Shown one piece after another: positions 1-37,707 of a stretch of DNA of 37,707 nt (the stretch's first letter is position 1; each line of letters starts with the position of its first letter). A program made the translations under genes and the position numbers. Under the pieces are notes generated by a model. The model was not told the DNA's origin, did not search any database, and saw only the letters and a program-made list of their open reading frames with translations. The stretch is from Frankia sp. AgB32 (lineage in GTDB: Bacteria; Actinomycetota; Actinomycetes; Frankiales; Frankiaceae): assembly GCF_023243045.1 (NCBI RefSeq), contig NZ_JALKFX010000089.1:1-37707 (forward strand), given 5' to 3'.

Positions 1-3000
1 CGTCGGGGCCGGCCGGCGCTGCCGACGCGGCCGCTGCCGATGAGGCCGCTGCCGTGGGAGTCGCCGCCGATGGCGTCGCCGCCGGTCCGAGGAAGGGGGA
101 CTGGCCGGTATCCCGGCCGGTCGCCTCCGCGTCCGTCGCCGCTCCCGGTGCCGGTGCGGCGTCCGTTGCCGGTGACCGGCCCGGGCCCGGCACGGCCGGC
201 GGTTCGGCGTTCGGCAGCCAGTACCGGCGGCGCTGCCACGGGTAGGCCGGCAGCGACACCACCGCCCCGGCGGGGGCCAGCACGGTCCAGTCGAGGCGAC
301 AGCCGTGGGTGAAGGCCGCGGACGCACCGGCGGTGAACAGGTCGAGGTCCGACTTGAGGCAGGCCGTCAGATCGACTGCGCCGCCACCGGCGAACAGGTT
401 GCTCACCGCCGGATCGCCACCGGCGGCCAGAACCGCGGTGACCTCCGCCGCCGCCATCGCCCCGGCTGCGGCGCCCGGCTGCGCCGCCCGGGCCGCTCCG
501 ACCGTGCGCCGGGCCAGCTCGGCTACGTCCAGCGGCCCGTCGACACGGCCTCCCACCGCGGCGAACCACGGCAGTCGCGGCGGACCGGTGACCGCACCGT
601 CCGGCGCGGCCGGCGGGCCGTCGAGCAGCGCGATCGCCGGGGCGAGCGCCAGCGCGCCCGCGGCGTAGGCGGCCACCGCCTCGCCGACTCCCGTGCCGGC
701 TACCGCGTCGATCCGCAGGCCGTGGTCCTGCCAGAGGGCGAGGGCGGCGACCTGGGCGGCGAAGGCGACCTCAGGCCCGGGCTGGACGGTGTCGCCCGCG
801 CGGATGGCGGCGAGCGGGGACACCCCGCGCGCGGCGCGCAGCGGCTCGTCGCAGGCGGCCAGTGCCGCCGCGAACGCCGGCTCGACGGCCAGCAGCCGCG
901 CCCAGGGCAGCGGCGCGAGCGTGTCACCGAAGACGACGGCCAACCGAGGCGCGGGGCCACCCGGCACGCCGGCGGCGGACGTCGCGCCGTCCTGCGCCAC
1001 CATGACCGCGTCAAGCGCGAGGGCCAGCTCCCTGGCTCCTCGCCCAACGACGGCAGCCCGCACGTCGTGATGGGTCCGCCGGCCGCCGGCCGTGTAGCAG
1101 ATGTCGACCAGGCCGGCCGGGTCCGCCGCCGCCACGATCGTCCGCAGCCGCCCGGCGACCGCTCGCAGCGCCGCCGGCGACGCGGCCGAGAGCGGCAGCA
1201 CGAACGCGCGGTCGCGCGTCCCGCCGGTGCCCGTCCCGCCGGGACGGCGCGCCGGGGCCGACTCCGACACGTCGATCCCCGGCGGATCGGCCACCACGAC
1301 GTGCGCGTTCGTCCCCGTGAATCCGAAGGCGCTCACGCCGGCCGCCCGCGGGCGCCCGTTCCTCCGCCACGGGGTCATCCCGGACGGCAGTCGCAGCGGG
1401 ACGGCGTCCCAGTCCAGCCGGGACGTCGGCCGGTCGGCGTAGCGGTGCGGCGGAATCCGCCCGCGGTCCAGGGCCAGCGCCACCTTGACGACGCCGACGA
1501 CACCGGCGGCAGCCTCCAGGTGACCGATGTCTGCCTTGACGGAACCGACGAGCAGCGGCGCGTCCGGTCCGCGTCCGTCGCCGAGCGCGGCGGCGAGGGC
1601 CCGTAGCTCGATCGGGTCGCCGAGCGGCGTTCCTGTGCCGTGGGCCTCTACGTAGTCGACGTCGACCGGCGCCAGCCCGGCCCGGGCATGCGCGGCCCGG
1701 ATGACCGCCTCCTGCGCCTCCCCGCTGGGCACGGTGAGCCCGCCGCTGGCACCGTCGGAGTTGACCGCCCCGCCGCTGACCACGCCGTACACCCGATCGC
1801 CGTCCGTCCGGGCCGCGGACAGCGGCTTGAGGACCAGCGCCGCCGCGCCCTCGCCCCGGCCATAACCGTCCGCCGTGTCGGCGAACGACTTGCACCGGCC
1901 GTCCGGGGCCAGCGCGCCTCCGGCCGACATGGCCAGATGGACGGTCGGCGTCACCATGACGTTCGCCCCGCCGGCGATCGCCACCTCGGCCTCACCCGCC
2001 CGCAGGCTCTGGCACGCCAGGTGGATGGCGGTCAGCGACGACGAGCAGGCCGTGTCGACGGCGATGCTCGGTCCGCGTGCGCCGAGGAAGTACGACAGCC
2101 GCCCGGCCGTCGCGGCGAACGAGTTGCCGGTGCCGTAGTAGAGATCGATGGTTTCCGGTCGACGGGTCAGCAGCTGCTGGTAGTCGGTGGTGTTGAGACC
2201 GACGAAGACGCCGGTCGCCCAGCGGGCGACATGCTCGCGGGTGAGTCCGGCATCCTCGAGTGCCTCCCAGGCGACCTCCAGGAACAGGCGTTGTTGCGGG
2301 TCCATCGCCCGCGCCTCCCGCGGTGCGACGCGGAAGAAGCCGGCGTCGAAGCCGTCGACCTGGCGCAGGAAGCTGCCCCGGGACGTCGCCGACCGGCCCG
2401 GGGCGAGCGGACCGTCGCCGCCGCGGAGCGCGTCCGCGTCCCAACGGCCGGACGGGACCTCGGAGGTGGTGTCGCCGCCGTCGCACAGCAGCCGCCAGAA
2501 CTCGTCCAGGGTCTCCGCACCGGGCACCCGGACCGCCATCCCGACGATCGCGATCGGTTCGGGGGCGGCGGTGGCCGCGACCGGAGACGCGGGAACGGGA
2601 GGGGCGGCGGGAACGGGAGGGGCGGCCGTGGCGGGGCTTGGGGTGGGGTCCGGTCCGGGCACGGGGCCGAGGCGGGCGGTCCCGGCGGTGACCAGCCCCG
2701 CGATGTGGCCGGCGAGCGCGAGGACGGTCGGGTGCTCGAAGACGGCGGTCGAGCCGAGCGAGCAGCCGAACTGGACGTCGAGGCGCCGGGTCAGCTCGAC
2801 GGCGGTGAGCGAGTCCAGACCCAGCTCGAACAGGCCGCGCCCGTCGGGGAGCCGCGTGTGCGCGTCGTGCCCGAGGACGTCGGCCGCCGCCGCCCGCACC
2901 AGCCGGGTGATCCGCTCGACGTGGTCGCCCCCACCGTCGGTCCCTGCCGCGGCCGAGGGCGGCACCGGCCCCGGCCCCGGCGCCGGGACGGGTACCGGGG

Positions 3001-5821
3001 CATGGGGCAGCCCCGGGGCGGTGGGTGCGCTCCCTGCCGCGCCGTCACCGGTGAGGGTGGTGGCCAGACGTCCTCGACCGTCGTACAGCCTGACTTCGGC
3101 CCGCAGGTCATCCGGCAGCGCGCCCTCGTCCCCCTGGCTTCCGCGCTCGACGCCGGACAGCCAGAACCGCTGATCGCGCCAGTCGTGCCGGGGCAGGTCG
3201 ACGATGCGGCCCGGGCCGGCGACGGCGCGCCAGTCGACGGCGGTTCCGGCCAGGTGCAGCCGGCCCAGTGAACGGGTCAGCGCGGCCAGGCCCCCGGTCC
3301 CGCGGGCGAGCGAGCCGACGACGACACCGGAGCGCCCGCGCAGCCGCAGCGCGTCCCGCAGCGGCCGGGTGAGCACCGGGTGAGGACCGATCTCGACCAC
3401 GTTGGCGTCGCCCGCCTGGAGGATCGTGTCGACCGCCGGCCAGAACCGCACCGTGTCCCGAACGTTGTGGCCCCAGTACGCCGCGTCCAGCACCGGGGCG
3501 GGGACGTCGGGGAACACGCTGGAGTGCAGCGGGATGACCGGGGCGGCCGGTCGGAGCCCGGCGAGTGCCGCCGCGACCTGGTCGCCGTGCTCGCGTACCG
3601 CCGGGCTGTGGAAGGCGTAGTCGACCGGCAGCGGAACGGCCGGTGTTCCGGCGGCCCGCAACTCCTCGGCGACGGCGCTGACGGCCGTGGCCGGACCGGC
3701 CAGCACAGCCGAGTTCGGCCCGTTGACGGTCGCCACGCAGACCGCCGGATGCCGACGGGTGACGCCGGCCGCGTCGTCGGGGGACAGTTCGACGGCCAGC
3801 ATGCGGCCCGAGCCGGTCGCGGACCGCATGATGAGGCCACGTTCGGCGATGAGCCGGCACGCCTGGTCGAGGGTGAGCGCGCCGGCCACGTGGGCCGCGG
3901 CGACCTCTCCCATGCTGTGCCCCACGACCGCCGCCGGTTCGACCCCCCAGGACCGCCACAGCCGGGCCAGCGCGACCTGGACGGCGAACACGGCGGGCTG
4001 CGCGGTCCCGGTGTCGGCGAGGCGCGCGCCGTCGGCGAGCCGGTCGAGCAACGACCAGCCGACCGACTCCCGCAGCAGCGCGTCGCATTCGTCCAGCGTT
4101 CCGCCGACGATCGGGTCATCGCGCAGGTCGAGGGCCATACCGGCCCACTGGGATCCCTGGCCGGAGAAGGCGAAGACAGTCGGCCGGGTACGGTCGGCGT
4201 CGCCGACCTCGCCGGTGGCCACGGCCTCGTGCCCGGCGCCGGCCGCCACCGCGCGCAGCGCCGCGACGGTCCCGGCCTCGTCGCGGGCCGACACGACGGC
4301 CCGGTGCCCGTCGTGGTCACGGCGGACGGCCGCGGTGTTGGCGACGTCGTCGTACGGCGCGTCGCCGGCCGCGAGCAGGTCGGCGAACAGGGCGGCCCGG
4401 CGGGCCAGCCCCGCCGCGGTGGTCGCCGAGACCAGCAGCGGCACGGGCCGGGTGGCGGGAACGTCGTCGGGGAGCGTCGGCGGTGCGGACACGACCACGT
4501 GGACATTCGTCCCGCTCAGCCCGAACGCGCTGACCCCGGCGGTCGCCGGGCCGTCGCGCTCGGGCAGGGCGGTCAGCGTGGTCGGCGCGTGCAGGCCGGA
4601 CGCGGCCCAGTCGATCATCATGGTCGGCTGGTCGAGGTGGATCTGGGGTGGGACCGCCCGGCGCCGGACGACCTCGATCGCCTTGAGCAGCCCGGCGGCG
4701 CCGGCGGCCGAGTCCATGTGCCCGAAGTTCGCCTTGTGCGATCCGATGAGCAGCGGCCGGTCGGCGGGCCGCGCGCGTCCGATCGCCTCGGCCAGCGCCT
4801 CGAGTTCGATCGGGTCCCCGAGCGGCGTCCCGGTGCCGTGGGCCTCGACGAAGTCGACCCCGTCCGGTTCGACCCCGGCCGACCGGAGCGCCTCGGTGAT
4901 CAGTGCCAGCTGGGCCGACCCGCTGGGCACGGTCAGACCGGCGCTGTGCCCGTCGTGGTTGGCGGCGCTGCTGCGGATGACCGCCAGGACGCGGTCCCCG
5001 TCCGCAATGGCATCGGCCTCCCGCTTGAGGACGACGAAGCCGCAGCCCTCACCGCGGAGGATCCCGTCGGCGCCGGCGGCGAACGGGCGGCAGCGGCCGG
5101 ACGGCGACACAGCCTGGATCTTGCTCATGAAGACACTCAGCTCGGGTGTCACGATCGTGTTGACCCCGCCGGCCAGGGCCGTGTCGGACTCGCCGGTCCG
5201 CAGACTCTGGCAGGCCAGGTGGACGGCCATGAGCGCCGACGAACAGGCGGTGTTCACCGTCATCGCCGGGCCTCGCAGGCCGAAGATGTACGACAGGCGG
5301 CCCGTGCCGAAGCTGAACTCCTTGCCGGAGGCGAAGTATGGGTCGATGCCCCGCACCCCCCGGGTCTTCGCGTGCAGCAGCAGGTAGTCCATGGCCAGCA
5401 CACCGGCGAAGACACCCGTGCGCGAGCCCGACCAGTCCGTTCGCAGGACGCCCGCGTCCTGCATGGCCTCCCAGGCCACCTCCAGCACGAGCCGCTGCTG
5501 CGGGTCCAGCTCGCGGGCTTCGCGGGGGGAGATGCCGAAGAACTCGGCGTCGAAGCGGTCGACGTCGGGCAGGAAGCCGCCGCGGTCGCTGTACATGGTG
5601 CCGGGTCTCGCCGGGTCCGGATCATGAAAATGGTCGGGCCAGCGGTCGGCCGGTACGGGGTCGAGGGCGTCGCTGCCGGTGGCGAGCAGATCCCACAGGG
5701 ACGCCCGGTCGACCACCCCACCGGGAAAGCGGCAGCCGGTGCCGATCACCGCGACGGAAGGGGGCCGGTAGTCGGCCCGGCGCCGGCCGGACGAGGCGTC
5801 GGGGGGTTGGGCGTTACGCAT
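1..5821 (-). CDS. Type I polyketide synthase, partial (KS-AT-ACP-KS-AT-like; 3' end beyond the window)
   Basis: Extends a carrier-bound starter with malonyl-type units. The ATG at 5821-5819 has AGGAG at 5831-5827; the frame stays open to base 1 (about 1,940 residues seen). Domains in order: KS1 about 20-445 with Cys193 (TACSS), His328 (EAHGTG) and His368; AT1 about 545-860 with Ser636 (GHSMG) and YAFHS at 735-739, which suggests malonyl choice; a Pro/Gly-rich linker; ACP1 with Ser1004 (GLDSL); a second Pro/Ala linker; KS2 about 1083-1510 with Cys1259 and His1394; then an AT-like region about 1560-1850 whose GHSxG is GTGVG (Gly1711 replaces Ser). No DH, KR or ER lies between AT1 and ACP1, so the chain stays unreduced, as needed for a phenol ring. 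The last residues before the edge are a Gly/Arg-rich linker. By context it resembles PltB-type synthases of pyoluteorin; orthology is inference. Confidence 0.95.
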   Translation of the reverse strand, partial: MRNAQPPDASSGRRRADYRPPSVAVIGTGCRFPGGVVDRASLWDLLATGSDALDPVPADRWPDHFHDPDPARPGTMYSDRGGFLPDVDRFDAEFFGISPREARELDPQQRLVLEVAWEAMQDAGVLRTDWSGSRTGVFAGVLAMDYLLLHAKTRGVRGIDPYFASGKEFSFGTGRLSYIFGLRGPAMTVNTACSSALMAVHLACQSLRTGESDTALAGGVNTIVTPELSVFMSKIQAVSPSGRCRPFAAGADGILRGEGCGFVVLKREADAIADGDRVLAVIRSSAANHDGHSAGLTVPSGSAQLALITEALRSAGVEPDGVDFVEAHGTGTPLGDPIELEALAEAIGRARPADRPLLIGSHKANFGHMDSAAGAAGLLKAIEVVRRRAVPPQIHLDQPTMMIDWAASGLHAPTTLTALPERDGPATAGVSAFGLSGTNVHVVVSAPPTLPDDVPATRPVPLLVSATTAAGLARRAALFADLLAAGDAPYDDVANTAAVRRDHDGHRAVVSARDEAGTVAALRAVAAGAGHEAVATGEVGDADRTRPTVFAFSGQGSQWAGMALDLRDDPIVGGTLDECDALLRESVGWSLLDRLADGARLADTGTAQPAVFAVQVALARLWRSWGVEPAAVVGHSMGEVAAAHVAGALTLDQACRLIAERGLIMRSATGSGRMLAVELSPDDAAGVTRRHPAVCVATVNGPNSAVLAGPATAVSAVAEELRAAGTPAVPLPVDYAFHSPAVREHGDQVAAALAGLRPAAPVIPLHSSVFPDVPAPVLDAAYWGHNVRDTVRFWPAVDTILQAGDANVVEIGPHPVLTRPLRDALRLRGRSGVVVGSLARGTGGLAALTRSLGRLHLAGTAVDWRAVAGPGRIVDLPRHDWRDQRFWLSGVERGSQGDEGALPDDLRAEVRLYDGRGRLATTLTGDGAAGSAPTAPGLPHAPVPVPAPGPGPVPPSAAAGTDGGGDHVERITRLVRAAAADVLGHDAHTRLPDGRGLFELGLDSLTAVELTRRLDVQFGCSLGSTAVFEHPTVLALAGHIAGLVTAGTARLGPVPGPDPTPSPATAAPPVPAAPPVPASPVAATAAPEPIAIVGMAVRVPGAETLDEFWRLLCDGGDTTSEVPSGRWDADALRGGDGPLAPGRSATSRGSFLRQVDGFDAGFFRVAPREARAMDPQQRLFLEVAWEALEDAGLTREHVARWATGVFVGLNTTDYQQLLTRRPETIDLYYGTGNSFAATAGRLSYFLGARGPSIAVDTACSSSLTAIHLACQSLRAGEAEVAIAGGANVMVTPTVHLAMSAGGALAPDGRCKSFADTADGYGRGEGAAALVLKPLSAARTDGDRVYGVVSGGAVNSDGASGGLTVPSGEAQEAVIRAAHARAGLAPVDVDYVEAHGTGTPLGDPIELRALAAALGDGRGPDAPLLVGSVKADIGHLEAAAGVVGVVKVALALDRGRIPPHRYADRPTSRLDWDAVPLRLPSGMTPWRRNGRPRAAGVSAFGFTGTNAHVVVADPPGIDVSESAPARRPGGTGTGGTRDRAFVLPLSAASPAALRAVAGRLRTIVAAADPAGLVDICYTAGGRRTHHDVRAAVVGRGARELALALDAVMVAQDGATSAAGVPGGPAPRLAVVFGDTLAPLPWARLLAVEPAFAAALAACDEPLRAARGVSPLAAIRAGDTVQPGPEVAFAAQVAALALWQDHGLRIDAVAGTGVGEAVAAYAAGALALAPAIALLDGPPAAPDGAVTGPPRLPWFAAVGGRVDGPLDVAELARRTVGAARAAQPGAAAGAMAAAEVTAVLAAGGDPAVSNLFAGGGAVDLTACLKSDLDLFTAGASAAFTHGCRLDWTVLAPAGAVVSLPAYPWQRRRYWLPNAEPPAVPGPGRSPATDAAPAPGAATDAEATGRDTGQSPFLGPAATPSAATPTAAASSAAAASAAPAGPD

Positions 5822-5826
5822 GCGCG

Positions 5827-5831
5827 CTCCT
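5827..5831 (-). promoter_or_regulatory. Ribosome binding site of the PKS gene
   Basis: AGGAG five bases upstream of the ATG at 5821. It fixes the start, because the next candidate starts lie inside the KS domain. Confidence 0.75.
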
Positions 5832-5849
5832 CACCTACGGCGGCCGCAC

Positions 5850-5869
5850 ATTTCATGACGTGATGAATT
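5850..5869. promoter_or_regulatory. Putative TetR-type operator, PKS promoter, site 2
   Basis: ATTTCATGACGTGATGAATT, itself 16/20 palindromic and 15/20 identical to the site at 25106-25125. It overlaps site 1 with a 16-bp offset, the same spacing seen upstream of both other tandem promoters. Confidence 0.55.
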
Positions 5870-5885
5870 CTACGATCGTTGAATT
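5866..5885. promoter_or_regulatory. Putative TetR-type operator, PKS promoter, site 1
   Basis: AATTCTACGATCGTTGAATT, a 20-bp palindrome with one mismatched pair. It is the most symmetrical copy of an element found at six promoters of this cluster and lies on the spacer and -10 box of the PKS promoter. Confidence 0.7.
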
Positions 5886-5894
5886 AGATGTCAA
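5867..5894 (-). promoter_or_regulatory. PKS promoter (-35 TTGACA, -10 TAGAAT)
   Basis: Read on the minus strand, TTGACA (5894-5889) and TAGAAT (5872-5867) are separated by 16 bp, close to the vegetative sigma consensus. Predicted transcription start is about 5860, giving a leader of about 40 bases. The operator at 5866-5885 covers the spacer and -10 box, which fits repression. Confidence 0.65.
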
Positions 5895-6000
5895 ACGGTG
5901 AGGAGGGACGGCCGGCGCCCGCCGGAGTCGGCCCGGCAGGACGCCGCACGGCACCGCGCCGCCGCTCGGGACGGCACGACCTGGGACCTGGCTGCCACGG

Positions 6001-6025
6001 CATGGGACGTCGGGCATGGGACGTC
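6001..6025. repeat. Short direct repeat
   Basis: CATGGGACGTC occurs at 6001-6011 and again at 6015-6025, in the non-coding stretch between the PKS promoter and the 3' end of the TetR gene. No function is apparent. Confidence 0.5.
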
Positions 6026-6115
6026 ACGGCATCGCGCCGGCACCGGCGGCGGATGTCCGAGTCTTACGGCCGCGGTCGTGCCGCGGCGTTCACCTTCGCG
6101 GGAGCCCGGCCCCGG

Positions 6116-6823
6116 TCAGCCCGACTCGGCGGTGAGCTGGCCCGTGACGTAGTACTGCACGACCGGGCCCACCCGGCGCACGATCTCCTCCGGGGGGAGC
6201 TGGCACAGCGGCTCGACCTGCACGATGTAGCGCAGCATGGCCAGCCCGACGAGCTGCGAACCGACGAGGGCCGCCCGGGTGTCGTCGTCGATGATCTGCG
6301 GTGACTTCCCCAGCACCCGGCCGAGGATCTCGCCGCTGACGAACTCCCGCAGCAGCTGGCCCGACTCCTCGTGGCTCACCGCCGAGCGCAGGACGCCGAG
6401 CAGGGGTCGACCGGTGGTGGGGTTCTCCCACAGCTGGAGAAAAAGTCGAACCACCTGTTCGCCGGCGTTGTCGGACTCGACCTCGGTGCTCGCCATTTCC
6501 GCCTCGACAACGTCGAGCACCTGGCGGATCGCGGCTGAGAAGACCCCCTGTTTCGAGACAAAAAAATGGTGCACGAGGGCCGGGTCGACGCGCGCCTCGC
6601 GCGCTATGCCACGAATTGTGGCGCCAGCGTATCCCCGCTCCGCGAACTGGTTGCGCGCAGCATCGAGGATCGCCCGTCGGCTGCCGCTGTCACCGGCGCG
6701 TCGGCCGGTCCGACCGGACTGGGCGGAGTGACGCTTGGAAAAGGAATCGGCCGATGCGGCACGATCCGCGCGCGGCGCGGCGGGGGGGCGCGAAGCCTCC
6801 TCATCACCCGGGACACGGGCCAC
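6116..6823 (-). CDS. TetR-family transcriptional regulator 1 (candidate pathway repressor)
   Basis: 235 residues, GTG start at 6823. The first 45 residues are a polar, basic, low-complexity extension. The TetR helix-turn-helix spans about 50-96 (AILDAARNQFAERGYAGATI, then a recognition helix ending LVHHFFVSKQGVF). The rest is helical and resembles TetR C-terminal ligand domains that carry ENPTTGRPLLGVLRSA-type segments. It sits beside the PKS promoter, which has two operator copies, so it is the best candidate for the regulator that binds the 20-bp element throughout the cluster. Its own leader has only the left half-site AAGTCATC (6841-6848) inside a 5-3-5 inverted repeat, so autoregulation is uncertain. 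The Shine-Dalgarno is weak and a start nearer the HTH cannot be excluded. Confidence 0.9.
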   Translation of the reverse strand: MARVPGDEEASRPPAAPRADRAASADSFSKRHSAQSGRTGRRAGDSGSRRAILDAARNQFAERGYAGATIRGIAREARVDPALVHHFFVSKQGVFSAAIRQVLDVVEAEMASTEVESDNAGEQVVRLFLQLWENPTTGRPLLGVLRSAVSHEESGQLLREFVSGEILGRVLGKSPQIIDDDTRAALVGSQLVGLAMLRYIVQVEPLCQLPPEEIVRRVGPVVQYYVTGQLTAESG

Positions 6824-6841
6824 AGTCGCTCACTCTCACCA

Positions 6842-6854
6842 AGTCATCGTGACT
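6842..6854. promoter_or_regulatory. Inverted repeat upstream of TetR 1
   Basis: AGTCA-TCG-TGACT, a perfect 5-3-5 inverted repeat about 20 bases upstream of the TetR GTG. Its left part with the preceding A (AAGTCATC) equals the left half of the operator at 21655-21674. Possible autoregulatory site. Confidence 0.35.
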
Positions 6855-7260
6855 GGCGGCAAGACTATCGGGTCGCGCAACAGCGCGCGGGGTGATCTTC
6901 GTCCCTTGGTGGGGGATGAGCAGCCCTGAAGGCCCCGGGCAGGTAGCCGTCTGTGGGGAGGTCGCCGCGGTACCCGAGCCCGTGTCCGCCGCGCCCGCCC
7001 CCCGATGACACCTCGGTGTGGGCTCCGGCAGCAGTTCCGGGCCGTGTGCGAACCCTGGTCCCGCTCGAACCCCGTCCCCCTCGAACCCGGGCGCCCGGGT
7101 CGGGCCACGGCGGCATCGCTCAGCTCCGGCCCGGCCGTCGGCGGCCCGGCTGGAACGCGCGTCGGTGACGGCGGACCCGGGCGCCACGGTGCTTCGTCGC
7201 GGGCGCCGCGCGGGTTTCCGGGATGATCGCCTGCCGCTCGTGAGCGGGGCGAACTCGGCC

Positions 7261-7278
7261 TGGACGAACGTTTGTCCA
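7261..7278. promoter_or_regulatory. Operator-like 18-bp palindrome
   Basis: TGGACGAACGTTTGTCCA is palindromic at 16 of 18 positions. The core GAACGTT is shared with the second TetR 2 operator (19323-19342) but the flanks differ. It lies about 145 bases upstream of the esterase. Confidence 0.4.
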
Positions 7279-7411
7279 CTTCTCCCCGCGTTATCCCGCA
7301 CCTGTGGGCACAGGTACAGCAGGTCGGCATATCTCGCTATCACCATCAGGCACGGCAAAGCGAAAAGTCGCGACATCCGCGGTGCGCCTCCCGGCGGTCG
7401 GTCACCATCGT

Positions 7412-7417
7412 TAGACT
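7412..7417 (+). promoter_or_regulatory. Possible -10 box for a leaderless esterase transcript
   Basis: TAGACT ends six bases before the ATG at 7424 and no Shine-Dalgarno is visible, which fits leaderless transcription, common in actinobacteria. No clear -35 hexamer is present at the right spacing. Confidence 0.35.
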
Positions 7418-7423
7418 CGTCTC

Positions 7424-8275
7424 ATGCGGATCGTGAGCGAAATCGAGTTCGCCCGGGTCGACGGTCACTCCCTGCGGCTCGACCTTCATCTGCCGGACGA
7501 GCGCCCGTTGCCACCACCACTGGTGATTTGGATACATGGTGGCGCCTGGTGCTCAGGAAGCAAGGAAATCGATGAGGGAACGTATGACACCTATATCGCC
7601 AAGGTGGTGGCGCAGGGTCTCGCGGTCGCCAGTGTCGAGTATCGACTGAGCCAACAGGCGGTCTATCCGGCCCAGATCCACGACGTCAAGGGTGCGGTGC
7701 GCTGGCTGCGGGCGCACGCCGACGAGATCGGCGTCGACGGCGAGCGTATCGGGGCCCTGGGAGAATCGGCCGGCGGCCACCTGAGCGCCCTGCTCGGTAC
7801 CTCGGGAAACGCGCCGGAAATCGAGGGCTCGATCGGCGGGAACACCGAGTACTCCAGCGCCGTGCAGGCCGCCGTGGCGGTGGCCTGCCACAGCGACCTG
7901 CTGGCCGGGCAGGCTCAGCTGGAACGCCGGCCGGACCGGATCCGGGAGATCGATACTCCGGACTCCTTCGAGTCGCGGCTGATGGGTTTCCCAATCCAGC
8001 AGCGGCCGGAACTGACCCGACTGGCAAATCCGATCACCTTCGTCGGCGCGGACTGTCCGCCGTTCCTCATCATTCACGGCGACGAGGACACGGCGGTGCC
8101 GTGGGAGCAGAGCGCGATGCTCGCCGCCGCGGTCCGGGGCGCGGGCGCGGAGGCGGTGTTCCTGACCGTCAACGGCGCCGACCATTTCAGCCCGCACCTT
8201 CGCGGGACGGCGACGACGAGCGCGATGGCCGCCTTCCTGGCCGAGCATCTGCTCCGTGCGCCGGTCTCGGCCTGA
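7424..8275 (+). CDS. Alpha/beta hydrolase (BD-FAE-like esterase)
   Basis: 283 residues. An HGGAW oxyanion motif lies near residue 38, the nucleophile is Ser115 in GESAGG, the acid is probably the Asp of HGDEDTAV, and the catalytic His is in ADHFSPH near the C-terminus. The fold and motifs match carboxylesterases of the feruloyl-esterase/kynurenine-formamidase-like group. No signal peptide, so cytoplasmic. It lies between the TetR gene and the starter-unit operon. No other thioesterase-like protein is visible in the cluster part of the window, so a role in product release or tailoring is possible, but nothing in the sequence shows its substrate. Confidence 0.85.
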   Translation: MRIVSEIEFARVDGHSLRLDLHLPDERPLPPPLVIWIHGGAWCSGSKEIDEGTYDTYIAKVVAQGLAVASVEYRLSQQAVYPAQIHDVKGAVRWLRAHADEIGVDGERIGALGESAGGHLSALLGTSGNAPEIEGSIGGNTEYSSAVQAAVAVACHSDLLAGQAQLERRPDRIREIDTPDSFESRLMGFPIQQRPELTRLANPITFVGADCPPFLIIHGDEDTAVPWEQSAMLAAAVRGAGAEAVFLTVNGADHFSPHLRGTATTSAMAAFLAEHLLRAPVSA

Positions 8276-9229
8276 GTGACCGTCCCCGCCGGTGCCAGCT
8301 GTCGGCGCCCGGGCACTGACGCCAGACCGTTTCCGGCGTCGACCGGCACGGACATCGGGTCGCCGCCGGGAGCGGATGGCGCCCCAGGGGCCCGGGCCGC
8401 GGGCGGGCGGTGCGGCCGGGGTGTCGAGCCCGGGCCCTCGGGGCGGGCCGGTCCGCGGGGTCGCGGTGGAAGGCATGGGCGGCGGTTGGGTGCGGGCTGA
8501 GCCGCGTTGACGGCACCGCCATCCGGCGGTGCGACCCGCGCGGCGACTTGTCGGAAGGGCGACAGGCCGGCCGGTCCATGGAAAACGGCAGGTAAACATC
8601 CGCGACTCGGGGCCGGCCGCGCCGGCCATATCGGGGGGGCCGCCCATGTTGCCTGCTAGGCGGCACCGGTCGGGGCCGGCTGGGGTAGTGACCGACCGAC
8701 CGAAACAGGTGGATCGCTCGGCGCGACCTACATGACTGGGATCTGGGTCACCTTTCCGGGTGGCCTGAAGCCCCGCCACCTAAGCTCGGAGTAGTTGAGT
8801 GAGCGCATGGGGTGATAATCAGGCTCCGGTCCGTGACGAGCCCCAATCAGATAGCGCTTGCGCCGGGCGGCACCGCTTGTACGCTATCCGTATGTGGTTG
8901 CCCACCAAACGCGTGCATCGTTCTGGCGCGGTTTGGTGTGTCACTTGTCGCAGGGTGATGATCGATCGCCCAGTCATGATACCGGCGGCGGTGAACGGGC
9001 AGATCTCCGCCGCGGGTCGACCAGGTATTACTTCGGCCTCGTCCGCGCTGTGGTGCGATGCCAGACCCTGATCCCCGTCGGAAGTCCTGGCGTCTCTTCA
9101 TGTACTGCCCGCCGCGGTCGCGTGAGGAAGCCGGCAAGCTGGTTGCGCGAGAAACCACATCGCCATCGCGAATAGCCGGTCTTCGGGGAAGTCGATGCGC
9201 GGCCTTACGACGGTACGGAGTCGAGGTCG
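8276..9229. other. Non-coding or decayed stretch
   Basis: About 950 bases with no frame that has convincing coding content. GC drops noticeably from about 8,770 to 9,230 compared with the flanks, which may mark foreign or decayed sequence. No transposase or recombinase fragment could be recognised. Confidence 0.5.
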
Positions 9230-9487
9230 ATGAACGCACAGCAGGGGCGGGGACTGAACTCGCTCGCAGCCTATTCGGGGAGCTCCGCCCAGACGGCCTG
9301 TCGGGCTGTCCACTTCTTCGGTGAGACGCCTTATCACCCGCTGCGTGAAGCCGCCCAGTATCTCGAACAACTTGACCGCGACGGCAGCAGCCGCACCCGA
9401 ATGCTCTACCTCCACCAGGAGTTCTCCTGCGCTGATCGGGGCAGCGATCTCGCCTGGCGGGTGACCCTGGTGCTTCAGGTCTCCTGA
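9230..9487 (+). CDS. Small protein A, unknown function (paralogue of small protein B)
   Basis: 85 residues, ATG start; an in-frame TAG lies 54 bases upstream and no earlier start codon intervenes. GAGG four bases before the ATG is a weak ribosome binding site. The family is not recognised. The C-terminal 60 residues align with the protein at 21174-21470: a shared VHF, then AAxYL helix residues, then an ending (A/P)LWRVTLV or LAWRVTLV. The N-terminal 25 residues are Ser/Gly/Ala-rich and not conserved. No signal peptide or membrane segment. It sits just upstream of the starter-unit operon promoter. The codon pattern is reasonable but less GC3-biased than its neighbours. Could be a partner or regulator protein of the pathway; function unknown. 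Confidence 0.6.
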   Translation: MNAQQGRGLNSLAAYSGSSAQTACRAVHFFGETPYHPLREAAQYLEQLDRDGSSRTRMLYLHQEFSCADRGSDLAWRVTLVLQVS

Positions 9488-9840
9488 CAGGGCAATCTCG
9501 TCTGCAAAGGCGTTCGCAACCGTGCTCGCGGAGCGGGCCGGTGTGTGCTCGCCGGACGAGTCGCGGCCGCTGAGCGCGGGGCACCGCCGGTTTGGCGTGC
9601 CCGCGGTCCTCTCCGGGCGCCGGGCCCGCCGCCTCTGGGGTTGGCGGCTGTCGTCATTGCGACGGCGGCGAGGCGGGTCGTCGGTGTCGCACGCCGGCGG
9701 GCCCGCCAGGCGGGAGCGCGGCACCTGGGCGCCCGAGCCCAGGTCGCGCGCCGGCCGCCGCCCCGCGGACGGCGCCACCCGCTGACGATCCGGTCAGGCC
9801 CGGATCGGCTCGGGATCACCTCGGCCACCGAAGTCACCGA

Positions 9841-9869
9841 TTGACGAATTATCGGGACTCGCCTAGCGT
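9841..9869 (+). promoter_or_regulatory. Starter-unit operon promoter (-35 TTGACG, -10 TAGCGT)
   Basis: TTGACG (9841-9846) and TAGCGT (9864-9869) with a 17-bp spacer. The predicted start near 9876 leaves a leader of about 75 bases carrying the operator at 9881-9900. Confidence 0.6.
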
Positions 9870-9880
9870 GGCGGTCGCAG

Positions 9881-9900
9881 ATGTCATCGGGTGTTGAAAT
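9881..9900. promoter_or_regulatory. Putative TetR-type operator, starter-unit operon
   Basis: ATGTCATCGGGTGTTGAAAT matches the 21655-21674 copy at 14/20 positions and keeps the invariant A..TC and GA..T. It is the most degenerate of the nine sites and lies just downstream of the predicted transcription start. Confidence 0.45.
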
Positions 9901-9950
9901 CCCGGTGAAGGGGTTCGGCCTCCATTCCCGAGACCCTTGGAGACTCGACC

Positions 9951-11096
9951 GTGCACTTCGACCTGACTCCCCACCAGCGCGACCGGATCGACCGCCTGGC
10001 CGGCGAGATCCGCCACCGGCTCGGGACGCCGCAGGAGGCGTCCCGCCCCGCCGGCCCCTTCGACCCAGACGAATGGCGCATCGCGGCCGAGCTTGGGCTG
10101 ACCGGGCTCTGCCTGCCCGCCGCATCGGACGGCGGCGGGCTGGGCGCCCTGGACACCGCCCTCGCGCTGCAGACGTTCACGCGGTTGGGCGGTGACACGG
10201 GCCTGGCGTTCGCGGTCGCCGCCCACCTGCTCGCTTGCGCCGTTCCCGTCCGCGACTTCGCCCAGGACGAGGTCCGCCACCGCCTGCTGTCCGATCTCGC
10301 CGCCGGCCGGGCGGTCGCGGCGAACGCGATGACCGAGGAGGAGGCCGGCTCGGACGTCGGGCACCTCGCCATGCGGGCCCGGCGCGACGGCGACCACTAC
10401 GTCCTCGACGGCGAGAAGTCGTTCGCCAGCAACGCGCCGGCCGCCGACCTGATCGTCACCTACGCGACCACCGACCCCCGCGCGGGTTTCCTCGGCCTCA
10501 GCGCGTTCGTCGTCCCGACCACCCTCGCCGGCGTCACCCGATCCACCCCGTTCGACAAGATGGGTCTCAACGCCTGCCCGGCCGGCCGGGTGGCGTTCGA
10601 CGGCTGCCGCGTCCCCGTCGCGTACCGACTGGGGGACGAGGGCCAAGGCGCCGCGATCTTCCAACACTCCATGGCCTGGGAACGGGCCTGCCTGCCCGCG
10701 ATCTACCTGGGCCGGATGGAGCGCCAGCTCGACCGGTGCGTCACGCACGCCCGCAAGCGGAGCCAGTTCGGCCAGGCGATCGGCAGGTTCCAGGCGGTCT
10801 CCCATCGGATCGTCCGGATGAAGGAGCGGCTCGCCGCGGCGCGACTGCTGCTCTACCGAGCCTGCTGGCTGCTCGACGAGGGACGCGGCTCCGCCGAGGC
10901 GGCCGCCATCGCGAAGATCGTCACGTCCGAGGCCGCCGTCGCGAACAGCCTGGCGGCCATCGAGATCTTCGGAGGTGCCGGCTACCTCGCCGAGCACGGC
11001 GTCGAGCAGGACCTGCGGGACGCCGTCCCCAGCACGATCTTCTCCGGCAGCACGGATATCCAGCGCGAGCTCGTCGCCCGGGAGGTCGGACTGTGA
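9951..11096 (+). CDS. Prolyl-carrier-protein dehydrogenase (acyl-CoA dehydrogenase family, PltE-like)
   Basis: 381 residues, GTG start with GGAG eight bases upstream. Acyl-CoA dehydrogenase fold: N-terminal helical domain, a beta domain (NAMTEEEAGSDVGH flavin-contact segment near residue 125), and a C-terminal helical domain ending GGAGYLAEHG and STDIQRELVAREVG. In the short-chain dehydrogenases the catalytic Glu sits in IYEGT; here that stretch is IFSGST, so it is lost. Glu244 in a WERAC context lies where, as I recall, prolyl-PCP oxidases of the PltE/PigA/RedW group have theirs. Expected reaction: FAD-dependent four-electron oxidation of L-prolyl-S-PCP to pyrrolyl-2-carboxyl-S-PCP. First gene of the operon; its stop overlaps the GTG of the adenylation gene. 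Confidence 0.9.
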   Translation: MHFDLTPHQRDRIDRLAGEIRHRLGTPQEASRPAGPFDPDEWRIAAELGLTGLCLPAASDGGGLGALDTALALQTFTRLGGDTGLAFAVAAHLLACAVPVRDFAQDEVRHRLLSDLAAGRAVAANAMTEEEAGSDVGHLAMRARRDGDHYVLDGEKSFASNAPAADLIVTYATTDPRAGFLGLSAFVVPTTLAGVTRSTPFDKMGLNACPAGRVAFDGCRVPVAYRLGDEGQGAAIFQHSMAWERACLPAIYLGRMERQLDRCVTHARKRSQFGQAIGRFQAVSHRIVRMKERLAAARLLLYRACWLLDEGRGSAEAAAIAKIVTSEAAVANSLAAIEIFGGAGYLAEHGVEQDLRDAVPSTIFSGSTDIQRELVAREVGL

Positions 11097-12628
11097 CTGT
11101 CCTGCACGACTACCTGCGTCAGGGCGCGGCGCGCCGGCCGGACGCTCCCGCCGTCGCCGGGCCCGACGGACGTCTCACCTACGGTGAACTCGACCGGGCA
11201 GCCGACGCCCTCGCCGCCGATCTGCGCGCGGTCGGGGTCGGCCGGGGCGACCGGGTGGTCATCTGGTCGCACAAGACGACCCGCGTCATCGCCGCGTTCC
11301 AGGCGGTGCTGCGCCTGGGCGCCGTCTACGTCCCGCTCGACGAGCAGACGCCAGCCGAGCGGGCGGCCCTGGTCGCCCGCGACTGCGGGGCGCGGGCGGT
11401 CGCCACGACGCCGGAGCGGAGCGCCCTGCTGCGCGACCGGCTGGCGCCCACCTGCCCGACGCTCGACCTGCGGGCCCGCGCGGCGGACGGGGCCGCCCCC
11501 GCGACCGCGCCCGAGAGCGACCAGACGGGACCGGACGACCTCGCCTACATCCTCTACACCTCGGGCTCCACCGGGGTCCCCAAAGGCGTGTCGATCAGGC
11601 ATCGCGACGCGCGGGCGTTCGTCGACTGGGCGGCGGAGGTGCTCTCGGCCGGCCCGGACGACCGGTTCGCCAACCACGCCCCGCTCACGTTCGACCTGTC
11701 GGTGCTCGACATCTACGCGGCCTTCGCGGTCGGGGCCTCCGTCCACCTCGTGCCGGCCGAGCTGGCCTTCTCACCGACGCAGCTGACCGAGTTCATCCGC
11801 GGCAGCGCCATCACGGTCTGGTACTCGGTGCCATCCGCGATCATGCTGATGATGCGGGCGGGCGGCCTGTTGACGCGGGTTCCGCCGCCGGCCCTGCGGG
11901 CGGTGCTGTTCGCCGGCGAGCCGTTCCCGATCGCCCCGCTGCGGGAGCTGGCGGCGTGGACACCGGCCCGGCTGCTCAATCTTTACGGCCCGACCGAGAC
12001 CAACGTCTGCACCTTCCACGAGGTGCGCGCGGACGACCTCGCCCGTGACGTGCCGGTCCCGATCGGCCGGGCGGCGTCGGGTGACCGGGTCTGGGCCGAG
12101 AGCCCCGACGGGGGCGTCGTCCGGCCGGGGGAGGAGGGGGAACTCGTCGTCGAGGGACCCACCGTCATGGCCGGGTACTGGGGGCGCCCGTCGCACGAGG
12201 GCCCGTACCGCACCGGGGACATCGTGCGCCTGCGGCCCGACGGCGGCTTCGACTACGTCGGCCGGCGCGACCACATGGTCAAGATCCGCGGTCATCGGAT
12301 TGAGCTGGGGGAGGTCGAGGCGGCCCTGGCCGCGCATCCCGGCATCTACCAGGCGGCCGTCGTCGCCGGCGGGCAGGGCGCCGAGGCCCAGCTGCTCGCG
12401 TTCGCCGTCCCCCGGGCGGGGCACGACCCGGGCCCGCTGGAGCTGCGGGGACACATCGCCGCCCGCCTGCCCCGGTACATGATCCCGGACGAGATCCACC
12501 TCGTGGAGAGCCTGCCCCGCAACGACAACGGCAAGGTCGACCGGCGGCGGCTCGCCCGCGAGCGCCCGGTCGCCGCGGTCGCCGGGCCGGCCCGACCCGC
12601 CGCGGCCGGCCGGGAGGCGACGCCATGA
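11093..12628 (+). CDS. L-prolyl-[carrier protein] ligase (stand-alone adenylation domain, PltF-like)
   Basis: 511 residues. The GTG at 11093 overlaps the previous stop (GTGA), the usual mark of translational coupling; the frame stays open far upstream, but that part is an out-of-frame reading of the dehydrogenase. Adenylation motifs: YTSGSTGVPKG from residue 155, NLYGPTETN, YRTGD, VKIRGHRIELGEVE, and the catalytic Lys in NDNGKVDRR near the C-terminus. The 511-residue length and absence of a fused carrier domain fit PltF/RedM/PigI-type proline activators. Expected role: activates L-proline with ATP and loads it on the carrier protein at 13329. The Ala/Pro-rich C-terminal tail has no known function. 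Confidence 0.92.
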   Translation: MTVLHDYLRQGAARRPDAPAVAGPDGRLTYGELDRAADALAADLRAVGVGRGDRVVIWSHKTTRVIAAFQAVLRLGAVYVPLDEQTPAERAALVARDCGARAVATTPERSALLRDRLAPTCPTLDLRARAADGAAPATAPESDQTGPDDLAYILYTSGSTGVPKGVSIRHRDARAFVDWAAEVLSAGPDDRFANHAPLTFDLSVLDIYAAFAVGASVHLVPAELAFSPTQLTEFIRGSAITVWYSVPSAIMLMMRAGGLLTRVPPPALRAVLFAGEPFPIAPLRELAAWTPARLLNLYGPTETNVCTFHEVRADDLARDVPVPIGRAASGDRVWAESPDGGVVRPGEEGELVVEGPTVMAGYWGRPSHEGPYRTGDIVRLRPDGGFDYVGRRDHMVKIRGHRIELGEVEAALAAHPGIYQAAVVAGGQGAEAQLLAFAVPRAGHDPGPLELRGHIAARLPRYMIPDEIHLVESLPRNDNGKVDRRRLARERPVAAVAGPARPAAAGREATP

Positions 12629-13320
12629 GCCGCCCCGCCCTGGTCGCCCCACCACCCGCCTGGCGAGCGGGCGCGGCCAGCCTGCGCGACGTCCCGGGTC
12701 TGCTGCGGGACCTGCGCCGGACACGGTCCCTGCGGGACCTGCGCGGGCGGCTGGGGCACCCCCCGGCGGGGCAGCGCATGCGGCTGCGCGCGGCGACGAT
12801 CCGGCCGTCGGGGGACGTGGACGCCTTCCGCTCGATGATGTCCCTGTTCCCGGCGCCCGTCTCGGTGGTGACGGCGCTCGACGACCATGGCCGGCCGCGC
12901 GGCCTGACGTGCAGCGCGGTGTGCAGCCTGTCGATGGATCCGCCGCTGCTGCTCGCCTGCGTCAACCGGCGCAACCGCAGCCTGGAGGCGATCCGGCGCA
13001 GCGGCGGCTTCGTGGTGAACCTGCTGCGGGCCGAACAGCACGCCGTGTCCGACACGTTCGCGTCGGCCTCGCCGAACAAGTTCGACGGGGTCGGCTGGGA
13101 GCCCAGCCCCGTCTCGGGCCTGCCGGTGCTGGCCGACGCGGCCGTCTCGATCGACTGCCACCTCCACGCCGAGGTCTTCGCCGGCACCCACACCATCGTC
13201 ATCGGTCTCGTGCGCCGCAGCGCCGGGGCCGAGGCCGACCCGCTCGTCTACTGGCGTCGGCGGTACGGGACCTGGAGCGGTGCCCCGACCGGCGTGACCA
13301 CCGATCAACAACCCGCCTAG
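12625..13320 (+). CDS. Flavin reductase (NAD(P)H:flavin oxidoreductase domain)
   Basis: 231 residues; the ATGA overlap with the upstream stop marks coupling. About 60 Arg/Leu-rich residues precede the flavin-reductase-like FMN-binding domain, which begins at FRSMMSLFPAPVSVVTA and includes GLTCSAVCSLSMDPPLLLACVN, FVVNLL and GTHTIVIGLV. Such small reductases supply free FADH2 to flavin-dependent halogenases, and its place between the adenylation and carrier genes in a cluster with two intact halogenases supports that role. An internal ATG at 12778 could be the true start if the N-terminal extension is not translated, but the overlap favours 12625. Confidence 0.9.
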   Translation: MSRPALVAPPPAWRAGAASLRDVPGLLRDLRRTRSLRDLRGRLGHPPAGQRMRLRAATIRPSGDVDAFRSMMSLFPAPVSVVTALDDHGRPRGLTCSAVCSLSMDPPLLLACVNRRNRSLEAIRRSGGFVVNLLRAEQHAVSDTFASASPNKFDGVGWEPSPVSGLPVLADAAVSIDCHLHAEVFAGTHTIVIGLVRRSAGAEADPLVYWRRRYGTWSGAPTGVTTDQQPA

Positions 13321-13323
13321 GAG
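13319..13323 (+). promoter_or_regulatory. Ribosome binding site of the carrier protein gene
   Basis: AGGAG five bases before the GTG at 13329, overlapping the TAG stop of the flavin reductase. It chooses 13329 over the in-frame GTG at 13323. Confidence 0.65.
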
Positions 13324-13328
13324 TGGAT

Positions 13329-13598
13329 GTGTCACAGGACCGGAACGTCTCCGAGGACATCCTCGTCTTCATCCAGAAGAACTTTCTCGACGGCGACCCG
13401 CGCGGCGAGCTGACGCTGGACAGCCCGCTGCTGGAATGGGGCATTCTCACCTCGCTCAACACCGCCACGCTGCTCGGCTACATCCGCGGCGAGCTCGGCA
13501 TCGCCGTCCCCGCGATCCGGGTCACCGGCCGGGATTTCCACAGCGTGCGGACCATTGCCCGGCTGGTGGACGAGGTCGGCGCCGGCTCCACCGTCTAG
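13329..13598 (+). CDS. Stand-alone peptidyl carrier protein (PltL-like)
   Basis: 89 residues, too short and shifted to be confused with its neighbours. Four-helix carrier protein pattern: SEDILVFIQKNFL at the start, then SPLLEWGILTSLNTATLLGYI, where Ser42 is the predicted phosphopantetheine attachment site, then RTIARLVDEV in the last helix. The usual Asp before the Ser (DSL) is Thr (TSL). Expected role: carries proline, pyrrole and chlorinated pyrrole as thioesters through the dehydrogenase and halogenase before transfer to the PKS. Located eight bases after the flavin reductase and 116 bases before the halogenase. Confidence 0.9.
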   Translation: MSQDRNVSEDILVFIQKNFLDGDPRGELTLDSPLLEWGILTSLNTATLLGYIRGELGIAVPAIRVTGRDFHSVRTIARLVDEVGAGSTV

Positions 13599-13714
13599 TG
13601 CGCCCGTCCCGATGTCGCGGCGGCCCGGTCTGACCCCGCCCTGGCGGCTTCCCCAGGCGCCGGTGGATCCACGCGGCCCATGTTGTTCCGTTTCCCGATC
13701 CGAAAGGAATTCTG

Positions 13715-15064
13715 ATGGAGCCCGATTTCGACGTGAGCATCATCGGCGGCGGGCCCGCGGGCTCCACGGCCGCGGCCTACCTCGTCCAGGCCGGTCTGTC
13801 GGTCGGCGTCTTCGAGAGCGAGACGTTTCCCCGTGAGCACGTGGGGGAGTCGCTCGTTCCGGCCACGACCCCGGTGCTGCTGCAGACGGGCGCGATGCCG
13901 AAGGTCGAGGCGGCCGGATTCCCCAAGAAGTACGGAGCGGCCTGGACGTCGGCCGAGTCGCGCAACGTCCCGCACAACGGGTTCAGTGGCCTGCTGCATG
14001 ACTTCCGGGCAGCCGAGATCCAGTTCAAGGAGCGCGACCAGGCCGGGGTCGACCGGGAGTACACCTTCCACGTCGACCGAGGGAGGTTCGACAAGATCCT
14101 GCTCGACCACGCCCGCGACGAGGGCGCCACGGTCTACGAGAACGCCCGGGTGCAGCAGGTGGACCTCGACCGCGAGGACGGCCTGGTGCTGCTGACGGGC
14201 CGGCGCGACGGCCACCCGTTCGAGGCGTCGTCCCGGATGGTGGTCGACGCGTCGGGGCGGCACACGATGCTGGGCCGGCAGCTGAAGGTCAAGGTGCCCG
14301 ACCCGGTGTTCAACCAGTACGCGCTGCACACCTGGTTCGAGGGCCTGGACCGCCGGGCGCTGGCCAGCGATCCGGAGCAGACCGACTACATCTACATCCA
14401 CTTCCTGCCGATCCAGGACACGTGGGTGTGGCAGATTCCCATCACCGACACGGTGACCAGCGTCGGCGTGGTGACGCAGAAGGCGCGGTTCACGGCGGCG
14501 AACGCCGACCGGGACCAGTTCTTCTGGGACTGTATCTCCTCCCGGCCGGACCTGCTGGAAGCCCTCAAGCAGGCCGATCGGATTCGCGATTTCAAGGCCG
14601 AGGGCGATTACAGCTACGCCATGCGCCAGATCTGCGGCGACCGGTTCCTCATGATCGGCGATGCCGCGCGTTTCGTCGACCCCATCTTCTCCAGCGGGGT
14701 GAGCGTGGCGCTGAACAGCGCCCGCATCGCGGCCATGGACATCATCGCCGCCCACGCCGCCGGTGACTACCGGCGGGAGCGGTTCGGCGCGTACGAGGAG
14801 GCGCTGCGGCGGGGAGTCCGCAACTGGTACGAGTTCATTTCCATCTACTACCGGCTCAACATTCTCTTCACCGCGTTCGTGCAGGACCCGCGTTACCGGC
14901 TCGACGTGCTGAAGATGCTGCAGGGCGACGTCTACGACGACGAGGAGCCGGCCGCGCTGAGCGCGATGCGCGAGATCGTCTCGGCTGTCGAGAACGATCC
15001 CGGCCATCTGTGGTACCCGTACCTGGGAACCCTGCGCGCGCCCTCGGCCGCGCCGGCCTTCTGA
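13715..15064 (+). CDS. FAD-dependent carrier-protein halogenase (PltA-like)
   Basis: 449 residues, the length I recall for PltA. ATG start with AAGGA six bases upstream. The FAD-binding GGGPAGS lies at 11-17, GESLVP near residue 50, the halogenase signature WVWQIP at 237-242, and FVDPIFSSGV after the GDAAR flavin motif. Together these mark the subgroup acting on carrier-bound pyrroles rather than free tryptophan. Expected reaction: one or two chlorinations of pyrrolyl-S-PCP using FADH2, O2 and chloride. Last gene of the starter-unit operon and convergent with halogenase 2, with a hairpin between the two stops. The number of chlorines cannot be read from sequence. Confidence 0.94.
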   Translation: MEPDFDVSIIGGGPAGSTAAAYLVQAGLSVGVFESETFPREHVGESLVPATTPVLLQTGAMPKVEAAGFPKKYGAAWTSAESRNVPHNGFSGLLHDFRAAEIQFKERDQAGVDREYTFHVDRGRFDKILLDHARDEGATVYENARVQQVDLDREDGLVLLTGRRDGHPFEASSRMVVDASGRHTMLGRQLKVKVPDPVFNQYALHTWFEGLDRRALASDPEQTDYIYIHFLPIQDTWVWQIPITDTVTSVGVVTQKARFTAANADRDQFFWDCISSRPDLLEALKQADRIRDFKAEGDYSYAMRQICGDRFLMIGDAARFVDPIFSSGVSVALNSARIAAMDIIAAHAAGDYRRERFGAYEEALRRGVRNWYEFISIYYRLNILFTAFVQDPRYRLDVLKMLQGDVYDDEEPAALSAMREIVSAVENDPGHLWYPYLGTLRAPSAAPAF

Positions 15065-15078
15065 GGACGCACCCCGAT

Positions 15079-15099
15079 CCCGCGGGCCCCTGTCGCGGG
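15079..15099. terminator. Hairpin between convergent halogenase genes
   Basis: CCCGCG (15079-15084) pairs with CGCGGG (15094-15099) across a 9-base loop, between the stop at 15064 and the facing stop at 15111. Probable bidirectional terminator; there is no T-tract. Confidence 0.5.
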
Positions 15100-15110
15100 T
15101 GGTGCTGCTC

Positions 15111-16853
15111 CTACCAGCCGGTGTCGGCGCGGAAGGGCCGTCCGAGCACGGGCAGCCCGGCGACGGCGTGCTTCAGTTCCGCGCCGAAGGCGAACTCGCC
15201 GCGGGCCAGCCGGAGCCGGATGACCTGCGTGATCCCGTCGTAGAACAGGTCGGCCACCTCGGACGAGGGGCTGCGGCGCGACCAGCGCAGCACCCGGGCG
15301 ACGGTGGGGCCCGAGGCGTGGATGGTCCGGTGGTGGGGGTCGTGCAGACCCATCGCCCGGGGCAGGAAGTCCGCGTCGTCGAGCAGGGCCATGATGCGCG
15401 CCGCCGCGTCCGCGGGCCGCGTCGTCCCGGCCGCGACCGCCCGGATCTCCTGGCTGGCCCTGGCGTACAGCTCCTGCGTCGGCGGGTGGTCGGGCATCGC
15501 GGCCTGCACCCCGAGGCGTTCGAGGTCGTCGAGCGCCGAGACGTCGCCGGCCAGCCGGTACTTCCCGTAGGCCCGGCCGATCACGAAGATCGCCAGTCGC
15601 TGGTGCATCGACCACAGCCGGAACCAGGCGTTCCACAGGTCGTAGTCGGAGAACGCGGTGAACGAGTTCGCGACCAGGTCGTCGTTGAAGTCGAGCAGCC
15701 CCTGCTCGAGCTTCTCGACCAGGGCGAACCGCTCCACCGAGAAGTCGTCGTCGCGCAGCGCGTCCAGCAGCCGCCACGCCAGCGCGTTGATGACGTCGAA
15801 CGTGTTCGACAGGCCGCGGGAGAAAAGGGGGTCGATGAATCCGGCGGCGTGCGACATGAGGCACCAGCGGTCGCCGATGGTCTGCCGCGACGAGTACTGC
15901 AGGCGGCCGGTCGAGACCCATTCCCGCACGGGCCGGGCGTTGGTGAACTGCCCGGCGATGCTCGGGAAGTCCGCCACGAAACGGCGGAACTCCTCCTCGG
16001 GGCCGCAGCCGGGATCGGGGTGCACCCGTGGGTCGACGGTGAGCCCGACGCTGACGAGCGGGTTCGTGGCCATCGGGTGGTTGTTGAACGGGATCACCCA
16101 CAGCCACCCGCCCTCGAAGACGTGGTGCAGCGTCCCCTGGTGCCAGCGCCGGTAGTTGCCGTGGGCCTTGCGGGGCACGAGGTCGTCGTAGGGGGTCACG
16201 CCCACCATGTGGGTGAACATGGACCGCGAGTGGTGGCGCAGCCGGCTCGGCTCCTCCCGCAGGCCGAACTTCTGTGCGAGCGGGGAGCGGAAGCCGCTGG
16301 CGTCGACGACGTAGCGGGTGCGCCAGGTCTCGCCGTTCGCGCCGGTGACGGTGGCGCCGTAGTCGTCGAAGTCGACGTCGGTGACCCTGACCTGCTGGCG
16401 GATCCGCGCGCCGTACTTGACCGCCACCGTCACCAGCCAGGCGTCGACGTCCTGGCGGAACAGGTGGCTGTCGGTGTTGGCGATCTTCGGGGTGACGTTC
16501 TCGTTGTACTCGGCGGTGTTCTGGTGCTCGCCCCGGCGGTGGTAGAGAAAGCCGAAGTTGCGCTTGATGCCGCTGGTCGGGCCGATTTTCGACTGCACGC
16601 TCTCGAAGGTGCCGAGCGCCTTGAGTTCTGGCACGTCGTACCGTTCGGCCATCAGCCGCGCCATGATCGACGTGTACGGAATCGTCGACTCTCCGACGGC
16701 GAACCGCGGATGGGTGCCCGCGTCGATCATCAGAACGTTGGCGCCGCCGCGGGCGAGCACAGCCGCCAGGACCGATCCCGCGATGCCGGCGCCGAGGATC
16801 ACGACGTCGTTCGTCTCGACCGAGGGCGCGTCGGGGGGTGGATTGCTGCTCAT
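15111..16853 (-). CDS. FAD-dependent halogenase 2 (phenolic type, PltM/PltD-like)
   Basis: 580 residues, intact. GAGIAG at 21-26 (FAD), GESTIPYT at 54-61, Lys97 in IKRNFGFLYH (position of the catalytic Lys of flavin halogenases), WLWVIP at 250-255 (the WxWxIP signature), and HAAGFIDPLFSRG. The C-terminal 200 residues are helical, as in halogenases acting on free phenols. It aligns end to end without gaps with the degenerate homologue at 23266-24915 over at least residues 20-255. Expected role: chlorinates the phenol ring, or, as the Mpy10/Mpy11 pair in marinopyrrole, takes part in aryl coupling; sequence cannot decide. Transcribed divergently from the monooxygenase through a promoter with two overlapping operators. 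Confidence 0.92.
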   Translation of the reverse strand: MSSNPPPDAPSVETNDVVILGAGIAGSVLAAVLARGGANVLMIDAGTHPRFAVGESTIPYTSIMARLMAERYDVPELKALGTFESVQSKIGPTSGIKRNFGFLYHRRGEHQNTAEYNENVTPKIANTDSHLFRQDVDAWLVTVAVKYGARIRQQVRVTDVDFDDYGATVTGANGETWRTRYVVDASGFRSPLAQKFGLREEPSRLRHHSRSMFTHMVGVTPYDDLVPRKAHGNYRRWHQGTLHHVFEGGWLWVIPFNNHPMATNPLVSVGLTVDPRVHPDPGCGPEEEFRRFVADFPSIAGQFTNARPVREWVSTGRLQYSSRQTIGDRWCLMSHAAGFIDPLFSRGLSNTFDVINALAWRLLDALRDDDFSVERFALVEKLEQGLLDFNDDLVANSFTAFSDYDLWNAWFRLWSMHQRLAIFVIGRAYGKYRLAGDVSALDDLERLGVQAAMPDHPPTQELYARASQEIRAVAAGTTRPADAAARIMALLDDADFLPRAMGLHDPHHRTIHASGPTVARVLRWSRRSPSSEVADLFYDGITQVIRLRLARGEFAFGAELKHAVAGLPVLGRPFRADTGW

Positions 16854-16914
16854 CTGAGCCTCCAGGTGACGACCCGGCGGCCGTCATGGTTGACAGCAGA
16901 GTGTGACTGAAAAT

Positions 16915-16934
16915 AAGTCTACGAGCGTTGAGTT
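16915..16934. promoter_or_regulatory. Putative TetR-type operator, halogenase 2, site 1
   Basis: AAGTCTACGAGCGTTGAGTT, 17/20 identical to the PKS site at 5866-5885. Covers the -10 box of halogenase 2. Confidence 0.65.
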
Positions 16935-16945
16935 CAACGAGTCAA
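16916..16945 (-). promoter_or_regulatory. Halogenase 2 promoter (-35 TTGACT, -10 TAGACT)
   Basis: Minus-strand TTGACT (16945-16940) and TAGACT (16921-16916) with an 18-bp spacer; start of translation is 63 bases downstream of the -10. Two operators overlap it completely. Confidence 0.6.
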
Positions 16946-16950
16946 GACTT
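16931..16950. promoter_or_regulatory. Putative TetR-type operator, halogenase 2, site 2
   Basis: AGTTCAACGAGTCAAGACTT, 15/20 identical to the copy at 16997-17016, offset by 16 bp from site 1. Covers the -35 box of halogenase 2. Confidence 0.5.
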
Positions 16951-16996
16951 CTTGCGGTGAGTGAAAAAGCCTTGCATCGCAGGCATTTTCCCGGTA

Positions 16997-17016
16997 AATT
17001 CAACGAGCGTAGAGTT
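16997..17016. promoter_or_regulatory. Putative TetR-type operator, monooxygenase promoter
   Basis: AATTCAACGAGCGTAGAGTT, 18/20 identical to the reverse complement of the PKS site. Overlaps the monooxygenase -10 box. The same GAGTTCTTGG extension follows it as follows the site at 25122. Confidence 0.65.
17010..17015 (+). promoter_or_regulatory. -10 box of the monooxygenase promoter
   Basis: TAGAGT, 27 bases before the GTG at 17043. The matching -35 region (about 16986-16991, TTTTCC) is poor, so activity may be lower than at the other cluster promoters. Confidence 0.4.
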
Positions 17017-17042
17017 CTTGGGTCGACGTGTGGGAGGCACCC

Positions 17043-18680
17043 GTGAGCGCCAGAACCAAGCGTGAGGTCGTCATCATCGGGGCGGGTCCGGGCGGGCTGC
17101 ACCTGGCCACGGAGCTGGGTCTCGCCGGTGTTCGCGTCACGGTGCTCGAGCGCCGCGCGCGGCCGGCGACCATGTCCCGGGCGGTCGGGCTGCACGCGCG
17201 GTCGCTGGAGCTGCTGGCCATGCGGGGAATGGCGGACGAGTTCCTGGCCCGGGCCAACCCCGTCGGCCATTTCCGGATGACGATCGGCGCCACGCGCATC
17301 CAGTTCCGCCGGCTGCCCACCCGCTTCCCCAACGTGTACATCTGCCCGCAGCACGTCACCGAGGAGCTGTTGGAGAACCGCGCCCGCGAACTGGGGGTCG
17401 ACATCCGGCGTGGAGTCGAGGTGCTCGGCGTGCACCAGGACGGCGACGGGGCGACCGTGCGGTGGCGCCCGACCGGCCCGGACGTACCCCGTCCCGGCGC
17501 CCCGCGGCGGGAAGCCGAGGACTCCGCCGGCGCCGCGTCGCTGGGCGGCGGGCCGGCGGAGCAGTGGCTGCGCGCGGACTACGTCGTCGGGTGCGACGGG
17601 CCCACCAGCGTGGTCCGCGCGAGCGCCGGCATCGACTTCGTCACCGACGTCTACCCGTACAAGGTGCTGTTCGCGGACCTGCGCCTGCGGCACCCACCCG
17701 CCGACGGCGCACTGATCCAGGTCGGACGGGCCGGGCTCGGCGTGGCGATCGACTTCGGTGACGGCCGGTGGCGGGTGGGGGCGATGACCCGCGAGGAGCA
17801 GCGGCCGGCGAGCGAGCCGGCCACCCTCACCGAGATCGGCGCGGCGCTGCGCCGCATCTTCGGCCGCGACCTGGGTGCCTTCGACCCGCAGTGGGTGTCA
17901 CGGGCCCGGTTCCGCAAGGGGGGCGCGAGCACGTACCGCAACGGTCGCGTCCTCATCCTGGGCGACGCCGCCCACGTCCAGTCGCCGATCGGCGCCCAGG
18001 GCCTGAACCTGGCGCTGCACGACGCGGCCAACCTGGGCTGGAAGCTCGCCGCCGTGGTGCGCGGCGGCGTGTCACCGGACCTGCTCGACACCTTCGAGCA
18101 GGAGCGCCGGCCGTGGGTGACCCGCGTGCTGCACGTCACCGACCGCGTCTTCCGGTTGGCGATGTCACCCCTGCCGCCGGTGCGCGCGGCGCGACGTGTG
18201 GTCGTGCCGGCGCTGACCTCGATCCCGGCGGTCAACGCCGAGATCGCCGGCAACCTCACGGGCCTGGCGGTGCGCTATCCGCCGCGTGGCGGCGGCCATG
18301 CCGCCGTCGTCGGCGGGCGCCTGCCCGACGTCACGATCCGCTCGGCGGACGGTGCGACCGTCTCCCTGTTCGAGCTGCTGCGCGAGGGCCGGTTCGTCCT
18401 GGTGGACCAGGGCGACGGCGCGCTGGCCTCGGGCTGCGGGCCCTGGTCCGACCGGCTCGTGACGGTCCGCGGGCGGATCGTCGACAGCCCCGGACTCGAC
18501 GGCTACCGGGGGCTGCTGTCCAGGCCCGACGGCTACTGCGCCTGGGCTGGGGATCACCTTCCGCCGCTGCGCGAGCAGCTGCACCGCTGGTGCGGAGTCG
18601 CCCGCCTGCCGAGGTCCGTCCCCGCGGCCGCTACGGTGCCGATGTCGGCACCGGCGCCGGTGGCGGAGTCGGTGCCCTGA
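17043..18680 (+). CDS. FAD-dependent aromatic monooxygenase (phenol-hydroxylase type)
   Basis: 545 residues. The GTG at 17043 has GGGAGG five bases upstream, which favours it over the in-frame GTG at 17028. Class A flavin monooxygenase: GAGPGG at 13-18 for FAD, a CDG segment near residue 180 (VVGCDGPTSVVRASAG), and Gly307-Asp308 in LGDAAHVQSPIGAQGLN. The C-terminal 130 residues resemble the thioredoxin-like domain of PheA/TfdB/MhpA-type enzymes. Expected role: hydroxylates the aromatic ring of the product or an intermediate using NAD(P)H and O2. Divergent from halogenase 2 under shared operators, so co-expressed with it. Regiochemistry cannot be predicted. Confidence 0.9.
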   Translation: MSARTKREVVIIGAGPGGLHLATELGLAGVRVTVLERRARPATMSRAVGLHARSLELLAMRGMADEFLARANPVGHFRMTIGATRIQFRRLPTRFPNVYICPQHVTEELLENRARELGVDIRRGVEVLGVHQDGDGATVRWRPTGPDVPRPGAPRREAEDSAGAASLGGGPAEQWLRADYVVGCDGPTSVVRASAGIDFVTDVYPYKVLFADLRLRHPPADGALIQVGRAGLGVAIDFGDGRWRVGAMTREEQRPASEPATLTEIGAALRRIFGRDLGAFDPQWVSRARFRKGGASTYRNGRVLILGDAAHVQSPIGAQGLNLALHDAANLGWKLAAVVRGGVSPDLLDTFEQERRPWVTRVLHVTDRVFRLAMSPLPPVRAARRVVVPALTSIPAVNAEIAGNLTGLAVRYPPRGGGHAAVVGGRLPDVTIRSADGATVSLFELLREGRFVLVDQGDGALASGCGPWSDRLVTVRGRIVDSPGLDGYRGLLSRPDGYCAWAGDHLPPLREQLHRWCGVARLPRSVPAAATVPMSAPAPVAESVP

Positions 18681-18699
18681 ACCCGGCGCCGCACCGGCC

Positions 18700-19278
18700 T
18701 CAGGGCAGCGGGAACGGCTTGGGGTCGCCGAGCGCGCCGAGGGCGGCTGAGAGGATCTCGTCGCGGATGCCGGGTGGGATGACCCCGCCGTGCAGCCGCA
18801 GCGCGGTGACGGCGCCGTCCTTGACCGCGCCGACCGCGGCCCTGGCCCGGACCAGTCGGCCGGTGGTCGGCGGGTCCGGCCTGGCCAGCGCGGCGATGAT
18901 CCGCTCGGTGCGGTCCTCCAGGTTGTGCCGCTTCGAGTACTTCTGCAGCAGCGGCCCCTCCCCGGCGTAGAAGGCGAGATAGGCGGCGGGGTAGCGGCCC
19001 TGCAGGTCGATCAGCGCGCCCAGGGTCTGCGCGGCCGGTGGGGGCGGCGTCGCTTCGGCCGCCTCGATGATGGCGGTCAGCGCGTCGGCGGGCTCTGCCA
19101 CGATCGCGTCGAGGATCGCGTCCTTCGACGGGAAGTGGTAATAGAGCGAGCCCTTCGTGGTGCCAAGACGACCCACGATGTCCGAGATAGACGTGCCGGC
19201 GTAGCCGTGGGTGGCGAAGAGTTCGCGCGCGACATCGAGGATCTTGGTGCGCGTGCCGCCCGGCCCCTGGGTCTTCAC
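18700..19278 (-). CDS. TetR-family regulator 2 (exporter repressor)
   Basis: 192 residues, GTG start. HTH at about 10-55 (ILDVARELFATHGYAGTSIS, recognition helix ending TTKGSLYYHFPSKDAIL), followed by a TetR C-terminal domain of the kind with AFYAGEGPLLQKYSKRHN. A possible -10 TATGGT (19290-19285) lies six bases before the start and no Shine-Dalgarno is visible, so the transcript may be leaderless. Divergent from the MFS exporter across 95 bases that carry two 20-bp palindromes. This is the usual arrangement of a drug-responsive repressor that controls its own gene and an efflux pump, so it probably senses the pathway product. Confidence 0.92.
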   Translation of the reverse strand: MKTQGPGGTRTKILDVARELFATHGYAGTSISDIVGRLGTTKGSLYYHFPSKDAILDAIVAEPADALTAIIEAAEATPPPPAAQTLGALIDLQGRYPAAYLAFYAGEGPLLQKYSKRHNLEDRTERIIAALARPDPPTTGRLVRARAAVGAVKDGAVTALRLHGGVIPPGIRDEILSAALGALGDPKPFPLP

Positions 19279-19286
19279 CCGACCAC

Positions 19287-19306
19287 CATACTTGACGGTC
19301 GGTATG
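19287..19306. promoter_or_regulatory. TetR 2 operator 1
   Basis: CATACTTGACGGTCGGTATG, an imperfect 20-bp palindrome sharing CATAC and GGTATG arms with operator 2. Overlaps the exporter -35 box and the possible TetR 2 -10 box. Confidence 0.7.
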
Positions 19307-19321
19307 TTGCCGCCCTAGCCT
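19292..19321 (+). promoter_or_regulatory. Exporter promoter (-35 TTGACG, -10 TAGCCT)
   Basis: TTGACG (19292-19297) and TAGCCT (19316-19321) with an 18-bp spacer. The -35 lies inside operator 1 and the start site near 19328 inside operator 2. Confidence 0.6.
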
Positions 19322-19322
19322 C

Positions 19323-19342
19323 CATACTGAACGTTCGGTATG
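19323..19342. promoter_or_regulatory. TetR 2 operator 2
   Basis: CATACTGAACGTTCGGTATG is palindromic except for one pair. It is centred 36 bp from operator 1 and lies over the predicted exporter transcription start. Confidence 0.75.
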
Positions 19343-19373
19343 TCGATCGAACGCACCGATTGGACACTCCTCG

Positions 19374-20888
19374 ATGGCACAGCTCGACACCTCACGCGTA
19401 CCGACCGAGCGCACGGCGGCGCCGGCCCGCGAGGAAGGCTTCGTCTGGTCCGCGGCACGCACCTACGCGCTGCTCGTTCTCTGTCTCGCGACCCTGATCG
19501 AACTCATCGACGTCACGATCGTGAACGTCACCCTGCCCACGATGCAGGACGACCTGGGCTTCACGGCCGACAGCCTCCCGTGGGTGGTCAACGGCTACCT
19601 GGTGACCTTCGCCGGGTTCCTGCTGCTCGGCGGCCGGCTCGGCGACCTGTTCGGCCGCCGGCGGGTGTTCCTCGCGGGCGTCGCCCTCTTCCTCGTCGCC
19701 TCCGTGGCCTCGGGGCTGGCCACCAACGCGACGATGCTGATCGTCACTCGGCTGTTCCAGGGGGTGACGGCGGCCTTCATCGCCCCGATGACCCTGGCCA
19801 TCATCATGTCGATCTTCCCGGAGGGGCTGGCCCGCAACCGGGCGATCTCCATGTGGGGTGCCATCGGTGGGGTGAGCGGTTCGCTGGGCGTGACGATCGG
19901 CGGCCTGCTCGACAGCGGGCCGGGCTGGCGGTGGATCTTCTTCGTGAACATTCCCATCTGCCTGTTCATCCTCGCCATCGCGCCGCGCTACATTCCCGCG
20001 GACCGCCCGGCGCACCGCCACCACTCCTTCGACGTGGTGGGTTCGGTCGTCGTCACCGGCGGCGTGGGCCTGCTCTCCTACGCCATCTCGCAGACCAGCG
20101 AGCACTCCTGGAGCTCGGGTCGCTCGATCGGTCTGCTCGCCGGTGCCGCTGTGCTGCTGGCCTATTTCGTCGTGCACGAACTCCGGATAGCCCGCGAGCC
20201 GCTTGTCTCGCTGTCGATCTTTCGGATCAGATCGGTCGCGGCGGCCAACACGTTCTCGACGCTGGGTGGCGCGAGCCTGTTCGGCGTCTTCTTCCTCGTG
20301 TCGCTGCGCATGCAGCAGGTGCTGCATTACTCGCCGATCAAGACCGGGCTCATGTACCTGCCGCTGACCGGCGCCATCATGGTCTTCGCGGGAATCGCGC
20401 CGTTACTCGTGCCCCGGCTCGGAGTTCGGTACACGGTGGCGATGGGTTCCGTGATTGCGGCGGGCGGGCTGTTCCTCTTCTCCCGGGCGACACCGACCAG
20501 CGGAGTGTGGACGTCCATCGTCCTGCCCTCGATCATCACCGGCGGTGGAATGGCGATCTGGTACATCCCGATGACGATCGCGGCGGTGGCCGGGGTGCCC
20601 ACGTCCGCGGCCGGACTGGCGTCTGGCCTTGCCACGGTCACCCGGACCGTCGGCGGGGCGATCGGTGTCGCCATCGTCGCGAGCGCGGCCGCCACCCGAA
20701 CCACGCATCTGCTGGGGAGCGGCCATTCCGAGGCGGCCGCCCTCAGCGACGGTTTCAAGCTCGGTTTCGTCATCATCAGTGTCATCATGGCGGCGGGTGC
20801 GGTGGCCGCGGTGGCCCTGTTCCGTGCCGAAGGGCGGGGTGAGAAATTCGACATGGCCGGAGCGGCGGCTGCCGGTGTCGGGGAATAA
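19374..20888 (+). CDS. MFS drug exporter, DHA2 (EmrB/QacA) family
   Basis: 504 residues, with about 14 hydrophobic segments beginning near residue 30. Family motifs: DVTIVNVTLP in TM1, GGRLGDLFGRRR (motif A) in the first cytoplasmic loop, and a TM5 motif region GGVSGSLGVTIGGLL. It exports hydrophobic, often weakly acidic compounds by proton antiport, and here probably confers self-resistance to the halogenated product. Codon 344 (20403-20405) is TTA, a rare leucine codon in such GC-rich genomes that in Streptomyces requires the bldA tRNA. The Shine-Dalgarno is poor (GGA ten bases upstream). Regulated by the divergent TetR 2. Confidence 0.95.
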   Translation: MAQLDTSRVPTERTAAPAREEGFVWSAARTYALLVLCLATLIELIDVTIVNVTLPTMQDDLGFTADSLPWVVNGYLVTFAGFLLLGGRLGDLFGRRRVFLAGVALFLVASVASGLATNATMLIVTRLFQGVTAAFIAPMTLAIIMSIFPEGLARNRAISMWGAIGGVSGSLGVTIGGLLDSGPGWRWIFFVNIPICLFILAIAPRYIPADRPAHRHHSFDVVGSVVVTGGVGLLSYAISQTSEHSWSSGRSIGLLAGAAVLLAYFVVHELRIAREPLVSLSIFRIRSVAAANTFSTLGGASLFGVFFLVSLRMQQVLHYSPIKTGLMYLPLTGAIMVFAGIAPLLVPRLGVRYTVAMGSVIAAGGLFLFSRATPTSGVWTSIVLPSIITGGGMAIWYIPMTIAAVAGVPTSAAGLASGLATVTRTVGGAIGVAIVASAAATRTTHLLGSGHSEAAALSDGFKLGFVIISVIMAAGAVAAVALFRAEGRGEKFDMAGAAAAGVGE

Positions 20889-21173
20889 TGATTTCCGCCG
20901 TTTTTCGCTCTCGTTGACGGGTGCGCGTGGCGAGGTAGGTTGCGGCCCTCTCCGGCCAGACCGGTCGAGCACCACCGGGCCTGGCCGGAGATATTCGCGC
21001 GGAGTAAACCGAAAAGGGCAGCGGCGCGCCGGCCGCGGCGGTGCCCCTATTTCCTGCCCCCGGCCGTTCACGTCGCATACCGGACATCGCCGTGCCGAAG
21101 TGCACCGGGCGTTGGCTAATATGGGAGGTGGTGAACGAGCGACCCGAAATCGATAGCGCGGTCGGGAGTGGAT

Positions 21174-21470
21174 GTGGCGAGGGACTGCGAGGAGACGGGC
21201 GGGATTTCGGCTGGGCCGGCCCTGCTGCCCCAGCCGGCGGGCTCGGGGTATGTCAATCGTGTCAGATTCGAGACAGTGCATTTCGAGAGTCCGCGGCTCA
21301 GCGACGCGCTCGCGAACGCGGCCAGGTACCTGCGGGCCGTCGAGGAGGCGTCGGACTGCGCTCCGCACGTGTTGTGCGTCAACGACGCGCTCGCGTTCGG
21401 CGACGATGTCGATCCCCTGTGGCGGGTGACGCTGGTCGTGGGCTGTCCGGGCGAGGGCGGCGACGTCTGA
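21174..21470 (+). CDS. Small protein B, unknown function (paralogue of small protein A)
   Basis: 98 residues from the GTG at 21174, which has GGGAG five bases upstream; the in-frame GTG at 21168 is the alternative (100 residues). The family is not recognised. After a Gly/Ala/Pro-rich N-terminus of about 30 residues, a VHFESPRLSDALANAARYLR segment predicts a helix, and a PLWRVTLVV segment near the end predicts a strand. Both match small protein A at 9230-9487. Located after the exporter and before the carboxyltransferase; no promoter is obvious, and a strong hairpin follows it. No catalytic motif, signal peptide or membrane segment. Confidence 0.65.
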   Translation: MARDCEETGGISAGPALLPQPAGSGYVNRVRFETVHFESPRLSDALANAARYLRAVEEASDCAPHVLCVNDALAFGDDVDPLWRVTLVVGCPGEGGDV

Positions 21471-21538
21471 CCTTCTGACCTTCTGACGATCGGCGTGCGG
21501 TCGCGGTAGCGGTCGACCCGCCCCGCGTGGTCATCAGC

Positions 21539-21598
21539 GACCCCGCGAAGCCAACCGTCCGGCCCGGACCCGCCGGCCGGATCGCGCTTCGCGGGGTC
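21539..21598. terminator. Long hairpin after small protein B
   Basis: A perfect 13-bp stem: GACCCCGCGAAGC (21539-21551) and GCTTCGCGGGGTC (21586-21598), enclosing a 34-base GC-rich loop. It lies between small protein B and the carboxyltransferase promoter. No T-tract follows, so it is a probable intrinsic-type terminator of the GC-rich kind. Confidence 0.55.
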
Positions 21599-21618
21599 TT
21601 CGCTTAGGGAGCGTCTCC

Positions 21619-21646
21619 TTGACGCCACCTGTCCGCGTCGTACCCT
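21619..21646 (+). promoter_or_regulatory. Carboxyltransferase promoter (-35 TTGACG, -10 TACCCT)
   Basis: TTGACG (21619-21624) and TACCCT (21641-21646) with a 16-bp spacer. The predicted start near 21653 is directly followed by the operator. Confidence 0.5.
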
Positions 21647-21654
21647 GGTCAAAG

Positions 21655-21674
21655 AAGTCATCAATCGTTGAATT
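21655..21674. promoter_or_regulatory. Putative TetR-type operator, carboxyltransferase promoter
   Basis: AAGTCATCAATCGTTGAATT, 16/20 identical to the PKS site at 5866-5885, with an intact right half. Single copy; the neighbouring 16-bp-offset position matches only weakly. Confidence 0.6.
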
Positions 21675-21688
21675 AAGAGGGGTGTGCG

Positions 21689-23179
21689 ATGACCCAGGCC
21701 GCTTCGGAGCTGGTCACACCGGACCGGGTCGAGGTCCCGCCCCGGCTCGCGCCGCCGGGCAGCACCCGGCCGCGGCCGGCCGTGGCCGAGGGCAGGGACG
21801 GCGCCGCCGAGCGGGTCGCGGCCCTGGTCGACCCCGGCTCGCTGAGCCTGATCGGGGCAGGTGGCGGCGGGGGTGTGGCGTCCGGGCGGGGCCGGGTGGG
21901 GGGACTGCCGGTCGAGGTGTTCGCGACCGAGCCGGGCCGGCGCGGGGGAGCCCTGAGCTTCGACGACTGCGCGCGCATCGGCGCCACCATCGACCGTGCC
22001 CGCCTGGCCGACGTGCCCGTCGTCGGGATCTGGCACTCGGGCGGGGCCGACCTGCGGGAGGGGATGGCCGCCCTCGACGGCGTCAGCAGGATCTTCCGTG
22101 CCAGCGTCGCGGCCTCCGGCCGGGTTCCCCAGCTGTCCCTGGTCGTCGGGCCGGCCGCCGGCGGCGCCGCGTACGGGCCGGCGCTGACCGACCTCGTCGT
22201 CATGACCGGCGAGGCCCGCGTGTTCGTCACCGGTCCGGAGGTGGTCCGCCGGGTCACCGGGGAGGCCACGACGGCGGAGGACCTGGGCGGCCCCCGCGTC
22301 CACGGGCGTTCCAGCGGGGTCGCCCACGTGATCGCCGAGGGACGGGCGGCCGGTGTCGAGGCCACCCGGCGGCTGGTCGGCCTGCTCGGTGACCCGGGCC
22401 GCTTCCACCCGGCCGGGGCGCGCCCGACCGCCGACGCCGCCACCGCCGATCCCGGCCGGCTCCTGCCGGCGTCCCCCCGCCGCGCCTACGACGTGCGGCC
22501 GTTGGTCGACGCGATCCTCGACGGTCCGGCCACCGCGCTGCAGGGCGGCTGGGCCGCCAACGTCCATACCGCGCTGGGCCGCCTGGCCGGCCGCACGATC
22601 GGGGTGGTGGCCAACAACCCGCTGCGCCGCGGCGGCTGTCTCGACGCCGCCGCCGGCGACAAGGCGGCCCGTTTCGTGCGGATGTGCGACGCGTTCGGCA
22701 TCCCGCTGCTGGTCCTCGTCGACGTGCCCGGCTACCTGCCCGGGGTGGCGCAGGAACGCGACGGGGTCGTCCGCCGCGGCGCGAAGCTGCTGCACGCCTT
22801 CGCCGGCGCGACCGTCCCCCGCATCACCATCATCACGCGCAAGGCGTTCGGCGGTGCCTACGTGGCGATGAACAGCAAGGGGCTCGGGGCCACTGCAGTG
22901 TACGCGTGGCCGACGGCCGAGGTCGGCATCATGAACCCCGAGTCGGCGGTCGACATCCTGCACCGGCGTGACCTGGCGGCGGCGGCCGAGGCGGACCGGC
23001 CGGCCCTGCGCGGCCAGCTCGCCGAGGGCTATGCCCGCGAGGCCACCGGCGTCGCCCGCGCCGTGGACGTGGGCATCGTCGACGCCGAGATCGCGCCGGC
23101 CGAGACCCGGGCTGTGCTGATAGCCGGATTCGCCGGCGCCGGCTCGGCCCGCGGCAGCGAGCGCAACGTGCCGTTGTAA
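21689..23179 (+). CDS. Acyl-CoA carboxylase carboxyltransferase (beta) subunit
   Basis: 496 residues, ATG start after a GGGG-type ribosome binding site. The crotonase-fold carboxyltransferase halves are both visible: the N-terminal half with HSGGADLREG and VGPAAGGAAYGPALTD, and the C-terminal half with LVLVDVPGYLPGVAQE, ITIITRKAFGGAYVAMNSKGLGA and WPTAEVGIMNPESAVDIL. These match AccD/PccB subunits that transfer carboxyl from biotin to acetyl- or propionyl-CoA. No biotin carboxylase or biotin carrier subunit is in the window, so it must borrow a genomic alpha subunit. Together with the malonyl-like AT motif of the PKS and a cluster-type operator, it probably supplies malonyl-CoA for the pathway. 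Slightly shorter than usual PccB at the N-terminus. Confidence 0.93.
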   Translation: MTQAASELVTPDRVEVPPRLAPPGSTRPRPAVAEGRDGAAERVAALVDPGSLSLIGAGGGGGVASGRGRVGGLPVEVFATEPGRRGGALSFDDCARIGATIDRARLADVPVVGIWHSGGADLREGMAALDGVSRIFRASVAASGRVPQLSLVVGPAAGGAAYGPALTDLVVMTGEARVFVTGPEVVRRVTGEATTAEDLGGPRVHGRSSGVAHVIAEGRAAGVEATRRLVGLLGDPGRFHPAGARPTADAATADPGRLLPASPRRAYDVRPLVDAILDGPATALQGGWAANVHTALGRLAGRTIGVVANNPLRRGGCLDAAAGDKAARFVRMCDAFGIPLLVLVDVPGYLPGVAQERDGVVRRGAKLLHAFAGATVPRITIITRKAFGGAYVAMNSKGLGATAVYAWPTAEVGIMNPESAVDILHRRDLAAAAEADRPALRGQLAEGYAREATGVARAVDVGIVDAEIAPAETRAVLIAGFAGAGSARGSERNVPL

Positions 23180-23202
23180 GGGCCCGTTCCCGGACGACCA
23201 GA

Positions 23203-23237
23203 CCGGGCGGGACGGGCTCGTCGCCCTTCCCGCCCGG
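23203..23237. terminator. Strong hairpin terminator between convergent genes
   Basis: CCGGGCGGGA (23203-23212) pairs perfectly with TCCCGCCCGG (23228-23237); after one mismatch four further pairs close a 5-base loop. Lies between the carboxyltransferase stop (23179) and the facing stop at 23266, so it can serve both directions. Confidence 0.7.
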
Positions 23238-23265
23238 CCGTGGGATGTCCGGCGCGGCGCGCGGC

Positions 23266-24915
23266 TCAGTGGACCACCGACGGCGGGACGTTCGTGAGGT
23301 TTTCCCTGGTCAGCATCGCCCGGAACTCGGGCGGGGCGACCGTCTTCGACCAGGCCAGCATGCGCAGCCGCTTGGACCGGGTGAAGTGGTAGTAGCGGTC
23401 GTCCGGGTCGGCGAACCGGTACAGCGGTGGCACGAACGGGGCGGCGTCCAGCGCGGCGAAGACGCGCCCCGCGGCGGTCGCGGGGGTCAGCCGGCGAGCC
23501 TCGACCTCCTCGAACAGCGCGAAGACGTCGTCGAGGAGGTCCGGCAGCCCGTTCGGGAGCGCGAACCAGTAGGGGCCGTCGTAGAAGCGTTCGACGTCGG
23601 ACCAGTCGCCGCCGTGCAGGCAGCGGTTGCGGGTCGTCTTCAGGGACAGCGCGGCCAGGATCGACCACAGCAGCCAGACCCGCGAGAAGGCGTTCCACAG
23701 GGCGAAGTCGTGGGTGGCCGTCCGGGCGGCGGCGAGGATCCGGTCGTTGAACGCGATCAGTTCGGTCTGGAAGCCGGCGACGGGGGCGAACCGTTCGGGT
23801 GACCAGTCGTCGCGGCGGGCCGCGTCCAGCAGGGCCGGGGCGAGCGCGTGCACCATCTCGGCCCCCATCGTCACGTCCCGCGACAGGAACAGGTCGTTGC
23901 GGCTCGCCGACCGTTCGAACAGGAAGTACCGCGGGCCCGCCGGCACGGGGACGGTACGTTGCCACCGCTCGTCCGCGGCCCAGGGCTGGACCCTGACCGC
24001 CTCGGCGAAGCATCGGCGCAGCGCGGGGAAACGATCGACGAGGCGGGCGAAGGCCACGTCGGGGTCCTTCGGCAGATCGGCGAACAGTTCGGGGTCGACG
24101 CCCGCCGTCACCCCGCACAGCGGTGTCGCCGCCTCGGCGTGGTTGTCGAAGTGGACGACCTGGAGCCACCCGCCGGGGAACAGGTGGCTGATCGTCCCGG
24201 TCGACCAGGCGGTGGCCCGCTCGTACGCCGCCATCGGGACGCAGTCCTCGAACGGCCGCACGCCGCTCATGTGGGTCGACAGGACGCGGGACCGGGTGCG
24301 CAGGCGCGCCACCGGGTCGGGGCCGCCGAGGTGGCGGACCAGCGGCGAGTCGGGGCCGGCGGCGTCGACCACATAGCGGGCGCGGTAGGTCTCGCCGTGG
24401 GCGGTGACGATCGAGACCCCGTCGGCGCGCGGCGCGATGTCGGTCGCCTTCGGCCGCAGGCGGATAGTCCGTGCTCCGTAGGAGCGGGCGATCGCCGCCG
24501 CGTGCCGGTCGGCGGTCAGTCGGTACGGATGCCATTCGGAGTGCTCGCCCGGCACGTTGAACTGGACGGCCTGGTTCGGGTCCTGCTCCCGTCCGGGCAC
24601 GTGGTAGAGGAAGCCCAGGCTGCGCTTCACCCCGCCGCCGCGGCGGATCTCCTCGGGCAGGTCGCGCGTGAGCCCGAAGGCCGCGATCTCGGGGACGTCG
24701 AACCGCCGCGCCAGGGTGAAGAAGACCTCCGCGGTGTAGGGGACGGTCGTCTCCCCGGCGGCGGCCAGCGGATCGGCGTCGGCGTCCACCAGCAGCACCC
24801 GCAACCCATGGCGGGCGAGGACCGCGCCGAGCAGGGCGGACGCGAGGTGGACGCCGACGATCGCGACGTCGTGGATCTCGTCGGGATCAGCGAGGCGCCG
24901 CCCGTCGTCTTCCAT
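23266..24915 (-). CDS. Degenerate FAD halogenase homologue (PltD-like, probably not a halogenase)
   Basis: 549 residues from the ATG at 24915, with GGAG six bases upstream. Aligns without gaps to halogenase 2 over the N-terminal 255 residues; numbering coincides at Lys97 and Trp250, which supports this start. The FAD motif GAGIAG is GVHLAS (21-26), WLWVIP is WLQVVH (250-255), and the HAAGFIDPLFSRG flavin loop is ERSASRNDLFLSRD. GETTVPYT and Lys97 (VKRSLGFLYH) remain. The frame is intact with clean codon use, so it is maintained, not a pseudogene. As I recall, pyoluteorin PltD is likewise a halogenase homologue without a usable flavin site. A GTG at 25089 would add 58 Pro-rich residues and sits closer to the promoter. 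Function unknown. Confidence 0.88.
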   Translation of the reverse strand: MEDDGRRLADPDEIHDVAIVGVHLASALLGAVLARHGLRVLLVDADADPLAAAGETTVPYTAEVFFTLARRFDVPEIAAFGLTRDLPEEIRRGGGVKRSLGFLYHVPGREQDPNQAVQFNVPGEHSEWHPYRLTADRHAAAIARSYGARTIRLRPKATDIAPRADGVSIVTAHGETYRARYVVDAAGPDSPLVRHLGGPDPVARLRTRSRVLSTHMSGVRPFEDCVPMAAYERATAWSTGTISHLFPGGWLQVVHFDNHAEAATPLCGVTAGVDPELFADLPKDPDVAFARLVDRFPALRRCFAEAVRVQPWAADERWQRTVPVPAGPRYFLFERSASRNDLFLSRDVTMGAEMVHALAPALLDAARRDDWSPERFAPVAGFQTELIAFNDRILAAARTATHDFALWNAFSRVWLLWSILAALSLKTTRNRCLHGGDWSDVERFYDGPYWFALPNGLPDLLDDVFALFEEVEARRLTPATAAGRVFAALDAAPFVPPLYRFADPDDRYYHFTRSKRLRMLAWSKTVAPPEFRAMLTRENLTNVPPSVVH

Positions 24916-25105
24916 GGACCTCTCCCCTCGGACGCGCGCCGGCGGGGTGCCGGGCGGCGGTTCTCGTGACTGGCCGGCCCCGGCGGAGGCGGGCTGGCCC
25001 GGGACACCTGGTGGCGGGGCGGTTGGGACGCGCCTCAGAACGTCGCGGTTCGGGCTGGGCGGCGCGGACGCGTCGTGCTCCTCGACCACGCGGGCCTCAC
25101 CCCAG

Positions 25106-25125
25106 ATGTCATCACTCGATGAAGT
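25106..25125. promoter_or_regulatory. Putative TetR-type operator, degenerate halogenase gene, site 1
   Basis: ATGTCATCACTCGATGAAGT, 16/20 identical to the site at 21655-21674. Lies at and just downstream of the -10 box. Confidence 0.55.
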
Positions 25126-25141
25126 CTACAGACGATGAGTT
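25122..25141. promoter_or_regulatory. Putative TetR-type operator, degenerate halogenase gene, site 2
   Basis: AAGTCTACAGACGATGAGTT, 14/20 identical to the PKS site, offset 16 bp from site 1. Covers the -10 box and spacer. Confidence 0.5.
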
Positions 25142-25150
25142 CTTGGTCAA
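25123..25150 (-). promoter_or_regulatory. Promoter of the degenerate halogenase gene (-35 TTGACC, -10 TAGACT)
   Basis: Minus-strand TTGACC (25150-25145) and TAGACT (25128-25123), 16-bp spacer; same -10 as halogenase 2. The leader would be about 200 bases to the ATG at 24915, or about 27 to the GTG at 25089. Confidence 0.6.
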
Positions 25151-25359
25151 GGTGGTGGCGGGGGTGGTCATCGACCGTCGCCGGGCCGACTGTCCCGCCC
25201 GGCGCCCCGCGCGCCGAGGGCGGCAACGGCCACGGGACCGCGACTCGGCTGGCTGGCTGGCTGGTGTGGGCGGCAGGTCACCCAGGTCGCGGGTGCGTGG
25301 TGGTCGGCCGGGCGCCGCGACGAGGTCGGGTTCGCCGTCGTCCGCCGAGCCGGGGCCGG

Positions 25360-25752
25360 TCAGCCCTGCTGCTGATGCCAGTGGTAGATGAGGATCAGGT
25401 TGGCGACTGTCAGTACCGCGAGGGCGATGCCGAGCTTCCTGCGACCTGTCACCACCAGGGCGAGGACACCAAGGGCGAACCAGACGGACTGGAACGCCAC
25501 GAGCGCGGGATCCGCCAGGCTCACGGTCGCCGAGGGGGCGCCGAACAGCGACCAGAGCACGGCCATGACGACGACGGCGCCGAGTGCCGAGCCCACCTTC
25601 AGCCATCGACCGGCGTTCACGGTCAGATAGGCCCAAAGGGCGACCGCCACGTAGACGGCGAGTTCGAGGACGAACGCCAACCCGAGATTGACGTGCCTGG
25701 CAACGCTGAGAATGGGACTCTCCGTTCCCAGCGCGGCCGGGCGGCGCCGCAC
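25360..25752 (-). CDS. DUF2568/YrdB-like small membrane protein
   Basis: Up to 130 residues from a GTG at 25752; the conserved part begins around residue 14 and the exact start is unsure because no good ribosome binding site is seen. Four hydrophobic segments (about 21-44, 52-70, 83-101, 106-125) are joined by short loops, and the protein ends in a His/Gln-rich tail. The FVLELAVYVAVALWAY and LFGAPSA segments resemble DUF2568 (YrdB) proteins. Function unknown. No cluster operator upstream, so it probably marks the cluster edge. Confidence 0.75.
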   Translation of the reverse strand: MRRRPAALGTESPILSVARHVNLGLAFVLELAVYVAVALWAYLTVNAGRWLKVGSALGAVVVMAVLWSLFGAPSATVSLADPALVAFQSVWFALGVLALVVTGRRKLGIALAVLTVANLILIYHWHQQQG

Positions 25753-25976
25753 CGGCCGCTAGGTCACCTATGATCTTCAGCCCATTGCTATTCTGGCAGA
25801 TCGCGCACTTTGAAGACGGCTGTGCTCATCCCTGTCGGCGTCCGGGCCAATGCACGGTCACCCGCACGAAGAACGGCGCCGCCGGGAGATCACTCGCACC
25901 GGCCGGGTGGCGGCACCGCGTAGCCTCGGGATCACCGCGGAACCTCGCGGACGCGGAGCATCTGAAGGGAGCGGCG

Positions 25977-26366
25977 ATGGCGGACGCCGACGACGTGCGC
26001 CGGCTGGCGATGGCCCTGCCGCACGTCGAGGAGATCGACAGCGACGGCTTCGACTTCCGCGTTGCCGGCAAGGGCTTCGTCTGGTCATATCCGGAAAGGC
26101 CGCCGGGAAAGCCGCGCCGCATCCGCACCGACGTGGCCGTGCTCTACGTCGGCGACGAGGCCGAGAAGCAGGCCCTCGTCCTCGGCGAACCCCACATCTT
26201 CTTCACCGAACCCGGGTACGCCGGCTTCCCCCTCGCGATGGTCCGCCTCGCCGAGGTAACCCCTGACCGCCTGGCCGAACTCATCACCGACGCCCACCGC
26301 GCCGCCAGAACGATCACCTCCGGCGGAAACCGGAACCCGGCAAACCCCGACGTCGGGACCGGTTGA
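25977..26366 (+). CDS. MmcQ/YjbR-family protein
   Basis: 129 residues; the ATG at 25977 has AGGGAG six bases upstream. The frame is open upstream but without family sequence. VRRLAMALPHVEE at the start, FRVAGKGFVWSYP in the first strand pair, and the C-terminal half ending LAELITDAHRAAR match the MmcQ/YjbR (CyaY-like fold) family of small proteins with a proposed nucleic-acid-binding role. A Gly/Asn/Pro-rich tail follows. Divergent from the DUF2568 gene; no link to the halogenated pathway is seen. Confidence 0.8.
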   Translation: MADADDVRRLAMALPHVEEIDSDGFDFRVAGKGFVWSYPERPPGKPRRIRTDVAVLYVGDEAEKQALVLGEPHIFFTEPGYAGFPLAMVRLAEVTPDRLAELITDAHRAARTITSGGNRNPANPDVGTG

Positions 26367-26409
26367 TGAGCCTTCGAAATCGCCGAGCTGAGCGGACCGT
26401 GTTGAACGA

Positions 26410-27318
26410 TCAGGCGTCGTTGGAGATGAGATGCGCCGGGACCTGGGTATCGAGTTCATCCAAGGTCCAGAGGGCGCGCGGGTCGCCGTCCTTGACGATG
26501 CTTGGTCCGTCGGCCACGTCGGTCCAGCGCGTGACTTCGGATCCCTTCACCGCAAATACCTGCCCGCTGACGCTCGCGGCGGCGTCGGTGCACAGCCAGG
26601 TGATCATCGGCGCGATGAGGTTCGCCGGCGGCAGGTAGAACTTTCCGAACTCGTCCTCGGGGACTCCCTGGGCGCGGAGGGCATCGTCCATTTGATCTTT
26701 GTAAAGATCGAATGTGCGGGTGCCGGCGCCGGGTGCGTAACAGTTGAACGTGACACCGCTGTCACGGTGCTGGGTTGCCAGGTCGTGAGACATGGCGATT
26801 CCACCACCGAGCACCGCAGCACCGATAGGATTGGCCTGCGTGCCGCGAGCGATCTCGGAAGTGGCGAACAGCACCCGGCCCCAGCCGCGCTTGAGCATCG
26901 AGGGCACTGCGGCCCGGGACAGCCAGAACTTCTGGCCGAGATAGAGGTTCAGGAGTTTCTGCCACGCGTCGTCGTCTGCTTCGATGCCCGCCAGGCTGCC
27001 AGCGACAAGTGCGCCGGCGTTGGCGATGACGATGTCGCATGCGCCGAAGTTTTCCACGGCGGTCTGGACCGCGTTCACGCAGCCATCGGGCGTGGCGATC
27101 GAGTCATAGTTGGCGACGGCCGTGCCACCGGACTCGGTGATCTGGGCAACGGTCCCATCCGCGGCAGCGGAGCTGCTGCCCTCGCCTCCGATATCGGTAC
27201 CGAGGTCGTTCACGACGACCGACGCCCCCTCGGCCGCCAGCAGAAGCGCGACCTCCTTGCCAATGCCGTTGCCGCTTCCCGTGACAAGGGCTGCTTTGCC
27301 TTTCAACCGCTGAGACAT
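26410..27318 (-). CDS. Short-chain dehydrogenase/reductase family protein lacking the catalytic Tyr-Lys
   Basis: 302 residues, ATG start with AAGGGA nine bases upstream. Rossmann features are intact: TGSGNGIG near residues 14-21 for the NAD(P) loop, VVNDLG after the second strand, and NAG near residue 100. The active-site strand ends in ATSEIARGTQANPIGAAVLGGG: where most SDRs read NYxxxK the sequence has NPIGAA, so the proton-donating Tyr and its Lys are missing. The C-terminal third (VFAVKGSEVTRW, then WTLDELD) resembles actinobacterial SDRs annotated as beta-oxidation or hydroxysteroid-type dehydrogenases. It may bind nucleotide without ordinary SDR chemistry. Upstream lies a decayed GH3 fragment. 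Confidence 0.85.
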   Translation of the reverse strand: MSQRLKGKAALVTGSGNGIGKEVALLLAAEGASVVVNDLGTDIGGEGSSSAAADGTVAQITESGGTAVANYDSIATPDGCVNAVQTAVENFGACDIVIANAGALVAGSLAGIEADDDAWQKLLNLYLGQKFWLSRAAVPSMLKRGWGRVLFATSEIARGTQANPIGAAVLGGGIAMSHDLATQHRDSGVTFNCYAPGAGTRTFDLYKDQMDDALRAQGVPEDEFGKFYLPPANLIAPMITWLCTDAAASVSGQVFAVKGSEVTRWTDVADGPSIVKDGDPRALWTLDELDTQVPAHLISNDA

Positions 27319-27368
27319 TCGATTGTTCCCTTCCAGATGGATCGTGAACGGTCGAGTCGCGTACGACG

Positions 27369-27800
27369 TCAGGTACGCACCTCGAGCTGGACGCTCCTGG
27401 TGTCCGCTGCGTTGGGGCTGACCATGATGTCGACGAGGTCGGTCTCAATGGTACGCTGCATGCGGTTGTCCAGGGATCGCGAGTTGTTCTCGTCCGACCG
27501 GAAACGTGATCTCGCGGGACTCGCCCACTTCGAGTTCGATGCGTTCGAATCCGGCGAGTCGTAGGATCGGCTGGATGACCGTACTCGCTTGCGGGTGTAC
27601 GTAGAGTTGAATGACCTCGGTATTCCATTCCCAGCAACGGCCCGTGACGTCTGGTGATCGTTACGGGCTGTGAGTTCCCTGGGGCTGTGATCGCGAAGAG
27701 GCTGGAGACCAGGCCGCCGAACGGCGACACCCACTGGTCGACCCGGTCGATGGCGAAGGCGTCCGGGCTGTCCCAGCCGACGGTGTCGCGGACTGCATAT
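27369..27800 (-). pseudogene. Decayed GH3 glycosidase C-terminus (Fn3-like domain), frameshifted
   Basis: Three minus-strand frames together spell the end of a GH3 beta-glucosidase. Frame one (about 27,650-27,790) reads SPFGGLVSSLFAITAPG then PVTIT, matching the PFGxGLSYTxF region. Frame two (about 27,480-27,640) reads EVIQLYVHP, then LRLAGFERIELEVGES, then ITFPVGREQLAI, the Fn3-like core. Frame three (27369 to about 27,470) reads TDLVDIMVSPNAADTRSVQLEV, the usual end. At least two frameshifts separate them, and no catalytic domain is found upstream. An intact GH3 gene lies 4 kb away (31271-33685). Confidence 0.7.
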
Positions 27801-27929
27801 CGGCCGGTTCGGGCGTTGCGCGGCTTGTCGGACGGCCCGCGTCGCCGACCAGGCCACGCCGCAGAGGTGGGCGCTGGAAACATCGGGGCCCCGCATCGTG
27901 TGGACGATGTGGGCCCCGACCTGCCTCAA

Positions 27930-28348
27930 CCGGCGCGCACCGCGGGAGAGTCGAACTCCTGAACGACCCCGGCCACGACCGAGGAGGTGAACCCACCGGC
28001 GCTGCGATGCAGATTACCTGACATCGGGCCGAAGTCGCGCACCGGCTGGCGGTCGCGCACGCGGGCATTCCCCCAGCGACCAGGCGGCTCGCAGCCTGGA
28101 CCCCACCGGGCTCGGGGATGATTCGCTGGAAGCCCGTGATCGACGCCTTCTCGATCGCTTTCGGTGACTGCTGGTCGTCCGCTACCAGCTCTGACCAAAA
28201 CGCCGAACCCGTTCATGTAGCAGTCCCGGGTTACTCCACCAGGCGGATCAGTCGTCGTGGTCGAGGGCCACGGCCGAGCGGATCGATTCCTCGCTGACAT
28301 GGCGAGGGATGTCCAGGCAGCCAGAGGACGAGCCGGCCTGAACGTCCG
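27930..28348. other. Unassigned stretch next to the GH3 remnant
   Basis: No frame with recognisable family sequence. It may hold further decayed parts of the GH3 gene, but I could not align any. A TTCGA-containing element near 27,945 resembles a tRNA T-arm without the rest of a tRNA. Confidence 0.4.
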
Positions 28349-29323
28349 TCACGGCTGTGGGCAGTGAACCTGGATGAACCGGTTCACCTCTGCCTTCATG
28401 TCCTCGTCCTCGGGGGTGGGAATCATGAAGCCGCCGTGGGGCATCGCCTCGAACACATTCAGGTCCGCTTCGATCCCGGCCGCGCGCAGGATTCGGTGCA
28501 TCCGCACGGTGTTGGACAGGAACAGGTCGCGGGTCCCGGTGCACAGGAAGGTGGGCGGGAAGCCCTTGTCGAAGTCACCGAACAGCGGCGACAGGTAGGG
28601 ATCGCTCAGGTCGTGACCTGCCGCGTAGAGCTGGTTCGCCGGCATCAGGCTCCTTGTCAGAACCATGTCGATACCGAGGTTGGTCTGGAACGAGTCGCCC
28701 GACTCGGTGAGGTCGAGTTCGGGCGTCAGGAGAACTGTGGCCGCGGGAAGTGGCAGGCCCTCGTCGCGGGCCCGCAGACTCAACGCCGCGGCCAGGTTCC
28801 CTCCCGCTGAGGCGCCGCCCACGAGAATGCGGTCCGCCGGGTAGCTGTCCAGCAGAGCCCGATATGCCACCATGCAGTCGTCGAGGGCCGCCGGGTAGGG
28901 GGATTCCGGCGGCATGCGGTAGTCGACGGCCCAGACCTTGAGACCTGTATGGGCGGCCGTCATGCGGCCGAAGTCCCGACAACAGTCGCCGCCGCCGGTG
29001 ACCAGGCCGCCGCCGTGGAAGTAGAGATATACCCGGTTGTCGTCGGCGACCGGGCTCTCGGGGGTGATCGCGTATATGCGTACACCGTCGATGTCCAGGT
29101 CCTCGACCTGGTCATTGCCCATGAGCTGACCGGCCAGCGCCGCGGCGATGAGCTGCTCGGAGCTGGCTCTGAAGGCCAGCCAACCCTCCGTGTCATCCAG
29201 GGCTGGCCATTCCCCCTGATCTATCGGCCCGAGTGCCAGGATCGACTGCGCCGCGGGGCTCACGGACGTCGGTACCGGGATCACCCGGTTCGGCACCTGC
29301 ATCGACGGCGTAGGCTCGCTCAC
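28349..29323 (-). CDS. HSL-family alpha/beta hydrolase (esterase)
   Basis: 324 residues; GTG start with AGGAG six bases upstream. FHGGGLVTGGG gives the HGGG oxyanion motif of hormone-sensitive-lipase-type esterases, Ser172 sits in GGASAGGN, the acid is probably Asp in CTGTRDLFL, and the catalytic His is in MPHGGF. Cytoplasmic; hydrolyses short acyl esters, substrate unknown. Placed among glycosidase genes it could deacylate plant sugar esters or oligosaccharides. CCCGCCAGGG, the core of the GH3/GH2 operator, occurs at 29376-29385 in its leader, though a 10-base match is expected about once in this window by chance. Confidence 0.88.
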   Translation of the reverse strand: MSEPTPSMQVPNRVIPVPTSVSPAAQSILALGPIDQGEWPALDDTEGWLAFRASSEQLIAAALAGQLMGNDQVEDLDIDGVRIYAITPESPVADDNRVYLYFHGGGLVTGGGDCCRDFGRMTAAHTGLKVWAVDYRMPPESPYPAALDDCMVAYRALLDSYPADRILVGGASAGGNLAAALSLRARDEGLPLPAATVLLTPELDLTESGDSFQTNLGIDMVLTRSLMPANQLYAAGHDLSDPYLSPLFGDFDKGFPPTFLCTGTRDLFLSNTVRMHRILRAAGIEADLNVFEAMPHGGFMIPTPEDEDMKAEVNRFIQVHCPQP

Positions 29324-29616
29324 CCTGTACTCCTGTCTCGCGGGCTGTGCCGCGGTGTTTTTCGGCCAACGGACACCCGCCAGGGTCCTGCCTCAGCGGC
29401 TTCCGTGGATCTAACAGCTGAACAGCGGAGGAGCGTGGGAACTGTCGTTGGAGATGACTTCGCCCAGAACGAGGACGACAGCCCCAGGTGGTTCGGGAGA
29501 CTCCGATCAACGGGAGGTTTCCACCAGTCTGGCCCACGAGGTGGCCATCGGTCATCCGCCAGGCGTCGGATTTTCAGCGCGCGGGCACCGCCACTTGGCG
29601 ACGGTCGCATAGCTGA

Positions 29617-30828
29617 TCAGCCGACTGCGAGCCGTCGGGCCAGCAGAGCCAGCCGAGCGCGGAACCGGCCCTCGGGCTCATCCAACCGCCACCCCAGGAG
29701 GTCCTCGAGGTGCGCGATGCGGGCCGCCACGGAGCTGTGATGCAGGTGCAGGCTCGTCGCCGCCAGCCGCAGCGAGCCGGCCCTGCAGTAGACATCCAGG
29801 ACGGTGAGATCGGTGGCACCGGTCGTCGTGCGGGCGAGATCGTCCAGGGCGCGCACGTCCATGTCGGCACGCAGCCGGTCGACGGGAACGTCGGCCAGCA
29901 GCGCCGTCGAGCCGAGGGTCGGATAGTCGACGACAGCGGTGTCAGCCGAGCCAGGCGACGTGAACCGCAGCGCGAGCAGTGCCTGACGCCAGGAGATCCG
30001 CGCCTGCGACGCGTCGACCGGTCCGCCGATACCGACCTGCGGCAGGCCACTCCGCCAGAGCCCGGCTCCGTGCTCTTCGCCGTCGTCGTCGGATCCCGAT
30101 GTTCCGGTTCCGCCCATCCCAGTTGGGTCTGGGCCCAGCCGGGACGGCGCCCCCGGTGCCTGCAACGAGGCACGCAGGTCATGCAGCGGGCTGATCTCCG
30201 CCGACCGGTCCTGGACAAAGACGGCCGCTGTATGGCCGAGCACCGCCACCCGCACGGCGCTCGGCCCCCCGTGACCCCGTGCGACGAGCGCCACCGCCCC
30301 CACACCCGGGTCCATCCCGGCCGGGACCGTGACCGCCAGCATGCGCAAAGCCGCCTCCGGTAGCAGGCCCATCAACCGCAGCGCTCGCGCGCGGTCCTCG
30401 GCGGACTCCCGGTCCGACAGGGCGACCTCGGCCAACGACGGGTCAGCGGTATGCAGGGACGGACGGGCCCGGCTGCTCACGATCCGGGCGGTGATCGCCA
30501 TCCGTTCCAGAACGATCTCGTCCAAGGCGCGCGCGGGCCCTGGCCGTTCCAACCAGACCCGCCCGGCGCCGACCAACCGCACCCAGCCCGAGACCCGCGC
30601 GGTCATCGCCCCCTCTGACGGTGCCGGCCGGCCGTCGGACCCATAACGGATCCGGCCCGCCTCCGGTGTTTCCAACCCGGCGTCGCACTCGGCCAGCATC
30701 GCCGCAGCGCGGACCAGACCGCGGACGTCGGCCTGGGTCGCGACCAACGCGTCGAAGTAGGCGATCACCCGCACCGCGCTCTCCGCATCCGAGTCGAGCG
30801 CCGACAGCTTCAGCAGCAGGCCCTTCAT
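29617..30828 (-). CDS. PucR-type transcriptional regulator
   Basis: 403 residues from the ATG at 30828, with GGAGG nine bases upstream; the frame is open to 31098 but the extra 90 residues look non-coding. The C-terminal 60 residues carry the PucR helix-turn-helix: YCRAGSLRLAATSLHLHHSS then VAARIAHLEDLLGWRLDEPE. The middle part is a CdaR/PucR-like sensor region with a Gly/Ser/Asp-rich insert near residue 265. Divergent from GH3, with the 31051-31070 palindrome in the shared intergenic region, so it is a candidate regulator of the glycosidase genes, although PucR proteins are better known for purine and sugar-acid control. Confidence 0.85.
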   Translation of the reverse strand: MKGLLLKLSALDSDAESAVRVIAYFDALVATQADVRGLVRAAAMLAECDAGLETPEAGRIRYGSDGRPAPSEGAMTARVSGWVRLVGAGRVWLERPGPARALDEIVLERMAITARIVSSRARPSLHTADPSLAEVALSDRESAEDRARALRLMGLLPEAALRMLAVTVPAGMDPGVGAVALVARGHGGPSAVRVAVLGHTAAVFVQDRSAEISPLHDLRASLQAPGAPSRLGPDPTGMGGTGTSGSDDDGEEHGAGLWRSGLPQVGIGGPVDASQARISWRQALLALRFTSPGSADTAVVDYPTLGSTALLADVPVDRLRADMDVRALDDLARTTTGATDLTVLDVYCRAGSLRLAATSLHLHHSSVAARIAHLEDLLGWRLDEPEGRFRARLALLARRLAVG

Positions 30829-31023
30829 CGTCACCACCCTCCGTCGCCGCTCCCTGCAGACTGGCCGCTCCGATGCGCGAAGGCCACCGATCGGCTCGGT
30901 CCGTCCGCGAGGTGCGGTGGACGCGCTGGTGACCGTGGCAGGGCGCCGTAAGGGGAACCGATGGTTCGCGAGTTGGGCCGCGAGCCCGACGGGCGCGCAG
31001 GTTCCGCTGGACGCGACCGTTAC

Positions 31024-31053
31024 TTGACCGGTGGGGATGCTCGACACTAGTTT
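31024..31053 (+). promoter_or_regulatory. GH3 promoter (-35 TTGACC, -10 TAGTTT)
   Basis: TTGACC (31024-31029) and TAGTTT (31048-31053), 18-bp spacer, within an ACTTGACC context shared with the GH2 promoter. Confidence 0.6.
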
Positions 31054-31070
31054 CTCCCGCGAGGGAAAAA
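31051..31070. promoter_or_regulatory. Putative operator upstream of GH3
   Basis: TTTCTCCCGCGAGGGAAAAA, a palindrome-like element (TTTYTCCC and GGGARA arms) 16/20 identical to the GH2 element at 34903-34922. It begins at the -10 box, so it would cover the transcription start. Confidence 0.6.
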
Positions 31071-31270
31071 TCAGGTCCCTGGTGGCACGGCCGTGCATCG
31101 AAGGCGGTCACGGCGCCACCATCGCCGCGGTGGTCCAAGCGGTGCCCGGACTCCGGTGTGCCGCTCGGACCGTCCGCCCACACACTTCCTCCGCAGGCTG
31201 CGCGCCAACGGCCGATCCTCTCGGCCGGCGGAACCGCCGAAGCCTGCCGTGACGTCCCAGGGAGGACACC

Positions 31271-33685
31271 GTGACCGGCGCCGCCGACCACCTGAATGCC
31301 AGCAAGACCCCCGCGGAGCGGGCCGGCTTACTCCTGGACCGGATGACGGTCGCGGAGAAGTCGCGGCAGTTGACGTGCCTGATGCCGATGCTGCTGTTGC
31401 GCGACGGGCGTCTGCTTGAGGACGCGGCGACGAAGCTGCTGGCCACTGGCATCGGAGCCGTGGTGTCCCTGCAGACGGAGGACCCCACGCGGGTCGCGAC
31501 GGGGGTCAACGAGGTCCAGCGGTTCCTGGTCGAGCGCACCCGACTCGGTATCCCGACGCTGTTCCAGGTCGAGGCCCTCAACGGCGTCGTGGCGCCGCGG
31601 CACCCGATCTTCCCGACGGCGATCGCGCTCGCGGCGACCTGGAGCCCCGACCTCGTCCGCGAGATGACCGACATCATTCGCAGGCAGATGATCAGGCTGG
31701 GCCTGCGGCACGCGCTGTCGCCGGTGCTCGACATCGCGTTCGACTCGCGGTGGGGGCGGGTCCACGAGACCTACGGCGAGGATCCGCTGCTGACCGCGGC
31801 GTTCGGAGTCGCGTTCGTCAAGGGAATCCAGGGCGACGACCTGTCGACCGGTGTCGTGGCCACCGCAAAGCACTTCCTCGGCTTCGGGCTGGGGCAGGGC
31901 GGCCTCAACGCCTCCTCCTTCGAGGCGGGTAGCCGGTTCACCCGTGACGTGGTCGCTTTCCCGATCGAGGCCGCGATCAACGCCGCCGGGCTGCGGTCGG
32001 TGATGACCTCGTACGGCGACGTGGACGGCATTCCCGCCGGGGTGTCCCGTGAGCTGCTGCACGACCTGCTACGTGAGCAGATGGGCTTCGACGGCTTCGT
32101 CATCGCCGACTACATGGCGATGCAGCACGCGCTGGATCGCCAGCTCGTCGCGACGGACAAGGGCGAGGTCGCGCGCCAGGCGCTGCACGCCGGCCTGGAC
32201 CTGGAGGCACCGTTCATCTTCGCCTACGGCGAGACGCTCGCGGCGGAGGTCGAGGCCGGCCGGGTTCCGGTCGCGGAGCTGGACACCGCCGTGCTGCGTC
32301 TGCTGACGGTCAAGTTCGAGCTGGGCCTGTTCGAGCAGCCCTACGCGCCCGAGGGCCCGGTCGAGATCACCCCGACCACGGCCGAAGGCGCCGAGCTCGC
32401 CGGGGAGCTGGCCGAGCGCAGCGTGGTGCTGCTGGAGAACGACGGTGTCCTGCCGCTGCGGCCGGAACTGAGGATCGCTGTCGTCGGGCCGCTCGGGCAC
32501 GAGGCCCACCAGCAGTTCGCGACCTACACCTACCCGGTCGGCCGGGACATGTACCGGTTCATGGAGTCAGGTGGCCTCGGGAACCTGGCGGGCATGGACT
32601 TCTTCCGCGCCGACCCGGAGGGAGCGGACACCCGCGACCTGGACTCCGAGGGCTACATCCGGTACCGGTACGGGACTCGTTCGCTCGCGGAGGAGATCGC
32701 CGACCACGGCGCGGAGGTCGTCGTCGAACCGGGCTGCGGGCTGACGGAACACCTCGACCCGGAGGCGATCGGGCGGGCGGTCGCCGCGGCCCGGGCCGCC
32801 GACGTCGTCGTCGTGGCGCTGGGCGGCCACAGCGCCGCGATCGGCGGCGGCACCGAGGGCGAGGGCACCGACACCGCCGACGTCGCCCTGCCCGCCGTGC
32901 AGCGCGAGCTGGCCGACGCCGTCGCCGCGGCCGGCACGCCCGTCGTGGCCGTCCTGATCCAGGGCCGCCCCTACCCGCTGCCCCCGTCCGTGCTGGAATC
33001 ATCCGCCCTGGTCGTGGCGTCCTTCGCCGGCCAGGCGGGGACGCGCGGACTGGCGCGGGCGCTGTTCGGCGAGGTCAATCCCGGTGGCAAGCTGCCGTAC
33101 ACCATTCCCCGGCACGGCGGTCAGTTCCCTATCTACCACTACCAGCGCGCGGACAGTGGATACCGCCGGGCGGCCGTCATCAATGGCATGCACTACCGCG
33201 ACCTGTCTGCCACGCCGCAGTACCCCTTCGGTTTCGGCCGTAGCTACACCAGCTTCGAGCTGTCCGATTTCGAGGCCACACCGGTGGTCAACACCGATGG
33301 CACGGTCACCGTCGCGCTGACCGTGCGCAACGTCGGTGACCGGTCCGGTGCCGAGGTCGTCCAGCTCTACGCCCGCGTCAACGCCGCGGTGGTCACCCGG
33401 CCCGCGCAGCAGCTCGCCGGGTTCGCCCGGGTGCCGCTCGACCCGGGCCAGGCCACCCGGGTCACCTTCCAGGTCTCGGCTGACCAGTTCGCGTTCAGCG
33501 GCGTCGATCACCGGGTCGCGGTCGAGCCCGCCACGGTCGACCTGTTCGCCGGCACGTCCTCCGACGACCGGCGACTGGAGGGCTCGCTGCGCGTCGTCGG
33601 GGACCGGCGCGTACTTCAGCCGGCGAAGCGCACCTTCCTGCCCACCGTCGAATTCGCGCCGCTCGGTGCGAGCCAGCCGTCGTAG
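31271..33685 (+). CDS. Glycoside hydrolase family 3 (beta-glucosidase/beta-xylosidase type)
   Basis: 804 residues; GTG start with GGGAGGA upstream. The N-terminal GH3 barrel includes a KHFLGFG segment and the nucleophile Asp280 in FVIADYMAM. The middle domain follows (ELAERSVVLLENDGVLPLR, VVALGGHSA), and the C-terminal Fn3-like domain begins at YPFGFGRSYTSFE and contains AEVVQLYARV. No signal peptide, so it acts on imported oligosaccharides or glycosides. Codon 20 (31328-31330) is TTA. Substrate cannot be fixed. Followed by a hairpin and an alpha/beta hydrolase gene. Confidence 0.93.
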   Translation: MTGAADHLNASKTPAERAGLLLDRMTVAEKSRQLTCLMPMLLLRDGRLLEDAATKLLATGIGAVVSLQTEDPTRVATGVNEVQRFLVERTRLGIPTLFQVEALNGVVAPRHPIFPTAIALAATWSPDLVREMTDIIRRQMIRLGLRHALSPVLDIAFDSRWGRVHETYGEDPLLTAAFGVAFVKGIQGDDLSTGVVATAKHFLGFGLGQGGLNASSFEAGSRFTRDVVAFPIEAAINAAGLRSVMTSYGDVDGIPAGVSRELLHDLLREQMGFDGFVIADYMAMQHALDRQLVATDKGEVARQALHAGLDLEAPFIFAYGETLAAEVEAGRVPVAELDTAVLRLLTVKFELGLFEQPYAPEGPVEITPTTAEGAELAGELAERSVVLLENDGVLPLRPELRIAVVGPLGHEAHQQFATYTYPVGRDMYRFMESGGLGNLAGMDFFRADPEGADTRDLDSEGYIRYRYGTRSLAEEIADHGAEVVVEPGCGLTEHLDPEAIGRAVAAARAADVVVVALGGHSAAIGGGTEGEGTDTADVALPAVQRELADAVAAAGTPVVAVLIQGRPYPLPPSVLESSALVVASFAGQAGTRGLARALFGEVNPGGKLPYTIPRHGGQFPIYHYQRADSGYRRAAVINGMHYRDLSATPQYPFGFGRSYTSFELSDFEATPVVNTDGTVTVALTVRNVGDRSGAEVVQLYARVNAAVVTRPAQQLAGFARVPLDPGQATRVTFQVSADQFAFSGVDHRVAVEPATVDLFAGTSSDDRRLEGSLRVVGDRRVLQPAKRTFLPTVEFAPLGASQPS

Positions 33686-33705
33686 CATCCACCGAGCCCT
33701 TTCCC

Positions 33706-33745
33706 GGCCGTTTCGCGCGGGCCTTCGGGACCGGGCGAAACGGCC
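33706..33745 (+). terminator. Hairpin after GH3
   Basis: GGCCGTTTCGC (33706-33716) and GCGAAACGGCC (33735-33745) form a perfect 11-bp stem with an 18-base loop. It lies between GH3 and the downstream hydrolase and may terminate or attenuate transcription into it. Confidence 0.6.
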
Positions 33746-33768
33746 ATCCACGGAGACTGGATCCGCAC

Positions 33769-34653
33769 ATGGCAGAGAAGCTCCACCGCGGGCACGTCGC
33801 GGACGGCGGTGACGCAGGGGAGATCCGCGAGATCGCGGTACCCGTCGAGGGGGCGCTTATCGACGCGAAGCTCTACCGGAATGCTGGAACGCCGGCCGTC
33901 GCGGCACTGCTGTGGATGCACGGCGGCGGTTTCTCCGGCGGATCCATGAACATGCCGGAGGGCGACGCCGTGTCGCGGGCGTTCGCGCGCGAGGGCGTGG
34001 TTGTGCTCAACGTCGACTATCGGCGGGTGCCACCACTGAGCCGCGTGCGGCGGTGGCGCGGCGGGGCGGCCGTGCGCTTCCCGCTTCCCGTCCTCGACTG
34101 TCTCGCCGCCTGGCACCGGCTCGTCGACGAGGTGGAGCCACTCGGTCTGGCGGCCGGCCAGATCTTCGTGGGTGGGGCGAGCGCCGGCGCCAACCTCGCC
34201 GCCATGAGCACGCTGCGTGCCGCGGCGGCGGGGCTCGCGGCGCCGGCCGGGCTGCTGTTGGCCTACCCGCTCCTGCATCCCGTTCTGCCCGCCAGGCCGC
34301 CCGGCGCCGGCCGGGGGCTGCGCGGACGGCTCCTGGACCGCGTAGCGCGGCGCTCGGTCCGGATGATGTCCGCGAACTTCGTGGGAGCGGCGAACGCGGA
34401 CCGCCGCACCGAGGCGTTTCCGCGCCTGGAGGATCTTGATGGCTTCCCGCCCACGCTGATCGTCACCGGTGAGCACGACACGCTCCGCGTGTCGGGTGAG
34501 GCCTTCGCGGACGACCTGCGCCTGCGGGGTGCCGAGGTGGACCTCGAGATGGAGCTGGGAGTTCGCCACGGCCACCTCAACGCTCCCGACTCGGCGCCTT
34601 TCAGGCACACCATGTCGACCTTCACCACCTGGCTGGGCGCGCACCTGGCGTGA
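33769..34653 (+). CDS. Alpha/beta hydrolase (HSL-like esterase)
   Basis: 294 residues, ATG start. HGGGFSGGS oxyanion motif near residue 50, Ser138 in GGASAGAN, acid in TGEHDTL, and His in RHGHLN. Related in layout to the protein at 28349-29323 but clearly a different subgroup. It follows GH3 by 83 bases with a hairpin between, so it may be read through from the GH3 promoter. Possible role: removing acyl groups from sugars before or after glycosidase action; inference only. Confidence 0.86.
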   Translation: MAEKLHRGHVADGGDAGEIREIAVPVEGALIDAKLYRNAGTPAVAALLWMHGGGFSGGSMNMPEGDAVSRAFAREGVVVLNVDYRRVPPLSRVRRWRGGAAVRFPLPVLDCLAAWHRLVDEVEPLGLAAGQIFVGGASAGANLAAMSTLRAAAAGLAAPAGLLLAYPLLHPVLPARPPGAGRGLRGRLLDRVARRSVRMMSANFVGAANADRRTEAFPRLEDLDGFPPTLIVTGEHDTLRVSGEAFADDLRLRGAEVDLEMELGVRHGHLNAPDSAPFRHTMSTFTTWLGAHLA

Positions 34654-34807
34654 GGCGCGACGGCGCGGCTGACAGACGCGGGCCGCGCCGTCGGACGGGC
34701 ATATCTCGAAGACCCGCGGCGCGAGGAAGCCGCGGGTGCGGATGGGAGACCGGTCCCAGTCGCCCGCATCGGGAGTCCGCCGGCAATGATGACGCCGAAT
34801 CACCCGA

Positions 34808-34842
34808 TCGGGGACGGTTGCCACGCTCGGGGACGGTTGCCA
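34808..34842. repeat. 16-bp direct repeat, 19-bp period
   Basis: TCGGGGACGGTTGCCA at 34808-34823 and 34827-34842, separated by three bases, about 35 bases upstream of the GH2 -35 box. Could be an activator site, or the end of a lost insertion sequence with internal terminal repeats. Confidence 0.65.
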
Positions 34843-34876
34843 GTAGTGACGGGGTCATACGGCCTGGCGCATCGAC

Positions 34877-34905
34877 TTGACCCGTGATGCCCCCGCTAGT
34901 AGTTT
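34877..34905 (+). promoter_or_regulatory. GH2 promoter (-35 TTGACC, -10 TAGTTT)
   Basis: TTGACC (34877-34882) and TAGTTT (34900-34905), 17-bp spacer; both hexamers are identical to those of the GH3 promoter. Confidence 0.6.
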
Positions 34906-34922
34906 TTCCCGCCAGGGAGATA
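34903..34922. promoter_or_regulatory. Putative operator upstream of GH2
   Basis: TTTTTCCCGCCAGGGAGATA, same position relative to the -10 box as the GH3 element and 16/20 identical to it. Confidence 0.6.
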
Positions 34923-35112
34923 ATAGCTGCAGCGAGCGGGTGGCCAAAGGTGTTTGGCGCCACATGATGACGCCCCATCGATCGCGGTCCGTTGACGGAA
35001 GCGGGCGCTTGTGGGCCTCGGCGCCGCTGCCGGGAGGCGTCCGATCCGCCACCTGATCACCGCGACAGGGCGGCTTTGGTGCAGGCCGGGCCGACACTAG
35101 TAGGGAGTCCCC

Positions 35113-37593
35113 GTGATCCGTCAGTCGTTCAACCAGGGCTGGCGTGTCCGTGGCGAGCACGAGGCCGACTCTGCCGGCCCGGTGACGGTCCCGTACGACG
35201 CCATGCTCTTTGAGACACGGCATCCGGAGACCCGCAACGGGCACAACACCGGGTACTTCCCCGGTGGCGTCTACCGCTACTCGAAGACGTTCCGGGCCGC
35301 CGAGGAGTGGCACGACCGCAGCGTCACCCTGGAGTTCGAGGGCGTGTACATGCGCTCGGAGGTCCTCCTCAACGGCCGCCACGTCGGCGGCCGCCCGTCC
35401 GGCTACGCGATATTCCAGGTCTCGCTGGACGAGTTCCTCGAGTACGGCGCTGACAACCTCGTCGAGGTCGTCGCGCACAACGACCGCGAACCGAACGGTC
35501 GCTGGTACACCGGTAGCGGTATCTACCGGCCCGTGCATCTTCTCGTCGGCGATCGCCTCCGGGTGACTCCGGACGGCCTGCGGGTCAGCACGAAGTCGGT
35601 CGACAGCGCCGAGGCGACCGTCGAGGTCGTGGTCGAGATCGTCAACGACGGTGCCGACAACCGCGCGGTGACGGCGACCACCATTCTGCGGGGCCCGAGC
35701 GCCAGCACCGGGCCGATCGAGGAACACCTGTCCGTCGAGTCCGGCGAGACGAAAACGTTACGCCAGCGCGTCGCGGTCCTGGCGCCGGAGCTCTGGTCGC
35801 CTGCCAACCCGCGGCTCTACACCGCGACCGTCGTCCTGGCCGCGGGCGACCAGGTCGTCGACGAGGCCGTTGTCGAATTCGGGATCCGCACCCTGTCGGT
35901 GGACGCCCGGCAGGGTCTGCGCATCAACGGCGAGCCCGTGAAACTGCGTGGGGCGGCCATCCATCATGACAACGGGGTCATCGGTGCGCACACCCTGGAC
36001 GCGGCCGAGGAGCGTCGGGTCCGCATTCTGAAGGAAAGCGGCTTCAACGCGATCCGTAGCGCGCACAACCCGGTCTCGCGGGCGACCTTGCGCGCCTGCG
36101 ACCGGCATGGCGTGCTCGTCATGGACGAGCTCACCGACGTGTGGTGGCAGCCGAAGAGCGGCGCCGACTACTCGGCGGAGTTCGAGCAGTGGTGGGAGCG
36201 CGACCTCGAGTCGATGATCGCGAAGGATTTCAACCATCCGTCGGTGGTGCTCTACTCGATCGGCAACGAGATCCCTGAGACCGCGACAGCGCGAGGCATC
36301 CAGCAGAACCGCGTGATGGCCGAACGCACCCGTGAGCTCGACCCGACGCGCCTCGTCACCAACTGCATCAACGGCTTCCTCAACCTCATCTTCCGGAAGA
36401 AGGGCCAGGAGAGGCCCGCGAAGGATTCCGTCGAGCGGACGGGGGACGGGACTCCGAACAAGAACCTCATCGCCGTTCTCAACCTGCTCATGGGGGTGCT
36501 CCATCCGGCGCTTCGCCACATCGTCCGCCTGCCGGCGGTCGACAGGCGGACCCGCGACGCCTTCGCCGCCCTGGACGTCGCCGGGTACAACTACATGATC
36601 GGCCGTTACCGGAAGGACGCGACGATCCATCCCGACCGGGTGATCGTCGGCAGCGAGACCGGGCCGACGGACACGGTCGCGGTCTGGCGAGAGATCGAGA
36701 CCATGCCGCACGTCATCGGCGACTTCACCTGGACCGGCTGGGACTACATCGGAGAGGCCGCGATCGCCGTCCTCCCGTACGGCCGGCGACCGACCCTCTT
36801 CGGCCCCTGGCCGAGTCTGCTTGCGGGCGAACCGGTGATCGACATCACCGGGCATCGTCAGACCCAGTCGTATCTCAACGAGATCCTCTGGCACCTGCGT
36901 ACGGCTCCGTATCTCGCCGTGCAGCCGGTGAACCATTCCGGCGAGAAGCAGTACTCCAACGCCTGGCGCAGCACCAACTCCATCCACAGCTGGAGCTGGG
37001 AGGGCCACGAGGGCCGGACCGCGGTCGTCGAGGTGTACGCCGACGCCCACCGCGTCGAGCTCCTGCTCAACGGGGACCAGGTCGGAGCTGGGCCGGCGGG
37101 GCCGGACAAGGGCTACCTGGCCACGTTCTCCGTGCCCTACCGGCCAGGAGACCTGACTGCCGTCGCCTATGACGCGGACGGGAAGGAACTCGGGCGCGAC
37201 ACCCTCACCAGCGCCGGCGCCGAGCTCCGGCTACAGGTGCGGCCCGAACGCGACGAACTGCGGGCCGACGGGGCCGACCTCGCCTATCTCCCCATCGCGC
37301 TCACGGACGCCGCGGGAACGGTGCGACCCCTCGCTGACCGCGTGGTCACGGTCGAGGTGACCGGCGCCGGCACGCTGCTCGGATTCGGCAGCGCTCAGCC
37401 CGTGACCGAGGAGGGTTTCTCGGACCGTCGGCACTCGACCTACTGGGGGCGAGCGCTCGCTGTCGTCCGGGCCGGACACGAAGCCGGCGACGTCACGGTC
37501 ACCGTGACGGCCGACGACTGCGAGCCGGAAACCGTCGTCATCCCGGTGAAAGCCGTTTCCGCGGTGGGAAAAGCCGGTTTCGGGAGCCCGTGA
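35113..37593 (+). CDS. Glycoside hydrolase family 2 (beta-galactosidase/beta-glucuronidase type)
   Basis: 826 residues; GTG start with AGGGAG upstream. The N-terminal jelly-roll sugar-binding domain (GGVYRYSKTF, VLLNGRHVGGRPSGY) and an immunoglobulin-like domain precede the catalytic barrel: SAHNPVSRATL, acid/base Glu386 in SIGNEIPE, nucleophile Glu515 in GSETGPTD, and WTGWDYIGE. The C-terminal beta domains resemble the DUF4982-type and later GH2 domains. No signal peptide. Codon 216 (35758-35760) is TTA. Its promoter and operator match those of GH3, so the two glycosidases are probably induced together. Confidence 0.94.
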   Translation: MIRQSFNQGWRVRGEHEADSAGPVTVPYDAMLFETRHPETRNGHNTGYFPGGVYRYSKTFRAAEEWHDRSVTLEFEGVYMRSEVLLNGRHVGGRPSGYAIFQVSLDEFLEYGADNLVEVVAHNDREPNGRWYTGSGIYRPVHLLVGDRLRVTPDGLRVSTKSVDSAEATVEVVVEIVNDGADNRAVTATTILRGPSASTGPIEEHLSVESGETKTLRQRVAVLAPELWSPANPRLYTATVVLAAGDQVVDEAVVEFGIRTLSVDARQGLRINGEPVKLRGAAIHHDNGVIGAHTLDAAEERRVRILKESGFNAIRSAHNPVSRATLRACDRHGVLVMDELTDVWWQPKSGADYSAEFEQWWERDLESMIAKDFNHPSVVLYSIGNEIPETATARGIQQNRVMAERTRELDPTRLVTNCINGFLNLIFRKKGQERPAKDSVERTGDGTPNKNLIAVLNLLMGVLHPALRHIVRLPAVDRRTRDAFAALDVAGYNYMIGRYRKDATIHPDRVIVGSETGPTDTVAVWREIETMPHVIGDFTWTGWDYIGEAAIAVLPYGRRPTLFGPWPSLLAGEPVIDITGHRQTQSYLNEILWHLRTAPYLAVQPVNHSGEKQYSNAWRSTNSIHSWSWEGHEGRTAVVEVYADAHRVELLLNGDQVGAGPAGPDKGYLATFSVPYRPGDLTAVAYDADGKELGRDTLTSAGAELRLQVRPERDELRADGADLAYLPIALTDAAGTVRPLADRVVTVEVTGAGTLLGFGSAQPVTEEGFSDRRHSTYWGRALAVVRAGHEAGDVTVTVTADDCEPETVVIPVKAVSAVGKAGFGSP

Positions 37594-37707
37594 CCGCGGC
37601 GGCCCGCTTCGACATCCTCGTCGCGAGAACGTCGTCCCGAAACAATGAAGCTCCGTGCCTTCGTCGTCGTTCGGTCCGGCGCGCGAGGAGCGATTATCGA
37701 GAGGACG
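37594..37707. other. Right-edge stretch
   Basis: 114 bases after the GH2 stop. No terminator or gene can be supported; an ATG at 37645 opens a frame to the edge but has no ribosome binding site. Confidence 0.4.

Follow-up and report, generated by a model that had tools for sequence, protein, structure and literature searches.

In the pyoluteorin cluster of Pseudomonas protegens Pf-5, the TetR-family repressor PltZ has a 16-bp motif, TNNAATTNNAATTNNA. It is released by the product, and it represses the gene encoding it and an operon for a transporter rather than, directly, the biosynthetic genes (PMC8305169). PhlF and PhlH likewise act as TetR repressors on an antibiotic cluster, in Pseudomonas fluorescens 2P24, where they detect small products of phenolic or pyrrole type (PMC11878095); they belong to another cluster and another phylum and are likened to the present case by description alone. 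Among titles and abstract openings on TetR, halogenase and pyrrole clusters, no description of the operator reported below was found.

The window analysed here, the whole 37,707-nt stretch from Frankia sp. AgB32, contains ten near-identical palindromic 20-bp elements, identified by matrix scan, at the promoters of a halogenated-pyrrole polyketide cluster. The sequence evidence makes it likely that one TetR-family repressor encoded within the cluster, TetR1, uses all ten as its operators. As with PltZ, the candidate is a TetR-family regulator in a chlorinated pyrrole-polyketide cluster; unlike for PltZ, the elements lie on biosynthetic promoters and not on the TetR promoter, and by inspection none of the ten fits the PltZ motif as given there. 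The genes concerned are as follows.

2–5821, minus strand: modular PKS, running off the contig (Pfam)
6116–6823, minus strand: TetR1, predicted repressor of the regulon (Pfam TetR_N and TetR_C_16; co-occurrence with the operator)
9951–11096, plus strand: prolyl-carrier-protein dehydrogenase resembling PigA/RedW, with which the starter operon begins (NCBIfam PigA, 422 bits, below the cut-off of 500)
11093–12628, plus strand: AMP-binding ligase, probably a prolyl-AMP ligase, start chosen within the ORF 10235–12628 (Pfam)
12625–13320, plus strand: flavin reductase (Pfam)
13335–13598, plus strand: carrier protein (PP-binding, 24.5 bits)
13715–15064, plus strand: halogenase 1, WxWxIP motif present (Pfam, motif)
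15111–16853, minus strand: halogenase 2, WxWxIP motif present (Pfam, motif)
17028–18680, plus strand: FAD monooxygenase, whose start may be the in-frame GTG at 17043 after GGGAGG (Pfam, sequence)
18700–19278: TetR2, adjoining an MFS gene
21689–23179, plus strand: acyl-CoA carboxyltransferase (Pfam)
23266–25089, minus strand: halogenase-like protein without GxGxxG and WxWxIP (sequence, motif check)

The cluster thus holds the pyrrolomycin-type gene set of prolyl-carrier dehydrogenase, adenylating ligase, carrier protein, flavin halogenase and type I PKS.

An earlier note on this DNA had listed nine 20-mers, with left ends at 5850, 5866, 9881, 16915, 16931, 16997, 21655, 25106 and 25122. All were found at these positions, and all keep the symmetrical pattern described for them (A1, T4C5, G16A17, T20), but the count itself was one short. 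When a symmetric weight matrix was built from the nine first-listed sites, which score 25.1–34.9 bits with it, a tenth element appeared at 9831 (AAGTCACCGATTGACGAATT, 24.0 bits), giving the starter operon two sites (9831 and 9881). The next window position after the ten reaches 10.2 bits, and in leave-one-out scoring the ten retain 21.4–34.4 bits. The six-base pattern alone has 11 matches in the window, namely the nine elements, 9831 and 14534. The element is an inverted repeat of 20 bp, AATTCAWCRNNYGWTGAATT, in which several positions vary; its half-site is approximately TCAWCR. By our gene calls all ten copies, given below without strand, are intergenic, non-coding DNA making up 16% of the window.

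5850–5869: element 1, 3′ of the −10 box in the PKS promoter (29.6 bits)
5866–5885: element 2, PKS promoter, containing the −10 TAGAAT (5867–5872, minus strand) (35.0 bits)
9831–9850: element 3, over the starter-operon −35 TTGACG (9841–9846) (27.0 bits; 24.0 when left out)
9881–9900: element 4, just 3′ of the starter-operon −10 (9864–9869) (26.8 bits)
16915–16934: element 5, containing the halogenase 2 −10 TAGACT (16916–16921, minus strand) (28.8 bits)
16931–16950: element 6, containing the halogenase 2 −35 TTGACT (16940–16945, minus strand) (24.9 bits)
16997–17016: element 7, monooxygenase promoter, −10 either TAAATT (16995–17000) or TAGAGT (17010–17015) (30.5 bits)
21655–21674: element 8, shortly 3′ of the carboxyltransferase −10 (TACCCT, 21641–21646) (35.3 bits)
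25106–25125: element 9, promoter of the halogenase-like gene, 3′ of the −10 (27.3 bits)
25122–25141: element 10, containing the −10 TAGACT of the halogenase-like gene (25123–25128, minus strand) (24.8 bits)

Inspection of the six promoters placed every element on or beside a −35 or −10 box. Sites are carried, as had been proposed, by the promoters of the PKS (TTGACA-16-TAGAAT), the starter-unit operon (TTGACG-17-TAGCGT), halogenase 2 (TTGACT-18-TAGACT), the carboxyltransferase (TTGACG-16-TACCCT), the halogenase homologue (TTGACC-16-TAGACT) and the monooxygenase. The accompanying statement that five of these have a −35/−10 pair spaced by 16–18 bp was borne out; the monooxygenase promoter, credited with a clear −10 only, has a weaker pair, TTGCAT-17-TAAATT.

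The suggestion that a single repressor acts on these sites, probably the TetR protein encoded at 6116–6823, emerged as the best-supported reading, with this TetR branch and the operator occurring together across genomes, if not always. TetR1 has a TetR_N domain (PF00440, 52.9 bits, cut-off 24) and a TetR_C_16 domain (PF17920, 110.9 bits, cut-off 26.2). Neither TetR1 (36.6 bits) nor TetR2 (68.4 bits) reaches the cut-off of 150 for the ScbR-type gamma-butyrolactone receptor (NCBIfam NF041196), the matches covering the N-terminal part only. The closest solved structure by sequence is PDB 2np3 (E 1.7e-34), a putative TetR regulator whose locus name we take to be SCO0857; we know of no operator for it, and a search for literature on SCO0857 found none. 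At TetR1's own promoter, where an autoregulated TetR repressor would have its operator, no site was found (best 1.2 bits, a half-site only at 6841). A TetR1 dimer would recognise the inverted repeat through its half-sites and, bound to one or two sites on the −35, on the −10 or just after it, would keep RNA polymerase off all six promoters. Release of TetR1 by a small molecule, for which the halogenated pyrrole product or an intermediate is the likeliest candidate, would switch on the six units together.

Like the sites and their locations, the conservation of the element and its linkage to the TetR1 branch are observed. With TetR1 alone as query no relative was found in the named genomes; related loci were gathered by halogenase-1 alignment. 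One other genome (G287) has the same gene set, with identities of 70% for halogenase 1, 60% for halogenase 2, 55.5% for the halogenase-like protein, 55% for the PKS and 47% for TetR1. It carries a site of 23.6 bits ahead of the PKS and, ahead of the monooxygenase, two sites in tandem at 16 bp (15.4 and 23.2 bits), and the single exact consensus match in its 6.1 Mb is one of these PKS/monooxygenase promoter sites. Over 80 halogenase-1 loci, 60 sites of at least 14 bits were counted versus one in reversed controls, kin loci not being independent and inflating these counts. A site was present at 9 of 10 loci with a TetR1 match (E≤1e-10) and at 14 of 70 without; at five of these 14, a TetR1-like gene lies about 9–16 kb past the fetched stretch on the same contig. 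Ten further genomes (about 82 Mb) gave 32 exact consensus matches versus three for the control, 21 of the 32 being on the contig of the halogenase locus.

The linkage also appears from the side of the regulator. Loci fetched as TetR1 relatives only carry the site in 15 of 29 cases (17 sites, 0 in controls, 103 kb; kinship inflates the count), the 15 including G287, and three relatives of the same family (L018–L020) have site pairs 43–44 bp apart directly upstream of tetR. From 31 TetR-selected loci, 17 distinct sites, initially chosen by means of the window matrix, were made into a matrix that returned the ten elements as its top ten in the window at 14.9–30.3 bits, followed by 8.8 bits. A gapped-palindrome search of these 31 loci that made no use of the window motif ranked ATTCA-N8-TGAAT, the core of the window element, first of 15,360, in 11 of the 31 loci, a count again inflated by kinship. 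In a tree, the window TetR falls within a set of ten regulators near PKS or halogenase genes (support 99/92), and for nine of the ten the neighbourhood that was fetched holds sites. Sampling has shaped this set: of its members other than the window TetR, seven were obtained through halogenase searches and two through genomes selected by their halogenase 1. In Wenjunlia (Streptomyces) vitaminophila DSM 41686 (L066), which presumably makes pyrrolomycin, a TetR1 relative with 49% identity is encoded beside a PKS, a carrier protein and a halogenase; its sites (14.1 and 17.4 bits) are weaker than those of the window and its gene order differs. The species is named for the pyr cluster, as S. vitaminophilus, in PMC12670696, and no description of the L066 TetR regulator was found in the literature looked at.

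Exceptions were found on both sides. Eight of the 14 site-bearing halogenase loci lacking a TetR1 match (L079, L084, L085, L089, L094, L099, L106 and L110) have no TetR1-like gene (E≤1e-20) on the contig matched to them by length, which for L079 is only 14.7 kb long, and these loci slightly lower confidence in the TetR1 reading. Conversely, L138/L208, a member of the tree set of ten whose neighbours are halogenases and a PKS, scores no higher than 9.2 bits for any site, and three of the ten further genomes (G404, G407 and G426) have no exact match inside the cluster. In a clade (28 rows) of close relatives of TetR1 no site lies within 700 bp, two of its members having sites of 19.8 and 21.1 bits about 1 kb away. 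TetR1-like proteins are common, occurring at E≤1e-25 in all 33 genomes queried, and their presence alone therefore proves little.

That AT-rich promoter DNA in a GC-rich genome merely imitates a motif would be in keeping with the overlap of the elements with promoter boxes and with the letters TAGAMT, partly common to elements and −10 boxes. However, hits of at least 20 bits are expected by chance about 0.003 times in the window, and 100 first-order Markov sequences gave a mean of 0.15 hits of at least 14 bits, with a best score of 20.6. Pattern searches of the 6.68-Mb genome for the exact consensus ANNTCWWSRNNYSWWGANNT returned only the cluster's nine first-listed sites, not the equally good matches at random that had been named beforehand as a check. 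With up to two mismatches there are 164 matches per strand versus 155 for the backwards control; among the matches listed (all 15 one-mismatch and three two-mismatch matches scored), the best outside the window reach 20.8 and 19.7 bits, the former inside an open frame. The elements lie at six units of one cluster and hardly elsewhere, the distribution expected of operators for a pathway-specific repressor. The matrix, Markov and genome scans contradict an origin by chance or composition, as does the recurrence of the elements in other genomes, and the probability of such an origin is close to nil. Alternatively, TetR1 or another protein might use the sites to activate transcription, from all of the promoters or from some of them, and the position of the sites relative to the −35 and −10 does vary; however, the −10 lies within an element at three promoters and the site just 3′ of it at two more, an arrangement that fits the blocking of polymerase better and makes activation quite improbable.

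A repressor reading leaves the identity of the protein to be weighed. One regulator other than TetR1, encoded elsewhere, for instance in cluster DNA missing past the end of the contig, is an unlikely candidate: TetR1's own promoter is without a site, the eight loci named above have the element and no TetR1-like gene on the contig, and since the PKS runs off the contig some cluster genes are missing. Against it, loci of TetR1 relatives carry the element near tetR outside halogenase clusters too, at the 5′ ends of ABC-transporter ORFs (L162 and L183) and, in L018, between tetR and a divergent DapB-like gene, and such loci yielded the core of the motif in a search independent of the window motif. 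TetR2 is also a TetR protein within the cluster, yet the 95-bp gap between it and the MFS gene, the expected place of its own operator, holds two copies of a different inverted repeat, CATACN10GTATG (19287–19306 and 19323–19342). On account of these repeats TetR2, which is related to TetR1 only distantly (31 bits), is rejected as a poor and very improbable candidate for binding the elements. TetR1 is retained as the predicted repressor.

The cluster edge proposed near 25,150 was upheld in part. The sites do end there, and the scanned ORFs to the right include no recognised biosynthetic gene; however, the genes for TetR1, a BD-FAE hydrolase and TetR2/MFS lie inside the cluster without sites, and for this reason the absence of sites is not accepted as proof of an edge.

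Elements 1 and 2 are spaced by 16 bp, and in 37 of 52 cases neighbouring sites across loci are exactly 16 bp apart, a count inflated by kin loci that are not independent. Such sites overlap by 4 bp, and 16 bp is about 1.5 helix turns, so that two TetR1 dimers would bind almost opposite sides of the DNA, probably cooperatively. Tentatively, these arrays might represent an undescribed, widespread module of halogenated-pyrrole clusters in which dimers of a TetR_C_16 repressor follow one another along alternating 8-bp half-sites, a 20-bp operator recurring every 16 bp in runs of up to four. The −10 boxes would form part of the half-sites, the length of an array would tune how strongly it is repressed, and the operators could serve to find clusters of this type.

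Taken together, the sequence comparisons describe a familiar type of control in a setting where it is new, with one repressor probably controlling the cluster. They provide a concrete candidate repressor-operator pair for a halogenated-pyrrole cluster in Frankia, and also for several clusters related to it, found in Streptomyces and in other actinomycetes. The operator can help to tie scattered genes to such clusters and, if the prediction is true, deletion of one gene, or addition of the right ligand, should turn on six units at once.

All nine 20-bp elements described in the earlier note were present where it had placed them, with the conserved letters it claimed. Scanning the window with a symmetric weight matrix built from these nine sites identified a tenth element at 9831 (24.0 bits), after which the next-ranking position scored 10.2 bits. 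When each of the ten was left out in turn, scores were 21.4-34.4 bits, versus a chance expectation of 0.0028 window matches at 20 bits or more; Markov controls (100 runs) gave 0.15 matches of at least 14 bits per window. All ten elements fall outside called genes, the non-coding share of the window being 16% by our own gene calls. The predicted promoters of the cluster units are as follows.

Predicted promoters of the cluster units (-35 hexamer, spacer in bp, -10 hexamer)
PKS: TTGACA-16-TAGAAT
Starter operon: TTGACG-17-TAGCGT
Halogenase 2: TTGACT-18-TAGACT
Monooxygenase: TTGCAT-17-TAAATT, or alternatively a -10 of TAGAGT at 17010
Carboxyltransferase: TTGACG-16-TACCCT
Halogenase-like gene: TTGACC-16-TAGACT

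In three promoters (PKS, halogenase 2 and the halogenase-like gene), element positions 2-7 are the -10 hexamer (minus strand), and the half-site variant TCTAC in elements 5866, 16915 and 25122 arises because that hexamer fills these positions. Such placement is compatible with occlusion of RNA polymerase. Upstream of the gene for TetR1, the predicted repressor at 6116-6823 (minus strand), a half-site (AAGTCATCG) at 6841 scores 13.3 bits without a matching second half, and is perhaps a decayed autoregulatory site.

The window is the entire contig C239 of a 6.68-Mb genome in 274 contigs. The consensus pattern ANNTCWWSRNNYSWWGANNT has nine exact matches in this genome, every one a site of the original nine, while element 9831 shows two mismatches by inspection. 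With up to two mismatches allowed, 164 matches per strand were found versus 155 for the backwards control. Among the matches listed, all 15 with one mismatch and three with two were bit-scored outside the window; the highest scores were 20.8 bits for C274:74236, a position within an open frame, and 19.7 bits for C133:13368.

Halogenase 2 was searched against 393 genomes of the class, 32 of which, own genome counted, had a match at E<=1e-80. The top foreign match, genome G287 (probably a Streptomyces), contains an orthologous cluster, with identities to the window of 55% for the PKS, 47% for TetR1, 58% for prolyl dehydrogenase, 52% for the ligase, 70% for halogenase 1, 60% for halogenase 2, 44% for the monooxygenase and 55.5% for the halogenase-like protein. 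A 23.6-bit site lies upstream of its PKS and two sites 16 bp apart (15.4 and 23.2 bits) upstream of its monooxygenase; near its tetR and halogenase-like genes the matches (11.0, 8.2 and 6.4 bits) were only at noise level. The exact consensus occurs once in the whole G287 genome, within the cluster, and with one mismatch allowed there were 6 matches, 2 of them in the cluster, versus 4 in the control. The window's halogenase-like protein (23266-25089) has lost the GxGxxG and WxWxIP motifs with its frame intact. The same motifs are missing from its relatives in G287 and in the Kitasatospora locus L118 (68% identity), and the protein, under the same operator, is a conserved one and possibly a pseudo-enzyme rather than the product of a decaying gene.

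Among 80 named loci, the best of 141 retrieved with halogenase 1 of the window and G287, 23 carried 60 sites of at least 14 bits (reversed controls, 1), and 15 carried 38 of at least 18 bits (controls, 0). At the lower threshold, sites were present in 9 of the 10 loci with a TetR1 match compared with 14 of the 70 without; the site-less tenth, L123, matches TetR1 at only 28% identity. In five of these 14 (L074, L087, L092, L095 and L115), TetR1-like genes lie farther along the same contig, about 9-16 kb past the part that was fetched, with sites near those genes also; the L081 genome has one near a PKS on another contig (L147), where two sites score 19.1 and 23.6 bits. For the remaining eight (L079, L084, L085, L089, L094, L099, L106 and L110), TetR1-like genes (E<=1e-20, whole genome) were found only on contigs whose length differs from that of the locus's own contig, and it is mainly these loci that argue against a strict association of TetR1 with the operator. 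Four Streptomyces loci share one site of 16.9-19.4 bits (L084 18657, L085 18752, L089 19038, L094 18668); in L084 this site is flanked by two divergent ORFs, one AMP-binding and one acyl-CoA-dehydrogenase-like. L099, L106 and L110 have a single site each (14.5-16.4 bits). An exact copy of the L079 site (AAGTCATCGCCTGTAGAATT) is also present in the L087 genome on another contig (G394:C31:32846), which points to an additional cluster of this type in that genome.

With TetR1 as query, 105 of the 393 genomes of the class, own included, contained a match of E<=1e-38. Of the 29 best loci by E-value, scanned besides the window, 15, including G287, carried 17 sites (controls, 0). Among the seven order-level relatives (L002, L018-L023), a pair of sites lies upstream of tetR in each of three (L018-L020), and the other four reached 13.2 bits at best. 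In L162 and L183, tetR adjoins an ABC-transporter ORF that has the site at its 5′ end. A matrix from 31 TetR1-relative loci returned exactly the ten elements as its top ten in the window (next, 8.8 bits), a recovery not wholly independent since its sites were chosen with the window matrix. With no window letters used, ATTCA-N8-TGAAT ranked first of 15,360 gapped palindromes (5+5), occurring in 11 of the 31 loci, some of which are close kin.

A tree was built of 90 TetR sequences, after removal of four duplicate loci and of matches that covered fewer than 140 residues of the query or began beyond residue 60. Window TetR1 falls within a set of ten (support 99/92) shaped by sampling, the other nine being six halogenase 1 loci, G287 from the halogenase 2 search, and L138 and L147, drawn from genomes picked by halogenase 1. 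All ten have PKS or halogenase genes nearby and nine have sites of at least 14 bits in the fetched neighbourhood, where L138/L208 has none above 9.2 bits. The 31 of 90 rows that have a site within 700 bp are not scattered over the tree but clustered (13 changes versus a shuffled mean of 25.9; 0 of 500 shuffles as low). One 28-row clade, Streptomyces where named, has no site within 700 bp, and two of its members, L152 and L185, have sites of 21.1 and 19.8 bits about 1 kb off. The helix-turn-helix stretch VDxAL[VI]HH[FY]F appears in most of 25 rows viewed, the site-less clade included, and therefore is not the sole explanation of the site difference. GTTCA-N12-TGAAC, second in enrichment among gapped palindromes (11 of 31 TetR-selected loci; L178-L206), is perhaps the operator of this clade.

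Spacing was compared among 127 sites of at least 13 bits in the window, G287, the 80 loci and ten flank loci, a set in which kin loci are non-independent and a few stretches overlap slightly; of 52 neighbour gaps of up to 120 bp, 37 were exactly 16 bp and 5 were 40 bp. L087 has a run of four sites in 16-bp steps. With 16 bp making roughly 1.5 turns of the helix, adjacent dimers would face almost opposite sides of the DNA. Ten genomes with such clusters (about 82 Mb) held 32 exact consensus matches versus 3 in the control. Of the 32, 21 shared a contig with the halogenase locus, and G404, G407 and G426 contributed none of these 21. An unrelated palindrome of the form ATCTCTTGRYRYCAAGAKRT recurred at G395:C13:212584, G397:C128:33494 and G404:C41:45301.

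Two copies of CATACN10GTATG (19287-19306 and 19323-19342) lie between the MFS gene, whose promoter reads TTGACG-18-TAGCCT, and the gene for TetR2 (18700-19278). These are probably TetR2's own operators, and export is probably controlled by TetR2 on its own. About 1.5 kb (8276-9830) separates the BD-FAE hydrolase from the starter operon; ORFs 7553-8779 and 8847-9584 in this region had no Pfam match.

Taken together, the analysis confirms and extends the original observation and establishes the sites, their positions, conservation and linkage. The proposal of a single repressor for all sites and the choice of TetR1 are supported, with exceptions, and the cluster edge proposed with it is plausible. 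Binding by TetR1, repression, an inducer and cooperativity are steps that we infer. With binding and repression so assumed, the TetR1 system would work like a pathway-specific TetR repressor, its elements lying on biosynthetic promoters, whereas PltZ acts at a transporter promoter (PMC8305169).
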